Assembly: GCF_024398035.1 (NCBI RefSeq)
Contig: NZ_CP073748.1
Coordinates: forward strand, 1,096,001-1,160,000
Origin: Kordiimonas sp. SCSIO 12603
GTDB lineage: Bacteria > Pseudomonadota > Alphaproteobacteria > Sphingomonadales > Kordiimonadaceae
DNA: 64,000 nt
Reading direction: 5' to 3'
The position numbers were made by a program, and so were the translations under genes. Positions 1-64,000 of the stretch are shown one piece after another (the stretch's first letter is position 1; each line of letters begins with the position of its first letter). The notes under the pieces are model-generated. The model saw nothing but the letters and a program-made list of their open reading frames with translations, was not told the DNA's origin and did no database searches.

Positions 1-1067
1 AGCTCCTGACCTGTTGCCATATAATCTGGTTCAGCTTCCACACGTTTTGCTACACGGTCCATCACAGCTACGGCTTCACATGGGAAATCACCAACAGCTG
101 ATTCAGCAGAAAGCATCACAGCGTCTGCACCATCTGCAACAGCTGTTGCGACATCAGTTACTTCCGCACGCGTCGGTACAGGTGACTGAATCATGGATTC
201 GAGCATCTGTGTGGCAACCACAACAGGTTTACCAGCGTGGCGTGCTTTACGGATAATTTTCTTCTGGATACCCGGAACCTTTTCAACAGGTTCTTCAACA
301 CCCAAATCACCACGGGCCACCATCACGCCGTCAGACAGTTCAATGATTTCATCCAGAGCATCAACAGCTGCTGGCTTTTCAATCTTCGCCATAACAGCAG
401 CTTTGCCGCCAACCAGTTTCTTCGCTTCTGCAACATCGGCAGAGCGCTGTACGAAAGAAAGTGCAATCCAGTCAGCACCAGCTTTTAGGGCGAAAGCAAG
501 GTCAGCACGGTCTTTTTCTGTAAGGGCAGCAAGCGGGAGAACCGCATTGGGAACGTTCACGCCTTTGCGGTCTGAAAGATAACCACCTACAAGTACAGTT
601 GTGTGGGCCTTACCGTCTTCGATTTCAGTAACTTCAAGGCGGATTTTACCATCATCAAGAAGGATGTTTGTGCCAACCTCAATTGCATCAAAGATTTCTT
701 TGTGCGGTAGGCCAACACGTTCTTTCGTGCCCGGTACATCGGTAAGGTCAAGCGTGAAACGTTGGCCTTCTTCAAGAAGGACTTTACCATCAGCGAAGGT
801 GCCGCAGCGTAGTTTTGGGCCTTGCAGGTCTGCAAGAATGGCGATAGGACGACCAACTTCTTCTTCAACACTGCGGATAATCTTTACAAGGTCTTCTTTG
901 CCAGCATGGTCACCGTGGCTCATATTCAGGCGGAATACGTCAACGCCTGCTTCAAAGAGAGCTTTAATACGTTCATGAGAACTTGATGCTGGGCCAAGGG
1001 TGGCGACAATACGAGTTTTACGCTCACGTCGGAATGCGGAAAACTCAGTATGGGTATAGGCGGTCAA
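1..1067 (-). CDS. pyk: Pyruvate kinase, 3' end outside the window
   Basis: Converts phosphoenolpyruvate and ADP to pyruvate and ATP, the last step of glycolysis, in the cytoplasm. Translating the minus strand from a TTG at 1067 gives [19 protein letters not shown], then [10 protein letters not shown] and FRLNMSHGD, the classic N-terminal pyruvate kinase signatures. The frame stays open to the window edge, so about 355 residues of the usual ~470 are present and the C-terminal domain is missing. A GGAGG lies just upstream of the TTG, which decides the start. It is divergent from the N-formylglutamate amidohydrolase gene. Family assignment is secure; the start is probable. Confidence 0.93.
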
Positions 1068-1210
1068 TGTTGCCTCCAGAAAGGGGGGTTATAGTTCAAC
1101 TTGCATGCATATGGGGGCTTTAATTTTTGCGCATGCTGCTTTAAACCTTGCGAAAGGTCCAGTTATTTTTTCAACTGAAACTAAATAATCATATATGTTA
1201 GGCCCTTCTT
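1068..1210. promoter_or_regulatory. Divergent promoter region pyk / N-formylglutamate amidohydrolase
   Basis: This 143-bp A/T-rich gap separates two divergent genes and must hold both promoters. The only element I can point to is the GGAGG ribosome site serving pyk. No clear operator or riboswitch fold was seen. Confidence 0.4.
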
Positions 1211-1978
1211 ATGACTGTAGCAGCATACGCGCCAGAAATCATCAATCCTGACGCTACGGAAAATTTGGTAATTTTGTGTGAACACGCCAGCAATCATATC
1301 CCTGCGGATTTGAATAATCTGGGATTGCCCGCTGAGGAACTGAAACGTCATATTGCATGGGATATTGGCGCGGAAGCCGTTACTCGCAAAATGTGCGAAA
1401 TGATGGGCGTTTCTGCTGTGGTAGCTAAGGCTTCGCGGCTTGTACTTGATGCGAACCGCGAACCCGATCACACCACGCTTATTCCGCTTGAAAGTGACGG
1501 TACCCTCATTCCGGGAAACCAAAATCTGAGTGTTGAAGATATTCAAAGCCGTAAAGAGGCTTTTTATGATCCGTTCCACCAAACAGCAGATGCGGTGATT
1601 GAACGGCATCTGGAAGCAGGCGTTAACCCGATCGTGATTGGCATGCACAGCTTTACTTCTCATATGGATAGTTTCGACAGACCTTGGCAGATCGGTTTCT
1701 TGTGGAACAAGGATCAACGGCTCGCGCAAGCGATGATAGGCCTTCTTGAGCGAGAGACAGATCTTACCATTGGGGATAACGAGCCATATTCAGGACAGGA
1801 GCTATATTATACCATGCAGCGGCATGGGGCTGATCGAGGTTTGCCGCAAACCACTATTGAAATCCGGCAGGATTTGCTTGCGGATGATAATATGGTTACC
1901 CAGTGGGCAGCACTTCTTGCAGAATGCCTTGATGAATGTATGGGGCGGGCTGATCTGATGAAACGTGAATATTTTTAG
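1211..1978 (+). CDS. N-formylglutamate amidohydrolase family protein
   Basis: 255 residues. It matches the N-formylglutamate amidohydrolase (FGase) family, zinc hydrolases that release formate from N-formyl amino acids or act on related amides. The family motifs are visible: LVILCEHASNHIP near residue 20, DIGAEAVTRKM near 56, SRLVLDANRE near 80, GMHSFTSHM near 145 and TTIEIRQDLL near 220. It lies 10 bp before the DUF1244 gene, and these two genes commonly sit between pyruvate kinase and gapR in alphaproteobacteria. No histidine-utilisation genes are nearby, so a role in histidine breakdown is not supported by context; the true substrate is uncertain. Confidence 0.85.
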   Translation: MTVAAYAPEIINPDATENLVILCEHASNHIPADLNNLGLPAEELKRHIAWDIGAEAVTRKMCEMMGVSAVVAKASRLVLDANREPDHTTLIPLESDGTLIPGNQNLSVEDIQSRKEAFYDPFHQTADAVIERHLEAGVNPIVIGMHSFTSHMDSFDRPWQIGFLWNKDQRLAQAMIGLLERETDLTIGDNEPYSGQELYYTMQRHGADRGLPQTTIEIRQDLLADDNMVTQWAALLAECLDECMGRADLMKREYF

Positions 1979-1988
1979 GAGCAGATAA

Positions 1989-2300
1989 ATGAGTAAAGAA
2001 CAAGCAATTGAAGCAGCAGTATTTCGCCGGCTCCTGAAGCATCTGGATGACCGAAAAGATGTGCAGAATATTGATTTGATGGGCTATGGTGGGTTTTGCC
2101 GTAATTGTCTATCTGATTGGTATGCTGAAGCAGCGGCGGACGCAGGTGTTGACGTGAGCAAAGATGAAGCCCGTGAGCGTATCTACGGTATGCCTTATGG
2201 TGAGTATAAAAAGGCATATCAATCGCCTGCAACTGAAGAACAGCTCGTATTGATGAATGAAAGCGTTGTGAAAAATAAAGCAGCACGCGGTGAAGCTTAA
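1989..2300 (+). CDS. DUF1244 family protein
   Basis: 103 residues of unknown function. The protein is a small helical DUF1244 member, recognised by the block YGGFCRNCLSDWYAEAA at about residues 34-50 and by YGMPYGEYKKAYQ near 77. The paired cysteines (CRNC) could bind a metal, but that is inference. An AGGAG ribosome site overlaps the end of the preceding gene, so the two are translated from one transcript. A hairpin terminator follows immediately. Confidence 0.85.
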   Translation: MSKEQAIEAAVFRRLLKHLDDRKDVQNIDLMGYGGFCRNCLSDWYAEAAADAGVDVSKDEARERIYGMPYGEYKKAYQSPATEEQLVLMNESVVKNKAARGEA

Positions 2301-2311
2301 TTGAATGAAGG

Positions 2312-2337
2312 AAAGGTCGCCATCGGCGGCCTTTTTT
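2312..2337. terminator. Rho-independent terminator between DUF1244 and glpD
   Basis: AGGTCGCC and GGCGGCCT form a G/C-rich stem around ATC (one G-T pair), followed by a run of T. It ends the plus-strand operon and touches the stop of the convergent glpD. Confidence 0.8.
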
Positions 2338-3829
2338 ATTTACCCTGAAACCAGTTTTCCACGTCTTCGATTTCAGCAGCGGTTAAACGCAGCCCTAATT
2401 TTGATCTGCGCCATAGCGCATCTTCAGCGCAAGTGGCCCATTCTCTGTCCCGCATAAACTTCAATTCTGCCTCATAAAGACAGGCGCCAAAATGCTGGCC
2501 CATGTCTTCAATAGAAGTGCAACCTTCAAGAATGCTGTGGATATCATTGCCGTATGCTTCAATGAACCTCAGGCGAAGGGCGCGCGGCAAGAAGGGATAA
2601 TCATGCTTGATGCGTGTATTGAAGAAATCCATATCCGCATAATTAAGGCCAACAGCGCCAGGTAAATGGGCATCTTTGGTCCAAGTACCTTCATCAAACC
2701 CAAGAAGGGGCTTCAGTTTTTCCAGCGCTTCTTCGGCCAGATGCCGGAAGGTGGTAATTTTGCCGCCATATATGCTGAGAAGCGGTGCATTCTCTTTTGT
2801 ATCTAACTCAAGCACATAATCCCGGGTTGTCTTTGAGGCATTTTTCTCACCGTCATCAACGAGGGGGCGAACCCCTGAATAACTCCACACTATGGTTTCC
2901 GGTTTGATCGTACGGCGGAAATAGTTACTGGCTAGCTGGCACAGGTATTCTTTTTCTGTGTCATTAATTTTCACGGAGTTGGGATCAGCTTCAAAAGGTA
3001 CATCTGTAGTACCGATAAGGGTGTAATCTTCTTCGTAAGGGATAGCAAACACCACGCGGTTATCACCCCCCTGAAACGTGTAGGCTTGTGCCCCATCATA
3101 GACTTTCGGTACGATGATATGACTACCTTTCACCATGCGAATGTTTTTGCGGCTGTCAGGCGCGGGGGAGGATTTTGCTTCGATATCATCAACCCATGGG
3201 CCGGCGGCATTCACAAGGGCTCTTGCCTTATATGTAGTTTCTTCATTTTGGCTGTTCCGCACAGTTATGTGCCAAATCCTATTTTCCCGAGTGGCTTTAA
3301 TCACTTCATGCTGGGTTAGGATATTGGCCCCTTTATTTTCGGCATCTCGCGCAGCAAGTATAACAAGACGCGCGTCGTCCACCCAGCAATCGCTATATTC
3401 AAAACCTTTTGTATAGCGCTCTTTCAGGGGCGCACCGCTGGTGTGCTTCCTAAGTGCTCTGACCTCCGTAGGAGGGAGAAGTTTTCTGCCTCCGATGTAA
3501 TCATAAAGGAAAAGTCCTAGCCGCAAAATAAATGCAGGCCTCAGGCCTTTATGATGTGGCAGAATAAACCGCATAGGCCTGATAAGATGTGGTGCTGATT
3601 GAAGCAGTATTTCCCGCTCAATAAGCGATTCTCTTACCAACTTGAATTCGTAATGCTCAAGATACCTAAGGCCGCCATGGATAAGCTTTGAGCTGGCTGA
3701 AGATGTGTGCGAGGCAAGGTCATCTTTTTCAGCAAGGGTAACCTTAAGCCCCCGGCCTGCTGCATCGCGCGCAATTCCTGCGCCGTTTATACCCCCACCA
3801 ACTACAAAAATATCTGATATAGAATGCAT
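2336..3829 (-). CDS. glpD: Aerobic glycerol-3-phosphate dehydrogenase
   Basis: 497 residues. This FAD enzyme oxidises glycerol-3-phosphate to dihydroxyacetone phosphate and passes electrons to quinone at the inner membrane. The N-terminal Rossmann loop VGGGINGAGIARDAAGRG is at residues 10-27, followed by the family blocks SSKLIHGGLRYLEHYEF near 48 and, late in the protein, SIYGGKITTFRHLAEEAL. Length is normal for GlpD. It is transcribed alone toward the DUF1244 terminator and is divergent from the gapR locus. No glycerol kinase or glp repressor is in the window. Confidence 0.95.
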   Translation of the reverse strand: MHSISDIFVVGGGINGAGIARDAAGRGLKVTLAEKDDLASHTSSASSKLIHGGLRYLEHYEFKLVRESLIEREILLQSAPHLIRPMRFILPHHKGLRPAFILRLGLFLYDYIGGRKLLPPTEVRALRKHTSGAPLKERYTKGFEYSDCWVDDARLVILAARDAENKGANILTQHEVIKATRENRIWHITVRNSQNEETTYKARALVNAAGPWVDDIEAKSSPAPDSRKNIRMVKGSHIIVPKVYDGAQAYTFQGGDNRVVFAIPYEEDYTLIGTTDVPFEADPNSVKINDTEKEYLCQLASNYFRRTIKPETIVWSYSGVRPLVDDGEKNASKTTRDYVLELDTKENAPLLSIYGGKITTFRHLAEEALEKLKPLLGFDEGTWTKDAHLPGAVGLNYADMDFFNTRIKHDYPFLPRALRLRFIEAYGNDIHSILEGCTSIEDMGQHFGACLYEAELKFMRDREWATCAEDALWRRSKLGLRLTAAEIEDVENWFQGK

Positions 3830-3898
3830 AAATTCATAAGCCCCTTAACGGTGATATACTCTGCCTTCATTACAAATTTCGGTAAACAAAAAACTTGA

Positions 3899-3927
3899 TT
3901 GAACCGCTATGGGTGGAGGCCTATAGT
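3899..3927 (+). promoter_or_regulatory. Native gapR promoter
   Basis: TTGAAC at 3899-3904 and TATAGT at 3922-3927 are separated by 17 bp, a good sigma-70-type match in the glpD/gapR gap. It sits outside the island and points into the broken gapR start and on to the island-borne gapR copy 230 bp downstream. A ribosome site AGGGAG precedes the ATG at 3965. Confidence 0.5.
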
Positions 3928-3964
3928 GCTGCCAATTTTGAGATTACCCAAGGGAGTTAACCGA

Positions 3965-4030
3965 ATGGTTCAAGCAGGTGGTGTTGCTGGTGAACAGCTG
4001 CGCGGATTTATTGAGCGCATTGAGCGTTAG
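3965..4030 (+). pseudogene. gapR: Host gapR (DUF2312), 5' fragment cut by island
   Basis: Codons 1-21 of the host DUF2312/GapR gene (MVQAGGVAGEQLRGFIERIE then R) followed by a TAG supplied by the inserted DNA. The ribosome site and upstream promoter are intact. Joining this fragment through the shared TGAGCGT to the fragment at 25757-26008 restores one continuous GapR reading frame of about 102 residues, which shows directly that the island is inserted in this gene. Confidence 0.92.
4021..4027 (+). repeat. attL core TGAGCGT (left island junction)
   Basis: The 7-bp sequence TGAGCGT is present here at the left junction and again at 25756-25762 on the right. It is the only sequence shared at the break and keeps the gapR frame when the two ends are joined. 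The inner flanks TTAGTTATA (left, forward) and TTAGTGATA (right, reverse complement) match at 8 of 9 positions, as expected of recombinase arm sites. Confidence 0.75.
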
Positions 4031-4160
4031 TTATATCTCTTGGAAAAGGACTTATTGAATATCTAAGAGCCATATTTGTAGGCTAATGATGTACAAAATT
4101 AGCTCTATGATTAGATAGAGTATTTATAAATTATAGAAGGCAGCGGAAATATCCGTTGAA
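4031..4160. other. Left-end internal arm region of island
   Basis: This 130-bp noncoding stretch between attL and the replacement gapR contains short palindromes: GCTAAT with ATTAGC around 4082-4104, and CTCTAT with ATAGAG around 4104-4121. Such repeats next to a crossover site are typical binding arms for tyrosine recombinases; this role is inferred from position. Confidence 0.4.
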
Positions 4161-4454
4161 ATGAGAATGGTACAAGCAGGTGGTATTGCCGGTGAGCAAC
4201 TAAGATCCATAGTGGAGCGGATCGAAAATTTGGAAGAAGAAAAGAAGGGTATTGCAGAGGATATTAAGGAGATATACGCAGGCGCTAAAGCCACGGGCTT
4301 TGATCCGAAGATTATTCGTAAAGTTATTTCCTTGCGTAAAATGGACCAAGCGGACCGTCAGGAACAAGAAGCGCTTCTCGATGTGTATATGCACGCTATT
4401 GAAGGCGGAGAACAAGTTCGCCCGACTGCAGAGGTTGTTTCTATTAGTGAATAA
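4161..4454 (+). CDS. gapR: Replacement GapR (DUF2312), carried by the island
   Basis: 97 residues (95 if it starts at the ATG at 4167, which aligns with the host start). GapR is a dimeric coiled-coil nucleoid protein of alphaproteobacteria that binds overtwisted A/T-rich DNA ahead of replication forks and aids topoisomerases. The core [20 protein letters not shown] through [20 protein letters not shown] is nearly identical to the split host protein: about four changes in 60 residues. The sequence matching the insertion site is altered here (GAAAATTTGG in place of GAGCGTCTGG), so the copy lacks the crossover core. It lies 130 bp after the truncated host start and can be read from the native promoter. 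Confidence 0.93.
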   Translation: MRMVQAGGIAGEQLRSIVERIENLEEEKKGIAEDIKEIYAGAKATGFDPKIIRKVISLRKMDQADRQEQEALLDVYMHAIEGGEQVRPTAEVVSISE

Positions 4455-4571
4455 TGACGTATTTAAAGATACTGATTCACTAACTTTATAGAAATTGTCT
4501 GTATTACGGTTTTGTTTGCGTAGTTTTGCATAGCAGTATTTAAAATTGGAACTGTGTAGATAGAAGATGCG

Positions 4572-4595
4572 CAACCATCTTTTCGTAGATGGTTG
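4572..4595. terminator. Hairpin between replacement gapR and ptuB
   Basis: CAACCATCT and AGATGGTTG form a perfect 9-bp stem around TTTCGT in the gap between two convergent genes. The T-run after it is weak, so terminator function is likely but not certain. Confidence 0.45.
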
Positions 4596-4643
4596 TTCAC
4601 ATATTGCTGTTAGCGTTATTGAAGTGAGCTACATTTTATAATG

Positions 4644-5510
4644 CTAATCTAACGACCCATTGACAATTAGGTGGTCTTCGAGAGCCATGTACATCACTGT
4701 TCGCCAATGATTGGGACCCTTAGAGTGGTTGTAGATGGGTTCACAAATGGTTTCTGTAACAACTTTAGCGCTGAAGCCTAACTTCAATAATTTTCTCATT
4801 TGGTCTAGAGTGCTAACCAGCTCATTTGCGGCTAGCTTTGCATATCGAGCCTTAATATTAAAATCGATAAAATGCTTACAGGCTCTAGCTCTTTGAAAGT
4901 TCTGCCATTTGAGTGGTGGATTGGTAAAAAATTCTATGGCAGCAGAAGCTTGGTATGGTGGATGATAGGTGGCAAAGACCCATTGTTCATTATAGAAAAT
5001 GTCATCATCCAAAAATGGATGAAGATATTGTTCATTGGGGTTAGATGGGTGGGTTTGTCCTTTTTCACCCATGTTACAGTCGCGACATGAAGGGACTAAA
5101 TTATTGGGAAATACTGAAAATTGGGGAAATTTCGACTTGGCTAAAAAGTGGTCAAGATTTTCAGGGGTACCTATTCCGGCGCAAAATGGACATTCATCTT
5201 TACATATCATTCTTAGTCGATCGTAAACTACACCTGCTGGTTTATCAGCTGGTGTGAAATACTGGGTGTAGAGTTTTTTTAGGTCTTCCTTGGTAAGATT
5301 AGTTGTAATTTTGGTATTGGATGCAGTTACAGGATGAATTCGATGTAACTGAGCTAAAGGTGTAAACGTATCATAGTCGATAGCTTTATTCAGAAGATCA
5401 TTTTTATCGCTAGTCAACTTGCCCTTCAATATCGGGTTGCCTGTAATTCCTGCGATGCAAGCATCTAAAACTTCTGAATAAAGAATGTTTGGTATTGGTA
5501 ATTTAAACAT
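4644..5510 (-). CDS. ptuB: PtuB-like HNH nuclease (Septu-type defence)
   Basis: 288 residues. It carries a zinc-supported HNH nuclease core: CPFC at 107-110, then LDHFLAKSKFPQFSVFPNNL with the catalytic-type histidine near 121, and SCRDCN at 141-146. This is the PtuB-like arrangement. It starts 8 bp after the end of the ATPase gene upstream, so the two are one operon. In Septu, PtuA and PtuB form a complex that degrades nucleic acid in infected cells. No reverse transcriptase is near, so this is not a retron-linked copy. The PtuB name rests on the gene pair and motifs, not on a search. Confidence 0.78.
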   Translation of the reverse strand: MFKLPIPNILYSEVLDACIAGITGNPILKGKLTSDKNDLLNKAIDYDTFTPLAQLHRIHPVTASNTKITTNLTKEDLKKLYTQYFTPADKPAGVVYDRLRMICKDECPFCAGIGTPENLDHFLAKSKFPQFSVFPNNLVPSCRDCNMGEKGQTHPSNPNEQYLHPFLDDDIFYNEQWVFATYHPPYQASAAIEFFTNPPLKWQNFQRARACKHFIDFNIKARYAKLAANELVSTLDQMRKLLKLGFSAKVVTETICEPIYNHSKGPNHWRTVMYMALEDHLIVNGSLD

Positions 5511-5518
5511 TATCAGCC

Positions 5519-7087
5519 TCAGAATGGATTTTTTTTATTTACAATCATAGCTTGAAGAATTGATCTCCCTTCTAAGCCAAGCTGATTATCAAATTTTTCA
5601 AGGATGGCATTGTATGAATGATTTTGATCAACTTCTTTTTGTAAGAGAGCATGAAAACCAGACTTTTCGATTTCTAACTTAAAAACTTCACGTGTTAAAA
5701 TTCCAACATTTTCACCAAATGTTTCTATCGCTGGGCGATCAAATGAAATCTCTTTGCCATATCTATAAATTTTCCAAACACATTTTCTAGGTACTTCTTG
5801 AAGCACTACGGGGGAATGTGTTGCAATAATAGCAACGCCATTTTGCTGTAAAAGTAAATCCGATAGAACTCTTATAAATGCCGATAGTAAGGGAGCATGC
5901 AAATGACTTTCGGGTTCATCTAATAGTACTAAAGTCTTTTCAGTTACAGTAGCTACTAGGCGTGTTATTGTTAACAACACAATTGCATGCCCAGAGCTCA
6001 TACGTCTAAGTGTAGGGATAACTTTTTCTCTAAATATTTCGTCATAGCGGGGCCCTGTATTCTCTCTCACTTCCTGCATAGTCTGTTGAAATTGGTCGCG
6101 TAAGAAATCAAGGTTCATAGAAGAGAAGTTTTGATCTGAACATAGACCTTCAATAGCGGTGAGCCACCTCTTCGTTTTCATTTCGTCTTGAAAGCATGTC
6201 AATAATGCAGTGACACAATCGTCAAGCAAATCTTGAATCCCGCGATGACTATCTGAACTTTGTGGATCTTTGAGGCCTATATAAAAATAACATGTACCTT
6301 TTGCAGGGTCTGGCTGTTCTGATGGAGGAGAAAATGGGTCAAATGCGCTAAAAGAGACAGAGACTAGATTGCTAAAGTAATCTGAACCGATAGGCTGTTC
6401 AACTAAGTTTGCTTCATCTATCAGGATTCCCTTACTTTCTTGAGGGCGGCAAATAGTGTTGATGATACCATTTAATAGAGTGGTTTTACCTACACCATTT
6501 CTGCCTATAAGCGCATGTATATTGGTGTTAGGCTTAGCATCGACTTCAACTTTGAAGCTTACGTCCATTTTGCCAAATAAGTCTTCCTCTGAATGATAAT
6601 ACCTAAAGGTATAATTTGTTAATTCGGCTTCGCCATTTAGAACACGATGAAATTTCCCTTTAATTTCTGAAATAGTATAGCTTCTGAGTAGTGAAGTGCC
6701 GAAGACCCTTTCCTCTCGTATCTTCTCCATAAGAGTTGGCTTTTTTACAAGATCTTGTAAGGCGTCTAGATAATAATTTTTTACCGCATCCGGTACTTGT
6801 GATAGTGCTTTGTAGTAGGAGGTGCCTTGCCCTAGTGAAAAATAACCTTCCCCCAGAGAAGAGAATGTTGTTTCCAATACAGAGCTTGTCGTAATATTTG
6901 CTGTTTGCCCTTTAAAAGCTATTTTGACACCGCCAAGGTCGTGCCTGGTACCTCTTAGGTCAAAGAGGTAAACATAAAAGAAGGTCTCAAATGAATAGTC
7001 ATTCCAATTATCTATTTGTAGATATACTTGACCATGTGCTCTGTCAGGCGGGCTAGTCCCTCGCTCTAATAAATGAAAGGTTAGCAT
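5519..7087 (-). CDS. ptuA: PtuA-like AAA/ABC-type ATPase (Septu-type defence)
   Basis: 522 residues. An N-terminal extension of about 180 residues precedes the P-loop GRNGVGKTT (about 195-203). An RRMSSGHA signature follows near 361, Walker B TLVLLDEPESHLH near 385-396, and the switch histidine in ATHSPVV near 424. This is the overcoming-lysogenisation/SMC-like ATPase build used by PtuA and many defence ATPases. Adjacency to an HNH nuclease gene makes Septu the best reading. The 190-residue N-terminal region before the ATPase is not one I can name and could be a target-sensing part. It is expressed from the 534-bp gap upstream. Confidence 0.78.
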   Translation of the reverse strand: MLTFHLLERGTSPPDRAHGQVYLQIDNWNDYSFETFFYVYLFDLRGTRHDLGGVKIAFKGQTANITTSSVLETTFSSLGEGYFSLGQGTSYYKALSQVPDAVKNYYLDALQDLVKKPTLMEKIREERVFGTSLLRSYTISEIKGKFHRVLNGEAELTNYTFRYYHSEEDLFGKMDVSFKVEVDAKPNTNIHALIGRNGVGKTTLLNGIINTICRPQESKGILIDEANLVEQPIGSDYFSNLVSVSFSAFDPFSPPSEQPDPAKGTCYFYIGLKDPQSSDSHRGIQDLLDDCVTALLTCFQDEMKTKRWLTAIEGLCSDQNFSSMNLDFLRDQFQQTMQEVRENTGPRYDEIFREKVIPTLRRMSSGHAIVLLTITRLVATVTEKTLVLLDEPESHLHAPLLSAFIRVLSDLLLQQNGVAIIATHSPVVLQEVPRKCVWKIYRYGKEISFDRPAIETFGENVGILTREVFKLEIEKSGFHALLQKEVDQNHSYNAILEKFDNQLGLEGRSILQAMIVNKKNPF

Positions 7088-7621
7088 CTGTTATCTCATT
7101 TTTTACAATTTATTGATGCTTTATACCTCTATAAATTAAAATTAATAGTAATTTCCCTTACTGTTGTATAAGTGGCCTTTCGCGTGTAATTGAACTGGTA
7201 ATAATATTCCTAAAACACACTCTAACTTGTTTGAGATGAGCCCCACCACCATCTGTTTTCATCTATAACCGCAACTATTCACGAATGTTCGATATCCAGG
7301 CTTCTCTCACTCTGCTTTTTTGATGGAACCAAAACACTTACTTATTCAGAACATCAATTCTTTGCCATAAACGCTGACATGGGATGAGAGGAATAACACC
7401 TTCTGCTAGTGGCAATAGGTGTTCTTGGAGTTGCGGAAATGTGTTCGGTGACCGGATACATACCTCTTTAATGCCAACTGACGGGCTCATGTGTTCAGTG
7501 ATTAAACATGGTGGTTTTCTCTATAAACCAGCAAACAATAAGGTTGGTTATCTTTAGTGAGTCATTTTGTCCTATTATCAAACCCAGCGGAGGGGGTACT
7601 GATGACCTTAAGAATAATGGA
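7088..7621. other. Long intergenic region upstream of ptuA-like gene
   Basis: 534 bp between the HEPN gene and ptuA, both on the minus strand. No convincing reading frame with a ribosome site was found on either strand, and no retron-type RNA or tRNA was recognised. It should hold the promoter for ptuAB, so the NTase/HEPN pair and ptuAB are probably separate transcription units. Confidence 0.4.
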
Positions 7622-9109
7622 CTATTTGATTTCAGTTCCAGATGGTTCTTGTATATTCTTTCTTGGGTGACCGATAGCGCAATAATCAATATAAAACTCC
7701 ACCCCAATCAGGCGTAAAATAATTCGATGAAATAGAACTTTGAGGACTTTAATATCTCTAATTATTTTTACGGTATCAGAATAGTCTGGTGCTGTGCCGT
7801 GAGCGGCTTTGTTTCTTTGTTTCCAAACTTTTTTTTCAGCTTGAGACATATTAAGACCTAATAGTGTAAAGACTTTTTCATTCACTTTGCTTGTAGGTGA
7901 TTGATTAAGTCCACTAGTGATTTTGTTATGTAAAATTTCTCTTACGTCGGCTGGTATTTCAAACTCGTCTAAAACATTGACCATTCTTTGAGAAATTGGA
8001 CGCCAGCTTTCTTTTGTTAGTAGGGTATGATTAACCATACTATCAGGTATTTTCGCATATGCTGTCAGTAATGCTTCAATACAGCCTCCAAAATGCACAG
8101 GCGCTATATGAGCTGGCGCACAAACTGCATGCCAATATTGCCATATTAGATGTTCAAAATCATACTTTTCATAGTGTTCATAAAGCGCCGCTACAAGGGA
8201 AGTTAGTCTATTTCGATCGATTACATTTTCAGTAGTCTCATCCAGGAAAGTTGTCGGCAATGTAGTCATACGAAATGCCTGATCATTCAATGTGTACGGA
8301 CTGATAGATTCAAAAGAAACCAACTGCCAATCACTATCAAAAATACTAAACCCGGTTGAAAGAAGTGGACGACCAAGTGCAAACGATAAACAGTTTCTGA
8401 TCTTCTTTCGTTCTCGGCCGGTTACATCGGAAAGGTACAATATATATCCAGGTTGGACCTTTTGCTTTTCTGACTCAATCCATACTAGGTAAAACTCAAT
8501 TTTACCTAATTGAACAAAAACAGCAGACCGTCCGCCAGATACAGATCTAACTTGATTGGAAATCTCGATCTTTTTCTCACCATCTCCAATGGCGTCAACA
8601 TGCTTACTGGCAGTTTGTTTCTCTACTGGATCAGGCCACATGAATACATTATCATGGACGTTCTCCAACCAATCGACGGTATATGTGCCCGTTACATCTT
8701 CTTTCAGTATAGCGCTTACAGACTGAACAGTAGATTTTACAGTAAGCCATTCTTTTCCGCCACGATCTGTTGAAGTCCTAGAATATGGGTTGACCGCATT
8801 TAGGATAATTTCAAAGCCATTGATATGTCTAAGCTGAACGGATTCTGTAAGCTCTCTTAAGGTGCCAACAGGATATTTATTCTTAAAGGAGGCGGCATGT
8901 CCTTCAGATTTTGTAGTCATCAACAATTTATGGTCTGAATCTCTTTTTAATTTTAGATCCTGCACAGATTGCTGGGTTGGACCAGCGTCAATGACTTCAA
9001 ATGCGCCATGTACAAGCATGTTAGTAAAAGGATCTGAATTAAATACAGTCATAAACGAGTTCCAGTCCAGATAGGCTCTATCATTAATTTGATGTGATAA
9101 ATTTCGCAT
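7622..9109 (-). CDS. ApeA-like HEPN-domain protein
   Basis: 495 residues. The N-terminal ~300 residues resemble the ApeA N-terminal region (LSFALGRPLLSTGFS near 241-255), and the C-terminal half is helical with the HEPN ribonuclease motif R-x4-H in QRNKAAHG (Arg432, His437). ApeA is an anti-phage protein whose HEPN domain degrades RNA after phage sensing and stops host growth. It lies 77 bp downstream of a CD-NTase-like gene on the same strand, probably in one operon. That pairing is unusual: ApeA normally acts alone. The family call is by motif; RNase activity is inferred. Confidence 0.7.
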   Translation of the reverse strand: MRNLSHQINDRAYLDWNSFMTVFNSDPFTNMLVHGAFEVIDAGPTQQSVQDLKLKRDSDHKLLMTTKSEGHAASFKNKYPVGTLRELTESVQLRHINGFEIILNAVNPYSRTSTDRGGKEWLTVKSTVQSVSAILKEDVTGTYTVDWLENVHDNVFMWPDPVEKQTASKHVDAIGDGEKKIEISNQVRSVSGGRSAVFVQLGKIEFYLVWIESEKQKVQPGYILYLSDVTGRERKKIRNCLSFALGRPLLSTGFSIFDSDWQLVSFESISPYTLNDQAFRMTTLPTTFLDETTENVIDRNRLTSLVAALYEHYEKYDFEHLIWQYWHAVCAPAHIAPVHFGGCIEALLTAYAKIPDSMVNHTLLTKESWRPISQRMVNVLDEFEIPADVREILHNKITSGLNQSPTSKVNEKVFTLLGLNMSQAEKKVWKQRNKAAHGTAPDYSDTVKIIRDIKVLKVLFHRIILRLIGVEFYIDYCAIGHPRKNIQEPSGTEIK

Positions 9110-9186
9110 TTACTATGGCATGGTGCGAGGAAGCCCTAAAACCACATCATTTTGGTGGAAAAATGTATGTGAACGAAAAACTCAAG

Positions 9187-10104
9187 TCATTTTGATCCAA
9201 AGTTTTGGCCGAAAAGTGCTTGCCATTTTTGAAGACTTGAATTGCGCCCAGGCTCACTAATCGCGTCATCAACTCTTAATTTAAGAGATCGAATCTGCCG
9301 CTTAAAGTTTTGGTAGTTTACTTCTTCCCAGTTCCTGTTGAAGTTCTCCTTTTCGTAAGCCGGATTTTTGATAAGAGGGGTAGTTTCGTTATGGGAAAGA
9401 TAATTGTCCACTCTTGTGAGAATAGTTTGAAGGCTAGTAGGAATATCGGTAAAGTCCCTCTCTCGTTCATTGTTTCGAATACAGTTACCGATAAGAGTGG
9501 TCATCAATATAGATTTTACTGCGAAAGTCTGCTTATGGTCTCGCATGTATTTAAGAAGTTGTATGACTTTTCTCAGGTTGGCGCCTGGAACAACAGCTTT
9601 TTTCTTTTCAAGCCACATTGCAAATCCATCACCGTCGGTACGCTCATATCTGCCTAAATTACGATTACAAACGAAGTAAGTTTCTTTTCTGAAAAATATC
9701 AACTCGGATTCTTGCCTGATAATACAGGGGACTACATCAAGATGAAAATCTCCCGCATAATCAAGGGTAACGCATCGCGTCTTACGCGAAACCTTGCTTG
9801 AATAAGTAGGACTTTTTTTGAAAGCACTGTATATCTGATCGAGATAGTCTGAAGCTTTCCATCGAGAGTTTGGCTGGAGGAGAACGAGCATATCGGCATC
9901 ATACTCCTTCTTGGGAAGAGGCTGTATCATTGTTCCATGTCTCCAGGACCCTTGCATCTGAATAGAGACAATACGGTGCGACCATTTTGTTTTTTTTAGA
10001 AAAGACTCCACGGAAGTAATGTGTTGTTTCAATCTTATTGTTCGTTTCCGATCGAGTTTGACATGCTGGTTGTAGAACTGATCAAACAGTTTGGTTTGTT
10101 TCAA
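9187..10104 (-). CDS. CD-NTase-like nucleotidyltransferase, minimal form
   Basis: 305 residues. The polymerase-beta fold signature is complete: GSW at 52-54, the metal-binding D69-A-D71, and a third acidic residue in HLDVVP (Asp123). GDGFAMWLEKKK near 155-165 is shared in form with the larger NTase next door (EGFALWFDEQV), so both are CD-NTase relatives. It has no sensor domain after the catalytic and helical core. It is divergent from the CBASS-like pair and 77 bp upstream of the HEPN gene. Most likely it makes a nucleotide signal or nucleotidylates a partner such as the HEPN protein; neither is shown. Confidence 0.75.
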   Translation of the reverse strand: MKQTKLFDQFYNQHVKLDRKRTIRLKQHITSVESFLKKTKWSHRIVSIQMQGSWRHGTMIQPLPKKEYDADMLVLLQPNSRWKASDYLDQIYSAFKKSPTYSSKVSRKTRCVTLDYAGDFHLDVVPCIIRQESELIFFRKETYFVCNRNLGRYERTDGDGFAMWLEKKKAVVPGANLRKVIQLLKYMRDHKQTFAVKSILMTTLIGNCIRNNERERDFTDIPTSLQTILTRVDNYLSHNETTPLIKNPAYEKENFNRNWEEVNYQNFKRQIRSLKLRVDDAISEPGRNSSLQKWQALFGQNFGSK

Positions 10105-10201
10105 TAGTATTTCTCTAAATTTGATAAATGGGTAGTATTTTTACAACTTATAACATACTTAAGTTTCTATATGAAAATTAGGACCATTTAGGAAGCTAAA
10201 T
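10105..10201. promoter_or_regulatory. Divergent control region between two CD-NTase genes
   Basis: This 97-bp A/T-rich gap holds the promoters of both NTase operons. An AGGAAG ribosome site lies before the TTG start at 10202. I could not pick out reliable -35/-10 boxes. The shared region could co-regulate the two systems. Confidence 0.4.
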
Positions 10202-11755
10202 TTGGAAACTGTATTGTTGAATTTTGATCAAGAAGCACTTGACGCTGTTCTTTACGAAATAGCTGACAAGATCCAGTTAAGCGCAACCAAATATGATCTG
10301 GCTAAAGATCGTTATAAAGCTATAGCAGATCACTTGAATGAGAAGGAAAGCGAAGTTGCCAGGTTTTCCCCCCATATTTATCCGCAAGGATCTTTTAGAA
10401 TTCAAACAGCCGTCTCTAACTCTGATGAGAAGGATGAATTTGATATTGATCTCATTCTAGAGATGAATATTGATACGGACAATGATCCGGACGTGGTACT
10501 AGATAGCGTTTGTCGAAGTCTGGATAGAGGGCGTTATAAAGGCAAGGTAGAAAAGAAACGACGATGTGTTCAGGTGCAATATAGTGATATGCACTTAGAT
10601 GTGACACCTGCTGTCTTGTTGAGCAAAGGCTTGCCATCTCGTCCCAGCCAAATTTTTGATTGCCATCCTAACCGAGCTAACCATGTGGAGGCCGCTCCAG
10701 AAGGATTCGCTTTATGGTTTGACGAACAGGTATTGCCTTCTCAACTTCTTGAGAGCCGGCGGTTAGTTGCTAAGGCTAGTGTTGACCCAGTTCCTGACCA
10801 AAAACAACTAGAAGAAAAGCCTCCGAAGCTTGTGGCTCTTCAGTTAATCAAACGTTGGCGCGATATGCAGGATAGCCGTCGAAAAGGCGACGACGAGAAA
10901 ATACCCTCGATCTTACTATCCAAATTGGCTGCTGATTATTTAGAGGGAGGTGATCAAAGTCTCTATTCTGTACTAACGCACATGACTTCCCATCTGATTA
11001 GGCTTATGTCACAAGACTTAGGAGCAGTTCTTAACCCGAGTTACGAACGCGACGTATTCACTGACCGTTGGCCTGGGGCGAGGACGACTTCTGATGCTTT
11101 ACCCTCAAATCAGGAAATCTTCCTTGAAGATTTGAAAGTTCTGAAAGCTAACCTTGATGAAATGGCCGGTGCAAGTCCCAACCGTCATAGAGAATTGATG
11201 AAAACGATGTTTGGCGAACGATCCAGTGCAAGTGGGTCTGCTTTATATGAGGGGAGCAATTTTGCTCAGCAACAGGGCCTTGCAACCGACAAGGATCTAG
11301 TTGAGCGCATTATTGCAGGTGGGAAAGCATTTCTTACATCGCTGTCTCTAGGAACCTCATATGAGAAGCAACCCAAATGGCCTATGATACCCAGTTGTTT
11401 TGTTCAGGTGACGGCAAGTATACACGCAGAAAAACGCGGTCAATTGCTTCGGCAAATTGAAAATGGCGGTGCAGTTGGTATTGGAAAGCATATTTGTTTC
11501 AGGGCAATAGGGCGTTCGATGCGACCGGATGGTTCAACTTTTCCCAGAGGAAGTGTAATTCATTGGCGGGTGACAAACACTGGCAAAGTTGCAGCTCGGG
11601 AGAAACAACTGCGTGGCGATTTTAATGATGATACCGGTATTTCCCTATGGGAGCATGCGGCTTATGAGGGGATCCATTGGGTACAGGCTTATGTCGTTGA
11701 TATGCGCGGAAATTGTATCGGGCAATCTGAGCGGTTTTGCATAGTGGTATCGTAG
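10202..11755 (+). CDS. CBASS-type CD-NTase with C-terminal AGS-C sensor domain
   Basis: 517 residues from a TTG start preceded by AGGAAG. The nucleotidyltransferase core shows GSF at 63-65, D81-I-D83, and HLDVTPAV with Asp133, all residues needed for cyclic-oligonucleotide synthesis. The last ~130 residues match the AGS-C domain (adenylyl/guanylyl cyclase and SMODS C-terminal), with IHWRVTNTGKVAA, KQLRGDF and EGIHWVQAYVVD, a domain thought to sense a ligand and control the synthase. It is followed 9 bp later by a membrane SAVED protein, the expected effector. Together they form a two-gene CBASS: infection triggers a nucleotide messenger that activates the effector. Confidence 0.85.
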   Translation: METVLLNFDQEALDAVLYEIADKIQLSATKYDLAKDRYKAIADHLNEKESEVARFSPHIYPQGSFRIQTAVSNSDEKDEFDIDLILEMNIDTDNDPDVVLDSVCRSLDRGRYKGKVEKKRRCVQVQYSDMHLDVTPAVLLSKGLPSRPSQIFDCHPNRANHVEAAPEGFALWFDEQVLPSQLLESRRLVAKASVDPVPDQKQLEEKPPKLVALQLIKRWRDMQDSRRKGDDEKIPSILLSKLAADYLEGGDQSLYSVLTHMTSHLIRLMSQDLGAVLNPSYERDVFTDRWPGARTTSDALPSNQEIFLEDLKVLKANLDEMAGASPNRHRELMKTMFGERSSASGSALYEGSNFAQQQGLATDKDLVERIIAGGKAFLTSLSLGTSYEKQPKWPMIPSCFVQVTASIHAEKRGQLLRQIENGGAVGIGKHICFRAIGRSMRPDGSTFPRGSVIHWRVTNTGKVAAREKQLRGDFNDDTGISLWEHAAYEGIHWVQAYVVDMRGNCIGQSERFCIVVS

Positions 11756-11764
11756 GGGGTGATT

Positions 11765-12862
11765 ATGAAAGAGGTAGCACTAGCAGTCATTGATTACTTT
11801 AAGACTAAGATGCTGAGGCTCTCACCAGCAGCTCTATATGTTTATGTTGGCATGTTTTTGATAAGTTCTGCGTTATCATTGGGATTGTTTTTCGACTTTG
11901 AACTTTCTTATGGTCCGTTTGGGAGTAGTTTTAGTATCGCAGACCGTCAATCGTGGCCGGTTGGTGTCCAATATGTTTTGTTGTTTTTGGGACTGATTTC
12001 TTTTGGTTATGGATTGATTATTGTTCATCCAAGGCATTTAAAGAGAGTGCAAGAGGCAACTCTGCGGCAGAGGGTTGTTGTGGTTGAGCACCGTGGTTTG
12101 ACTTTCGCGGTGAACAAAGCCGTTTGTGATGCTGTGCCACCTGAATTTCTTGGACGGCGAGAAGAGATATCCATAGATCAGACACCTTATGTTTCAGGGA
12201 ATAGCAGAGTAAATGATCCAGGAAAGTCTTTGGAAGAAGTACTTCATATCCGGCGGGATATTGACGGTCGAGTTAAGGCCGTAGACAAAAACGATGTCAC
12301 GGTGATTTACGGCGGGCTTGCATCGGTGCCATTTACCTTTCTGACTGGTTATTTGATTGACGATGATAATGACGTGGAGGTGATGGACTGGGACCGTTTC
12401 AATGGAAAATGGAAACACATCAAACCTACACAAAGTGAAGTCACAGAAGCGGAAATTATCGGATTGGCTGAAGCAAAGTTTGCTGATGAAGTAATATTAG
12501 CGCTGTCTATATCTCACCGTTGTGATCTTCAGGTTCTTGCCGATGTATTTCCAGGCCTTCCGATTGTTCATATGGATACAGGAGATTACCAGCCAAATAA
12601 TCACTGGGATAAGAAACAGCAAGGTAGGTGGGCTGAGCAGTTTGTGAAGCTTATCCGGACATTGGGCAGTACAAAAAAAATACACCTCACTATTGCTGCT
12701 CAAAACAGCGTAGTTTTTAATCTTGGGCGCACTTATGACAGAAGAAATAGTCCGGCACTTTATGTCTATCAATATGAGCGGGATGAAGACCCAGCTTATC
12801 CATGGGCAATTGATGTACCGCGAACTGGCAATATGGCGAAAATTGTTAGAATTGGAACATGA
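11765..12862 (+). CDS. Membrane-anchored SAVED-domain effector (CBASS)
   Basis: 365 residues from the ATG at 11765, which has GGGGG 5 bp upstream (a GTG at 11759 is an alternative). Two hydrophobic segments near residues 19-43 and 58-80 form a 2-TM membrane part. The C-terminal half from about 180 matches SAVED, the cyclic-nucleotide sensor, with IHLTIAAQNSVVFNLGRTYD then ALYVYQYER near 300-340. It is immediately downstream of the AGS-C CD-NTase. In such effectors, ligand binding to SAVED is expected to drive membrane disruption and cell death. Assignment is good; the ligand is unknown. Confidence 0.82.
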   Translation: MKEVALAVIDYFKTKMLRLSPAALYVYVGMFLISSALSLGLFFDFELSYGPFGSSFSIADRQSWPVGVQYVLLFLGLISFGYGLIIVHPRHLKRVQEATLRQRVVVVEHRGLTFAVNKAVCDAVPPEFLGRREEISIDQTPYVSGNSRVNDPGKSLEEVLHIRRDIDGRVKAVDKNDVTVIYGGLASVPFTFLTGYLIDDDNDVEVMDWDRFNGKWKHIKPTQSEVTEAEIIGLAEAKFADEVILALSISHRCDLQVLADVFPGLPIVHMDTGDYQPNNHWDKKQQGRWAEQFVKLIRTLGSTKKIHLTIAAQNSVVFNLGRTYDRRNSPALYVYQYERDEDPAYPWAIDVPRTGNMAKIVRIGT

Positions 12863-13215
12863 AACCAATATTTATGGCAACTTCAACTAGGATTGGTAGT
12901 TGTCGACTTGAGAGTGTCTCTAGCTGTAATTTTTCAGCATATGTGTTGGTGTAACTTTGTGTTAGTTAATGGGATAACAAACGTCTCTACCTGATAGAAC
13001 AACAACGCTTTAGAAGTTTTGCAATAGATTTTCACTAAACCTATTACTCTGTATAATGGGACTTTTTCTAGAGAGCGACTGATGAGAATTCTTGAGACTG
13101 ATTTAGTTGCAAAAGTCCTGGGTCGTCAAATTGTACCTTTAAAAAAAAGAGGCTTCTAGTCCATGTAAGTTGTAGGGTATTCCGAGGTCATGTAATGAGT
13201 TGCTTGATTATGACT
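12863..13215. other. Intergenic region with a possible 25-codon ORF
   Basis: 353 bp after the SAVED gene. TTTTCA at 13029-13034 and TATAAT at 13052-13057, spaced 17 bp, form a good promoter. A short frame at 13082-13159 (25 residues, MRILETDLVAKVLGRQIV then PLKKRGF) follows with a weak GAGAG ribosome site. No terminator follows it. It may be a real tiny gene, a decayed gene, or chance; nothing else was seen here. Confidence 0.3.
13052..13057 (+). promoter_or_regulatory. Consensus -10 box with matched -35
   Basis: TATAAT here with TTTTCA 17 bp upstream (13029-13034). It points toward the 25-codon frame at 13082 and then the convergent regulator gene, so it may also give an RNA antisense to the regulator. 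Confidence 0.4.
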
Positions 13216-13473
13216 CTATTTGTTTTTGGAAATCTCTGCTTCAATAGTTGCTACGGCATCTGCAAATAGTTTTGATGGTTCGATACCAAGCGCAATAGCA
13301 AATTCATATAACTCCGTTACCTGAACCCCTCTTTCAAAGCGTTCAAGCTTCCACAAACTATTAGCATCCCAACCAAGTCTGTTGGCTAACTCTTTTTGGG
13401 TAATTCTTCTGCGTTTACGTTCAGCCAAAAGCATTAAAGCTACGGCATCACGAACATGGGAATGCTTAGGCAT
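13216..13473 (-). CDS. XRE/Cro-type HTH regulator
   Basis: 85 residues. A single helix-turn-helix of the XRE family spans about residues 20-75: ITQKELANRLGWDANSLWKL covers the two DNA-contacting helices. No other domain is present. It is divergent from the hypothetical gene pair at 13.6-14.3 kb and probably represses that pair and itself through the 122-bp gap between them. It could also be a control protein for neighbouring defence genes, but no operator sequence is obvious. Confidence 0.8.
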   Translation of the reverse strand: MPKHSHVRDAVALMLLAERKRRRITQKELANRLGWDANSLWKLERFERGVQVTELYEFAIALGIEPSKLFADAVATIEAEISKNK

Positions 13474-13595
13474 ACAAACTAATCTACATTTGATTTTTCC
13501 TTTTTATAAAAAATTTCAAAAACCTGCTTGTTTCAATGTGTGATATTCATGTATGTCTCCAAAAAGGAGATATACGTGAAAAAAAGGACCGTTAT

Positions 13596-13991
13596 ATGCG
13601 AATAACTCTAGATTTAAATTGGAGCGAAGATGGTCAATTAACGTTAGAACAAGTCTTGCCTTGCAATACTCAGGGAGAGAACTTGAGTATGTATGAGGTC
13701 ATTGATCAAAATCATGCTGAATATACAAAACACCGCCACTCAGTGAAAACAGCTATCAATTTCTCTGCGTTACCTAAAACATTCAAAGATGAATTTGATA
13801 ATTTTTGCTCAAAACATGAAATGGTAAGCAAAGAAGTGTTGATTGAAGCAATGCGTTTAATTGGCCAGCAATATGATCATGAGGGGCTTGCTACTTATCC
13901 AAGATGGCGCGATTTAACTAGCCGTCCGCTCAATCGTTATCGTGATTACTATAATATCAGGTCAACAAGTTATGACTCTAGTTCCGGATAG
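13596..13991 (+). CDS. Hypothetical protein
   Basis: 131 residues from the ATG at 13596, chosen because AAGGA lies 8-9 bp upstream; an in-frame ATG at 13536 lacks one. I do not recognise a family. The middle segment KTAINFSALPKTFKDEFDNF followed by KEVLIEAMRLIGQQ is amphipathic and could be a short ribbon-helix-helix or adaptor region. It overlaps the next gene, so the two are translationally coupled, and it is divergent from an XRE regulator, an arrangement common for small accessory or toxin-antitoxin-like modules. No function is assigned. Confidence 0.6.
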   Translation: MRITLDLNWSEDGQLTLEQVLPCNTQGENLSMYEVIDQNHAEYTKHRHSVKTAINFSALPKTFKDEFDNFCSKHEMVSKEVLIEAMRLIGQQYDHEGLATYPRWRDLTSRPLNRYRDYYNIRSTSYDSSSG

Positions 13992-14325
13992 AATTATAAC
14001 TAAGCCGGACGGTACTAAAGTCCGAACACTTGATAGGAATTACTTGCTTGATGGAGAGAAGCTCATACCGTTGCCTGAGCTCTTATCAATGATAGAAGTA
14101 ACTTTCGACAAAGTGCCGAGCTTCATGGATTTGATCCTTGAACGCTTACGAACCGAAGAAAAACAATCGGGCGATAAGGAATTGATTAGCTACATCATTG
14201 TTAAAGGTGGCCATTACAGCTTAGCGGGGCAAGATCAATGTTGCCGTTTACTATGGCAGGCAGCAGTTCATTTACTCGTAATGAATCAAGTTAATCATGT
14301 GGTGGAAATCCCAAAGCAGGAATAG
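13972..14325 (+). CDS. Hypothetical protein, coupled to upstream gene
   Basis: 117 residues from the ATG at 13972 (an upstream ATG at 13942 would lengthen the overlap). No family is recognised. The frame reads as a soluble protein with a beta-rich start (DRIITKPDGTKVRTLDRNYL) and a helical C-terminal half (LISYIIVKGGHYS, QCCRLLWQAAVHLLV). It overlaps the preceding hypothetical gene by 20 bp in a shifted frame. The two together with the divergent regulator form one small module of unknown role. Confidence 0.55.
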   Translation: MTLVPDRIITKPDGTKVRTLDRNYLLDGEKLIPLPELLSMIEVTFDKVPSFMDLILERLRTEEKQSGDKELISYIIVKGGHYSLAGQDQCCRLLWQAAVHLLVMNQVNHVVEIPKQE

Positions 14326-14344
14326 TTGTGTCGAAGTTAAGTTT

Positions 14345-14367
14345 GAAGTTTGAAGTTTGAAGTTTGA
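14345..14367. repeat. Tandem 7-bp repeat GAAGTTT
   Basis: Three full direct units of GAAGTTT (14345-14365), with a degenerate unit before them, lie just after the hypothetical gene and before the terminator of the minus-strand peptide gene. Such short arrays can change copy number by slippage; function unknown. Confidence 0.6.
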
Positions 14368-14384
14368 TTCTCTTGTAAAGTGGT

Positions 14385-14413
14385 CAAAAAAGCAAGAGGT
14401 AGAACCTCTTGCT
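14385..14413 (-). terminator. Rho-independent terminator of the 26-codon peptide gene
   Basis: Read on the minus strand, AGCAAGAGGT and ACCTCTTGCT form a perfect 10-bp stem with a 3-nt loop followed by a T-run. The plus strand lacks a T-run on its side, so the terminator belongs to the minus-strand transcript. Confidence 0.8.
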
Positions 14414-14434
14414 CTTACGTTGCTAGGTAAAATG

Positions 14435-14515
14435 CTAGTCTCGGTTTTTTACTTCCTTGTAAGCCAACCAGGCTAACATCAAACTGGATAGCTCAATCAC
14501 TAACTCCAGTGACAT
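14435..14515 (-). CDS. 26-residue hydrophobic peptide, type I toxin candidate
   Basis: Minus-strand frame ATG at 14515 to TAG at 14435 gives MSLELVIELSSLMLAWLAYK then EVKNRD: one short membrane helix with a charged C-terminus, the usual build of type I toxins and small holin-like peptides. AAGGAG lies 8 bp before the ATG. In the leader, TTCGGAGATA (plus 14590-14599) can pair perfectly over 10 bp with TATCTCCGAA (plus 14528-14537), which runs into the ribosome site and could hide it. A strong terminator follows 21 bp after the stop. This gene is shorter than usual annotation limits. Toxicity and an antisense partner are inferred, not seen. Confidence 0.6.
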   Translation of the reverse strand: MSLELVIELSSLMLAWLAYKEVKNRD

Positions 14516-14523
14516 GATCTGTA

Positions 14524-14599
14524 CTCCTTCGGAGATACCCGAAAAAATACTGATCATATGGAAATGATTTCAGCTTATGCATTCCTGCATATCTCCGAA
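14524..14599 (-). promoter_or_regulatory. Folded leader covering ribosome site of peptide gene
   Basis: A perfect 10-bp inverted match (14528-14537 with 14590-14599) encloses about 50 nt that contains a smaller ATGC/GCAT hairpin. The 3' arm ends two bases inside the AAGGAG at 14524-14529. Long-range pairing that blocks translation until RNA processing is a known feature of type I toxin mRNAs. Confidence 0.5.
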
Positions 14600-14838
14600 A
14601 TATGAGCAAGCCAATACTCGTTTCCACTGTATCCTATAACCGCGCCAAGATACCTTTTGAACAACTTTAGTTATCTTGTGTCCTCAGCTGGCTTCTGCTT
14701 CGGTAAGATAGATTATCTATAACAGCTTCCTGTTATATCCAATATATGTGCACCACCCTCCGGAATTGTAAGAGCACAACATTAGCGGAGGTAGTATTTT
14801 TCCCACATTTACAATCTGCTCCCTTTTTGTTCTCATGC

Positions 14839-14844
14839 TATACT
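14839..14844 (+). promoter_or_regulatory. -10 box placed for leaderless translation
   Basis: TATACT lies 6 bp before the ATG at 14851. Transcription starting at the usual distance would begin at or next to the ATG, so the following gene may be translated from a leaderless mRNA. No ribosome site is visible in front of the ATG. Confidence 0.35.
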
Positions 14845-14850
14845 ATATAC

Positions 14851-15318
14851 ATGCCCCAACCGAATAAACATGACACCGGCTTGAATGATCCAGGCAAACT
14901 GGCACGGCGACTGCTTGCAACCCTTCTGCCTGTGATCGAGTTGAACTGTAATGATCATGTGAACAAGGAAGTTATGCGTGCCGCTGATGGCTGCATATCG
15001 GCCTATCAGCATTTGATCAGACTACTGATGATGCATGATGAAGAGATTTCAAGCGTTGAAGAAAAAAGCCGCACACTTCAAATAACCCGCGATGAAGTAT
15101 TCAAGCAAATGAGCAATCCGGAACTGACAGTCGAAGTTGCTGAAGCTTACCGAAATTATCTGATGCACTTGAATAGATTGATCGAGGCACACGATGGCGG
15201 ATGGCGAGAGCGTATGTTTCCGATTTCTCCGGAACCAGACACAGGCGGCAATGCATTAAAAAACACTCGCTCAAGATCAACATGTGTTCGTTTATTGTCA
15301 AAATCGAGAATGCACTGA
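14851..15318 (+). CDS. Hypothetical helical protein (repeat module 1)
   Basis: 155 residues if it starts at 14851 (an upstream ATG at 14746 would add 35 residues, but a -10 box lies between). No family is recognised. It is largely alpha-helical: KLARRLLATLLPVIELNC, then GCISAYQHLIRLLMMHDEEI, a charged middle and VEVAEAYRNYLMHLNRLIEA near 105-125. The last ~25 residues are basic and look disordered. It is the first of four small genes each followed by a copy of the ~70-bp two-hairpin repeat. Function unknown. Confidence 0.5.
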   Translation: MPQPNKHDTGLNDPGKLARRLLATLLPVIELNCNDHVNKEVMRAADGCISAYQHLIRLLMMHDEEISSVEEKSRTLQITRDEVFKQMSNPELTVEVAEAYRNYLMHLNRLIEAHDGGWRERMFPISPEPDTGGNALKNTRSRSTCVRLLSKSRMH

Positions 15319-15555
15319 ATATGGGGAACAAAAACAAATATCGATCGCATCTTGAACAAAGCTCAAGGGCGGCGATTATCCCCTTCAAGGGATTAAATAT
15401 AGATGCTCATCCTGTCAGTCCAGAAACGTTTCAAAGATCGCGCCTTGGCAAGTGTTTCATCCCAACACAAAACGTGACAGATAAGCGGCACCAAAAAAAC
15501 TGCGGATGATGTAAATCTATATTACACTATCACCACGTCATAAATAAATTGCCCC
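15319..15555. other. Noncoding spacer before repeat copy A
   Basis: This 237-bp region follows the first module gene. A frame of 102 codons spans 15201-15509, but it begins inside the upstream gene, has no ribosome site and encodes a low-complexity basic peptide, so I do not call it. Nothing else was identified. Confidence 0.3.
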
Positions 15556-15625
15556 GGCACGCACATTCAGTGTGCGCTTTCCGAAATGTAACGAAGGCTT
15601 CAGCTCATCAGTTGGGGTCTTTTTT
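15556..15625 (+). repeat. Two-hairpin repeat, copy A
   Basis: CGCACA-TTCAG-TGTGCG makes a small hairpin, followed by a conserved CTTTCCGAAATGTAA and then a second stem CTTCAGC with GTTGGGG before TTTTTT. Copies B (16795-16861) and C (17574-17644) are highly similar and D (18180-18232) is decayed. The second hairpin plus T-run can terminate the upstream gene. Confidence 0.8.
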
Positions 15626-15800
15626 ATTACTTATTGCCCACTAGTATCAACAAATGTATTTTGCAATTTATGGGGAAAATTGGGCGTGAGTATGTTTAAT
15701 TCAATGAACATTCATCTAGTACCTGAACGACGACAATAATCGATTAATACAACTGCTCAATAAAAGGATCACTAGATCAGAGATAATTAAGGATCTAAAA

Positions 15801-16748
15801 ATGCCACTGCTTTTTACAAACATTGCCATTACGCTTCTTGGTTTAGGAGCAACACTCTCGGCATTTGGCGGCGAGACTTGGTTAAAGGGCGACGCCCCCC
15901 TTGTGCAGCGAATAACTAAACGAGGCTGGATATCCCTAGTATGCATTCTCTCTGCAATAGTTTTAGGAGTAATCAAAGAGGTTTCCCAACATCAAAGCAG
16001 AGTTGCTACCGCTAAAGAACAAAAGTGGCTTAATAATGAAATAATCAGGCTCACGAATGATTTAACTGAAGCAGCTAACATCCTGGCTGATACAGAGGCC
16101 AAGATAAGCGAACAACAACTTGCCTCTTTAGAAGCAGCCTTTCAGGTATCTCACACGAAACCTGGAACGGCAGACGATGATGTTGTTCATCTCAGGGGTC
16201 AAGAGGAGGTCATACCTCGTTCTAGACATTCCTCTACAATGCAACTGTATTGGGGGGACGAATTTAAATACACAATTATTGCTCCAAAAGCATCCGCCAA
16301 CGACTTATCAAAACTTGCTCTACGTGTAGGCGATCGAACTTACCCTCTGCATGAAAGCCCAACCAAGGTGACGTATGAAAGGAGCATTCGGATTTACGGT
16401 ACCGACCCTCGCCCTATGGAGGCTAAGATATTAAACCCAGAAGGCCTTAAAGATGTAATGCTCAAGATTACTGTTCTTAGTACCGATGCTTCCAGAGGTC
16501 AGAAAAAATTTCGCAGAATAGTTTTATCAGGTATTTGGGCTGAAATCGCCAAGAAAATGTATAAAAGAACTAATGCTGATATCCTCAACATCAGGTTTGA
16601 GCCGGACACATCATCCAATATGGTGGGAAGGTTAACACGCGGATCTTTTGTAAGAGTTCTCCAATCTCAAAACATGTGGACGGAAGTTGCAACGCCAGAA
16701 GGACGACAAGGGTGGGTAAGGTCTGAGTACATTGTAGATATTGAATAA
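15801..16748 (+). CDS. Membrane protein with coiled coil and C-terminal SH3b domain (repeat module 2)
   Basis: 315 residues; AAGGAT precedes the ATG at 15801. Two membrane segments lie near residues 5-23 and 43-62, then a coiled coil (about 70-110, WLNNEIIRLTNDLTEAANIL), a beta-rich middle, and a bacterial SH3 (SH3b) domain at about 260-313: LNIRFEPDTSSNMVGRL and GWVRSEYIV. SH3b domains bind peptidoglycan or peptides, so this may monitor the envelope. The combination with a 2-TM anchor inside a defence island suggests an envelope-stress or phage-entry sensor, but that is inference. It lies between repeat copies A and B, which supports a mobile module. Confidence 0.65.
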   Translation: MPLLFTNIAITLLGLGATLSAFGGETWLKGDAPLVQRITKRGWISLVCILSAIVLGVIKEVSQHQSRVATAKEQKWLNNEIIRLTNDLTEAANILADTEAKISEQQLASLEAAFQVSHTKPGTADDDVVHLRGQEEVIPRSRHSSTMQLYWGDEFKYTIIAPKASANDLSKLALRVGDRTYPLHESPTKVTYERSIRIYGTDPRPMEAKILNPEGLKDVMLKITVLSTDASRGQKKFRRIVLSGIWAEIAKKMYKRTNADILNIRFEPDTSSNMVGRLTRGSFVRVLQSQNMWTEVATPEGRQGWVRSEYIVDIE

Positions 16749-16794
16749 TTGAAAGGTCACAAATATCTAATTCTATACATAGCTCCCTCTCCCA

Positions 16795-16861
16795 GGCACG
16801 CACATTCAGTGTGTGCTTTCCGAAATGTAAGAAAGGCTTCAGCAGCTAGGGCTTTTTTTTT
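16795..16861 (+). repeat. Two-hairpin repeat, copy B
   Basis: Near-identical to copy A over its first ~48 bases (GGCACGCACATTCAGTGTG, CTTTCCGAAATGTAAG, AAGGCTTCAGC), then a divergent second hairpin and nine T. It sits 46 bp after the SH3b membrane protein gene and 67 bp before the next gene. Confidence 0.8.
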
Positions 16862-16928
16862 GCAATAGACAAAATCACCTAATAGTTTTGTTTCTCGCGT
16901 AAATTACTAATATTGGGGGATTGAAAAA

Positions 16929-17483
16929 ATGGACACAAAAACAGATCAGAATGAAAAACACTCTTGGGGCGATATTGAAACAGTTATCGATTCAGTACTT
17001 AAAGTTCTTTTAAGCATCGCTATCCTAATTTTCGTTTTCTATTCGACTTGGTTTTACTTCACATCAAACGGCAGTCTACTTTCTAAATCCGCCTCAGATT
17101 GGGGGTCTTTTGGTGACTTTTTCGGCGGTATTTTCAACCCACTGATTTCATCTGTAATGCTGTATATATTGTTTCAGTCATTCAAAACACAGCGCCAGGA
17201 GCTAAGGTCTGTTTCATCTGAAATGAAAGCATCCGTGAAGTTAAACGCACTGCAGTCATTGCATCAAATAACCAGTGAAGAATTGCGAATAAACAAACAG
17301 GAACTTATTCAATATCAAAAAAATCTTGAACAACTAGGCAATCCCCCGATCAAATCGCTTAAGCATCTCCAGAAAAGAAATACCGTTAATAAAAAAATCA
17401 ACAGCTTGGGAATGGCCAGATTAGTTCTTGAAAAGAAACAGGAACGAATAGTTAACGATATAAACAAATACATCGCCCCTTAG
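16929..17483 (+). CDS. putAbiC-like short membrane protein (repeat module 3)
   Basis: 184 residues with GGGGGA before the ATG. Two membrane helices (about 22-45 and 68-88) flank the motif DWGSFGDFFGGIFNPLISS, typical of the N-terminal part of putative phage abortive infection proteins (putAbiC family). A basic coiled-coil region (about 90-184) follows. Family members are usually longer, with a C-terminal helical part of 100 or more extra residues, so this is a short form. It may be a natural minimal version or a truncated one; the frame is clean and ends well before repeat copy C. Role in phage exclusion is inferred from the motif and the island setting. Confidence 0.6.
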   Translation: MDTKTDQNEKHSWGDIETVIDSVLKVLLSIAILIFVFYSTWFYFTSNGSLLSKSASDWGSFGDFFGGIFNPLISSVMLYILFQSFKTQRQELRSVSSEMKASVKLNALQSLHQITSEELRINKQELIQYQKNLEQLGNPPIKSLKHLQKRNTVNKKINSLGMARLVLEKKQERIVNDINKYIAP

Positions 17484-17573
17484 GCGAAAATGATTGGTAG
17501 GTGGTTCTTGAACATGAGCCCGATAGATATTCCGAGTAATAGTCACACTTCTTGAGATACAATCTATTTCCAC

Positions 17574-17644
17574 AAGCACATTCAGTGTGCGTTTTTCGGA
17601 AAATAAGAGAGGCTTCAGCACTAGCTGAGGTCTTTTTTTTTTTT
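17574..17644 (+). repeat. Two-hairpin repeat, copy C
   Basis: Begins AAGCACATTCAGTGTGCG, continues TTTTTCGGAAAATAAG and GGCTTCAGC. The second stem is the best of the set (CTTCAGC with GCTGAGG around ACTA) and is followed by 12 T, a good terminator for the putAbiC-like gene. Confidence 0.8.
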
Positions 17645-17778
17645 GAAAATGACAATTTCGAAATTTTGCCAGTCTTAGCTGCATAAATAACTATGCCGAT
17701 GATTGATGCTGCTCTGTTGAAACAGAATTTCGGGGGGCAAATTACTTAAATTGATAAATACATATGAAAACAATTTCG

Positions 17779-17797
17779 AAGGAGAAGACATATGTAA
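17779..17797 (+). promoter_or_regulatory. Start-stop minimal ORF upstream of module 4 gene
   Basis: AAGGAG at 17779-17784 is spaced 7 bp from ATG-TAA at 17792-17797, an ideal ribosome site in front of a one-codon frame. Start-stop elements hold ribosomes and can tune a downstream gene (here 17861). A second overlapping frame (17764-17880, 38 codons) runs into the start of that gene. Confidence 0.3.
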
Positions 17798-17860
17798 AAT
17801 CCATAAGAATAGAGATGAAATTAAATATGTATAAAACGATCAAACTTAGGAGAATTACTT

Positions 17861-18079
17861 ATGATCAATTTAACAATTAACGAACAAGCGGGGATCACTT
17901 TTTATAAGGAACGCATCACAGCATTACAGATGAATATTCGAAGAAATGAAAGGTATTTTAGTCGTTCAATGCAGCACGCCATATTTCGTGATGAAAAGGC
18001 GATTGCAAAGTGGCGTATCGCATTGGTGAACTATCTGACTATTATTTTAAGAAAACGTATCAATCCTCGTCCTAGCTAA
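17861..18079 (+). CDS. Small basic hypothetical protein (repeat module 4)
   Basis: 72 residues with a good AGGAG 7-9 bp before the ATG. It is rich in Arg and Lys (IRRNERYFSRSMQHAIFRDE, LRKRINPRPS) and helical; no family is recognised. It is the last of the repeat-linked genes and is followed by the decayed copy D. It could be a nucleic-acid-binding accessory protein, but nothing in the sequence proves it. Confidence 0.5.
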   Translation: MINLTINEQAGITFYKERITALQMNIRRNERYFSRSMQHAIFRDEKAIAKWRIALVNYLTIILRKRINPRPS

Positions 18080-18179
18080 CCACTAAATAGGTTTATAAGC
18101 GATCAGAATATCAGCGGCGTTCTCCGCTTCTAGTATTCTTGGTCGCTTTACATAATCATAAACAGGGTGACATACTGCC

Positions 18180-18232
18180 GAAGCATGCTCATTTAGTGTG
18201 TACTTCTTTATATGTAAGAAAGGCTGCGATAC
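18180..18232 (+). repeat. Two-hairpin repeat, copy D (decayed)
   Basis: AAGCATGCTCATTTAGTGTG and TATGTAAGAAAGGCTGCGAT align with the first ~48 bases of copies A-C at roughly two thirds of positions. The second hairpin and T-run are lost, so it no longer looks like a terminator. Confidence 0.6.
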
Positions 18233-18395
18233 CAATTCAGACTTTGTAAATGGGTGAGGTACTAGTTATCCATTCATGTTTACTCTTATTGATCGCTTGT
18301 CTACGAGATTTAGTCTTGAATATAAAAAAAAACGCAGCATAGATGAATATCTTATGTGTGCTTGCTGGATTTGAAAACAATTTATACGAGTTTAT

Positions 18396-19730
18396 ATGGA
18401 TATTACTGAAACATTACTCGCGCTAATTCTTAATCCCCGGGAAAAGTTAGATATTGAATACAAAGACTGGTTGAATCTTGGCGATGGAAGACATAAAGCC
18501 AAGATTGCAAAGTCGATAATTGCTCTTGCCAATCAAGGAGGTGGGTTTTTAGTGATTGGTTTTAGGGAAATAAGAGAAAATCTTTTACCTCAAGAGCGTC
18601 CTAACGACTTGGCTGTAATCGATCAAGACGGCATCAACGCCATTGTTCGAAGATATATCTCTCCTACTTTTCACTGTGAACTTCATATGGCAGCACACCC
18701 TGATACTGGTACTGAATACCCAATAGTAATTGTACCAGGACCCCATCCTGTTCCAGTTATGTCCATTCGCGCGTACGATGGAGAATTGAGGCAGCACACC
18801 TGTTATATGCGTAAACCTGGTCCCTTAAGTGAGCCACCTCGGACAGCTGACGAATGGCGAACAATCTTCGACCAATGTCTTCGCGCAGGTAGAGACGATC
18901 TGCTTGATGCTTTTCGATCAATTATGGCAGGTTCAGTTGCTACTCCAGATATCGATGCGGATCATATGCAGCAGCTATCAGACTTCTGTCTTCAATCAGA
19001 TGATCGTTGGCGAGAGTTAACAGATGAATTGCCCGCAGGGCACGTAGCCCAATTTCCATTGGGGAGCTATGAGTTAGCTTTTTCATTACTTGACGCTGAA
19101 CCAGTGGCTACATTGCCCATGCTAAACGGTCATTTAGATCATGCACGTGGCGTTAATCTATCCGGATGGAGTCCATTTCTCAAACAAACTGATCGGCAAG
19201 CTGCTCCTAGAGTGTTTAATGGTAATGTCGAAGCATGGGTTGGGGGGGGCCAAAATGAACGACTGGAGATGTTTAATCAACCCGCGTATAAAGACTATTG
19301 GAATGTTTCGCCAAACAACCTTCTCTATACGAAACGCGGTTATCATGAAGATAGCATTCGTGATATTGAGGTTGGAACAATTATTGATATTGTTAAGCCA
19401 ATCAAGGTTGTTGCTGAAGGATTATTGTTTGCCTCAAGATATGCTGGTTCAATTGGTTATGAAGGGTCTATTGCAATTATTGTTGGTTTCACAGGTCTTC
19501 GTGGAAGAAGGTTAAGCTCAATTAATATTGCGCGGCCAATTTATGAGGATAGAATTGCAGAGCAAAATGAATGGCGTGGTGAAACTGTTATTGAATTAGC
19601 TGATATAGAAAATAATCTCCCAGAAGTCCTTCATTCCTTCCTTAGTTCTTTCTATGAACTATTTGATTTTTTCCCATTGTCTCTTGCATTGGTCAGAGAA
19701 GCTGTTGAGGAGCTCTTGAATCGTAGATAA
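18396..19730 (+). CDS. AlbA_2/Schlafen-type ATP-binding domain protein
   Basis: 444 residues. The N-terminal 150 residues match the AlbA_2 (Schlafen) fold: LDIEYKDWLNLGDGRHKAKI, then SIIALANQGGGFLVIGF near 41-57 and the PIVIVPGPHPVP strand. The C-terminal 290 residues (including LNGHLDHARGVNLSGWSPFL and a beta-rich block near 300-380) are not a domain I can name. AlbA_2 proteins occur as regulators and as nuclease-like defence or retron-effector proteins. Here it is alone between repeat D and the integrase operon. A defence role is inferred from place; a weak ribosome site leaves the start uncertain. Confidence 0.7.
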   Translation: MDITETLLALILNPREKLDIEYKDWLNLGDGRHKAKIAKSIIALANQGGGFLVIGFREIRENLLPQERPNDLAVIDQDGINAIVRRYISPTFHCELHMAAHPDTGTEYPIVIVPGPHPVPVMSIRAYDGELRQHTCYMRKPGPLSEPPRTADEWRTIFDQCLRAGRDDLLDAFRSIMAGSVATPDIDADHMQQLSDFCLQSDDRWRELTDELPAGHVAQFPLGSYELAFSLLDAEPVATLPMLNGHLDHARGVNLSGWSPFLKQTDRQAAPRVFNGNVEAWVGGGQNERLEMFNQPAYKDYWNVSPNNLLYTKRGYHEDSIRDIEVGTIIDIVKPIKVVAEGLLFASRYAGSIGYEGSIAIIVGFTGLRGRRLSSINIARPIYEDRIAEQNEWRGETVIELADIENNLPEVLHSFLSSFYELFDFFPLSLALVREAVEELLNRR

Positions 19731-19837
19731 AACACCAAGCTCTGTAGATAGTAACTTAATTTATAGGCGTTTGTATGTGATCCATTAACATCAATGTAGC
19801 CACTCTACTCTATAAGCATTAGTTGGATATTTTGACC

Positions 19838-21067
19838 ATGTATGTCTTTAAGCCAAACAGTCAACGTATGAAAAATGCAGGATACACGTCCATATTCCAT
19901 ATTCCGATCATAGTTGACACAAACTATGCCACCATTCCTGAAGCTAATTGGTTTTTACGGGAGCGGGCACTTGGTGAAATCAATAAAAAGGCTCCTGGTC
20001 GAGTTTTGGCCGAAAGGACGATTGTTGAATACGCCTATGATTTAAAAAGTTTTTTTTCGTGGTTGGATGGCAATAAGCAAAAATATCAATGGCAAACAAT
20101 TGATTATTATGGAGTTATTCATGGATTTCAGAATTTTCAAATGTCTAGTATTTCTGCATGTACCGGGCGGGCTTTAAGCAGAAGTTTTGTTTCTCGGCGT
20201 GTCGAAATGGCACTGGATTTTCTGAATTGGGCTCATGATCAAGGATTGCGTTCAAGTGTTAATGTCTTGAAGAAGCTTGGGACTGAAGAAAATGAAAGCC
20301 GACGCACGCATATAAATAAAGTTGATCCACAAAGGAAAGCCAAAGAGTTAGGCCCGCTACCATCTGCTGCCAATGTACAAGATTGGCTGCAGATGGTGGA
20401 AGAGAAGTGTGGTAGAAGTAAAGCTCTTGCTTGTTATACCGTCATTCGTACAGGCTTGAGAGTTTCCGAAATAGCGAACCTTCCAACACATATTATTTCA
20501 GATGAATGCGATACTGATAAAGGTCTTAGGGTTACCATAAAGTATGGGGCGAAGGGTAAAAAGGCGATTGGGGATGAAGCTATGGAAGGTAAGCCAAGAG
20601 AAGTTTATTTCCCACAAGACTTAGTAAAAAAATTGTATAGTTATAAAAATGGTTGGCGAATCAGAAACCTAGCGGTAGGCAAGAAATATAACAAAGAAGA
20701 CAAAGATAGAATGTTTTTGGGTGATGATTTTGGTCAACCATTGAGCCCTCAAACGATAAGGGAAGCTTGGAAGTCTTGTGATAGGCCGTCAGGCTTACGA
20801 TCACCTCATAAAGGCCGCGATTATTGGGCATGTAGGATGCTTTATGATCATATGACTTCTGAGCAATTCAAGGTTCACGAGAAATTACCATATGGTACTT
20901 TGGTAGACGCAGCATTCAATTTTATCAATCTGCGCATACGCCCTCAGCTCGGTCATTCCACGATAGATACTACATTTGTGTATTTAGAATGGTTATTTCA
21001 TCATACAAGTCTTAATGAAATGAATGAGGATTGGCGGGAATTTCTATTGGGGGCTGAATATTCCTAG
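19838..21067 (+). CDS. Tyrosine recombinase 1 of the island integrase operon
   Basis: 409 residues from the ATG at 19838 (an in-frame TTG at 19823 adds five). It cuts and joins DNA through a tyrosine-DNA link. The catalytic set is visible: Arg in VIRTGLRVSEIANL, HKGR as the His-x-x-Arg box, LGHSTIDTTFVYLEW with His and, nine residues on, the nucleophile Tyr. The N-terminal ~150 residues form the arm-binding SAM-like domain. It overlaps the next recombinase by 44 bp in another frame, so the operon is tightly coupled. It corresponds in position to TnpA of Tn554-type elements. Confidence 0.88.
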   Translation: MYVFKPNSQRMKNAGYTSIFHIPIIVDTNYATIPEANWFLRERALGEINKKAPGRVLAERTIVEYAYDLKSFFSWLDGNKQKYQWQTIDYYGVIHGFQNFQMSSISACTGRALSRSFVSRRVEMALDFLNWAHDQGLRSSVNVLKKLGTEENESRRTHINKVDPQRKAKELGPLPSAANVQDWLQMVEEKCGRSKALACYTVIRTGLRVSEIANLPTHIISDECDTDKGLRVTIKYGAKGKKAIGDEAMEGKPREVYFPQDLVKKLYSYKNGWRIRNLAVGKKYNKEDKDRMFLGDDFGQPLSPQTIREAWKSCDRPSGLRSPHKGRDYWACRMLYDHMTSEQFKVHEKLPYGTLVDAAFNFINLRIRPQLGHSTIDTTFVYLEWLFHHTSLNEMNEDWREFLLGAEYS

Positions 21068-23129
21068 ACTTGTAAAAAAACAGCATAATCAAAGTGTTGT
21101 CCGTATCAATACTGCTGCAAAATCTCATTTTTTTGCAAATAATGATAGCATGGATTCATTACATTGGTGGCATGATCGTTTCGATTGTAAGACCAAAGTA
21201 GACCTACGTATATTTGCTGAAGGAGATGGGAAGGATTTCCCATCAATACCTAGTTTAATTGGTGAGCTAGCTCCAGCTATAAAAATATTGACAGTGAACA
21301 ATACTGTTTCTTCGATTTTTGCAAGCCTTGATGTCTTGAAGAGGTTCTGGAGATTTCTTGGATGGTTAGAACAATTGGGTCTTACCATTCCTCACTCGGT
21401 CATGGATATTGATTATAAGGTTGGGCAATTTTTCAAAGATTGGTTGCTGTTTGAGCAACCTGTTAGTCAAAACTCAGCAAGTGCAACAATCAGCTGGGTA
21501 GCTTCGGCAATTAATGCTGCGAGGCGATGTATTGAACCAGGCCAAAATGATATATGGTGGCCTAATATACCTAGAATCAAAGGCGATCTACACGCTGACA
21601 TTGATCCCGATAATATTAGAAAAATTGGGTTTGCACTTCGTTCAGAGATGAGATGCTATAAGCAGGCAAAGATTGAAGGTAGAAAGTTGTTGTCTAAGAG
21701 CATACCTGACCCAAGGGTTTCGGGGTGGGTCAATACAAAACGGAAAAAAACGAAAGAATATCCGTTTCGAGAGAGTGAGTATGAGAATCTCTTAGCTCAA
21801 TTTGCATATGCGACCAAGGACTTCTGCGATAGAAGTATAGAAGATGAAAGTCTTGTTTTTAAAAGATTTTTAGATTCTAATGAATGGAGTAATCCTTCTT
21901 ATCGGTATATGGCTCCCTCATGTTTTAGCGACCCAACTCCTATGTCTAGAGTTTCGTGGTTTTTACCGACTTTTGAAGAAGCGTGTATCAATCTCTGCCT
22001 TTTTTTACAGAAAAGTGGCTGGAACTCTGAAGTTGCCTTTTCAATGGAGGTAGAGAACTGCTTTATTGAATATCCTGATGACAATATGGCTTCTATTTGG
22101 GGATATAAAGGGCGAGCTGGGAAGAAAAAAATCATCACCAGTTCTCAGATGAAGCCAACATGGCACCCTTATCAAGTCTTAAAATATCAGATTGAAGTAA
22201 CCAAGCCCCTTAGGGACGAGGTGAGGATACGCCTAGGAAAGTTGTTGGAGAAAACGGTACGTACTGACGAAGAAGATGCTTTACGTAAAAGATTGCAGAA
22301 AATGTTGAAGTCGCCTTGGTTGTTTTATCGATTAACTCACAATGGCGCTGAGACAGGCAGGATAGGGTGTCTAGAAGATAGTATCAGTCAGTTATCTAAG
22401 GTGCTTAGGAAGGTTTGTCAAAAACATGGTGTATCTACTGAAGTAAAGGACGTTAGAAAAGAAAATGGTGTTAGGCCTTTAAAATTAAGCGATTTTCGAG
22501 ACGGCTATGCAGCCTATGTTTTTGCGAAGAGTGGTGGCAATTTTTTTATACTCCAGCAAGCGCTAAAGCATAATAACACCAGTAGTTTGATTAATTACAT
22601 TCGTCAAAATAGGCATCGGGAGGAAGCGCTATCAATAGCACATAAGATTTTGAACTTCACATGGCGAGATATTGAAAAAAATAAGGTTGTCGATCCTACA
22701 CTTCTTTTTGTGGCAATGAACATCAAAGATATAGAAGAAGAAGATAGGCGTCGACTGTTTGAGTATAGAGAAAGAACGCGTGTTGGAATGGGATGCGGGC
22801 GCCAAGGACATAAGCCTAAAAATATCGCATCAAAAATCTCTCAAGGTAAAAGGTGTTCAATACAAAGGTGTATCTTATGTGACAAAGGTATGATCTTTGA
22901 GGATAGTTTTCAGGGATTAGCTGAAAGATATGGTGAAATACTTTACATAAAAAGCACCACGCCGGTTATAGAATTTGAAGAGTCAGATTTTCAGGATGAA
23001 AAGGCCAATATAGAAATTGCCGTCGATGCTTATTGGGGTAGTAGAAAAACTGAATTCATGATTATGGCGGAGGATAAATTGGAGCAATGTTCAAGAGGGG
23101 AAGTTTATGTATTCGATACCACTGCTTGA
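21024..23129 (+). CDS. Large divergent tyrosine recombinase 2
   Basis: 701 residues. The C-terminal part keeps a recognisable recombinase core: LKLSDFRDGYAAYVFAKSGG (the box-II region, with Arg retained and the usual His replaced by Ser) and LKHNNTSSLINYIR, in which His and Tyr are nine residues apart. The C-terminus has Cys-rich GMGCGRQGHKPK and CSIQRCILC blocks that may bind zinc. The N-terminal half is large and not assignable. It overlaps both neighbours. The start at 21024 is the longest frame and may be up to ~100 bases too early. Comparable to the long middle recombinases of Tn554-like or trio-type elements. Confidence 0.72.
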   Translation: MRIGGNFYWGLNIPRLVKKQHNQSVVRINTAAKSHFFANNDSMDSLHWWHDRFDCKTKVDLRIFAEGDGKDFPSIPSLIGELAPAIKILTVNNTVSSIFASLDVLKRFWRFLGWLEQLGLTIPHSVMDIDYKVGQFFKDWLLFEQPVSQNSASATISWVASAINAARRCIEPGQNDIWWPNIPRIKGDLHADIDPDNIRKIGFALRSEMRCYKQAKIEGRKLLSKSIPDPRVSGWVNTKRKKTKEYPFRESEYENLLAQFAYATKDFCDRSIEDESLVFKRFLDSNEWSNPSYRYMAPSCFSDPTPMSRVSWFLPTFEEACINLCLFLQKSGWNSEVAFSMEVENCFIEYPDDNMASIWGYKGRAGKKKIITSSQMKPTWHPYQVLKYQIEVTKPLRDEVRIRLGKLLEKTVRTDEEDALRKRLQKMLKSPWLFYRLTHNGAETGRIGCLEDSISQLSKVLRKVCQKHGVSTEVKDVRKENGVRPLKLSDFRDGYAAYVFAKSGGNFFILQQALKHNNTSSLINYIRQNRHREEALSIAHKILNFTWRDIEKNKVVDPTLLFVAMNIKDIEEEDRRRLFEYRERTRVGMGCGRQGHKPKNIASKISQGKRCSIQRCILCDKGMIFEDSFQGLAERYGEILYIKSTTPVIEFEESDFQDEKANIEIAVDAYWGSRKTEFMIMAEDKLEQCSRGEVYVFDTTA

Positions 23130-25050
23130 TCGCCCCGATGACAATGATGTAGCTATTTATGATTATGTATTTCAGAATGCCACTAAAGGTTTAACTGAGA
23201 TATTTAGCCCCGATTTTCAAGTTTTACCACATGTAACGTTCTCAAATAATTCATGGGAAATCCCAAAGAAATATTGCTCGTCCCTAACTGTTGATTCTGA
23301 GCGAAAGATAGAATTCGGCCCTCTGTTCTTGTTGCCAGCTGAGGACAACATCAGGGATCTATTTGTCATTCGTGCAAAGACAATTTGTATTTTGTTGAAG
23401 TTTTTTAAAGTAAGAAATGGAAGCCGTACTCATGCCTTGAAGTATGCAACTTGGGCGAGGATGTGCCGTACATTTATTACTGTAATTTCAAAGATACATC
23501 AAAGCGGAATTCACAATGAATATGTATTGAGGGACTTAGGTTATCATTCCTTCTTAAAGTACTTTCACGGCTATGGTGGCCGTTCAATTGTAAGCAGATT
23601 GATAGCAATAAACGCCGTAGGCCGTTTAGATGACTTCCCAGAAGATAAAATTGGCTATGAGTTAGAAAGACAAGGTCAAGCCATTGTCTGTGATGAAAGC
23701 AATTCCGTTAGCTATCAGCCCTATGAGAATGATGAGCTGGCAATTATGGGGTGGGTAGCCTCTTGGGTTTCCAAAAATTTGACGGAAAAGGCTCTGTCAA
23801 TGCTATCTGCGGTTAAGCGTGTAGAGTTAGAAACGTCATCTGAAAAGAATAGGTATAAAAAAATATCTGAGGGCCTTCTGGCTTTGCAAGAAATTAACGA
23901 ATGGCCAATTGAGCTAAATTTGACAACGACAAATAGTAAGGTCAATTGGAAAAAACAATTGCGATTGAACCTTAAGGGGGAGGTGTTAACTTTATTTCGT
24001 ATTATACAAGCATGCAATGTAGTCATCTTGAATATTTCACTGGGGGCTAGACGATCAGAATTGCTTAATCTATCGTTTGATAATCTTTTAGATACCTATG
24101 CTGGTACACCTATCATACGGGGACAAATAGAAAAACATAAAGATACTTCGGTAGATCATTTATGGCCGGCGGCAGATGTCGTGATGGATGTTTTAGAACG
24201 TCAAAGAAAGTTGAAAGTGGCATTTGAGGAATATTCCGGGAACGAGTATCAAGACTCTCTCTTTTTTCCCGGTCGAGCAGATAGTCAAAAGGTAAAGAAC
24301 TTTACTTCATTTTTTTCGACATTTAGCAAAAACATAAAATATGCAGAAAAGACAATGGCTAGTCACGTTGCAGGGTCTATTCATGGTCATCGCTTCCGCT
24401 ATTCCTTTGCGAGAATTATTAGCTTGGCGGTTACGTCAGGCCCTGCAATTTTACAAAAAATTTTTGGTCATCATGATTATAGCGAAAGTGTTGGATATGC
24501 ACTTTCTAATAAAGGCCTATCGGGAGACATTGATAAAATTACTAACGAAGTAAGATATCTAATGGCGGAAGAAATGATTACGACCAATAAACAAGCTAGT
24601 GGTCCAGCAAATAGCAAGATAGATAGTACAATAAACGCAGTGTTGGTACGTCACGGTAAAAATGAGTTGGGCGTAGATACTATGGAGGAAGCTATAGAAA
24701 TATTAGCGGCTGCCTCATCTTCTATGCACCTAGTTAGACCAAATGTGATATGTACTAAACTTCTAAATCAGGTTGGCGAGTGCTCTAAAACGGGCGGATA
24801 CCCGAATGTCTCGGCATGTTCGGTGAACTGTAGCCATCGATACGAAATGGCTGCTGCCCGTGATGATGTTATACAAAGTATTGAACTTCTTTTGTTAGAA
24901 ATCGACAGAAACACTGACATTAACTCTCGTGTTTTTCAAAAAGCTCAACTTGAAACACAGTTCAGTAGATTTGCTGATGTTAAAGCCAAGTATGAACACG
25001 ATAAGCGTGTAATGAGATTTTACGATCAAATAAAAGAAATGGAACTGTGA
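23107..25050 (+). CDS. Tyrosine recombinase 3 of the island integrase operon
   Basis: 647 residues; GAGGGG sits before the ATG and the gene overlaps its upstream neighbour by 23 bp. Catalytic residues: Arg in SLGARRSELLNLS (about 315), Lys in IEKHKDTS (about 345), HRFR as the His-x-x-Arg box (428-431), and IFGHHDYSESVGYAL with His455 and nucleophile Tyr464 nine residues later. A Cys-rich tail (CSKTGGYPNVSACSVNCSHR, about 565-585) follows. All five catalytic positions are intact, so this one and recombinase 1 should both be active. Confidence 0.85.
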   Translation: MYSIPLLDRPDDNDVAIYDYVFQNATKGLTEIFSPDFQVLPHVTFSNNSWEIPKKYCSSLTVDSERKIEFGPLFLLPAEDNIRDLFVIRAKTICILLKFFKVRNGSRTHALKYATWARMCRTFITVISKIHQSGIHNEYVLRDLGYHSFLKYFHGYGGRSIVSRLIAINAVGRLDDFPEDKIGYELERQGQAIVCDESNSVSYQPYENDELAIMGWVASWVSKNLTEKALSMLSAVKRVELETSSEKNRYKKISEGLLALQEINEWPIELNLTTTNSKVNWKKQLRLNLKGEVLTLFRIIQACNVVILNISLGARRSELLNLSFDNLLDTYAGTPIIRGQIEKHKDTSVDHLWPAADVVMDVLERQRKLKVAFEEYSGNEYQDSLFFPGRADSQKVKNFTSFFSTFSKNIKYAEKTMASHVAGSIHGHRFRYSFARIISLAVTSGPAILQKIFGHHDYSESVGYALSNKGLSGDIDKITNEVRYLMAEEMITTNKQASGPANSKIDSTINAVLVRHGKNELGVDTMEEAIEILAAASSSMHLVRPNVICTKLLNQVGECSKTGGYPNVSACSVNCSHRYEMAAARDDVIQSIELLLLEIDRNTDINSRVFQKAQLETQFSRFADVKAKYEHDKRVMRFYDQIKEMEL

Positions 25051-25592
25051 TAGTGACTAGAATAACGATTTCCGCATGGGAAGAATTGGAGTTACGTACC
25101 CATGAACTAACTGAAAAGGAAAAAATGGGCTTAATAGATTTCCAGATCATTATTCCTGATAATGCTGGTTTTTCTACAAAAAAAAAATATGAGATCATAC
25201 TTGCTATATTTACAGCTATTAAACATTCTAAAAAAGAAGCTGGTGTGCATGGCAATGAGGGTAAAGAACGAATAACAAAGGCATCTCTACTAAGAGCAGC
25301 TAATGTTAAAGAAACTACGCTAAAAAATCCATCGCACAAGTTAACTAGAGCTGTCGTCGATGCATGGTTGCAAAAGAACCAGAGGCCTTCAAAGGCAATC
25401 CTAACGAAAAATGAACAAACAGAACTTGCTGCAGCAAAAGATGCGTTATTGTTGGCTGTTGAACAGCAAAACATTAAAGATATTGAAAACCGTCAGCTAC
25501 GACAGCAGTTGATTGAAAAAGAAGAAGAGATAGTCAGGCTTAATACTCTAATTTCTACGATGAATAAAACAGTGTTATACCCTTCTGGGTAA
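25047..25592 (+). CDS. TnpC/DUF6262-like coiled-coil accessory protein
   Basis: 181 residues. It starts at a GTG overlapping the stop of recombinase 3 by 4 bp. The middle ERITKASLLRAANVKETTLK resembles the helix-turn-helix-like DUF6262/TnpC segment, and the last ~60 residues form a coiled coil (LRQQLIEKEEEIVRLNTLIS). Such small proteins close the recombinase operons of Tn554-like elements and aid orientation or efficiency of integration. The family call is by layout and the short motif only. Confidence 0.62.
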   Translation: MIVTRITISAWEELELRTHELTEKEKMGLIDFQIIIPDNAGFSTKKKYEIILAIFTAIKHSKKEAGVHGNEGKERITKASLLRAANVKETTLKNPSHKLTRAVVDAWLQKNQRPSKAILTKNEQTELAAAKDALLLAVEQQNIKDIENRQLRQQLIEKEEEIVRLNTLISTMNKTVLYPSG

Positions 25593-25755
25593 TGTGCTTG
25601 CACGTTCTTTCAAAACGATACTGATACACTATTGCATGGACTACCTGTGATGTAGTTCTCATCACAGATAAGAACTACATCACAGGTTTAATAAGTCCGA
25701 TTTATTAAATAAGATATTGATTTAGTTATATAAATCTATATGATGTTATCACTAA
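25593..25755. other. Right-end noncoding region of island
   Basis: Between the last operon gene and attR. It contains the 17-bp perfect inverted repeat (separate entry) and a 60-bp A/T-rich stretch ending at the crossover core. The stretch should be the right arm region for the recombinases. Confidence 0.5.
25643..25687. repeat. Perfect 17-bp inverted repeat near attR
   Basis: ACCTGTGATGTAGTTCT (25643-25659) and its exact reverse complement (25671-25687) surround an 11-base spacer. The following bases have only a short T stretch, so it is a poor classical terminator. It lies 69 bp inside the right island end, where it could be a terminator for the recombinase operon or a recombination or excision structure. 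Confidence 0.8.
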
Positions 25756-25762
25756 TGAGCGT
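25756..25762 (+). repeat. attR core TGAGCGT (right island junction)
   Basis: Second copy of the junction heptamer; see attL at 4021-4027. To its right the host gapR frame resumes with CTGGAAGAAGAG. Confidence 0.75.
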
Positions 25763-26008
25763 CTGGAAGAAGAGAAAAAAGGTATCGCAGAAGATATCAA
25801 GGAAGTTTACGCAGGCGCTAAGGCTGTTGGCTTCGATGTGAAAATCATGCGTAAAGTAATTTCACTGCGCAAGATGGATCAGGCGGACCGCCAGGAACAA
25901 GAAGCGCTTCTAGATGTTTATATGCACGCTATTGAAGGCGGCATGCGCCCTGAACCAGCTGGTACTGGTGTTGGCGAAGCTAATGAAGGCGCGGGTGACG
26001 AAGAATAA
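25757..26008 (+). pseudogene. gapR: Host gapR (DUF2312), 3' fragment cut by island
   Basis: The open frame continues host gapR from Glu-Arg: [20 protein letters not shown] through [11 protein letters not shown] and an acidic tail [13 protein letters not shown]. It has no start codon in frame nor ribosome site, so it is not expected to be translated. It is followed by the native gapR terminator. Long runs of DNA match the island-borne gapR (for example 20 identical bases around 25899), making it both proof of the insertion site and a possible partner for homologous recombination with the copy at 4161. Confidence 0.92.
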
Positions 26009-26030
26009 TCTTTGTTATTTGTTATAATTT

Positions 26031-26069
26031 AAAAAAGCCACTTTTCAGAAATGGAGAGTGGCTTTTTTT
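26031..26069. terminator. Bidirectional terminator gapR / murI
   Basis: AAAAAAGCCACT and AGTGGCTTTTTT form a perfect 12-bp stem with T-runs on both strands. It ends gapR from the left and murI from the right. Confidence 0.85.
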
Positions 26070-26901
26070 ATATGTTCAGTTTCGCTTGATGAAATTGATT
26101 CAAGTGATTGGGCAAGAACAGGTTGGTCTTATTCACGGCTTTTGGATCCCCTGTTGTAAGTAGGCGAATATTGCCTTGGCCTTTGCTGTGGAAATGTGGG
26201 TGTCGTTTTAAGTAATCCGCGAGAGAATCTGCGACAATTTCTGGCTGGCTATAGAGTGAAACATGATCTGGTAGTGCAGTTTCAAAATAATGCTTCACCA
26301 GCGGGAAATGTGTGCAGCCCAGCACCACAGCATCAGGGTTAGTTTCAAGGGTTTCAGATACAAAACCGGATATAAGGCCGGAAAGAGGGGCGTCGCCAGC
26401 GCCGCCTTCGATAGCGTCTACTAAGCCTGGGCAGGCTTTTCCTGTTAGCTGGATTTGTGGTGCGCGCTTTAGCACTTCTTCTACATAAGCGCCGCTTTCA
26501 ATGGTTTTACGCGTGGCAAAAAGGGTGATGCGATGATTCCTGTTATCATCTGCATGAGGGCGTTCCTGTGACCACGGCACACCGGTGAGAGCTTCAACCA
26601 TTGGCACAAGTACGCCGAGGATACGGTTGCCCGGGTAAGCGGTTTCGAGCCAGTTTTGTTGGAGCGTACGGAGCGCAACCGCGGCGGCTGTATTACATGC
26701 AAGCAGTACAAGCGAGCAACCTTCCTTCATAAGGTAATCGACAGAAGTTTTGGTCATCTCCACAATCTGTTCGCTTGTACGGTGGCCGTAAGGTGCGTTG
26801 GCATGATCGCCAAGATAGAGGAAATTCTGATCAGGCAGGCGTTTGGTAAGTGCATCAAGAACTGTGATACCGCCGGAACCTGAATCAAATACACCAATCA
26901 T
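26068..26901 (-). CDS. murI: Glutamate racemase
   Basis: 277 residues. Interconverts L- and D-glutamate to supply D-Glu for peptidoglycan. Both catalytic cysteine regions are present: FDSGSGG near residue 5, LLACNTAAAVALR near 68 and VLGCTHFPLV near 195. Normal length. It is 33 bp downstream of the flavin-oxidase-like gene on the same strand and ends at the shared terminator with gapR. Confidence 0.93.
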   Translation of the reverse strand: MIGVFDSGSGGITVLDALTKRLPDQNFLYLGDHANAPYGHRTSEQIVEMTKTSVDYLMKEGCSLVLLACNTAAAVALRTLQQNWLETAYPGNRILGVLVPMVEALTGVPWSQERPHADDNRNHRITLFATRKTIESGAYVEEVLKRAPQIQLTGKACPGLVDAIEGGAGDAPLSGLISGFVSETLETNPDAVVLGCTHFPLVKHYFETALPDHVSLYSQPEIVADSLADYLKRHPHFHSKGQGNIRLLTTGDPKAVNKTNLFLPNHLNQFHQAKLNI

Positions 26902-26934
26902 ATAATGAGCTTCCCCTAAGTTTTCTGTGCGCTA

Positions 26935-27555
26935 TTAATAGAGTGTTTCCGCCTGCCGTTTAGGCAAAATGGCGTCATAACTTTCTGCATCAAAACTTTG
27001 ATCAGCGGCTTTTATCATCTGACCAGCGGTTGGAACAGTATCAAGATTATCTTCAGGTACCTTTTCCCAGAGAGCTGAGCGTTTAATAGCTCGCGCACAC
27101 TGAAAATATACCTTGTCGATTTTCACGATGATAACAGTTTTTGGTGGTTTGCCATTCTCGCTGAAGCTTTCCAGCAACTTTGGGTCAGTTGTGATGGTTG
27201 CATTACCTTTAATACGCAGTGTTTCGCCAACACCGGGGATAAGGAAAAGTAAAGCGACATTCGGGTTTTCAATAATATTCCTGAGCGTATCAATGCGGTT
27301 GTTGCCTCGCCGATCAGGTAGCATGATAGTTTTGGGATCAGCTATTTTAAAAAGCTCACCTTGCTTATCCCCGCGAGGAGAACAATCCAGAAAATCATCG
27401 CCCTGACTGGCAAAAGCATAAAAGGGTGCATGCTCCAGCCACTTTTGGTATGTATCCGTTAAGTGATCGGTTTCTTTATCAAGTGATGCTTGTGCTGGCT
27501 GGCCGTACAGGGTTTGTAATTCTTCCAGCGTGGTAATTTTATGTGTGTCTGTCAC
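26935..27555 (-). CDS. Pyridoxamine 5'-phosphate oxidase-like flavoprotein
   Basis: 206 residues of the PNPOx-like split-barrel family, close to the MSMEG_1061-type FMN-dependent branch: SPRGDKQGELFKIADPKTIM, DRRGNNRIDTLRNIIENPNV and LFLIPGVGETLRIKGNA. These bind FMN or F420-like cofactors; the substrate is unknown and the gene is not PdxH. It starts 7 bp after the end of the NtrC-type regulator and precedes murI, so the three may be one transcript. Confidence 0.8.
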   Translation of the reverse strand: MTDTHKITTLEELQTLYGQPAQASLDKETDHLTDTYQKWLEHAPFYAFASQGDDFLDCSPRGDKQGELFKIADPKTIMLPDRRGNNRIDTLRNIIENPNVALLFLIPGVGETLRIKGNATITTDPKLLESFSENGKPPKTVIIVKIDKVYFQCARAIKRSALWEKVPEDNLDTVPTAGQMIKAADQSFDAESYDAILPKRQAETLY

Positions 27556-27562
27556 ATCATTC

Positions 27563-29014
27563 TCACTTGTCTAAACCGTATTCAGCAACCTTGCGGTATA
27601 AGGTGGAGCGCCCAATTTTCAGGCGCCTCGCAATTTCAGCCATACGTCCGTCATAACGCTCAAGCGCTGCTGCAATAATTGCTGCTTCCAGTTCCTCAAG
27701 GGACTTCATATGTCCATCTTCTGTGTGAAGGAAAAGTGTGGCGCCAGTTTGACCTGATTGTGGAATTATTTGCTGCGCAGGTGCATAATGTGCAGCCTGG
27801 GCTATATTCACTTCAGGAACGTAGTTTTGTTGTGTATCAGCAAACAGAGACGGGAAATCATCTGGGGTAAGCACATCACCTTCAGACAAGATGACCGCGC
27901 GGAACAACATATTTTGAAGTTGCCTGATGTTGCCCGGCCAATCATAGGCTGAAACCGCGGCCAGAGCCGTTGCAGAAATTCTGCGTTGGTCGAGCCCTTC
28001 CATGGAAGAAATCTTCTCGAGGAAATGGTCTGTAAGGGCCGGGATATCGCTTTTACGTTCCCGAAGTGGGGGCAGCAGAATGGGGTAAACATTCAACCGG
28101 TAGAAAAGATCTTCTCTGAACGCGCCTTCACTGATGCGTTCAACCAAGTTTCGGTTCGTTGCCGAAACAACTCTTATGTCTACCTTAATGGATTGTTTTC
28201 CACCAACAGGGTCAATCTCCTTTTCCTGTAAAGCGCGGAGAAGTTTCACCTGAATATCAAGGGGCAGTTCACCAACTTCATCAAGAAACAGAGTGCCGCC
28301 GTTTGCTTCCTGGAATTTACCAAGACGTTTTTCGGTCGCGCCGGTGAAAGCTCCTTTTTCGTGCCCGAACAAGATACTTTCCACCAAATTTTCAGGGATA
28401 GCGCCACAGTTTACGGCAACAAATGGTTTGCCGGATCTGTCGCTCGCATCATGAATAGCACGAGCAAACACTTCTTTACCAACTCCAGATTCCCCTTCGA
28501 TAAGTACAGGAATACTTGCTTTGGCTGCCTTTTGAGCAAGCTTTGTTGCCCGCTGCATAGCTGGGCTGTCGCCTACCAAATTATCAAAAGAAAGTGGGCC
28601 GATACTTTCCTGCATAGGGCCGATTTCACCAACGAGTGCCGTGGTTTTCAGAGACGCTTCCATAGCTGAACGAATACGCTCAGCGCTGGCAGGCTTTACG
28701 ATGAAATCATTGGCGCCTGCTCGCATAGCGTCCACTACTGTATTAATAGAGGAGTGTGCCGTTAGCATAATCACTGGCAAATTGGGGAATTTCGGCCTGA
28801 TTTCACCAAGTACTTCAATACCGCTTTTCCCCGGCATCACCAGATCAAGCAGCATTATATCAATGTGTGGTGCAGGGCTCGTGTTGAGGCGTTTGATGGC
28901 TTCGCTGCCAGACATAGCTTTTTCCACATCATAGCCCGCGCGGGTAATAACCCCTTCAAGAAGCGCAAGTTGAGTGAGCTCATCTTCAACAATTAAAACA
29001 CGTTTACCCAGCAT
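27563..29014 (-). CDS. NtrC-family sigma-54-dependent response regulator
   Basis: 483 residues. The receiver domain (1-125) has the phospho-Asp in MLLDLVMPGKSG. The AAA+ domain has GESGVGKE (Walker A), ESILFGHEKGAFTGA, the sigma-54 contact loop, and GGTLFLDEVGELP (Walker B). A Fis-type HTH is at the end (MAEIARRLKIGRSTLYRKVA). It activates sigma-54 promoters after phosphorylation. No sensor kinase lies next to it, so its partner and targets are unknown. Transcribed first in the unit with the flavoprotein and murI. Confidence 0.9.
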   Translation of the reverse strand: MLGKRVLIVEDELTQLALLEGVITRAGYDVEKAMSGSEAIKRLNTSPAPHIDIMLLDLVMPGKSGIEVLGEIRPKFPNLPVIMLTAHSSINTVVDAMRAGANDFIVKPASAERIRSAMEASLKTTALVGEIGPMQESIGPLSFDNLVGDSPAMQRATKLAQKAAKASIPVLIEGESGVGKEVFARAIHDASDRSGKPFVAVNCGAIPENLVESILFGHEKGAFTGATEKRLGKFQEANGGTLFLDEVGELPLDIQVKLLRALQEKEIDPVGGKQSIKVDIRVVSATNRNLVERISEGAFREDLFYRLNVYPILLPPLRERKSDIPALTDHFLEKISSMEGLDQRRISATALAAVSAYDWPGNIRQLQNMLFRAVILSEGDVLTPDDFPSLFADTQQNYVPEVNIAQAAHYAPAQQIIPQSGQTGATLFLHTEDGHMKSLEELEAAIIAAALERYDGRMAEIARRLKIGRSTLYRKVAEYGLDK

Positions 29015-29336
29015 AAAGCCCCCAAATAAAAAGAATATTCAAGGTGTATCATTTCAGGACATGGTAAACAAACATCTTATTGTATTAATGTGTAAGCGTT
29101 TGTGACGTAGCGTAAAATAGCATGTAATCGTGCAAGTCGATCACAGTGATGTGTTTTTTTTGATAAGATGACACCCTTGTTTATGAAATTATGTTGCTCA
29201 ATTAGGTATTTGCATTACCTACTAGTGCAAGGCGCTGAAGGCCCGTCAGAGGGGGCATATAATCAGTAATAACTAATGCTGGAGCCGGAGAGCCTTTAAT
29301 TGATTGATATTAACCGTTTATTTTGGAGAAAACCCA
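29015..29336. promoter_or_regulatory. Divergent region regulator / transhydrogenase operon
   Basis: 322 bp. TATAAT at 29258-29263 with CTGAAG 17 bp upstream is the best promoter candidate for pntAA; TTTGGAGAAAA is its ribosome site. CGATCACAGTGAT around 29139 is a partial palindrome but not a clear Crp/Fnr site. Confidence 0.4.
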
Positions 29337-30467
29337 ATGAAGTTAGCGGTTGTTCGGGAGAAGCGAGAGGCTGAAAAGCGTGTTGCAGCAACTCCTGAGA
29401 CGATTAAAAAACTCAAAGGTCTTGGCTTCGATGTTCATGTTGAAGCCGGGGCAGGCCAATCAGCATCAATCCCTGATGATGCATTTAAAGAAGCTGGCGC
29501 CACCATTTCTGCTGATATCGGATCAGCTCTTGATGGCGCTGATGTTATTTTTTCTGTTCAAGGCATAGAAGCAGATGATGCGGCAAAAGCCAAAAAAGGC
29601 GCGTTGCAGCTTGCTGTCTTGAACCCGTTCGTTGAAAAAGATCGCGTGAAAGCATATGCAGATGCGGGTTTGATGGCAGTTGCGATGGAATTTGTACCGC
29701 GTATCACGAGGGCGCAGTCCATGGATGTGCTGTCATCTCAGTCAAACCTCGCGGGCTATAAAGCGGTGCTTGATGCAGCTGCTGAATTTAGCCGTGCATT
29801 CCCCATGATGATGACGGCTGCAGGTACAGTTGCCCCAGCCAAGGTAATGGTGATGGGCGCAGGTGTTGCAGGCCTTCAGGCGATTGCTACAGCAAAACGC
29901 CTTGGTGCCGTTGTAAGTGCGACAGACGTGCGCCCAGCTGCCAAGGAACAAGTTGAAAGCCTTGGCGGTACTTTCGTGATGGTTGAAGATGAAGAAACCG
30001 CAGCCGCTGAAACATCTGGTGGCTATGCGAAGGAAATGAGTGATGACTATAAAGCCAAGCAGGCTGCACTCATCGCTGAAACGCTGGCAAAGCAGGATAT
30101 CGCAATTACCACAGCGCTTATCCCCGGGCGTCCGGCACCGAAGCTTATCACAGAAGAAATGCTTAAAACCATGAAGCCGGGCAGTGTGATTGTTGATCTC
30201 GCGGTGGAAATGGGCGGTAACTGTGCCTTATCGAAACCCGGTGAGATCGTGGAAGCCCACGGTGTGAAAATTGTCGGGCACCTTAATGTGCCGTCTCGCC
30301 TCGCCACAGATGCGTCCGCGCTTTATGCCCGTAACCTTGTGCACTATATCACACCTCATGTGAAAGAAGGTGCACTTGAAATTGATTTTGAAGATGAAGT
30401 TGTTGCTGAATCGCTGATCACCAAAGATGGTGCAGTGGTAAGCGAACGTCTTCAGGAGGCTTCATAA
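29337..30467 (+). CDS. pntAA: NAD(P) transhydrogenase subunit alpha part 1
   Basis: 376 residues from the ATG at 29337 with GGAGA upstream. Soluble NAD-binding part (domain I) of the proton-translocating transhydrogenase that makes NADPH from NADH using the proton gradient. N-terminal MKLAVVREKREAEKRVAATP, the signature SNLAGYKAVLDAA near 140, the Rossmann loop VMGAGVAGLQAIATAKRLGA and RLATDASALYARN are all present. The alpha subunit is split into two genes, as usual in alphaproteobacteria. It is followed 1 bp later by pntAB. Confidence 0.95.
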   Translation: MKLAVVREKREAEKRVAATPETIKKLKGLGFDVHVEAGAGQSASIPDDAFKEAGATISADIGSALDGADVIFSVQGIEADDAAKAKKGALQLAVLNPFVEKDRVKAYADAGLMAVAMEFVPRITRAQSMDVLSSQSNLAGYKAVLDAAAEFSRAFPMMMTAAGTVAPAKVMVMGAGVAGLQAIATAKRLGAVVSATDVRPAAKEQVESLGGTFVMVEDEETAAAETSGGYAKEMSDDYKAKQAALIAETLAKQDIAITTALIPGRPAPKLITEEMLKTMKPGSVIVDLAVEMGGNCALSKPGEIVEAHGVKIVGHLNVPSRLATDASALYARNLVHYITPHVKEGALEIDFEDEVVAESLITKDGAVVSERLQEAS

Positions 30468-30468
30468 C

Positions 30469-30792
30469 ATGCATGAAATTCTCGTAAATCCATTCATTCA
30501 GCAATTCACTGTTTTTGTGATGGCTATTTTTGTGGGCTACTATGTTGTGTGGTCCGTAACTCCGGCTCTCCACACGCCGTTGATGGCGGTAACAAATGCA
30601 ATATCCAGTGTAATTATTGTGGGTGCGCTTATCGCCGCTGGCCCTGAGGGCATGACACTTTCCAAAATTCTTGGCTCAATCGCTATTGCGCTTGCGGCGG
30701 TAAACATCTTTGGCGGCTTTGCTGTTACCCAGCGCATGCTTGCCATGTATAAAAAGAAGAAACCTTCCGAAGGTAAGGGAGGTGACAAATGA
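30469..30792 (+). CDS. pntAB: NAD(P) transhydrogenase subunit alpha part 2
   Basis: 107 residues. Membrane part of the alpha subunit with about four hydrophobic helices (FVMAIFVGYYVVWSV, LMAVTNAISSVIIVGALIAA, GSIAIALAAVNIFGGFAV). The motif THTPLMAVTNAIS-like HTPLMAVTNAISSVI is diagnostic. It overlaps pntB by 4 bp (ATGA). Confidence 0.94.
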   Translation: MHEILVNPFIQQFTVFVMAIFVGYYVVWSVTPALHTPLMAVTNAISSVIIVGALIAAGPEGMTLSKILGSIAIALAAVNIFGGFAVTQRMLAMYKKKKPSEGKGGDK

Positions 30793-32210
30793 ACCAGTTA
30801 CATGCTGATTTAACAGCCGTTGCATATCTTGTTGCTGCTGTTCTTTTCATCCTGTCGCTTCGCGGGCTTTCAAGCCCGGAGACAAGCCGCAAGGGTAACA
30901 CCTACGGTATGATTGGTATGGCGATTGCCATTATTACCACGGTGTTGAACCCAGAGGTGGTTTCCTATGATTGGATCATTGGTTCCATTGCGGTTGGTGG
31001 TGTGATTGGCTTTATCATCGCTCGCCGTATTGCCATGACAGCAATGCCCCAGCTTGTAGCAGCGTTCCATAGCCTTGTTGGCTTGGCTGCAGTTCTTGTG
31101 GCTGCCGCCGCGTTTCTTAACCCTGTGTCGTTCGGTATTACCGATAGCCTTGGCCAGATTTTCATGGCCAGCCGGATTGAAATGTCCCTTGGTGCAGCCA
31201 TTGGCGCAATTACTTTCTCTGGTTCTATTATCGCGTTTGCGAAACTTCAGGGCCTTATGTCTGGTGCGCCGATTATGTTACCGGGCCGCCATGTGATTAA
31301 TGCGGTACTTGGCCTTGGTATTATTGGTATGATTGCAGCCTTTGCTATGAGCAGTGGCGCAGCATCCGGTGGTGGCATGCTGATGTGGTATATCATTGCG
31401 GCAAGCTTTGTTATTGGCTTCCTGCTGATTATCCCAATTGGCGGTGCTGATATGCCAGTGGTGGTTTCCATGCTGAATTCATATTCTGGCTGGGCTGCAG
31501 CTGGTATTGGCTTCACGCTGCAAAACACAGCGCTTATCGTAACGGGTGCTCTTGTGGGCTCGTCCGGTGCCATCCTTTCTTACATTATGTGTAAAGGCAT
31601 GAACCGCAGCTTTATCTCTGTGATCCTTGGTGGTTTTGGTGCTGACGACGGCGCGGCTGCTGCCGTAGGTGGCGGTGAACAGCGCCCTGTGAAACAAGGG
31701 TCCGCTGATGATGCAGCCTTCATTATGAAGAACGCTGGTAAGGTTATCATTGTGCCGGGTTACGGTATGGCGGTAGCGCAGGCACAGCATGCTCTCAAAG
31801 AAATGGTTGATATGCTGAAGGCGGAAGGCGTGAAGGTTTCTTATGCCATCCATCCTGTGGCGGGTCGGATGCCGGGGCATATGAACGTGCTGCTGGCTGA
31901 AGCCAACGTACCGTATGACGAGGTGTTTGAGCTTGAGGATATCAACAGCGAGTTCGCTGGCGCAGATGTTGCGTTCGTGATTGGTGCAAACGATGTAACC
32001 AACCCGGCCGCGAAAACCGATCCTCAATCCGCCATCTACGGCATGCCAATTCTGGATGTGGAAAAAGCAGGGACTGTTCTGTTTGTGAAGCGTTCTATGG
32101 GAAGCGGTTATGCTGGTGTGGATAACGAGCTTTTCTTCCGGGATAACACCATGATGCTCTTTGCAGATGCGAAGAAGATGGTGGAAGAGATTGTTAAATC
32201 TCTGAATTAA
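30789..32210 (+). CDS. pntB: NAD(P) transhydrogenase subunit beta
   Basis: 473 residues. Eight or nine membrane helices carry the proton path. The C-terminal domain III from about 300 binds NADP, with VIIVPGYGMAVAQAQHALKE, GRMPGHMNVLLAEA, FVIGANDVTNPAA and KRSMGSGYAGVDN, all hallmark blocks. Full length. Ends the pnt operon and is followed by two hairpins. Confidence 0.95.
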   Translation: MNQLHADLTAVAYLVAAVLFILSLRGLSSPETSRKGNTYGMIGMAIAIITTVLNPEVVSYDWIIGSIAVGGVIGFIIARRIAMTAMPQLVAAFHSLVGLAAVLVAAAAFLNPVSFGITDSLGQIFMASRIEMSLGAAIGAITFSGSIIAFAKLQGLMSGAPIMLPGRHVINAVLGLGIIGMIAAFAMSSGAASGGGMLMWYIIAASFVIGFLLIIPIGGADMPVVVSMLNSYSGWAAAGIGFTLQNTALIVTGALVGSSGAILSYIMCKGMNRSFISVILGGFGADDGAAAAVGGGEQRPVKQGSADDAAFIMKNAGKVIIVPGYGMAVAQAQHALKEMVDMLKAEGVKVSYAIHPVAGRMPGHMNVLLAEANVPYDEVFELEDINSEFAGADVAFVIGANDVTNPAAKTDPQSAIYGMPILDVEKAGTVLFVKRSMGSGYAGVDNELFFRDNTMMLFADAKKMVEEIVKSLN

Positions 32211-32262
32211 AGAATGATGGAAGCGAGGTATAGCCTCGCTTCTAAGTGATACGATAAAGTAA

Positions 32263-32299
32263 AAGGCCGCTTCCCATGGCGTGGAAGCGGCCTTGTCTT
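32263..32299 (+). terminator. Terminator of pnt operon
   Basis: AAGGCCGCTTCC and GGAAGCGGCCTT form a 12-bp stem, followed by a short T-rich tail. A second hairpin (AAGCGAGG/CCTCGCTT, 32221-32241) lies just upstream. Confidence 0.75.
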
Positions 32300-32544
32300 T
32301 TGCCTTAGGAAAACAAAAGGAGAGCGGTGGGATTTCCAGGGCCAACAGGAACCCACCTATGGTATTAACGCCGCTGTCAGGTCCGGCGTGCAAGTTCAGC
32401 TCCCTTGATTGCGTCGCTTGCAAAATCATATAAACACGCATGATATTAATAATCAATCGCAAAAATGAAAAAAGTGCATTTTTTTTAAACTCTCTGTGAC
32501 AGATCGGCCTAAAGCGCTGCATTTCCTTGCTGAAATCCCCACAT
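32300..32544. other. Structured intergenic region, possible small RNA
   Basis: 245 bp without a gene. GGTGGG with CCCACC (around 32325-32357) and CGCCG with CGGCG (around 32369-32388) form G/C-rich hairpins in a region otherwise A/T-rich. It contains GTCAGGTCCGG, which recalls SRP RNA, but the rest of that RNA is absent. A small RNA or leader is possible; no family is recognised. Confidence 0.3.
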
Positions 32545-33093
32545 ATGGCTATAGAACTATGGCAAATAGAAAGTGATGGCATGATAGAACAAGCGTCGAT
32601 AATTGATTTTTTGAGCGCAAGCCTGCGTGGTTTGGAGGCTTCCGGTCGCTCGATTCTATCACCTGCAGAACAATCGGTTGCTGATGAAATTGCAAGACGC
32701 CTTGATGCCAAATTGCAGGAAATGGTGGAAGAACTGGAAGCTATTGCATCGTGCCAGCAAGATATGCCGCGGGTGGAAGGGCTTGATGAGCTGCCACCGT
32801 TTGAGGCTTTCTGTATTGGTTTGAAAACAATCGGCGATGCACTTCTACCGCACCTGGTGGCTGAGTTTTCTACGGCTTGTTCCGAACAGGGTGCACCAAC
32901 AAAACCATTTCAGTGGATCATTCGAGCACGGGCAGATGCGTTTGTTGCCTATTTACTACAGATTGCGCAAGTTCACGGCCTTGCTTTTGATGATAAGCTT
33001 GAAACCGTTGGGAAAAGTGAGCAGATTGCCCTAGCAAACTTGGGGGCAGACCTGAGATTACGCATGCAGCAGGAAATGGATAAATTGGTATGA
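32545..33093 (+). CDS. Hypothetical protein, helical
   Basis: 182 residues, no family recognised. Predominantly alpha-helical and acidic: IDFLSASLRGLEASGRSILS, EIARRLDAKLQEMVEELEAI, LPPFEAFCIGLKTIGDALLP. No signal or membrane segment. The start at the ATG at 32545 is chosen over an upstream in-frame TTG at 32527; neither has a strong ribosome site. It lies alone between the pnt operon and a secreted protein gene. Confidence 0.6.
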   Translation: MAIELWQIESDGMIEQASIIDFLSASLRGLEASGRSILSPAEQSVADEIARRLDAKLQEMVEELEAIASCQQDMPRVEGLDELPPFEAFCIGLKTIGDALLPHLVAEFSTACSEQGAPTKPFQWIIRARADAFVAYLLQIAQVHGLAFDDKLETVGKSEQIALANLGADLRLRMQQEMDKLV

Positions 33094-33160
33094 ACCGCTG
33101 TTCAGCCAATATTAATGCTACATCGCTAGGTTAGGTTTGTTAACTGTGTTGGGATCTGTG

Positions 33161-33601
33161 ATGAGAGCCTTGTCTTCAATTTTTATATTTGCTCTGGGAG
33201 TGATGCTTATCGGCGCTGTTCATGCAGCCGATGATAAGAAACAATCTCGGCAGGAAAAATTGACGGCAGAACGCGTGGCCAAACTGAATGAGCGTTATCA
33301 GCCTACGGGTAAAATGCGCAAATGTGTGTCTTATTCTCAGATTCGCGATACTCAGGTTCTTGATGATCAAACCATTTTTTTTCGTGCAACCGGACGGCGC
33401 GGATATGTGAACAAAATGAGCAGGAAGTGCCCCCGACTGCTTTCTGAAGAACGCTTTGCTTATCGGAGCCATACCGGGCAGCTTTGCCGCGGTGAAGTTA
33501 TTTCTGTCCTCGATTCTTTTGGTCAAACCTGGGCAAGCTGTAGCCTTGGGGAATTTCAGGAATATATACGGAAACCAAAAGAGGAAAACGGCGATAAATA
33601 A
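33161..33601 (+). CDS. Secreted hypothetical protein (DUF6491-like)
   Basis: 146 residues. A signal peptide (MRALSSIFIFALGVMLIGAV HA, cut after VHA) leads to a small basic periplasmic protein with four spaced cysteines (Cys in KMRKCVSYSQI, RKCPRLL, GQLCRGE, ASCSLGEF) that could form two disulfides. The block CVSYSQIRDTQVLDDQTIFF resembles the DUF6491 family. Role unknown. Confidence 0.65.
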   Translation: MRALSSIFIFALGVMLIGAVHAADDKKQSRQEKLTAERVAKLNERYQPTGKMRKCVSYSQIRDTQVLDDQTIFFRATGRRGYVNKMSRKCPRLLSEERFAYRSHTGQLCRGEVISVLDSFGQTWASCSLGEFQEYIRKPKEENGDK

Positions 33602-33770
33602 AGGTAAACTAAAGAGGGGCTACTTTAGTTTGAACGTATGATCTTTGGTATAAAGATGTTACATTCTATCGCACTTTGCTTTCCATTTAGCGCATAAGAA
33701 TTTCTTAAATCAGCAATTAGGCGCATACCCGTTTCAAAGAGCTAAAAAGCCATTTGACGCGAGGTAAATC

Positions 33771-36700
33771 ATGCAGCTCACCGAAAAAAGTTTGAAGAAT
33801 CCAGCAGCCGTTATCGTGCTTGCTATGATCGCACTGGTTCTTGGGGGTGTTATGCTCACCAAACTACCAGTTCAACTGTTCCCTGCTATCGAACGTCCGC
33901 AACTGGGCGTACAGGTTTTCTGGCGTGCTGCCAGTCCGTCTGAGATAGAATCAGAAATTATCGAACCGATTGAAGAGGTAATGCAGGGTGTGCCGGGGCT
34001 TGAGGAAATGCGGTCCTTCTCGAACCCTTCATTTGGCTTTGTTTCACTTGAGTTTACCCTTGAAGCGGATATGGACCACGCACTTATTGAAGTGATCAGT
34101 CGTCTTAACCGTTTACCGCCGCTTCCTGCGGACGCAGACCGGCCTCGTGTGGTAATGAATGGTGGCGGTGGCCCTGCTTCTGAAACACTTATTTACCTGT
34201 TCACTCAGTTCCGTGAAGGAAGTGCCCTTAGCCAGGAAGAATATGTTCCTTTCATCGAGGATGAAGTTGTTCCGCGTCTTGAAGCAATCGAAGGTATTGC
34301 GGATATTTCTGTTGAAGCAGGCGCTGGCCTTGGTGATCAGTTGCAGATTGAATTTGACGCTGTAAGAGCCGCTCAGCTTGGTATTGATATCAATACGCTC
34401 ACACGCCGTATTGGCCGTACAGTGGATAGTTCAGGCGGCTATATGGAAGTGGGTCGCAGACGGTACCTTATGAATTTCCAGGGCCGCTATGAGCCAGATG
34501 AACTCCGTGAACTTATTTTGGATTGGAGAGATGGCAGCCCGGTAACACTTGGTGATATTGCGACGATCTCTGTTGCACCACCAGACGCTACTCAGGTGGT
34601 GTACCAGAATGGTAACAAAGCTATTGGTATGCGTGTGGTGCGTGAAAGCGGCGCGAACGTGCTGGCAACAATCGACAGACTTACCAAAGTATTGGATGAA
34701 CTGAATGCTGGTATGCTTGCAGACCAAGGTATTTCTATTCAGAAATCTTTTGATCCGTCCGTATTCATTAACCGTGCGATCAACCTTCTTTCCAGCAACC
34801 TGTTGATTGGTGTGTTGCTGGCGGTTGGTGTGCTTTGGTGGTTCCTTCGTCAGGTGCGCGCAACCTTGTTGATTGCACTTACAATTCCGATTTGTCTGCT
34901 CTCTACCATTATTGTTCTCGCACTCTTTGGCAGAACGGTGAATGTGATCTCGCTCGCGGGTCTCGCGTTCGCAACAGGTATGGTACTTGATGCAGCGATT
35001 GTCGTGCTGGAAAACATTGTAAGGCTCCGTGAACGCGGTGAAAAACCAAACATGGCATCCCTTATGGGCGCAAGTCAGGTTTGGGGAGCACTGCTGGCTT
35101 CCACAGCAACAACAGTGGCTATTTTCGTGCCGATCCTGTTCCTGAAGGATGTGGAAGGCCAATTGTTTGCTGATCTGGCACTTACTATTGCAATTGGTGT
35201 TGGGCTCTCGCTTATTGTGGCGGTAACTGTGCTGCCTGTTGTTGCCGAGCACTGGCTTAAAAAACTACCTAAAAACGATGATGCAGGTGAACGTGCTGAA
35301 CGTTTCTCCGCCCGTATCATGCGTATTACAGGTACACCGTTGCGCCGCGCGGGTATCATCACCGGTTTGATTGGTGGTGCGGTATTCCTTAGTTACTCGC
35401 TTTTGCCGAACCTGAACTATCTGCCGCCCGTGAAACGGGATGCGGTTGATGCGTTCATTATGTTCCCATCTGGTGCGAACACAGAAACTGTGGATAAAGA
35501 GGTTGCCCAGGTAATTGTAGAGCGCCTTCAGCCCTATATGGACGGTGTTAAAGAGCCTGCTCTCAAAAACTATTACATCATCACTTTCCCGAATGGTCAG
35601 GGTGGTTCTCTAGGTGTTCGTGCGAAAGACCAAGGTAAAGTGAAAGAACTGGAAGAAATCGTTCAAAACGAAATTCTGGCTGGTTTCCCTGATGTACAGG
35701 CGTTTGCGCAGCAAGGTAACCTGTTTGGCGGCTTCGGTGGCGGTGGTTCAGTGCAACTGAATATCCATTCCCGTGATCTAGATGGGCTGCGTGATGTTAC
35801 GCTGCAGGCTGGCCGTATTATCGGTGAGGCTGTACCTGGCGCGCGTGCACGCCCGAACCCTGATCCAAACGTGATTTCACCTGAATTGAAAATCAATCCA
35901 AATGACAGACGTTTGGCGGAAGTAGGCTACGGCCGGAATGATATTGCACGCATTATCCGTGCGCTTGGTGATGGTCAGTGGCTTGGTGAACACTTTGATG
36001 GTGAACGCCGTGTGGATATGATCCTGAAATCGCAGGAATGGACAGATCCTGAAATGCTCGAATCTATTCCAATCGCAACACCACGTGGCGGTATTGTGCC
36101 GCTTGGCGAACTTGTGGATATTGAGCGTGGTGTTGGCCCAACCTTTATCCAGCGTGTAGACCGCAAGCGTACGGTAACTTTCAATATCAACCAGCCTGAT
36201 GGTATGGCTCTGGAGGATATGGTTACGATCCTGAAAGAGCAAGTTGAACCGCAAATCCGGCCGCTACTGCCTGCTGATGCAACTATTTCTTATGGTGGTA
36301 GTGCTGATGCGCTTGACCGTGCTGTTGGCTCACTCACTATCAACTTTGTTTTAGCTCTCGGCTTACTGTTCATGATTTTGGCAGCTCTGTTCAAATCACC
36401 AAAAGATGCAATCTTTGTGGTGATTACGATCCCACTGGCCAGCATGGGTGGTGTGCTTGCTCTTTGGATATTGAACCAAATTAACTTTGCGCCGCTAGAT
36501 CTCCTTACAATGATCGGCTTCATCATCTTGCTGGGGCTTGTGGTGAATAATGCGATCTTGTTAGTGGCGCAGACACGCGCAGGCGAGGCTGAAGGTTTGA
36601 GCCGTGAACAAGCGATCGAGCGCGCGCTCGCTCTTCGCCTGCGCCCAATTTTCATGAGCACACTCACATCCATTATGGGCATGCTACCGCTCGTATTATT

Positions 36701-36860
36701 CCCCGGCGCGGGCAGTGATATTTACCGCGGTATGGCAACAACAATTGTGGGCGGGATGAGTGTATCAACAATCTTCACCCTATTGCTATTGCCGTGCTTG
36801 CTACGCCTGACAGCTCCCAAGATTGAAGCACCAACAAAAAGTCTGCAACCAGCAGAATAA
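33771..36860 (+). CDS. RND-family efflux transporter permease
   Basis: 1029 residues, the normal size of an inner-membrane RND pump with 12 helices and two large periplasmic loops. The N-terminal TM1 is followed by LPVQLFPAIERPQLGVQVFW. In TM4 the sequence is GMVLDAAIVVLENIVRLRER: the first Asp of the usual Asp-Asp pair is kept and the second is Ala. In TM10 GLVVNNAILLVAQ has Asn where AcrB has Lys. Proton coupling may therefore use a different set of residues. It forms an operon with the adaptor gene 13 bp downstream; no outer-membrane channel gene is nearby. Confidence 0.92.
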   Translation: MQLTEKSLKNPAAVIVLAMIALVLGGVMLTKLPVQLFPAIERPQLGVQVFWRAASPSEIESEIIEPIEEVMQGVPGLEEMRSFSNPSFGFVSLEFTLEADMDHALIEVISRLNRLPPLPADADRPRVVMNGGGGPASETLIYLFTQFREGSALSQEEYVPFIEDEVVPRLEAIEGIADISVEAGAGLGDQLQIEFDAVRAAQLGIDINTLTRRIGRTVDSSGGYMEVGRRRYLMNFQGRYEPDELRELILDWRDGSPVTLGDIATISVAPPDATQVVYQNGNKAIGMRVVRESGANVLATIDRLTKVLDELNAGMLADQGISIQKSFDPSVFINRAINLLSSNLLIGVLLAVGVLWWFLRQVRATLLIALTIPICLLSTIIVLALFGRTVNVISLAGLAFATGMVLDAAIVVLENIVRLRERGEKPNMASLMGASQVWGALLASTATTVAIFVPILFLKDVEGQLFADLALTIAIGVGLSLIVAVTVLPVVAEHWLKKLPKNDDAGERAERFSARIMRITGTPLRRAGIITGLIGGAVFLSYSLLPNLNYLPPVKRDAVDAFIMFPSGANTETVDKEVAQVIVERLQPYMDGVKEPALKNYYIITFPNGQGGSLGVRAKDQGKVKELEEIVQNEILAGFPDVQAFAQQGNLFGGFGGGGSVQLNIHSRDLDGLRDVTLQAGRIIGEAVPGARARPNPDPNVISPELKINPNDRRLAEVGYGRNDIARIIRALGDGQWLGEHFDGERRVDMILKSQEWTDPEMLESIPIATPRGGIVPLGELVDIERGVGPTFIQRVDRKRTVTFNINQPDGMALEDMVTILKEQVEPQIRPLLPADATISYGGSADALDRAVGSLTINFVLALGLLFMILAALFKSPKDAIFVVITIPLASMGGVLALWILNQINFAPLDLLTMIGFIILLGLVVNNAILLVAQTRAGEAEGLSREQAIERALALRLRPIFMSTLTSIMGMLPLVLFPGAGSDIYRGMATTIVGGMSVSTIFTLLLLPCLLRLTAPKIEAPTKSLQPAE

Positions 36861-36873
36861 GCGAGGATATAAG

Positions 36874-37965
36874 ATGACTATTCTGAACAGATTACAAAAC
36901 CGTATGAAGACCCGGGTTGCCATCTTGTGTGGCATTGGCTTGATGGCAATGAACCCTGCTATAGCGCAAAATGGGCCACCACCCGCGGTAGTGGAAATTG
37001 CCGAGGCCAGTACTGAGGTAATGGCACCACAGGTATTTATGCCGGGTACAGTTGTGAGCCGAAACGATAGCCGTATCGCCGCAGAAATTGCTGGTCGGGT
37101 TATGAGTGTTGTACCTGAGGGAACCGCTGTTCAAAAAGGCGATGTAATTGCTGAAATTGATAACCGGAACCTTAAGCTTCAACTGGAAAGAAATAAATCT
37201 CAAATCAAACGGCTTGAGGCACGTATTCGCTTCCTTGAAGCAGACCTTAAACGGGTTAAGGAGCTTGCTGAAACCAATCACACACCAGCAAGCCGTGTGG
37301 ATGAAGCGCAAAGCCAACTTGATATGACACAGGAAGAACTTGCGCAGGCGAAGCTTAATCTGGATCAGACGCGAGTTGACCTTGACCGCACTAAGGTGCG
37401 AGCACCGTTCCCGGGCCGAGTAGTTGAGCGTTTGGCACAAGCCGGGGAATATAGTGCCCCGGGCCGTGAAATTGTGCGCCTGGTAGATACAGGTCATCTT
37501 GAGGTTAGTGCTCAGGCACCAGTGAATCTTGCAAGTGTTCTTTCTGATAATCAACGTGTTGCCCTTCGTCAGGGAGGTAGCTTTTCTGACGCAACGATCA
37601 GAGCATTGATCCCTGTTGGTGATGCAGTAAGCCGGACTATGGAGATCCGCGTGGAAGTACCTGAAGGGGCTGCTTTTGTTGTTGGGGCTGCAGTCCAGAT
37701 TGGTCTGCCGTCTAGTGCACCTGAACAGGTTGTTGCTGTACCAAGAGATGCACTGGTTCTCCGCCGTGAGGGTACGTATGTATTCCGCGTGAAAGAAGAT
37801 AATACGGCAGAGCGGTTAACAGTTCGCACAGGTGCCGCAAATGGCGCACTTGTAGCTGTAGTTGGTAATATCTCTAACGGTGATCGTGTAGTAATCCGTG
37901 GCGGTGAACGTCTGCGCTCCGGGCAACAGGTTAAACTAAGAGATGAAGTAACAACCAGCCGCTAA
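36874..37965 (+). CDS. RND periplasmic adaptor (membrane fusion protein)
   Basis: 363 residues from the ATG at 36874 with GAGGA upstream. A signal peptide ends around AIAQN. Then a biotinyl-lipoyl half (GRVMSVVPEGTAVQKGDVIA), a helical hairpin (LERNKSQIKRLEARIRFLEA and RVDEAQSQLDMTQEELAQAK), the second lipoyl half (VRAPFPGRVVERLAQAGEY) and beta-barrel domains. It links the RND pump to an outer-membrane channel. No lipid-attachment Cys is seen. Followed 21 bp later by the sensor kinase gene. Confidence 0.92.
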   Translation: MTILNRLQNRMKTRVAILCGIGLMAMNPAIAQNGPPPAVVEIAEASTEVMAPQVFMPGTVVSRNDSRIAAEIAGRVMSVVPEGTAVQKGDVIAEIDNRNLKLQLERNKSQIKRLEARIRFLEADLKRVKELAETNHTPASRVDEAQSQLDMTQEELAQAKLNLDQTRVDLDRTKVRAPFPGRVVERLAQAGEYSAPGREIVRLVDTGHLEVSAQAPVNLASVLSDNQRVALRQGGSFSDATIRALIPVGDAVSRTMEIRVEVPEGAAFVVGAAVQIGLPSSAPEQVVAVPRDALVLRREGTYVFRVKEDNTAERLTVRTGAANGALVAVVGNISNGDRVVIRGGERLRSGQQVKLRDEVTTSR

Positions 37966-37986
37966 GTTGTTGCTGTTTGGAGTATC

Positions 37987-39180
37987 ATGACCAAAAAAAA
38001 TAAAAACAAGGTTGGCGATACGCTTTCTCCTAATCATAATGCTGCTTCAGAAATTGATTTGAAGCAGCCAACCCGTTCGGCTGCAACCAGCATGGAAGGC
38101 CGTCGGGGAGCTATGAAGTTAGTAGAACGTTTTTTTGGTACGAAAGACCGGACTTTCTGGACGTTTCAGGCTGCAGGTTGGACTGGCTACGCCATGTTGC
38201 GCACGCTTCAGGCGGTTATCAATAGAGAGACTTTTCCTGAATATTTAGGCTTTGTTGTTTTTGTTCTGCTCTTGGGTGTTGGGCTTTCCCTAGTGATGCG
38301 TTCTATTTACCGCGTGGTTAGAAACATGTCATTAGCTGTGACACTCCTGGGGATTATTGTGACATGTGCTGGGCTTGGGCTAGTGTTTTCGTGGGCGGAA
38401 CTTCAGGTAGGGCCTCTGCTTGTTCAAGATATGGAGCTAATTGGCGGTATCCGTTTGCTAGGTAATGCCATGTTCGAAATTACAGTGCTTTTGGCGTGGT
38501 CTGCTATCTATTTTGGGTATCATTACTATACCAGCCTTCAGGAGCAAAAAGAGCAGGTGCTTACAGCAACGGCAATGGCGCACCAAGCGCAGTTGAAAAT
38601 GCTTCGCTATCAGTTGAACCCCCATTTTCTGTTTAATACGCTGAATGCTATATCCACACTTGTACTGGAGAAATCAGAGGCCGACGCGAACCGGATGTTG
38701 ACAAAACTCTCCAGTTTTCTGCGTTATACGCTTGTGAACCAACCAACCCAACGGGTAACCCTTGATCAGGAAATGCATGCTCTTGGACTTTATCTGGATA
38801 TTGAGAAAGTACGCTTTCAAGATAGGCTGCTTCTTGAATTTGATATTGGTGAAAAAGCGCGTGACGCACTGATACCAAGCCTGCTGCTACAGCCGCTTAT
38901 TGAGAATGCCATTAAATATGCAATCGCACCGTCTATCGACGGGGGTACGATTAAAGTGAGTGCTGATGTGGACGAGGGGCGGCTGAAGGTCGCGCTTACC
39001 GACACTGGGCCGGGTATGGAAGATTTGACGAACATCGTGAGTAAATCTGGTTCAGGTGTTGGAATTGCAAACACACGCGAGCGTTTGATGCAGATTTACG
39101 GCGATGATCATGAGATTACACTTAGGAATATGGACCCAACTGGTTTAGGTATTTTTATTGAACTACCTTGTGACCGCTAA
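37987..39180 (+). CDS. LytS-type sensor histidine kinase
   Basis: 397 residues. About four membrane helices (residues 60-175) precede the His_kinase domain of the LytS/YpdA class: LRYQLNPHFLFNTLNAISTL contains the phospho-His, and PSLLLQPLIENAIKYAIAPS plus DTGPGMEDL and SGSGVGIANTRERL form the ATP-binding site. The pair with the LytTR regulator 60 bp downstream is clear. It is close enough to the RND genes to share a transcript, so it may sense pump-related stress. Confidence 0.9.
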   Translation: MTKKNKNKVGDTLSPNHNAASEIDLKQPTRSAATSMEGRRGAMKLVERFFGTKDRTFWTFQAAGWTGYAMLRTLQAVINRETFPEYLGFVVFVLLLGVGLSLVMRSIYRVVRNMSLAVTLLGIIVTCAGLGLVFSWAELQVGPLLVQDMELIGGIRLLGNAMFEITVLLAWSAIYFGYHYYTSLQEQKEQVLTATAMAHQAQLKMLRYQLNPHFLFNTLNAISTLVLEKSEADANRMLTKLSSFLRYTLVNQPTQRVTLDQEMHALGLYLDIEKVRFQDRLLLEFDIGEKARDALIPSLLLQPLIENAIKYAIAPSIDGGTIKVSADVDEGRLKVALTDTGPGMEDLTNIVSKSGSGVGIANTRERLMQIYGDDHEITLRNMDPTGLGIFIELPCDR

Positions 39181-39240
39181 TTTTATGTTTACATAATGAT
39201 GTGAAAATGCCGTTGCTAAGGCTCGATAGGGGAAGAATAT

Positions 39241-40053
39241 ATGGCTAAAATCAGAGCGCTTTTGGTGGATGATGAACCACTTGCGATCCGCGGGCTAACG
39301 CTACGCCTTGAAAAGTTTGATGATTTGGAAATCATTGGAACATGTTCAAATGGCCGGGAAGCCGTGAAAGCAATTAAAGAACAAAAGCCTGATCTGGTTT
39401 TCCTCGATATCCAAATGCCCGGCTTTGATGGGTTTTCGGTTGTGCGTTCACTTGTTGGGCAAACGGAAATTCCGCTTATTGTTTTTGTAACTGCTTTTGA
39501 TCAGTATGCCTTTGAAGCGTTTGAAGCCCATGCACTTGATTATCTTTTGAAGCCGGTTGAAGAAGAGCGGCTTGAAGAAGCTATCGTACGTGTGCGTGAA
39601 GCGCTTAGCCAGCGGATTGCAATTGAACAAAATGCGCGTCTTGTGGATTTGATTGAAAGCATGGATGAGCCTCCAAAAGAAGCGCTCACCGCTATTCTGG
39701 AAAAGCCTGTAGAACATAAAGAAGATCGTTATGATCCGCATCTTCGTATTAAAGATCGCGGGCATATTACGATTGTTGATGTTGCAGATGTTGATTATGT
39801 AGACGCGGCTGGCGATTATATGTGTATTCATGTTGGCGAAAAAACCCACATTCTTCGAGAGACCATGAAAACCATGGAAAAGCGCCTTGACCCGCGTGTT
39901 TTCCAGCGAGTTCACCGCTCCACTATTGTTAATCTGGATAAAGTTAAAGAAGTGCGCCCTCATTCAAATGGTGAGTGCTTTCTTACCCTTATGTGCGGCG
40001 TTGAATTAAAAGTAAGCCGTTCTTACAAGGATGTTGTTGGGCGCTTTTTATAA
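39241..40053 (+). CDS. LytTR-family response regulator
   Basis: 270 residues. The receiver has the phospho-Asp in LVFLDIQMPGFDGF (about 57) and LDYLLKPVEEERL. The C-terminal LytTR DNA-binding domain (about 165-268) has DYVDAAGDYMCIHVGEKTHI, RVHRSTIVNLDKVKEVRPHS and KVSRSYKD. It is the partner of the upstream kinase. Its target promoters are not identifiable here; the RND operon is a plausible one. Confidence 0.92.
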   Translation: MAKIRALLVDDEPLAIRGLTLRLEKFDDLEIIGTCSNGREAVKAIKEQKPDLVFLDIQMPGFDGFSVVRSLVGQTEIPLIVFVTAFDQYAFEAFEAHALDYLLKPVEEERLEEAIVRVREALSQRIAIEQNARLVDLIESMDEPPKEALTAILEKPVEHKEDRYDPHLRIKDRGHITIVDVADVDYVDAAGDYMCIHVGEKTHILRETMKTMEKRLDPRVFQRVHRSTIVNLDKVKEVRPHSNGECFLTLMCGVELKVSRSYKDVVGRFL

Positions 40054-40079
40054 AACCAAGTTTATTTGATAAGTTTCAG

Positions 40080-40103
40080 AGAGAAGCTAAAAGAGGCTTC
40101 TCT
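40080..40103. terminator. Hairpin between LytTR gene and FkbM gene
   Basis: AGAGAAGC and GCTTCTCT form an 8-bp stem around an 8-base loop between convergent genes. There is no clear T-run, so efficiency is doubtful. Confidence 0.4.
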
Positions 40104-40262
40104 TCGCTGTCTCCGTCGTTTCATGTTTGGTTGCTAACCGCACGGTTTTGTTGGTTTGTGTGAAAGTTGGCAGATCAGCCGCGGGCAAATATTCGTCCGC
40201 GGTTATACAAGAAGCTTCCCAATGACCATGGCCACCAAAGTTAAGAGCGCTATCGTCTTCGG

Positions 40263-41168
40263 TTAGTTTTGGAAGTAGCTTGATAAAAAGTTTGCCCACT
40301 GCACATCTACTTGGCTGATAAGTGATGCCTTGATCATATCTTCCTCTCCCAGAGCAGACAGTTCAGGTGGTGAATATATATCGTCAGTTACTTGGGTTAA
40401 TGTGTCGGTCCATGGATGCTGGCTTACCTGGTCTTTATGGATAGCAAGAATGTTGGTTTCTGTGTTGCCTTTGAAGATATCTATTTCGTTACGCCGTATA
40501 TTGAATTTTGGGTAAGCCTTGGATACAGACCAAAATGAAGCATAGTCACGGTCAGAAAGTATTTTTTGGATTTCATGAAAATTTGCGACCGTGTTTTGTT
40601 CGTAAAAAACTATAGGCTTCTTTTCAGCAATAATATCTTGTGCCCCAGAGATAACCTCTAATTCCATGCCCTCTACATCTATTTTGATAAGATTGCAGTT
40701 TTCCAGATTGAGATCATCCAGTTTCAATTTCATGTAGGGCGAGCCACTTTCTGTTTTTTCCATATGTCCGGCGAAACTTGCAGCAGCCAGATTTTGGATG
40801 TCAGTGACATCATCTTCAAGCATCACTATTTCGGTTTTTGATCCAATCAAAGCCTTATGTATCTTGGTATTTTCAAGATTGTTGATGATGCAGTTTAGGG
40901 TGAGAAGCTTGTGATTTATTTCGTGAGGCTCGAAAGCAATTACATTGCCACTTGGCTGTACTTTGAGAGAAAAGAACAAGGAGTGATATCCAACATTAGC
41001 ACCAACATCTATAACTGTATCGCCTGGGTTGATCACCTTATTTAAGATAGCTAATTCACCGGGAGCCCATTCACCATATTCCTTGAAAGACCAGCCGATA
41101 CACTTATCTCGTTGATCATGCACCATATTCCCTAGCCGAGTTGGATAGCAGACAAGCTGTTTTTTCAT
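40263..41168 (-). CDS. FkbM-family methyltransferase
   Basis: 301 residues. SAM-dependent methyltransferase: motif I VIDVGANVGYHSLFFSLKVQ, then VIAFEPHEINHKLL, IKIDVEGMELEVISGAQDII and KKPIVFYEQN. FkbM enzymes O-methylate sugars of surface polysaccharide or small products. Near glycosyltransferase and UDP-xylose synthase genes, so a glycan substrate is likely. At its 3' end a shifted minus-strand frame stays open for 70 more codons (40087-40299), which could mean a frameshift in the C-terminus. Confidence 0.85.
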   Translation of the reverse strand: MKKQLVCYPTRLGNMVHDQRDKCIGWSFKEYGEWAPGELAILNKVINPGDTVIDVGANVGYHSLFFSLKVQPSGNVIAFEPHEINHKLLTLNCIINNLENTKIHKALIGSKTEIVMLEDDVTDIQNLAAASFAGHMEKTESGSPYMKLKLDDLNLENCNLIKIDVEGMELEVISGAQDIIAEKKPIVFYEQNTVANFHEIQKILSDRDYASFWSVSKAYPKFNIRRNEIDIFKGNTETNILAIHKDQVSQHPWTDTLTQVTDDIYSPPELSALGEEDMIKASLISQVDVQWANFLSSYFQN

Positions 41169-41435
41169 GTGTGGGTACCCCTGAGCGTTAAGATATTGAA
41201 CTATCCAACATTTTTTTGAATTTTGAAACAGGTGGGTCGAGTTGTGTGAATATAGACGGTAAATACGTGCAGTTATTTTCGTTTCTATTCGCTTGAAATA
41301 ATAACTTTACGATCATGCCGCATATATTATTTGAATAGGAATAGCTAAATACTAAAATATTATTATCAAATATGATTTTCAGTGATAATGGTAAGCAAGA
41401 ATTTTGGTAGTGTTTCTATTTTAAAAGGCTGGCAC

Positions 41436-42386
41436 ATGCATGAAAATAAGCGCGTTTTAGTTACTGGAGGTGCAGGCTTTTTAGGCTCTCATTTGTGTGA
41501 GAGGCTGCTTGAGCAAGGATGTGATGTGTTGTGTGTAGATAATTTTTACACAGGTACAAAACATAATGTGCAACACTTGCTTAACCATCCAATGTTCGAG
41601 TTGATGCGCCATGATGTTACTTTCCCACTGTATGTGGAGGTGGATGAAATCTATAACCTAGCATGTCCTGCTTCACCTATTCATTATCAGCGTGATCCAG
41701 TGCAAACCACCAAGACCAGTGTGCATGGTGCGATTAATATGCTAGGTCTCGCTAAACGTGTTAATGCGAAAATCCTACAGGCTTCGACCAGTGAGGTTTA
41801 TGGTGATCCCGCAGTGCATCCCCAAACGGAGGAATACTGGGGTAACGTAAATCCAGTTGGCGCGCGGTCATGTTACGACGAAGGAAAACGTTGTGCTGAA
41901 ACACTGTTTTTTGACTATCATCGCCAACATAACTTGCAAATCAAAGTAGCGCGTATTTTCAACACCTATGGTCCTCGTATGCATGTGAATGATGGCCGCG
42001 TTGTTTCAAACTTTATTGTGCAAGCTCTAAAGGGTGAGGATATCACTATCTATGGTGATGGGAGCCAAACACGCTCTTTTTGTTATGTAGATGATTTGAT
42101 TGACGGTTTAATGCGGTTGATGGCGCGCGGACCGGAATTTACCGGCCCAGTAAATATTGGTAATACAGGCGAAATGACCGTTAGACAGCTAGCGGAAACT
42201 GTTATCGAGATTATCGGTTCATCGTCTAAGTTAATATATAAACCGCTTCCAGAAGATGATCCTTTGCAGCGGCAGCCAGATATTTCTTTAGCTAAAAAGG
42301 AATTAGATTGGTGTCCTTCGACGAACGTGCAGGCCGGGCTAAGGAATACGATTAGTTATTTTGAAAGCGTGCTGGACCGCGGGTAA
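41436..42386 (+). CDS. UDP-glucuronate decarboxylase (UDP-xylose synthase)
   Basis: 316 residues from the ATG at 41436, chosen because the NAD-binding strand [20 protein letters not shown] begins close to the start in this family; AAGG lies upstream. An ATG at 41382 would add 18 unlikely residues. Catalytic residues are in the SCYDEGKR block (Tyr-x3-Lys) and [22 protein letters not shown] is typical for the decarboxylase subgroup. It makes UDP-xylose from UDP-glucuronate for glycan synthesis and lies with glycosyltransferases. Assignment is strong. Confidence 0.9.
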
Positions 42387-42390
42387 AAAT

Positions 42391-43245
42391 TTATCGGGCT
42401 TTCACGCCATATTGTTCCATTTCCTGATGGTGAATGTTGTAAACTTTCCTGAAGTTTTCAGTGTAATTTCTGGTTGTTGACATATTTCCAAGGTTTTTAG
42501 TGTCGATTAGATAGTCAGTCCCAATCATTGGTAACAGCGGTGGGATTTGTTCTTGCGTATATCTTAGGATCATCTCCCAGTCTTCAATCCGTTCGATATC
42601 GACATTAAACCCGCCGAGTTTATCGATTAATTTACGCCTGTGAATGAACACATTCATATCTATAAAGTTGCCGCTTAAAAGGCGAGCTCTGTCATAGGTT
42701 TGCGCGAGAACATATTGTTTATTCTCGTCTTTGTTCGTTACGAACAGGGCTGCATAGGCGCAATTGAGTTCCGGTTCTTGAGCAAACAAACCTGCCATCA
42801 TCAAAAGATAATTTTTACGCCATTTATTGTCCGTGTCTAAATATGCGATTAAATCACCTGTCGCTATTTGTTGGGCGAGGTTTCGAGCGTGGGCTGCCCC
42901 TTTGTTTTCACTGTTTTTTATAATTTTAATGAGACCGGAATTTATTTCTTGAGGAAAAGAGTTTTCTACGGTTTTTACAGAATCATCTACACTGCCATCG
43001 TCGCTGATAATAAGCTCGTATGGGCGAAAACTCTGATCAAGAACACTTTGAATGGCTTCTATAACAATGTTCTGCCTATTCCACATTGGCATAATAACGG
43101 AAATACGAGGAACATTTCTAAGAACAATATCTTTGGCAGCATTGATGGCTATCTGGCCGGCTTGTTCTTGTTCATTTTTCTTAGCCCTAGAGAGTATCTT
43201 TAGAATGACGAGTCTTTCGTTCCATTCTGCTTGTGTCGCGACCAT
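42391..43245 (-). CDS. Glycosyltransferase family 2 protein
   Basis: 284 residues. GT-A fold: VPRISVIMPMWNRQNIVIEA, ELIISDDGSVDDSVKT, NKGAAHARNLA and LIAYLDTDNKWRKNYL, which contains the DxD metal site. An N-terminal ~50-residue helix precedes it. It transfers a sugar from a nucleotide donor; acceptor unknown. It converges with the UDP-xylose synthase gene 4 bp away and belongs to the surface glycan cluster. Confidence 0.88.
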   Translation of the reverse strand: MVATQAEWNERLVILKILSRAKKNEQEQAGQIAINAAKDIVLRNVPRISVIMPMWNRQNIVIEAIQSVLDQSFRPYELIISDDGSVDDSVKTVENSFPQEINSGLIKIIKNSENKGAAHARNLAQQIATGDLIAYLDTDNKWRKNYLLMMAGLFAQEPELNCAYAALFVTNKDENKQYVLAQTYDRARLLSGNFIDMNVFIHRRKLIDKLGGFNVDIERIEDWEMILRYTQEQIPPLLPMIGTDYLIDTKNLGNMSTTRNYTENFRKVYNIHHQEMEQYGVKAR

Positions 43246-43316
43246 TAAATATCTCTATTATCTACTATAAACCGTTATATATTCGAAGGTGTGGGAGTGT
43301 ACGGACAGTACAGTCC

Positions 43317-44579
43317 CTATTTACCTCGGATGACTGAAATACCCTGTTTCGGGTGCGCAGATAGTACTTTTTCATAAATCTTATTTAGTTCCGGGATGTG
43401 GTCTTCTCCCGTTGGTGTGAAGGTATCAATCGCTGCCTGCTTCATCTCTATAAGTTTCTTTGGTGAATCAAGAAGGGATTTGAGAGCATCATATACTTCG
43501 CCAATACCATCCACTGGTACTGCAAACCCATTTTTGTCATGCTCTACACGTTCTCCTTGAGCTCCCAGATTGGTAACGATTGGAACGACACCAGCAGTCC
43601 AGGCTTCACTTAGTGTAATCATGTATGTTTCGGGCCATACAGAGAGATGCAAGGACACGTCATAATCTTTGAGAATATCTATGATATCTTTAGGGTCGTA
43701 ACCGCCTTTGATAATTAAATTTGGGAATTTATGCTTCTCAAATAATTCTTTGTATTTAGGTTCTTGAATGCGACCAAGGACGGTAAAGCGTATTTTTTCA
43801 TGCTGTAATCCGCGGATGAGTTCAAACATCAAGTCACCCCCCTTAACTGAATTGTAGTTACCCGGGATAGCTACTTCCAGAAACTCCCCTTTAGGTTTAG
43901 GGGTCGGACGCTCTTGATCATTCGATGGCCAGGGTTTTGGGAGAGGAAGAATATGAAATAAATCATCAGGAAGATGCGGATAGATTTTTTGAAACGCGTT
44001 TTTCGTATAATTTGTGCTTGAGATCAAACCTGCGAAGTTTGATAGCATCTCTCCAATAAATGCGCGCCGCTGCTCCTGATAGCCAAATTCAATGTTATGA
44101 GTTGCCTGCAAACAGAAGTTACATTGGCTTACTGAATGGTCAAATGTATTGCAGAAACTGCCGTTCGGTTTACGTAGATTGAATTTGAAACAGGTAAGAT
44201 AGAAATCCTGCAGCGTATATAGCATCGGAATTTTCATGTTCTGCAGCACTTTTGGCAAGCCAAGTGGATGGCCTAAAAGATGTTGGAAGTGTACTAGATC
44301 AATCTTGTGTTCCCTTATCAGTTGGACAACAAGATTCATCCTTTGGTCTTCTTTTACAGTTTTAACCGATATCTGTTTTTCTAAGGCGTAAATGCGGAAT
44401 TTTTCATCTGGGGTTCTAACGATATATTCTGGTGTATTGTTGCGTGTGGTCTTAACCAGAAAAAAGACATTATACTCTGGATTTTTTCTTATAATGTCCT
44501 GATACACTTCGATGCCGCCGCCGGGAGTTAGCTCGGTGATGTTATGGGTAATGATCAGCAAGTTTTTTTTGGTCGACAT
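43317..44579 (-). CDS. Glycosyltransferase family 4 protein
   Basis: 420 residues of GT-B type. The N-terminal half opens with NLLIITHNITELTPGGGIEV. The donor-binding half has LEVAIPGNYNSVKGGDLMFE, ITLSEAWTAGVVPIVTNLGA and the acidic NGFAVPVDG region. A Cys cluster CNTFDHSVSQCNFCLQ in the middle (about 135-150) is unusual for GT4 proteins and may be a zinc site. Part of the glycan cluster; sugar unknown. Confidence 0.85.
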   Translation of the reverse strand: MSTKKNLLIITHNITELTPGGGIEVYQDIIRKNPEYNVFFLVKTTRNNTPEYIVRTPDEKFRIYALEKQISVKTVKEDQRMNLVVQLIREHKIDLVHFQHLLGHPLGLPKVLQNMKIPMLYTLQDFYLTCFKFNLRKPNGSFCNTFDHSVSQCNFCLQATHNIEFGYQEQRRAFIGEMLSNFAGLISSTNYTKNAFQKIYPHLPDDLFHILPLPKPWPSNDQERPTPKPKGEFLEVAIPGNYNSVKGGDLMFELIRGLQHEKIRFTVLGRIQEPKYKELFEKHKFPNLIIKGGYDPKDIIDILKDYDVSLHLSVWPETYMITLSEAWTAGVVPIVTNLGAQGERVEHDKNGFAVPVDGIGEVYDALKSLLDSPKKLIEMKQAAIDTFTPTGEDHIPELNKIYEKVLSAHPKQGISVIRGK

Positions 44580-44704
44580 CTTGTAATTCTCTATCCAGAA
44601 AAATATGAATTTTAATACTGGTAATAGGTTTTCAACATCTGGGATGTTTCAGTATTTACCTATTGTTTATTATTCGCTTTGAAGAATATTGATAAGGTTT
44701 TTTT

Positions 44705-45928
44705 GTGAAAACTATCATTTGTGATTCCAATTTAATTCATCGTTCAGGACATTTTTCCGTTTGGAATAAGTTTCTAGTAGATATTGCTCTTGAACAAGAG
44801 GAAGAAACGTTTCTGGTATCACATAAATCGTTGCCTGGTGAGAACTTATGGGGTGGTACGCTGGTAAAACATTTTCAGCACACCATCATGCATGACAGTG
44901 CGGAGCAGGATAACGCCAGAATTTTAAATACGTATCTGGGGTTCAATCAGGTATTCCTCAACGATATGAAGAAGTTGCCAGCTACTTGGTTTGAAAAAGA
45001 AACCAGAGTTATTTTTTCAAACCTCTCTTATAACCAGTTGGATGGTGCCGTTCGGTGGGTAGGTTCATTTGAAGAAGGTAAACGACCACATGTGATATTT
45101 TTTCTTCATGAACCCAGTGGGTGTTACTTCAATGAAGCATCAGGTGAGTTTTTGGTAAATCATGCGCATTCGGCTAAATTTCATCAGCATTTTTTAAAAA
45201 TGGCACGTGATGTTGGGGCGGAAATCTATACATGTGGTGAAACGCTTGCCAAACAATATAGCCATCTTGGCGGGCGGGAAATTTTACCGCATCCATTGAT
45301 CAACAGCGCTATACAAGCACCGCTAGAAATGAATCAAAAGAAGAATTTTGCGCAGGTCCTGATGTTTGCGGGTGTGCCTGATATCTCTAAGGGATTTGGA
45401 TTGATACCTGATGCGGTGTGTGATTTGACATCCAGGTGGCCAAAAATCAAATTTGCAGCCCATGCTGATAAACGTCGGTTATCTGGGGAAAATGAAGCTA
45501 TATTCGGTGAGTTATCCGCTTTGAGGCAAGAGCATCAGAATTTCTTGTTTAATACACTGTTACTGGATCAGGCCCAGTATGCGGACGCTTTCTTTTATAG
45601 TTCTGTTGTGGTTGCTCCTTACATAGGCGAAAACTATGTTTATCAAACATCAGGCGTGGTTTGGGAAGCCATTGCAACGGCTAATAGATTGGTGGTGCCG
45701 AAAGAAACGTGGCTTGAAAAAGAAGTGCAAGAAATTGGCGCTGACTATGTTGTATTTGACAAGGCGGATGGAGCGTTCGGGGTTGCTGATGCAGTTTCTC
45801 GTGCCTTGACAGGATTGGATATAACTCTTCAGCAGCGTATCGAATGTGCACAAAAATTTAGAGCCAAACAAAATCGCAGGCATATGATAGAAATTCTTAA
45901 AAGACCGATATACGAGTTAGCGCGCTAA
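44705..45928 (+). CDS. Glycosyltransferase-like protein, GT-B type
   Basis: 407 residues from a GTG at 44705. No family signature is decisive, but the layout (VLMFAGVPDISKGFGLIPDA near 220, SVVVAPYIGENYVYQTSGVV near 305 and a helical end) is that of a GT-B glycosyltransferase. Transcribed away from the GT4 gene and in the same cluster. A Gly-rich donor loop is not obvious, so substrate and activity are open. Confidence 0.6.
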   Translation: MKTIICDSNLIHRSGHFSVWNKFLVDIALEQEEETFLVSHKSLPGENLWGGTLVKHFQHTIMHDSAEQDNARILNTYLGFNQVFLNDMKKLPATWFEKETRVIFSNLSYNQLDGAVRWVGSFEEGKRPHVIFFLHEPSGCYFNEASGEFLVNHAHSAKFHQHFLKMARDVGAEIYTCGETLAKQYSHLGGREILPHPLINSAIQAPLEMNQKKNFAQVLMFAGVPDISKGFGLIPDAVCDLTSRWPKIKFAAHADKRRLSGENEAIFGELSALRQEHQNFLFNTLLLDQAQYADAFFYSSVVVAPYIGENYVYQTSGVVWEAIATANRLVVPKETWLEKEVQEIGADYVVFDKADGAFGVADAVSRALTGLDITLQQRIECAQKFRAKQNRRHMIEILKRPIYELAR

Positions 45929-45942
45929 GTCAAAGATCGTTG

Positions 45943-46758
45943 TTACACCTCAGGAATATGCTCCATTAGACGTGGCCCCATGCGTACAGGTTCAATCCGT
46001 TTTGCAAGTCCGGTGCGGTCATCTGTTTCCACGAAAGTGCCGCACACTGTTGCTTCGCCGCTCGCAGGGTTATAGCGTTCCTTATTCATTTTCGTTAGGA
46101 AACGGCTGATAGGCTCTTCTTTATCCATGCCGATAACACTGTTGTAATCACCGCACATCCCGGCATCTGTTTGGTAGGCTGTGCCTTTATCAAAAATCTG
46201 GCAGTCTGCTGTTGGAATATGGCTGTGAGTGCCAACAACAAGGCTTACCCGGCCATCCAGATATTGGCCCATGGCCATTTTCTCGCTTGTTGCCTCACCA
46301 TGAAAATCTACAACAATGGCATCAACAGTGGCACCAAGGCGGTATTTTTTCAGAATGTCGTCTACGGCGCGAAACGGGCAATCCATAGCGTTCATAAACA
46401 CACGACCCATGGCGTTGATAACCAGCACTTTTTTGCCTCGCGGGGCATCATAAATATTATAGCCGCGTCCTGGCGTGCCAGGTGGGTAATTTACTGGGCG
46501 AAGAATGCGGCCATCAGCACCAATAGCTGTAAGTAGTTCTTTTTGGTCGAATGTGTGATTGCCACCAGAGATAACATCGGCACCAGCCTGAATAACCTGT
46601 CCGGCAATTTTGCTTGTAGTACCAAATCCAGAGGCAGCGTTCTCAGCGTTTACTATAACGAAATCCAGTTTCAGTTTTTGGCGGAGATCGGGCAGGGCAT
46701 CTGTTGCAGCGTTTCTGCCAGAACGGCCCATCAAATCCCCCAGAAATAGTAAACGCAT
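45943..46758 (-). CDS. TIGR00282-type metallophosphoesterase (YmdB-like)
   Basis: 271 residues from the ATG at 46758, where MRLLFLGDLMGRSGRNAATD begins; the longer frame to 46848 would add 30 unlikely residues. Metal ligands: GDLMGR, VIVNAENAASGFG, GGNHTFDQKE, VDFHGEATSEK, VGTHSHIPTAD. The B. subtilis homologue YmdB hydrolyses 2',3'-cAMP. It lies in one strand group with fau, 6S RNA and zapA. Confidence 0.9.
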   Translation of the reverse strand: MRLLFLGDLMGRSGRNAATDALPDLRQKLKLDFVIVNAENAASGFGTTSKIAGQVIQAGADVISGGNHTFDQKELLTAIGADGRILRPVNYPPGTPGRGYNIYDAPRGKKVLVINAMGRVFMNAMDCPFRAVDDILKKYRLGATVDAIVVDFHGEATSEKMAMGQYLDGRVSLVVGTHSHIPTADCQIFDKGTAYQTDAGMCGDYNSVIGMDKEEPISRFLTKMNKERYNPASGEATVCGTFVETDDRTGLAKRIEPVRMGPRLMEHIPEV

Positions 46759-46784
46759 AATTTTTCTTTCTAACTTCTTACTCG

Positions 46785-47366
46785 TTACATCACTTTTTTG
46801 CGGGGAAGGATTACACCTTCCTCGGTAATGATGCCCTGCATTGGCCAATCAAATTCGCTTCTTGGTAAGTTTTCCACAAATTGGGCCCCATATGCAAACC
46901 CGAAGGCTTTAATTTCTGTGTGTGCTGCTAGCGTGCGATCGTAGTAGCCGCCGCCCCAGCCCAAACGATAACAGTCTTCATCAAAAGCGAGCAGAGGTGC
47001 TAACAGGGCGTTTGGAGTAACTTCAGGTGCATCTGTAACGGGCTGCATCGTGCCTAGAGCACCTTTCTCAAGCGGGTCCCCTTGTCCCCAAAGGCGGAAC
47101 GTGAGTGGCGCGTTTTCTTCGCTTACTACTGGCAACGCAATACGGTATCCAGCCTGTTCAAGCGACAACATCAAAAACCGTGGATCAAGCTCATCCCCAA
47201 TTGGCCAATAGCCAGCAATGATAGCGCCTTTGTTAAAACTGGAAAACATCTGCAGGCCGTGTTTCGCTGCTTTCTCTGCGGCTTCAAGAGCATACATTTG
47301 AGCAGCACCCGCGCGCATGCGTTTCGCCTCGGCGCGGAGATCAGCTTTGCTTGTTGGTTTTTTCAT
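46785..47366 (-). CDS. 5-formyltetrahydrofolate cyclo-ligase
   Basis: 193 residues. Converts 5-formyl-THF to 5,10-methenyl-THF with ATP. Motifs: KADLRAEAKRMRAGA at the start, IIAGYWPIGDELDPRFLM, and the C-terminal LLAFDEDCYRLGWGGGYYDR. It is the usual gene after 6S RNA in proteobacteria (ygfA/fau), which the context confirms. Confidence 0.93.
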   Translation of the reverse strand: MKKPTSKADLRAEAKRMRAGAAQMYALEAAEKAAKHGLQMFSSFNKGAIIAGYWPIGDELDPRFLMLSLEQAGYRIALPVVSEENAPLTFRLWGQGDPLEKGALGTMQPVTDAPEVTPNALLAPLLAFDEDCYRLGWGGGYYDRTLAAHTEIKAFGFAYGAQFVENLPRSEFDWPMQGIITEEGVILPRKKVM

Positions 47367-47382
47367 AGTGTCTTTCTGGTGG

Positions 47383-47549
47383 GTGCGGGACCACCTCTGC
47401 CGTTCTGACGTTTGTACTCTCCGGAACCTGATAAATCAGGTGGGCGCCGTATGAGAAGAACCACGGTTCTAACCAGTGACAGCTCCCTAGGAGTGTTTAT
47501 AGCCCCGGGAATTACTGCATATCGCACGCACAGCGCAGTGCCCGCGCCG
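47383..47549 (-). ncRNA. ssrS: 6S RNA
   Basis: Between zapA and the cyclo-ligase gene on the minus strand, the classic place of 6S RNA. The RNA strand begins near GCGCGGGCACTGC and ends near GTGGTCCCGCAC; these ends pair, as in the closing stem. GCGCCCACCTG followed by a U-rich segment and AGGTTCCGGAGAG matches the conserved 3' half seen in 6S RNAs, and the central bulge lies between CTAGGGAGCTGTC and its partner. It binds sigma-70 RNA polymerase and mimics an open promoter. Ends are approximate. Confidence 0.8.
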
Positions 47550-47554
47550 CATAC

Positions 47555-47872
47555 TTAAGCGTTTGTGAGCTTTTCTGCAATACCTTCTACTTCTGAAGAG
47601 ACTTCATTCAGAATTTTAGCGAGGTCGGTTTCGGAGATTGCGCCCATCAGTCCGCCACTCCCTCCGTTCTCAAGCGCTTCGTGAAGTTCATCTGCGATGA
47701 GTACTGCAGACATCAGAAGAAGGCGGGATTCGTTGATGTGCCCAAGCTTGCCAGCGAGATCACGCGCCTTGGTGTCAACATAGGCTGCGAGTTTGCGAAT
47801 GCGATCTTCATCACCTTCAGCGCAAGCGAGCGGATAAGGTTTACCGTTAATGTTTACACTAATCTGCGCCAT
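47555..47872 (-). CDS. zapA: Cell division protein ZapA
   Basis: 105 residues. Begins MAQISVNINGKPYPLACAEG, then EDRIRKLAAYVDTKARDLAG and a long C-terminal helix; this is the ZapA pattern. It bundles FtsZ filaments at the division site. Its start overlaps the preceding coiled-coil gene by TAATG, so both are co-translated. Confidence 0.9.
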   Translation of the reverse strand: MAQISVNINGKPYPLACAEGDEDRIRKLAAYVDTKARDLAGKLGHINESRLLLMSAVLIADELHEALENGGSGGLMGAISETDLAKILNEVSSEVEGIAEKLTNA

Positions 47873-48357
47873 TATGCATCTCCCGCCAGAGGTTCAAGGC
47901 TTGCAATTGCTCTATCCAGTTCGGCTTTGATCATTTCTTTTTCAGCCTGCATCTCTTCCAGTCTCTGCTGCAAGAGGCGCATTTCCAGCTGTCCGCTAAC
48001 ATCAACCTCAAGCGGTTTTGGTTTATCTACCTGTTCTTGTAGATCTGCATATTTGGTTTTCAGAAGCCGATAGTTTTGCTCAAGTGCGGATTTTTCTTCC
48101 CGTAATGTGGCAAGTTGATCTTCAATTTCCGATGACGGTGTTTGTAGGGCATGTGCTGCAATTTGTTCATGCAGTTTCAGGTTTTCTGTTTCCAGTTTTG
48201 CCACGCGTTCAGCAAGCTGAACTTTCTCATTCGTGATACTGGCTGCTGAATTTAAAGCTTCGCGTGTCGTAATTACACCCTGAGCTAAGCCTGAGAGAGC
48301 TGTCTCGAGTCGCGCTCTTGCCGCTTCTAATTCTTGTGAAGATGTATGCTCTGTCAT
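47872..48357 (-). CDS. Coiled-coil protein upstream of ZapA (DUF4164-like)
   Basis: 161 residues, nearly all heptad coiled coil (about 8-155: ARLETALSGLAQGVITTREA, LAERVAKLETENLKLHEQIA, LEMRLLQQRLEEMQAEKEMI). Such a protein is often encoded just before zapA in alphaproteobacteria, and a division or ZapB-like partner role is likely though not shown. No signal peptide. Confidence 0.7.
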   Translation of the reverse strand: MTEHTSSQELEAARARLETALSGLAQGVITTREALNSAASITNEKVQLAERVAKLETENLKLHEQIAAHALQTPSSEIEDQLATLREEKSALEQNYRLLKTKYADLQEQVDKPKPLEVDVSGQLEMRLLQQRLEEMQAEKEMIKAELDRAIASLEPLAGDA

Positions 48358-48600
48358 TTTCTTGTCTCAACTAACTGAAGGCGCTAAAGCCGATAATTTC
48401 AGTATGTAAAAAGCTAATTTCTCTTGAAGATAGGGTGTTTGCAGGACTGTCGTCAATCATACACAAGCATTGTTGCATCTGAAAGTAAGAAAAACACTGC
48501 TAAATTACGCTCACAAAGGTTGACTATGCAGTTCTTCCCCGCCATTTTGACCGCGATTTTCACGTCGCCTTTTTAGGGCCAAAAAGACAAGTTGATAGAA

Positions 48601-50604
48601 ATGAGCGATATTTCACTCCAAGCTGAAAATGATCTTGAGCAAAAAATGGCAAATGCGATCCGCGCTTTGTCCATGGATGCAATCCAAAAAGCGAATTCGG
48701 GCCACCCTGGTATGCCAATGGGAATGGCCGATGTAGCAACAGTTCTTTTCTCTAAGTTTATGAATTTCGATCCCGCGTGGCCAACATGGCCAAACCGGGA
48801 TCGTTTTGTATTGTCAGCTGGTCACGGCTCAATGCTGATCTATTCGCTCCTTCACCTAACAGGTTATGAAAACCCGACAATGGAAGATATTAAAAACTTC
48901 CGTCAGCTTCATAGCCCAACCGCTGGTCATCCAGAGTTCGGTGAGTGCCCGGGTGTTGAAACAACAACTGGCCCGCTAGGCCAAGGTCTTGCAACATCTG
49001 TTGGTATGGCAATCGGTGAGCGTCTATCAAACTCTGAGTACGGTGACGATATAACGAACCACCACACATATGTGTTGGCGGGTGACGGCTGTTTGATGGA
49101 AGGTGTTTCTCAGGAAGCTATCTCTCTTGCAGGTCACTTAAATCTATCGAAGATGATCGTGCTTTGGGATGATAACTCTATTTCCATCGATGGTTCGATC
49201 GATCTTTCATCAAGTGAAGATATGATGGCGCGCTTTGAAGCTGCAGGCTGGCATGTTCAGGCAGTTGATGGCCACGATATGGAAGCGATTGAAGTTGCAA
49301 TTGGTCTTGCGAAGGAAGCCGATAAGCCTTCCATGATCGCATGCCGCACTACAATCGGTTACGGCGCTCCTAACAAGCAAGGTACATCTGCAACACATGG
49401 TGCACCGCTTGGTGATGATGAAATTGCTGCGGCACGTGCTTTCCTAGGCTGGGACGCTGAACCATTCGTAGTTCCGGAAGATGTGCTAAACGCTTGGCGC
49501 GCTGTTGGCGCGAAAGGCGCAAGCGCTTCTGCCGCATGGAAAGACAAATTCGGTGCGCTTGATCAGTTCGTGAAAGAAGATTTTGATCGCCGTCAGAATA
49601 AAGACCTTCCAGCAGGTTTCACAACAGCGATCAACGAATATAAAGCCCAGCTTGCTGCTGAGCCTGTAAAGGTTGCGACACGTAAAGCAAGCCAGATGGC
49701 GCTTGAAGTGATCAACGGTGTTGTGCCTGAAACAATTGGTGGTTCCGCTGACCTTACGGGTTCGAACCTTACAAAAACAAGCCAGACAGAAGGCATCACA
49801 GCTGATGATTTCTCTGGTCGTTATATGTATTACGGTATCCGTGAATTTGAAATGTGTGCAGCGATGAACGGCCTTGCGCTATACAATCAGCACATTCCGT
49901 ACGGTGGTACGTTCATGGTATTCACCGACTATGCTCGCCCAGCGATCCGCCTTGCGGCGTTGATGAAGCAGCGCGCGATTTATGTGATGACACACGATAG
50001 CATTGGTCTTGGTGAAGATGGCCCTACGCACCAGCCTGTTGAGCATGTGATGAGCCTGCGTACAATGCCGAATGTGAATGTTTTCCGTCCATGTGATGCT
50101 GTTGAAACAGCTGAATGTTGGGCGCTTTCACTGGAAGCTAAAGAAACACCAAGCATTCTATCCCTTACACGCCAGGGCCTTATTCAGCAGCGTACTACGC
50201 ACACTGATGAGAACCTCTGTGCTAAAGGTGGTTATGTTCTGCATGAAGCAGAAGGTGGCGAAGCGAAAGTTGTATTGATCGCAACAGGTTCTGAAGTTGA
50301 AATCGCAGCAGCAGCGCGCGATACACTTCAGGCAGATGGTGTGCCAACACGTGTTGTTTCCATGCCATGTACAGACCTGTTTGATCAGCAAGACGCGGCT
50401 TATAAAGCAGAGGTACTGCCTGTGGCTGCTTTGAAAGCTTCTATTGAAGCGGGAACTACATTCGGTTGGGAGCGTTATACTGGCCTTGACGGCGTGAATA
50501 TCGGTATGACCACGTTTGGTGCTTCGGCTCCAGCTGATGAACTATATGAGCATTTCGGAATTACAGCTGATGCACTGGTTGCAGCTGTGCGTGAGAAGCT
50601 CTAA
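48601..50604 (+). CDS. tkt: Transketolase
   Basis: 667 residues from the ATG at 48601. Thiamine-diphosphate enzyme of the pentose phosphate pathway that moves two-carbon units between sugar phosphates. Family blocks: KANSGHPGMPMGMADVATVL, DRFVLSAGHGSMLIYSLLHL, the ThDP motif GDGCLMEGVSQEA through WDDNSISIDG, and THDSIGLGEDGPTHQPVEHV. First gene in a tkt-gap-pgk series. Confidence 0.95.
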   Translation: MSDISLQAENDLEQKMANAIRALSMDAIQKANSGHPGMPMGMADVATVLFSKFMNFDPAWPTWPNRDRFVLSAGHGSMLIYSLLHLTGYENPTMEDIKNFRQLHSPTAGHPEFGECPGVETTTGPLGQGLATSVGMAIGERLSNSEYGDDITNHHTYVLAGDGCLMEGVSQEAISLAGHLNLSKMIVLWDDNSISIDGSIDLSSSEDMMARFEAAGWHVQAVDGHDMEAIEVAIGLAKEADKPSMIACRTTIGYGAPNKQGTSATHGAPLGDDEIAAARAFLGWDAEPFVVPEDVLNAWRAVGAKGASASAAWKDKFGALDQFVKEDFDRRQNKDLPAGFTTAINEYKAQLAAEPVKVATRKASQMALEVINGVVPETIGGSADLTGSNLTKTSQTEGITADDFSGRYMYYGIREFEMCAAMNGLALYNQHIPYGGTFMVFTDYARPAIRLAALMKQRAIYVMTHDSIGLGEDGPTHQPVEHVMSLRTMPNVNVFRPCDAVETAECWALSLEAKETPSILSLTRQGLIQQRTTHTDENLCAKGGYVLHEAEGGEAKVVLIATGSEVEIAAAARDTLQADGVPTRVVSMPCTDLFDQQDAAYKAEVLPVAALKASIEAGTTFGWERYTGLDGVNIGMTTFGASAPADELYEHFGITADALVAAVREKL

Positions 50605-50659
50605 TTAATTACAAATATTTTGTTTGTACGAATACACCACTATTTGGAGGACAACCTCA

Positions 50660-51664
50660 ATGACTGTACGTGTTTCCATTAACGGATTTGGCCGCATCGG
50701 CCGTAACGTTCTTCGCGCTATCTATGAAAGCGGTCGCACAGATATCAAAGTTGTAGCGATCAACGATCTTGGTGACGTGGAGATGAACGCTTACCTTCTT
50801 AAGCGTGATAGCGTTCATGGCCCATTCCCTGGTGATGTGAAGGTAGACGGCGATGCAATCGTTGTGAACGGTGACCGCATCCGCGTTACTGCTATCCGTA
50901 ACCCTGAAGAGCTTCCTTGGGGTGAAGAAAATGTTGATGTTGCAATGGAATGTACAGGCATTTTCACAGCACGCGAAAAAGCAGCAATGCACCTAACAGC
51001 AGGCGCGAAAAAAGTTCTTATCTCAGCGCCTGGTGCAAATGCAGATAAAACAATCGTATACGGCGTGAACGATGGTGACCTGACAGCAGAAGATACAATC
51101 GTATCAAACGCGTCTTGTACAACAAACTGTCTGTCACCTGTTGCAAAAGTGCTTAACGACCTTGTTGGCATTGAGCGCGGTTACATGACAACTGTTCACG
51201 CTTATACTGGTGATCAACCTGTTCTTGACACACTGCATTCAGACCCACGCCGCGCACGTGCGGCTGCACTAAGCATGATCCCAACATCAACGGGTGCTGC
51301 TAAAGCTGTTGGTCTTGTTCTTCCTGAGCTTGCTGGCAAGCTTGATGGTTCGGCGGTTCGTGTTCCAACACCAAACGTATCTCTTGTAGATCTTAAGTTT
51401 GATGCTGGCCGCGAGACAACTGCGGAAGAAATCAACGAAGCAATCAAAGCTGCTGCTGAAGGCGATATGAAAGGCGTTCTTGGTTATGAAGATATGCCTG
51501 CAGTTTCTATCGACTTTAACCACAATGCAAACAGCTCAACATTTGATTCAAGCCAGACAAAGGTAACAGACGGCACATTCGTTCGTATCCTGACATGGTA
51601 CGATAACGAGTGGGGCTTCTCCAACCGTATGGCTGATACAGCTGTGAAAATGGCGAGCCTCTAA
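50660..51664 (+). CDS. gap: Type I glyceraldehyde-3-phosphate dehydrogenase
   Basis: 334 residues; GGAGG 10 bp before the ATG sets the start. NAD-binding [20 protein letters not shown], active-site [19 protein letters not shown] with Cys near 152, then [10 protein letters not shown] and [20 protein letters not shown]. Glycolytic enzyme, 55 bp after tkt, followed by a terminator. Confidence 0.95.
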
Positions 51665-51686
51665 GCTCTTTCATTTAAGTGATTAT

Positions 51687-51713
51687 AAGGGCGGTCGGTT
51701 GATCGCCCTTTTT
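51687..51713 (+). terminator. Terminator after gap
   Basis: AAGGGCGGTC and GATCGCCCTT form a 10-bp stem with one mismatch and a G-C rich base, followed by TTTT. Confidence 0.75.
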
Positions 51714-51742
51714 ACTATCAGCCTTCTTCGAGAGTGATAAAA

Positions 51743-52906
51743 ATGGCTTTCAAAACAATAAAAGACCTTGGTGACCTAACAGGTAAAACTGCTGTTGTGC
51801 GTGTGGATATCAACGTACCAATGCAGGACGGCGAGGTAACAGATGCAACTCGTCTTCACGCAGTGAAGCCAACAGTGGACGCAATCGTAGCCGCTGGTGG
51901 CCGTTCGGTTCTTCTGGCACACTTTGGTCGCCCTAAGGGTAAAGTGGTGCCTGAGATGTCCTTGAAACCGATTGTGCCAGCACTTGCTGATGTTCTTGAG
52001 CGCAGTGTTGGTTTTGCTGAACTCGGTGATGATCTGCCATCAGATGAAGTTGTTGTTCTTGAAAACACACGCTTCTTTGAGGACGAAGAAAAGAATGATC
52101 CTGAATTGGCAGCTAAGTTTGCAGCCCTTGGTGATGTGTATGTAAACGATGCGTTCTCAGCGGCGCATCGCGCCCATGCTTCCACAGCTGCTATTGCAAA
52201 GTTACTTCCGGCTGCTGCTGGCGAAACCATGGGCGCTGAACTGAAAGCACTTGAAAACGCGCTTGGTACGCCTGTGAAACCGGTTGTTGCTGTTGTGGGC
52301 GGTGCCAAAGTTTCGTCAAAGCTTGCGGTCCTTGAAAACCTTGTGGAGCAAGTTGATCATCTGATCATCGGTGGCGGCATGGCTAACACATTCCTTTTCG
52401 CACAAGGTATGGATATCGGTGCCAGCCTTTGTGAGAAAGATTTGAAAGATACAGCGCTTACTATTCTTTCCAAGGCTAAGGATGCTGGCTGTAAAGTGCA
52501 CTTGCCATCTGATGTTGTTGTAGCAACTGAATTTAAAGCTCATGCTGCAAATGAGACTAAAGGTGTAGATGCTGTATCCGGCGCTGAGATGATCCTTGAT
52601 GCAGGCCCTGCGACTGTCGCTGAGCTTGCTGAGGTGCTTAAGGTATCCAAAACACTTGTATGGAACGGCCCTATGGGTGCGTTTGAAATGGAGCCATTTG
52701 ACGCGGCTACAGTTGCACTTGCTAAGGCTGCTGGTGAACTGTCCGAGGCTGGATCTCTTCTCACTGTTGCAGGTGGTGGTGATACAGTAGCGGCACTTGC
52801 TCATGCTGGTGTGAAAGAACAGTTCACACATATTTCTACAGCTGGTGGCGCATTCCTTGAGTGGATGGAAGGTAAAGAGCTTCCGGGTGTCGCGGCGCTT
52901 GGTTAA
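51743..52906 (+). CDS. pgk: Phosphoglycerate kinase
   Basis: 387 residues from the ATG at 51743 (GTG at 51734 is possible). Two-domain kinase: [60 protein letters not shown] and [11 protein letters not shown], ending GGGDTVAAL and [10 protein letters not shown]. Makes ATP from 1,3-bisphosphoglycerate. Confidence 0.95.
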
Positions 52907-52927
52907 AGCTCATTAAAGTGTTTCAGG

Positions 52928-52954
52928 AAAGGCTCGCACGTGCGGGCCTTTTTT
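52928..52954. terminator. Terminator pgk / hybrid kinase
   Basis: AAGGCTCGCAC pairs with GTGCGGGCCTT (one G-T) and is followed by TTTTTT. Ends pgk and abuts the stop of the convergent kinase gene. Confidence 0.8.
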
Positions 52955-54896
52955 ATACTCGGTGAGTTTGCAGGCGAGAGAGATTGAAGATTTCTTCCAT
53001 CAAATGTTCTTTGTTGATTGGTTTGGAAACAAAGCCATTAAAACCAGCAACAAGCAGCTTCTCTCTGGCAATAGGGTCATTCTGGGTTGATGTAGCGATC
53101 ATTGGAAGATGCTTAAAGCGAGAGTCCATACCCCTGATTTCATGCATGGTCTCTTCACCATCCATAATTGGCATATGAATATCAATAAAGGCCAAGTCTA
53201 TAGGGGGCAGGTTAGGGTAAATCAGCAAGTCTTTCATGGCTTGTATGGCTTCAGACGCATTCTTGCAGGGGTAAACCCTATGCCCGAGCTTTTTGAGAAG
53301 ACTGATGAGGAAAGAACGCGTTAATTCAGAATGTTCAACAAGTAGAATATTCAGCGGTTGCTGTTCGCGAGCTGTTAAGGCGGAGTAACTGAAATCGGAC
53401 TGTGGATCAGCAATAGGCACTTCCATTTCCAAACTGAATGTTGAGCCTTCTTCCAGAACGCTGGATACATGGATATCAGCGTGGAGGATATCTGCAATAT
53501 CTTTACAGATGGTCAAACCAATACCAGCGCCTTTATAGTTTTTGATCCGCTGATCATTCGAGCGGTAAAAACGATCAAAGAGATGTTTTTGTTCGGTTGG
53601 TGCGATGCCGATGCCAGTATCCGATACTGATACATTCAGCAACATGCGTGAAGCATCAACAGGCTCACTGTTAACCGCGATGGTGATTGAACCTTCTTCC
53701 GTGAAGCGAACAGCATTGTCGGTGAGGTTTACAAGTATCTTCCGAATGAGAACAGGATCACTTTCCAACCAGATTGGATCATCCTGATTAGATGTAACCC
53801 TGATAGCCAATCCCTTCTTTTTGGCCTGCATGATAGTGCTGTCTACGATGTCTTGGATAAGAGAATTGATACAGAACGCTTCGGATGCTGGTTTCACAGT
53901 TCCTGCTTCAAGCCGACTGGTTTCAAGTAAGTTACTGATCAGGCCGGAAAGCGTGCGTGCGGATGCTTCTGTAGAGCGAAGATAAATTCGAGCTTCTTCA
54001 TCCAGTTCCGATTCTCCGAGAAGATCAATGAAACCAAGCAACCCTGCAAGAGGTGTTTGGATTTCATGGCTCATGAAGCTTAGGAAGTTATTTTTCGCCA
54101 GATTGGCAAGCTCTGCATCATTTTTGGCATCTTCCAGTTCGGAAAGAGACTGTTCAACCTTCTCCGCCATTTGGTCGAAAGCTCGGCCAATTTCTGCAAA
54201 TTCATCAGCGCCAACAAGATTAGAGCGAGCACCTTTTTTGTTTTTTGCAAGTTTGGCTGCAGCACTTAATAAAGGTGAAAGGCGCATATCCAGATGACGC
54301 CGAAGAAGGATAATAGCGATAACTGATAAAACGAGCATCAGTGTTGCCAATAATTCGGAAGGAATCGCAGCAATATCGGTGATAGATTTGTTCAGGTTGG
54401 AAAAATCATGAACAATAATCAGCGTCCACCGTTTCTGATCACTTCCAACCGTGTGCCTTAGGGCTGCATATCCTGTGAGGAGTGTTTCATCTTTATCATG
54501 CCATTCTACTGATAGGGTTAGGGTATCATTAACCTTATCAATCTCTGCCTTGGTGTAGGGTGAGTTTGTAGCGCTTAGAGGTTCGCCGATATTTCGGGAA
54601 CGGTTTGAATACTGTACGATGAGGTTTTCATCTACAATGAACAGCCTCTTGATCGCAGGATCATTGTTCGCGAAATAAATCTCTTTCTCAAGTTCGCTGG
54701 TATCATCCAGATACAGAAGTTCAATGAATCTGGATTGCTGAATTTGAAGGAATGTAAGTGCCTGACGCTTGCTTAGGTCCACGGCTTCTTTTTGTGCAAC
54801 AGGGAAGCCAACTGTATAGAAGAACACCACAAGCATCAGGCTGCCGCTAAAAAATAGCAGTGGAATAAGATGCCTGAGTGAAATGTTCTTCAACAT
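52953..54896 (-). CDS. Hybrid sensor histidine kinase with receiver domain
   Basis: 647 residues. Two membrane helices (about 12-30 and 180-200) bracket a periplasmic sensor domain of ~150 residues. A HAMP-like linker follows, then HisKA with FLSFMSHEIQTPLAGLLGFI (phospho-His), ATPase boxes NLTDNAVRFTEEGSI, VSDTGIGIAPTEQ and GAGIGLTICKDI, and a C-terminal receiver with FIDIHMPIMDGEE (phospho-Asp). It is 9 bp downstream of a lipoprotein binding-protein gene, so the lipoprotein probably feeds the sensor. No separate output regulator is next to it. Confidence 0.88.
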   Translation of the reverse strand: MLKNISLRHLIPLLFFSGSLMLVVFFYTVGFPVAQKEAVDLSKRQALTFLQIQQSRFIELLYLDDTSELEKEIYFANNDPAIKRLFIVDENLIVQYSNRSRNIGEPLSATNSPYTKAEIDKVNDTLTLSVEWHDKDETLLTGYAALRHTVGSDQKRWTLIIVHDFSNLNKSITDIAAIPSELLATLMLVLSVIAIILLRRHLDMRLSPLLSAAAKLAKNKKGARSNLVGADEFAEIGRAFDQMAEKVEQSLSELEDAKNDAELANLAKNNFLSFMSHEIQTPLAGLLGFIDLLGESELDEEARIYLRSTEASARTLSGLISNLLETSRLEAGTVKPASEAFCINSLIQDIVDSTIMQAKKKGLAIRVTSNQDDPIWLESDPVLIRKILVNLTDNAVRFTEEGSITIAVNSEPVDASRMLLNVSVSDTGIGIAPTEQKHLFDRFYRSNDQRIKNYKGAGIGLTICKDIADILHADIHVSSVLEEGSTFSLEMEVPIADPQSDFSYSALTAREQQPLNILLVEHSELTRSFLISLLKKLGHRVYPCKNASEAIQAMKDLLIYPNLPPIDLAFIDIHMPIMDGEETMHEIRGMDSRFKHLPMIATSTQNDPIAREKLLVAGFNGFVSKPINKEHLMEEIFNLSRLQTHRV

Positions 54897-54905
54897 TGGA
54901 TAATT

Positions 54906-55919
54906 CTAATTTTCTGTTTCTAGCGCTTTGGCGTCTTCAAAAGGTTTCGTATTAATCTTCGGCATAGACGAAAATTGCATCCGGTCACTGATAGCCTGAA
55001 ATGTCATCAACCGTTTTTCTATGGTGTCTTTCAAGCGTCTGGCATCATCCCCGAGGAACGTGGTGTTTTCAGCGATTCCGGCAAGCTTAACCTGGTTTTT
55101 TACTGCCTGAAAATCTTCGGGCTTAAGGAGACCTGCAGGTAGATCACTGCCGGTTTCTTGATTAGATATATATTCAACTGCTTTCAGCCAGCCTTGTACA
55201 AGCTTTGTAACCTTGGACGGGTTTTGTTCCAGATATTGGGTTCGAACAATAAGCACATCCAGAATTTCGCCGGGTATCTGTGAGCTATCAAAAATCTTCC
55301 GTGCACCTATTTGGGCCATATCGTTGATGGCTGGTCCAAAGGCGGAGGCAACATCAATTTCACCAGCTGCATAGGAAGAGGCAAGTACCTCATTTTCCAT
55401 AGGGGCAAAATTTATATCGTCGAGCGTCATGCCGTGGTTTTCGAGCGCACGTAGCAGAAGGAACATGTTAACCGTATTGGCTTCCGCCGCAACATTTGCG
55501 CCGGTGATGTCTTCAATGGATTTTATTGGTGGACGGGCTAAAATCTGATCAGCCCCATTGGACCAATCCAGAACCAGGATAATGGAGATATCTTGCCCTT
55601 GTTGGATAAAGGTAAGGGCGCGGCTTAAGGATATAGCTGCGGCATCCACTGTACCGGCTTGCAAGCTTTGCATTAACACCATTGAAGCCGGAGTTTCGAT
55701 GAGATGAATATCTTTACCTGAATAGAAGTTTAGAGCCTCTGCAATATAGAGCGGTTCATACCCCGGCCAGTTACTACTTGAAACCCTGAGGGGTTGATTA
55801 GGTTCAGATTGTTCGCATGCTGCGGTGAGACAGCAAGCAAAAAATAAGGCAGATACGCGCAGGTATCTCTGAAAAACCTTAGTCAAACCAATATCTTGAG
55901 TGCGTTTCATATAGTCCAA
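54906..55919 (-). CDS. NitT/TauT-type substrate-binding lipoprotein
   Basis: 337 residues. A signal peptide with lipobox LTAAC (Cys near 35) anchors it in the membrane. The periplasmic binding fold resembles NMT1/SsuA-type proteins: LRVSSSNWPGYEPLYIAEAL, QSLQAGTVDAAAISLSRALT, SYAAGEIDVASAFGPAINDM. No ABC permease or ATPase gene is nearby; instead it is operonic with a hybrid kinase, suggesting a sensing rather than transport job. Confidence 0.82.
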   Translation of the reverse strand: MDYMKRTQDIGLTKVFQRYLRVSALFFACCLTAACEQSEPNQPLRVSSSNWPGYEPLYIAEALNFYSGKDIHLIETPASMVLMQSLQAGTVDAAAISLSRALTFIQQGQDISIILVLDWSNGADQILARPPIKSIEDITGANVAAEANTVNMFLLLRALENHGMTLDDINFAPMENEVLASSYAAGEIDVASAFGPAINDMAQIGARKIFDSSQIPGEILDVLIVRTQYLEQNPSKVTKLVQGWLKAVEYISNQETGSDLPAGLLKPEDFQAVKNQVKLAGIAENTTFLGDDARRLKDTIEKRLMTFQAISDRMQFSSMPKINTKPFEDAKALETEN

Positions 55920-56102
55920 TATGTTGATAAAATATTAGTCTACTCGCCCCTTGTCGCATAATAACCTTATCTGGTATCAGTTAACCAGTCATTAAAGATA
56001 GAATTATGCGCCTTCAAACGTTGCGAATGCTAGGGAGTTTGTGTATCAAGGGCGCACAAAGCACCGCCTATATAAACACTATAGATCCTTTAGGGGGCCC
56101 CA

Positions 56103-57023
56103 ATGAGAGTTACTAGAACTGTCAAAAATATTCTCGCAAACTACGAATCTGATAATCCAGGTACTAAAGCAAACCTAGCCCGCATTTTGTGTACAGGTAA
56201 GCTTGCTGGTACTGGTAAAATGATTATTCTGCCAGTGGACCAAGGCTTTGAACACGGTCCGGCACGTTCATTTGCACCAAACGCTCCGGCGTATGATCCT
56301 CACTATCACTACCAGCTCGCTATTGATGCAGGCCTTAACGCTTATGCATCTACGCTTGGGATGCTAGAAGCTGGCGCTGATACATTTGCAGGACAAATTC
56401 CGACTATCCTGAAAATTAACAGCTCTAACAGCTGGGCAACAACAAAAGACCAATCAGTAAACGCTTCTGTGGATGATGCTATCCGCCTTGGCTGTTCTGC
56501 AGTTGGCTTTACTGTTTACCCGGGTTCTGAGCACGCACTGGACCTGTTCGAAGAGTTCCAGATGATTGCTGAAGAAGCGAAGGCGAAAGGTCTTGCTGTT
56601 GTTCTTTGGTCATACCCTCGTGGTGGTGATCTGTCGAAAGACGGGGAAACAGCAATGGATGTTGGCGCTTATGCAGCTCATATCGCAGCTGAACTTGGTG
56701 CACACATCATTAAAGTGAAGCTTCCAAGCGCTCACCTTGAGCAGCCAGAAGCGAAGAAGGCTTTCGAAGACGCTGGCATCGATCTTTCTGATCAGGCTGC
56801 ACGCGTTCGCGAAGTTATGCGCTCTTCCTTCAATGGTCGCCGTGTTGTTGTATTCTCTGGTGGCGCGAAAAAAGGTGCTAACAGCGTTTATGATGATGCT
56901 CGTGCGATCCGCGATGGTGGCGGTAACGGTTCTATCATTGGCCGTAACACATTCCAGCGTCCACGCGAGGAAGCAATTGCTATGCTGAACGAGATTATTG
57001 ATATCTATAAAGGCAAAGCATAA
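56103..57023 (+). CDS. Class I fructose-bisphosphate aldolase
   Basis: 306 residues; GGGGG upstream of the ATG. Archaeal/DhnA-type class I aldolase: MIILPVDQGFEHGPARSFAP, VVLWSYPRGGDLSKDGETAM, HIIKVKLPSAHLE with the Schiff-base Lys, and VVVFSGGAKKGANSVYDDAR. It cleaves fructose-1,6-bisphosphate and completes the glycolytic set with gap and pgk. Followed by a strong terminator. Confidence 0.92.
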   Translation: MRVTRTVKNILANYESDNPGTKANLARILCTGKLAGTGKMIILPVDQGFEHGPARSFAPNAPAYDPHYHYQLAIDAGLNAYASTLGMLEAGADTFAGQIPTILKINSSNSWATTKDQSVNASVDDAIRLGCSAVGFTVYPGSEHALDLFEEFQMIAEEAKAKGLAVVLWSYPRGGDLSKDGETAMDVGAYAAHIAAELGAHIIKVKLPSAHLEQPEAKKAFEDAGIDLSDQAARVREVMRSSFNGRRVVVFSGGAKKGANSVYDDARAIRDGGGNGSIIGRNTFQRPREEAIAMLNEIIDIYKGKA

Positions 57024-57054
57024 GCCCATAGCTTATAAAGCTCTTTAGAAATTT

Positions 57055-57087
57055 GGCCCTTTCCCTATAGTGTGGGGGAAGGGCTTT
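57055..57087 (+). terminator. Terminator after aldolase gene
   Basis: GCCCTTTCCC and GGGGAAGGGC pair around TATAGTGT, followed by TTTT. Confidence 0.8.
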
Positions 57088-57110
57088 TAAGTTATTGAGG
57101 ACCAAAAGAA

Positions 57111-57749
57111 ATGGCAAAAACCAAAGAACCTTGTGAACTGTATCTGTTAACACCCGATACACTTGATGATGTGGCGGCTTTTGCTGCCGATTTGGATGCT
57201 GTTCTAGCAACCGAAATGGTGCCTGTGGTGCAGGTCCGCCTCAAAGATGTAGATGATGAAACATTCACGGATATTGCGAGCCAGCTGAAAGATGTTTGCC
57301 ACAAGCATGATGTTGCAGTGATCATTAATGACCGAGTGGATATTGCAAAGGCTGTTGGTGCCGATGGCGTTCATATTGGGCAAGATGATATGAGCCTGGA
57401 AGACGTACGCAATATCCTCGGCGAGGATTTTGATATCGGCGTAACTTGCCACAATAGTCGTCATCTGGCCTATGAAGCAGGTGAGGGTGGTGCCAATTAT
57501 GTGGCTTTCGGAGCGTTCTTTCCAAGCGTGACAAAAGCAGATGCAGAACCTGCGGAAATTGAAATTCTACAGATGTGGGAAGAAGTAACAGATATTCCGT
57601 GTGTGGCAATTGGTGGCATAACACCAGAGAACTGTCGCAGTGTTGCAGATGCAGGCGCACATTTTGTAGCGGTATGCGCGGGTGTTTGGCAGCATGAAGC
57701 GGGTCCTGTAGCTGCAGTGAAAGCCTACCATCAGGCTCTTAACAGCTAG
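57111..57749 (+). CDS. thiE: Thiamine phosphate synthase
   Basis: 212 residues. Joins the thiazole and pyrimidine phosphates of vitamin B1. TIM-barrel blocks: VVQVRLKDVDDETFTDIASQ, AVIINDRVDIAKAVGADGVH, IGQDDMSLEDVRNILG, FGAFFPSVTKADAEPA and VAIGGITPENCRSVADAGAH. No TPP riboswitch is seen upstream. It could be one of two ThiE-like paralogues, as some alphaproteobacteria have. Confidence 0.87.
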   Translation: MAKTKEPCELYLLTPDTLDDVAAFAADLDAVLATEMVPVVQVRLKDVDDETFTDIASQLKDVCHKHDVAVIINDRVDIAKAVGADGVHIGQDDMSLEDVRNILGEDFDIGVTCHNSRHLAYEAGEGGANYVAFGAFFPSVTKADAEPAEIEILQMWEEVTDIPCVAIGGITPENCRSVADAGAHFVAVCAGVWQHEAGPVAAVKAYHQALNS

Positions 57750-57756
57750 ACTAAAA

Positions 57757-57784
57757 AAAACGCGGCTTTGAGGCCGCGTTATCT
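57757..57784. terminator. Bidirectional terminator thiE / peroxiredoxin-like gene
   Basis: AACGCGGC and GCCGCGTT form an 8-bp G/C stem with an A-run before it and a T-rich end after it. Confidence 0.75.
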
Positions 57785-57787
57785 GTT

Positions 57788-58342
57788 TTAAAGCTTATCT
57801 AGCTCAGAGAGGATAACTTCTGTCTCTGGTCTGTTTTTATAGCCTTCTTCAAACAACTTGGCTTTGATTGTACCGCTGTTGTCTGTGATCACGATAATTG
57901 GGTGCGGAATCCCGTATACACGGTCACCTGGTTTGTACTTTTCATTGAGTACACCAAATGACTTGATGATTGCAGAACCATCATCAGAAAGCAGCGGATA
58001 GCTGATACCGCGTTTTTTGGTGAATTTATCAAGCACCTTTACGCTGTCATAACTAACACCAACAACATTGAAACCACGCTTACGAATTTCTTCTGCAGCT
58101 GACTTCTCGATGTTGATAAGCTGGCGCTGACAATATGGGCACCACTTTGCTGAGCGGAAGAACACCAATACTGTGCCATTTTCACCAGTAAGCGATGAAA
58201 AAGACTGTTGCTGGCCTTTTTGATCCATCACTTCAAGATTATGTGGGATTTTAGAGCCGACAGCCGGCCCCAAATCGGATGCGGCGGCAGGGAAACTGCT
58301 TGCAATCAGCAGTACAATGCCGCTTAGAATTTTTTTAAACAT
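57788..58342 (-). CDS. Secreted peroxiredoxin-like (AhpC/TSA) protein
   Basis: 184 residues. A signal peptide (cut near SFPAAAS) leads to a thioredoxin-fold peroxidase: LVFFRSAKWCPYCQRQLINI with a CPYC pair, GISYPLLSDDGSAIIKSFG and PHPIIVITDNSG. It likely reduces peroxides or disulfides in the periplasm. The CxxC pair is closer to thioredoxin-like TlpA/redoxin than to classic AhpC. Confidence 0.82.
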   Translation of the reverse strand: MFKKILSGIVLLIASSFPAAASDLGPAVGSKIPHNLEVMDQKGQQQSFSSLTGENGTVLVFFRSAKWCPYCQRQLINIEKSAAEEIRKRGFNVVGVSYDSVKVLDKFTKKRGISYPLLSDDGSAIIKSFGVLNEKYKPGDRVYGIPHPIIVITDNSGTIKAKLFEEGYKNRPETEVILSELDKL

Positions 58343-58439
58343 AAGCTCCCCTGAACTTTATTAATAAACACAAGGGTGCTTATGAAACTATGTTTAGTTG
58401 AAACCAATTCACATCTAATTGATAACGATAACAGTTCCG

Positions 58440-58805
58440 TTATAAGAGATCGACCTGTGAGGTAGTTTCCGGGGCCTGTGCAATTGCTTCCATCAGATTA
58501 AGGAATTGACTACGCACATGATCTGGCATTCTTTCGGTATATTTAATGAGCTCTGCGATCTCTTCTGATTCTGGCACATCTTCATAGGCCATGCTGCCTT
58601 TAAAAAGTTCAGAAACGTCTACATTGAAGATGTCAGCGATTTGAACAAGTTTGCTGGCAGAGATTCGATTTTTGGCTTTTTCGTATTTTTGAATTTGCTG
58701 GAATGTTAATCCGACTGCGGCGCCTAATTCTGTTTGTGTGATGTGGCGCTCCTTGCGAAGCTGCCTTATTCGCTCGCCAACAGCGATATCTACTGGATCA
58801 GCCAT
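58440..58805 (-). CDS. XRE-family HTH regulator
   Basis: 121 residues. N-terminal HTH (12-68): VGERIRQLRKERHITQTELG, GLTFQQIQKYEKAKNRISAS, IADIFNVDVSELF. The C-terminal ~45 residues are acidic and helical. This is the widespread alphaproteobacterial SinR-like type with a short tail. Divergent from efp; target unknown. Confidence 0.85.
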   Translation of the reverse strand: MADPVDIAVGERIRQLRKERHITQTELGAAVGLTFQQIQKYEKAKNRISASKLVQIADIFNVDVSELFKGSMAYEDVPESEEIAELIKYTERMPDHVRSQFLNLMEAIAQAPETTSQVDLL

Positions 58806-59117
58806 GAACTCCCCCTCTAAGCTACAGGGCTTTATTATTAACCAAAAGTTAATAATGAGGAACTCTTTATTGTAGCATGATTTATCCTCATAGCTGCATG
58901 TTGGGAAAAGTCTTTATATTAATTATGCTTATATCCCAGCGGGGGTAATCGTTATTTCATAACATCAGCTATGATTATCAACGGATTGAATTCAAGACGG
59001 TGAAAAACACTGTGAATCACTCACTGGTTTGTTTTCCTTGATTGCTTTCTCCTGATAAATCTGCTATCCCCCGCCCAATTTTGTTCTTTGACTTTGAGAA
59101 ATCTGAAAGGCTGTTCC
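58806..59117. promoter_or_regulatory. Divergent region HTH regulator / efp
   Basis: 312 bp, A/T-rich in the half near the regulator. It holds both promoters; no strong boxes, operators or RNA folds could be singled out. Confidence 0.35.
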
Positions 59118-59681
59118 ATGAAGATAGATGGTAACTCTATCCGTCCGGGTAATGTAATTATTCACAATGGTGAATTGTGGCGCGCAGTAAAAATTGCACA
59201 CACGCAGCCGGGCAAAGGCGGTGCTTACCTGCAGGTTGAACTTAAAAACCTGATCAATGGCAGCAAGCTTAACGAACGTTTCCGTTCCAGTGAAAAAGTA
59301 GAACGCGCTGTTCTTGAGCAAAAAGATTATCAGTTCCTGTTTGCTGATGGCGATATGTATACCTTTATGGATGGTGATACATACGAGCAGATTTCTCTCT
59401 CTTCAGAAGATATTGGTGACGATACTGTATTCCTACAGGACGGAATGCAGGTTCAGATCGAATTCCATGAAGAAAAGCCTCTAGGCGTTAGCCTTCCTGA
59501 TAAAGTAACTCTTGAAGTTGTTGAAACTGAGCCTGTTGTGAAAGGCCAGACAGTTTCTTCAAGCTATAAGCCTGCTGAACTTGATAATGGTCTGCGTGTT
59601 GGTGTGCCGCCATTCATTAAAGCCGGTGACAAGATTGTTGTATCCACAGCTGAGCGCGAATACGTAAGCCGCGCTGACTAA
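59118..59681 (+). CDS. efp: Translation elongation factor P
   Basis: 187 residues from the ATG at 59118 ([14 protein letters not shown]). KOW-like domain with the modified-Lys loop [14 protein letters not shown] (Lys near 34) and two OB domains ([29 protein letters not shown]). It rescues ribosomes stalled at proline runs. The residue before the Lys is Gly, the standard loop form. Confidence 0.95.
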
Positions 59682-59774
59682 CAGCTTTTTAATGATTATT
59701 GCCGTAACCTGTTTCGCCGAAAACACAGCGAAGCAGGTTATGTGTTTTAATAAAGATTTATAGAGAGAACTCCC

Positions 59775-60581
59775 ATGGCCCGTCGTTCCCCCCTTATTAA
59801 CGTGATGGTCTCTGCCGTAATGAAAGCGAGCCGCAGTCTGCGCCGCGATTTCGGTGAAGTTGAACAATTGCAGGTTTCCCGCAAGGGTCCAGCAGATTTT
59901 GTATCTATGGCTGATAAACGTGCAGAAGATACACTGTTTGAAGAACTGCAGCGCGTACGCCCGGATTTCGGTTTCCTTATGGAAGAGCGCGGTGAAGTTA
60001 AAGGCAAGCGTGATGATGTTCGCTTCATCATTGATCCGCTTGACGGCACAACAAACTTCCTGCACGGCCTTCCGCACTTTGCGATGACAGTAGCTGTGGA
60101 AGAACGCGGCGAAATCACAGCAGGTGTTATATACGCACCGCTTACTGATGAGCTGTTCTGGGCTGAAAAAGGCCAGGGCGCTTACCTGAATGATAGCCGC
60201 CTTCGTGTATCTGGCCGTAAGCGTATGGATGAAGCGCTTCTCTCTACAGGTATTCCGTTTAAAGGCCGCGAAGGGCATGATGAGTTTAAAGCCGAGCTTG
60301 CTGAGTTTATGCCGTCGGTAGCTGGCATCCGCCGCTTTGGTGCTGCAACACTCGATCTCGCATATGTTGCGGCTGGTCGTTATGACGGTTTCTGGGAATC
60401 AAACCTTCAACCATGGGATATCGCAGCTGGTATTCTGATGGTGAAAGAAGCAGGCGGTTATGTAACTGATCTTAACGGCGGTACAGATATGCTGAAAACA
60501 GGTGATATCATTGCAGCCAACGATCAGCTTCATATGCCGATGCAGCGTGTGATCAAACGTGCGCGTCGTGGTTTAAAGTAA
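59775..60581 (+). CDS. suhB: Inositol monophosphatase family protein
   Basis: 268 residues. Mg-dependent phosphatase: FLMEERGEVKGK, FIIDPLDGTTNFLHGLPHFA (metal and phosphate site), and NLQPWDIAAGILMVKEAGGY. SuhB in proteobacteria also joins ribosomal RNA antitermination. It is 93 bp after efp, a pairing seen in many alphaproteobacteria. A terminator follows. Confidence 0.9.
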   Translation: MARRSPLINVMVSAVMKASRSLRRDFGEVEQLQVSRKGPADFVSMADKRAEDTLFEELQRVRPDFGFLMEERGEVKGKRDDVRFIIDPLDGTTNFLHGLPHFAMTVAVEERGEITAGVIYAPLTDELFWAEKGQGAYLNDSRLRVSGRKRMDEALLSTGIPFKGREGHDEFKAELAEFMPSVAGIRRFGAATLDLAYVAAGRYDGFWESNLQPWDIAAGILMVKEAGGYVTDLNGGTDMLKTGDIIAANDQLHMPMQRVIKRARRGLK

Positions 60582-60603
60582 ACTCGATTTATAATGATGT
60601 AGA

Positions 60604-60632
60604 AAGGCCGGGAATTTTCCCGGCCTTTTTTT
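60604..60632. terminator. Terminator after suhB
   Basis: AAGGCCGGGAA and TTCCCGGCCTT form an 11-bp stem with a tight loop, followed by seven T. Also serves the convergent amidohydrolase gene. Confidence 0.85.
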
Positions 60633-60633
60633 G

Positions 60634-62130
60634 TTAGTTTGCTTGTGCGCTCAGGCTGTTGCGCGTTAGCACCCGGCCTCTGCTGATGATCATGTCAATG
60701 GCATTGTAAGCATCAAGCGATAGTGTCGGGTCTTCTTCAAGAATAAGCATATCAGCAATTTTACCTTTGCTGATCGAACCAACGTTATCCTCTAGATTAA
60801 AGGCTTTGGCGTTGTCCCATGTCGCTGCTTTCAGGATAGCGGTGAGTGGGATGCCAGCGGCTTGCCAGTGTTGCATTTCCCAGTATCCATTCAGGCCAGG
60901 CGGATTACCGAAGGTTTGATCTGAGGGTGTGTCTGTACCAAACAGGAGCAAACCACCTTCATCATAAATATGTTTGGCAATGCGGTAAGATTGCTCGGTT
61001 TTGTAGATATTGTTCGCATAGCGGGTTTGTAGATTTTTTTCAGTGGGGGCTTCATCACCAAGTATCTGGTCTCGGTACCACCGTGCCGCTGGAGTTTTAT
61101 ACCATTCAATCAATTCTGCCGGATAAACATGCTTGAGTTCTGGTTCATCCAACACACTGTGGTCGTACAAAACGCCTTCACCGGGCAAAACCTGAAAAGT
61201 TGGCATATAGCCAGTGCCTGCATCTGCTATTTTACCGGCAAGGTTGAAGGCGCTTTCACTTGGTTCTGTTGCTACCTTGCCGTCGATGTAATTCCAGTGC
61301 CACATGCCGTGTACCAGAATATCTGCATATTCATAGGTGGCTTTCTGGTTTGCTTCCCTGTTGGCATGTACGAGAAGTGGCATACCTGTTTTATCAGTTT
61401 CGTTTTTTAAAGCGCTAAGTGTTTTCCTGCTTGGTACAGGCCAGTTTGAGCCGGGCCGCCACCCAGCTTCATGAAATGTTTTAAAGCAAACCGCACCGTT
61501 TGCTTTTGCGCGTGCCACAACTGCCTTTGGTGTGTGTTCCGTAAGATCAATATTCGCTGGAATTAATCCTTCCTGCCCTTCATTATAAATGAAGTTTCTA
61601 TTGGCGGTGTAACGGATCGCTTCCGGATAAAACCTGAGCGGATATCCATCTGCTACAGGGGCTGCGGCATCACAATCGTATATGTTCGGGCCAATTGGTA
61701 ACTCTTTAAAGGCCGCCAATTGCTCTCGGCTCCCAACATTTAAATCGATCACGCTTGTATAACCGTAGTAGAGGTAACTCTTTACCGATTGTTCGTAGTA
61801 TGCGCCTAAAAATTCCAGGTTTTCAGGTGAATTCCCCCAAGGTATGCCGGGGCGGCTTGCTAAATGAACATGGCTGTCAATTAAGCCGGGAATAACATAT
61901 TTGCCCGTTGCATCAATGATGGTCGCGTCTCTGTATGTTTGGGGGAGCTGTCCTTGCCCCACTTCCAGAATACGGTCATCTTCAATAATAATGTAGCTGC
62001 TAGCTATTTTTGAAAGATCAGGCGCTGTTTGAACGAGTGTAGCCCCCTTGATAATAGTAGTATCTGCCAGCAATGCCTGCGTACAGGCGATAGCGGCGAT
62101 ACCCACACAGAGCATCGATTTTAATGACAT
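60634..62130 (-). CDS. Secreted amidohydrolase family protein
   Basis: 498 residues. A signal peptide (about 1-22, cut near ALLADT) leads to a metal-dependent hydrolase of the imidazolonepropionase-like branch: VIPGLIDSHVHLASRPG with the His-x-His site, later PLLVHANREAN and LLLFGTDTPSDQTFG with the metal Asp, then GSISKGKIADMLILEEDPT. Periplasmic; the substrate (peptide or other amide) is not evident. Confidence 0.85.
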   Translation of the reverse strand: MSLKSMLCVGIAAIACTQALLADTTIIKGATLVQTAPDLSKIASSYIIIEDDRILEVGQGQLPQTYRDATIIDATGKYVIPGLIDSHVHLASRPGIPWGNSPENLEFLGAYYEQSVKSYLYYGYTSVIDLNVGSREQLAAFKELPIGPNIYDCDAAAPVADGYPLRFYPEAIRYTANRNFIYNEGQEGLIPANIDLTEHTPKAVVARAKANGAVCFKTFHEAGWRPGSNWPVPSRKTLSALKNETDKTGMPLLVHANREANQKATYEYADILVHGMWHWNYIDGKVATEPSESAFNLAGKIADAGTGYMPTFQVLPGEGVLYDHSVLDEPELKHVYPAELIEWYKTPAARWYRDQILGDEAPTEKNLQTRYANNIYKTEQSYRIAKHIYDEGGLLLFGTDTPSDQTFGNPPGLNGYWEMQHWQAAGIPLTAILKAATWDNAKAFNLEDNVGSISKGKIADMLILEEDPTLSLDAYNAIDMIISRGRVLTRNSLSAQAN

Positions 62131-62324
62131 GGATTTCCTCGCATATTTATATTTATAACTTATGAGGTGGGAAGAACATCATTCTATTCAAGAGTATTGA
62201 ACCTATAAAAATACGCTTTCCTGAAGCTAGGCATTGCAAGTCATAATTTCGCCCTTAAACTAGGCTGGTATGTATTCCAACGTGTTGGTACTATTTGATT
62301 TCTTCGCCGGGGAGAGTTGCAGGC

Positions 62325-63491
62325 ATGCAAAAGCCAAACAATTTCATAACACGCATGGCACTATTTTCACTTGCTGTGGTGCTGTTGGGTGTGCTCCTGA
62401 GGGATGCGCTGGTTGATGCATTTATGGCCAATATTGCTCTGAATGGGGTTATAGTTTTCACTCTCCTTATCGGTGCTGGTTTTGCGTTCCGCCGGGTATT
62501 TGATCTGAAACCGGAAATTGAATGGATCAATGTCTTTAAACGCCGGGATAGCGCGACCACATCAGTAACACCAAAACTTATGGCGCCCGCTGCTCAACTA
62601 CTGGCAGCACAGGAAGAGGGCGGTATGCGTTTGTCCACTCTTTCCATGCGGTCTGTGTTGGATGGGATCGCTTCTCGTCTTGAAGAAAGCCGTGAAATTA
62701 GCCGTTATTTCACACAGCTCCTTATTTTCCTTGGTTTGCTTGGTACATTCTGGGGGCTTCTCGGAACTATTGGTGCAATTGGCGGGACCATTAACAGCCT
62801 TACGGTTGATGGCGGTGATATGGCATTGATGTTCGATGAACTGAAGGCTGGGCTAGAGACGCCACTTGCTGGTATGGGCACAGCTTTTTCAAGCTCGCTT
62901 TTTGGCCTAGCTGGTAGTTTGATCCTTGGATTTATGGATTTGCAGGCAAGTCAGGCACAAACGCGCTTCTATAATAATGTGGAAGATTGGCTAGCGTCGG
63001 TTACGCATCTTTCCCGCAGTGAAATGTCTGAAGGTGTCGCCAGCCCAAACAGCTATATGACAGCGCTTATGGAGCAGACAGCGGACGGCATTGACCGTTT
63101 GCAGCGTACGCTTAAGCAGTCTGAAGATGCTCGTAATCAAACACAGTCGTCTATGATCGCTATCGCAGAAACACTCGCTAGTCTTTCTGATAAAATGGAA
63201 ACACAGTCGGAACTTGTACGCCATAGCGATGAAACTAACCGGTCACTGGCAACAGCAATTCAGCAATTGGCTGCTGCGCAGGCAAAGCCGCATGATGTGC
63301 CCGCGCCCGCGCCCGCAATGGATGATGCCACCAAGGGGCATATCCGAAATCTTGATTTGGGCATCAAGCGTTTGATTGAAGAACAGTCCCGCAATAGTGA
63401 AAACACTGTTGATGAACTGCGGAGTGAATTGAAACTGCTTTCTCGTACTATCGCAGCAGGGCTGGATAGCCGTCGTGATGGGGAGCAATAA
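62325..63491 (+). CDS. MotA/TolQ/ExbB-like membrane protein
   Basis: 388 residues from the ATG at 62325. Four hydrophobic segments, with LLIFLGLLGTFWGLLGTIGA and the block GMGTAFSSSLFGLAGSLILG, the proton-channel signature of the MotA/TolQ/ExbB family. A long C-terminal helix (about 255-385) follows. It is 5 bp before a partner with a MotB/OmpA-like start, making a stator-like pair. No flagellar, tol or exb genes are near, so the role is unsettled. Confidence 0.82.
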   Translation: MQKPNNFITRMALFSLAVVLLGVLLRDALVDAFMANIALNGVIVFTLLIGAGFAFRRVFDLKPEIEWINVFKRRDSATTSVTPKLMAPAAQLLAAQEEGGMRLSTLSMRSVLDGIASRLEESREISRYFTQLLIFLGLLGTFWGLLGTIGAIGGTINSLTVDGGDMALMFDELKAGLETPLAGMGTAFSSSLFGLAGSLILGFMDLQASQAQTRFYNNVEDWLASVTHLSRSEMSEGVASPNSYMTALMEQTADGIDRLQRTLKQSEDARNQTQSSMIAIAETLASLSDKMETQSELVRHSDETNRSLATAIQQLAAAQAKPHDVPAPAPAMDDATKGHIRNLDLGIKRLIEEQSRNSENTVDELRSELKLLSRTIAAGLDSRRDGEQ

Positions 63492-63496
63492 GCCAG

Positions 63497-64000
63497 ATGT
63501 TCGCTCGGCGTAAAATAGGCGCTCAAGGGGATAGTAGCTGGCCGGGGTTTGTGGATGCATTGTCCTCGCTCTTGCTGGTGATTATCTTCCTGCTGTCCAT
63601 GTTTGTGCTGTCGCAATTTTTCTTGGGACAGGCACTTTCAGGCCGTGATCAGGCCCTTGCGGAACTCAGAGGGCAGGTGGCTCAACTCGGGAACCTTTTG
63701 AAACTTGAGCAGCAGGCTAATAGCTCGCTTAGGGAGAATGTGGCTAACCTCTCTTCTTCCTTAAATGCTGCGAATGCTGACCGTGATAAATTAAGTGCTG
63801 ATCTTGAAGCAGTACGCAGCGCGCTTTCATCTTCTGATACACGGCTTGAAGAAATGACAGAAGCGCGTGAGCGTTTTGAAAAGCTCGCCAGTGATCTGGA
63901 GCTTAAGCATAAAATCTCGTCTGGAGCACTGGCGGAAGAAAAAGCGATTTCCCAGCGCGCGCAGCAGCAGGTGGCGCAATTACAGAACAATATTAATGTG
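63497..64000 (+). CDS. MotB/OmpA-type partner protein, 3' end outside window
   Basis: 168 residues visible. One N-terminal membrane helix (PGFVDALSSLLLVIIFLLSM) with the Asp and orientation of MotB/TolR-type partners, then a long coiled coil rich in Ala, Glu and Arg. The C-terminal peptidoglycan-binding OmpA domain expected in this family would lie beyond the window. Coupled with the MotA-like gene. Confidence 0.78.
   Translation, partial: MFARRKIGAQGDSSWPGFVDALSSLLLVIIFLLSMFVLSQFFLGQALSGRDQALAELRGQVAQLGNLLKLEQQANSSLRENVANLSSSLNAANADRDKLSADLEAVRSALSSSDTRLEEMTEARERFEKLASDLELKHKISSGALAEEKAISQRAQQQVAQLQNNINV

Follow-up and report, generated by a model that had tools for sequence, protein, structure and literature searches.

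A defence island inside the split gapR of Kordiimonas sp. SCSIO 12603 carries a complete gapR of its own

The window, by which we mean the whole 64,000-nucleotide stretch of the Kordiimonas sp. SCSIO 12603 genome that was analysed and from whose first letter all positions are counted, holds a 21.7-kb island of anti-phage genes inside the host gapR, the gene for a chromosome-organising protein (Table 1). The break in the host gene follows codon 21 and is bounded by exact 7-bp repeats (TGAGCGT) that form the left and right cores, attL and attR, and that are the only two copies of this sequence on the + strand of 3901-26100. The interval between the cores measures 21,728 bp and has a GC content of 39.8%, against 47.6% and 46.4% for its flanks in the window. 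On the left, the open frame at 3965-4030 consists of host gapR codons 1-21 and a TAG contributed by the island. An earlier note, made from the sequence, had proposed that the host fragments at 3965-4030 and 25757-26008 join in frame through TGAGCGT; joining them by script at the common core did indeed produce a single uninterrupted frame, which encodes one GapR of 102 aa.

Table 1. Features of the gapR island and of the split host gene, in window coordinates.
Feature	Position	Strand	Basis
Host gapR 5′ fragment, codons 1-21	3965..4027	+	Ends in left core copy; matches intact gapR of G011
attL core TGAGCGT	4021..4027	+	Exact repeat of 25756-25762
Complete replacement gapR (putative), 97 aa	4161..4454	+	Pfam GapR_DNA-bd E 1.6e-33
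Candidate defence protein PDC-M01B	4644..5510	-	PADLOC E 1e-92
AAA ATPase, PDC-M01A / PtuA-like	5519..7087	-	PADLOC E 5e-201 and 2e-184; Pfam AAA_21
Protein with weak Apea-like HEPN match	7622..9109	-	Pfam E 9e-4, below curated cut-off; PADLOC none
CBASS-type cyclase (SMODS)	9187..10104	-	Pfam, PADLOC
Second CBASS-type cyclase (SMODS + AGS_C)	10202..11755	+	Pfam, PADLOC
SAVED-domain effector, two-TM type	11759..12862	+	Pfam, PADLOC
Schlafen AlbA_2-domain protein	18396..19730	+	Pfam E 1.4e-6; PADLOC none
Recombinase gene 1, IntA-like, 414 aa	19823..21067	+	Pfam Phage_integrase; alignment with Microvirga
Gene 2, 701 aa, Tfp/GinC-like by position	21024..23129	+	Alignments; first catalytic Arg missing
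Recombinase gene 3, IntB-like, 647 aa	23107..25050	+	Pfam Phage_integrase; alignments
Gene 4, 181 aa, Srap/GinD/TnpC-like by position	25047..25592	+	Alignment with Microvirga fourth genes
attR core TGAGCGT	25756..25762	+	Exact repeat of attL core
Host gapR 3′ remnant	25756..26008	+	Starts at core copy, open to stop at 26008

The cargo fits the description of a defence island under which the region had originally been picked out, as judged by its Pfam and PADLOC matches. Two SMODS cyclases are present together with a SAVED two-TM effector, so that the CBASS arrangement of a CD-NTase with an adjacent effector is found here.

In a congener (G011), the equivalent site is occupied by a single intact gapR, between the same two neighbours, an FAD oxidoreductase and an Asp/Glu racemase that are 95.6% and 98.6% identical, respectively, to those of SCSIO 12603. 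Over 3,266 bp spanning the joint, the DNA of the two genomes is 94.2% identical. The joined host gapR agrees with that of G011, along its 76-codon core, in 99.1% of nucleotides and 100% of amino acids, and the 137 bp shown upstream of the gene are unchanged. The G011 gapR locus is the empty site for the island. The earlier note had expected that relatives without the island would possess a single complete gapR and that both outer fragments would match one intact gene in a relative, and had proposed to look for an empty site in a close relative: the G011 genome gives one gapR match, both fragments match its gene, and the empty site was located there by sequence comparison. Among the 29 family genomes searched, 28 had a gapR match, and among the matches listed, only the present genome had gapR halves separated by the island. 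Two fragmented assemblies (G020 and G006) showed additional gapR matches with stops or in adjoining pieces. The SCSIO 12603 genome, which is a single contig, yielded three gapR matches at E 0.001 or better, namely the island copy, the 3′ remnant and the 5′ fragment, and the island copy is the sole intact gapR found in it.

This island gapR begins 133 bp inside the left core, in the same orientation as the host gene, with an ATG at 4167 as its second possible start. That a complete gapR-like gene lies at the start of the island had been correctly noticed, although the accompanying figure of about 93% identity in the core was too high: over 76 codons, the island and host genes share 88.2% of amino acids and 78.1% of nucleotides. 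Third codon positions are 53.9% identical and first and second positions 90.1%, and because the divergence is concentrated at third positions, the island gapR looks constrained at the protein level. Its C-terminal tail differs from that of host GapR.

The TGAGCGT core is absent from the island copy, and all three codons that overlap the core are altered. At the core itself, the copy differs from the host at 4 of 7 bases, a count reached by none of 25 family genes (maximum 3); with 15 nt added on either side, it has 13 mismatches in 37 nt, again more than any of the 25 (maximum 10), and no family gene (n=25) reaches its count with 20 nt on either side. For the core with 6 and 10 nt on either side, the excess is reached by 3 of the 25 and is not unusual. 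Codon 21, which encodes Arg in the host gene, encodes Asn in the island copy. Elsewhere among 57 GapRs, this residue is Arg in all 28 family sequences (a set including the second copy of one genome, G024, and one partial gene) and in 28 of the 29 from the class (top-scoring loci and not randomly drawn), with His in the remaining one and Asn in none; at positions 3-83 of the island GapR, no residue besides this Asn is missing from both sets. We read the Arg-to-Asn change together with the altered core as a probable sign that the replacement copy has lost its attachment site. The amino acid change may also reflect drift, or may impair the protein.

At the right end of the island, four overlapping genes (19823-25592) form an operon that ends about 163 bp from attR. 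Genes 1 and 3 contain what we take to be the tyrosine-recombinase residues R..HxxR..H..Y, a motif supplied from general knowledge and positioned by eye on the alignments. Gene 2 gave no family match at E 0.001, and its AlphaFold model was poor (mean pLDDT 42.5). Two Microvirga records hold collinear relatives of the operon, with 26-33% identity for genes 1-3 and, for gene 4, 38-43% identity over about 50 aa to the two fourth genes. These Microvirga operon regions are 85% identical to each other over 5.8 kb, and the similarity stops near the end of the fourth gene. One of the two records is annotated with a Kiwa KwaB-like protein adjoining the operon. The two ends of the gapR island both begin TTAGT-ATA, with an alignment score that was reached by 233 of 2,000 shuffles.

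Searching with IntB in 296 genomes of the order and 385 of the class returned IntB itself alone, and because no second island in gapR was found by these searches, gapR targeting rests on one insertion. GapR itself had a match in 274 of the 385 class genomes; weak fragments in other genomes may be missing among the matches listed. A profile of gene 2 found, in the same 385 genomes, its own genome and three weak partial matches (about 63-71 positions), while genome contigs scanned with a Cys-rich part of gene 2 contained 84 pattern matches, with 2 loci confirmed, both from Microvirga. Viral contigs, scanned with IntB and with four alignments, contained no confirmed relative. Within the samples covered, the gapR-island operon is uncommon.

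More distant operons of four genes, similar in size and order, are found on rhizobial plasmids. Compared by hhalign with the gapR-island operon, these scored 99.6% for gene 1 and 96.1% for gene 3, which can be recognised as relatives, and 3.7% and 0.6% for genes 2 and 4; the rhizobial genes 2 and 4 correspond to those of the gapR island by position only. Between the recombinases of the DUF736 islands described below and those of the gapR island, identity is 24% for gene 1 and 29% over 170 aa for gene 3, gene 2 matches over 37 aa at E 0.003, and gene 4 has no match. The operon family is large: gene 3 of the Ancylobacter polymorphus plasmid pC locus (L079) matched 238 plasmid records, in 69 cases across 80% or more of its length, and 17 regions were taken from among the 60 records listed.

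In several of these plasmids, the operon lies within a gene of the DUF736 family. Six records were examined, and four are intact cases, in which a DUF736 gene is split at AACGGCTT and a complete DUF736 copy is present: Bradyrhizobium betae (L070), Mesorhizobium NBSH29 (L078), A. polymorphus plasmid pC (L079) and Ancylobacter plasmid pA (L100). The layout in L070, L078 and L079 runs from DUF736 codons 1-13 through recombinase gene 1 and onward to gene 4, then to the complete DUF736 and finally to the remainder of the split gene, with AACGGCTT at both ends. These eight bases are missing from all three of the copies, that of L070 still having 7 of the 8. When the 5′ fragment and the remnant are joined in L079 and L078, they read as one DUF736, like the intact genes on three other plasmids, which continue through the joint. 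Plasmids pA and pC of A. polymorphus ZM13 share a 6,569-bp element, including the DUF736 copy, that is 100% identical between them, whereas the flanks of the element are 73-75% identical over 251-279 bp; the DUF736 copy is thus part of the mobile unit, which has hit two different DUF736 genes. The two other records are incomplete: L101 has the copy and the remnant fused in different frames, followed by at least two genes of a second operon, and L102 has no DUF736 5′ fragment within the 10.4 kb fetched. The sequence TTAGGTCA occurs at both ends of the islands in L070 and L078, an observation to which no statistic is attached.

According to the excerpted account (PMC8627217), every Mesorhizobium conjugative element that has one type of conjugation cluster carries DUF736 genes, often in duplicate, and for that reason, two adjacent DUF736 genes alone are not proof of the pattern. 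The proof, as we see it in these sequences, is the combination of the split, the common core and the identical pair. Among the matches listed, each plasmid had one to five DUF736 places. Because these distantly related islands do to another gene what the Kordiimonas island does to gapR, the comparison suggests that carrying a copy of the target is a strategy, not an accident.

Such a copy is not a general requirement for operon islands, because at three loci (L088, L091 and L092) the frames beside the operon resemble, by eye, a parB-like gene broken in two, and a copy of it was seen neither within 7 kb on the left nor within 9 kb on the right (for L092, among the matches listed). These loci come from a left-right comparison of 16 operon loci, based on the best seven rows per locus, that recovered the DUF736 pairs in L070, L078 and L079 and showed no clear split-gene pattern in the other ten, including L090 and both Microvirga loci. 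Left-right repeats of 179 bp and 204 bp were seen in L090 and L092, respectively.

We conclude, with a probability that we put at about 0.82, that the region is a mobile island at gapR that carries a replacement copy of the gene and would be moved by the four-gene tyrosine-recombinase operon; rescue and movement, and with them the supply of GapR and the dependence of the cell, are what we infer from the sequence. The moving apparatus would comprise IntA, a partner without the first catalytic Arg, IntB and a small accessory protein, and insertion would be site-specific at gapR codons 19-21, judging by position and family. The host gene was destroyed by the insertion, and the island gapR would be read from the retained host sequence upstream of gapR, which would maintain the supply of GapR; promoter-like matches in this region (4, against 2.6 expected) say little. 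Because the 7-bp core is absent from the copy and Arg is changed to Asn at the crossover codon, the copy should be neither a target nor a partner for recombination with attL or attR. If movement resembles that of the strand-biased circularizing elements (SEs) discussed below, the host gene would never be restored and the carried copy would be needed, and the cell would then depend on the island. In Caulobacter, GapR is described as an essential regulator in the excerpted source (PMC7498317).

The two central proposals of the earlier note, that the element landed in gapR and that it carries a complete copy, are both established by the split gene, the empty site in G011 and the intact island gapR. 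Its statement that the element "survives by restoring it" gains indirect support from the island copy being the only intact gapR found in the genome, from the third-position divergence and from the four DUF736 islands built alike, with the restoring itself as the presumed step. More tentatively, and with somewhat less than even chances, the four-gene recombinase islands may constitute a proteobacterial class that brings along a recombinase-proof copy of the conserved, even essential, gene that it destroys, which would make the insertion both harmless and binding, the island then having the sole functional gene.

Other accounts of the carried gapR have to be weighed against this one. It might be ordinary cargo of the kind found on many alphaproteobacterial phages and plasmids, lying beside a split gapR by chance: of 50,697 phage records, 152 do contain GapR-like genes, and others lie in a part of G024 that looks phage-like by eye and next to repC on the Microvirga plasmid. 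The phage proteins, however, share at most 63% of amino acids with the island copy, whereas chromosomal gapR genes of the host's family share up to 86% over the match, and in the tree, the island gapR falls beside those of the host and G011, with support that is moderate (86/78). On these comparisons, it is best placed as a diverged member of the gapR lineage of the host's family, and we rejected a phage origin for it, the best phage match being 63%. Chance would also have had to set the only intact gapR found so near the break and in the same orientation, and the DUF736 islands show the pattern again with another gene, so that we regard the cargo account as unlikely. We give still less weight to the idea that the carried GapR serves the island itself, as a variant nucleoid protein taking the place of the host's and tilting DNA topology or expression in the island's favour; the change at a nearly invariant position and the different C-terminal tail would suit such a role, but most of the island GapR is constrained, and the DUF736 islands have the same layout with a different gene.

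A further possibility is that gapR was duplicated first and that the island entered one copy, leaving the other to look island-borne. This would agree with the grouping of the island copy with the host and G011 genes, and also with the last 75 nt of the island gapR, which are unusually close to the host, with 8 mismatches where the 25 family genes have 9-23. The first 153 nt have 42 mismatches (family 24-51), and the difference between the two stretches is significant (Fisher p 0.004); taken together, the 50 mismatches lie within the family range (41-74). The island gapR may be a mosaic. Conversion from the present host after insertion is unlikely to be the source of the close 3′ tract, because the tract keeps 8 mismatches while the host gene is almost unchanged relative to G011. 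Against prior duplication, G011 has one gapR match, the island copy lies within the attL-attR interval and differs from the host gene at 22% of bases over the core, its GC content (44.9%) is intermediate between those of the island (39.8%) and the host gapR (49.5%), and the DUF736 copy is part of an element that is identical in two places. We consider this order of events very improbable, and the least probable of the three.

If an island carrying a replacement for the gene it splits is the correct reading, an island can land inside a conserved, possibly essential gene instead of at the end of a tRNA gene, and such gene-internal landing sites are conserved within a lineage. An island that owns the sole working copy of a gene would be hard to lose, which would favour the persistence of its defence genes. 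The DUF736 islands, of which one strain has two identical copies, provide a small natural system in which the need for a target copy in transposition can be studied, and the gapR copy with its changed, nearly invariant Arg is a natural variant for structure-function work on GapR.

Islands that integrate inside a housekeeping gene are represented by those of dusA. At dusA and other genes, the island supplies one end of the target gene at the crossover. The gapR island differs from these in that a whole second gene lies inside it and the host gene stays split, whereas dusA-type islands restore one gene end. In a literature search, no relevant paper by title concerned gapR as a genomic-island integration site, in agreement with the earlier note, which knew of no such description; among the matches listed for DUF736 and DUF2312, no title described islands of this sort, in a search too broad to speak for absence.

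Several families of multi-recombinase elements resemble the gapR island in part. In the recombinase-in-trio (RIT) archetype, as excerpted, the three recombinases each measure about 315-410 aa and possess the catalytic tyrosine, and a fourth gene is lacking; the island, with genes of 414, 701 and 647 aa and a fourth gene besides, departs from it. The GInts (ginABCD) have three recombinase-like genes and a small one, variable cargo and site-specific insertion, and as far as the excerpted report goes, 6 of 11 analysed sit in ssb with its product unaltered, while a pair in P. aeruginosa lies at the end of a duplicated ribonucleotide reductase alpha gene (PMC5385486). The gapR island shares the GInt set of three tyrosine-recombinase-like genes and one small gene. 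In the same excerpts, however, the GInt operon lies at the 5′ end, followed by the cargo and a short AT-rich 3′ end, and the repeats are imperfect and 10-17 nt long, whereas the operon here is at the right end and the repeat is an exact 7 bp. These two defining features being absent, we rejected the assignment to GInts.

The SEs are nearer in gene order, as portrayed in the sections of their description drawn on here. Both operons run in the order IntA, a catalytically incomplete partner, IntB and a small protein, with two full tyrosine recombinases, and the specific SE order of IntA, Tfp (without a full RHRY motif), IntB and Srap is found in the gapR island as well, as seen in the Microvirga alignments with a motif that we presumed and placed by eye. 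SEs are site-specific, as the gapR island would be, and their terminal inverted repeats are imperfect and 13-19 bp long. The position of the operon at the right end of the gapR island, with cargo between attL and intA, counts as a difference from SEs. Compared by hhalign with the SE of pAQU1, whose genes were located from its annotation, the gapR operon gave a probability of 47% for IntA and at most 3% for the other pairs, in a comparison of three-row profiles with single sequences that has low power. Recombination between attL and attR of an SE leaves no empty site, and the excerpted paper reports no Tfp or Srap homologues in Alphaproteobacteria and makes no mention of a target-gene copy (PMC10214605), whereas a whole gapR copy is present here. 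We do not file the gapR island under SEs, since homology is not shown and the behaviour that defines SEs, a strand-biased circle with no regenerated empty site, would be a supposition here.

The closest precedent is Tn552-II of Staphylococcus, a tnpABC element which, according to the excerpted report, inserts into its target gene at a site of 7 bp and brings along a target-gene-like (tgl) gene that, in its authors' view, may rescue the disrupted function (PMC12486829). Like the gapR island, it has multiple recombinases and carries a homologue of the gene that it splits. In the same account, Tn552-II has three recombination genes, compared with four in the gapR island, and targets a plasmid gene and a yolD-like gene instead of gapR; its tgl gene keeps a copy of the attachment site (i-att2) in a comparable place, whereas the core is missing from the gapR copy. 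The cargo of Tn552-II is a beta-lactamase and that of the gapR island consists of defence genes, and the two elements are likened here by description only. A mobile element with a copy of its target gene is therefore already known, at least from the excerpted report of Tn552-II (PMC12486829); what appears new in Kordiimonas is the combination of a four-gene recombinase operon, a complete substitute for the target (a nucleoid-protein gene) in which the core is missing, and a cargo of defence genes.

In a congener of the host (G024), a second gapR was found on contig C6 (locus L031) within a region that, judged by eye, seems phage- or plasmid-like, and this gene is a case of a mobile gapR that is independent of any att site. 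The DUF2312 gene on the Microvirga plasmid looks like part of the plasmid backbone. Two fragmented genomes of the host's family contain additional matches to gapR that are interrupted by stops or spread over adjoining pieces (contigs C173, C212 and C246 of G020, and contig C287 of G006), and these could be decayed second copies.

Within the gapR island itself, two CBASS-type cyclases of different subfamilies adjoin back to back (window 9187-12862), with a weakly HEPN-like gene adjoining the first and a single SAVED two-TM effector behind the second; these genes may constitute two systems. At the right end of the island, the inverted repeat may act as a terminator or be a site for a recombinase.

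Features at the gapR island and at plasmid loci with a related recombinase operon
Feature	Location	Remarks
DUF2312 (GapR-family) gene	NZ_CP069357 511739-511999 (L077)	near repC, Microvirga plasmid; ~23 kb from recombinase operon
Repeat left / right of operon	L090 4413-4590 / 15332-15508	~180-200 bp, 78-80% identity
Repeat left / right of operon	L092 4972-5171 / 14201-14400	~180-200 bp, 78-80% identity
Inverted repeat	window 25643-25687	21 nt, arms 95% complementary, 3 nt apart; between operon and attR

At three plasmid loci (L088, L091 and L092), a parB-like plasmid gene is apparently split by islands of the same operon layout, which seem to bring no copy of it. On the Bradyrhizobium SK17 plasmid (L101), the first operon is followed by a second one, of which two or more genes were observed, and the host remnant of the split DUF736 gene is fused with the DUF736 copy; this arrangement probably reflects a tandem insertion together with recombination between copy and remnant.
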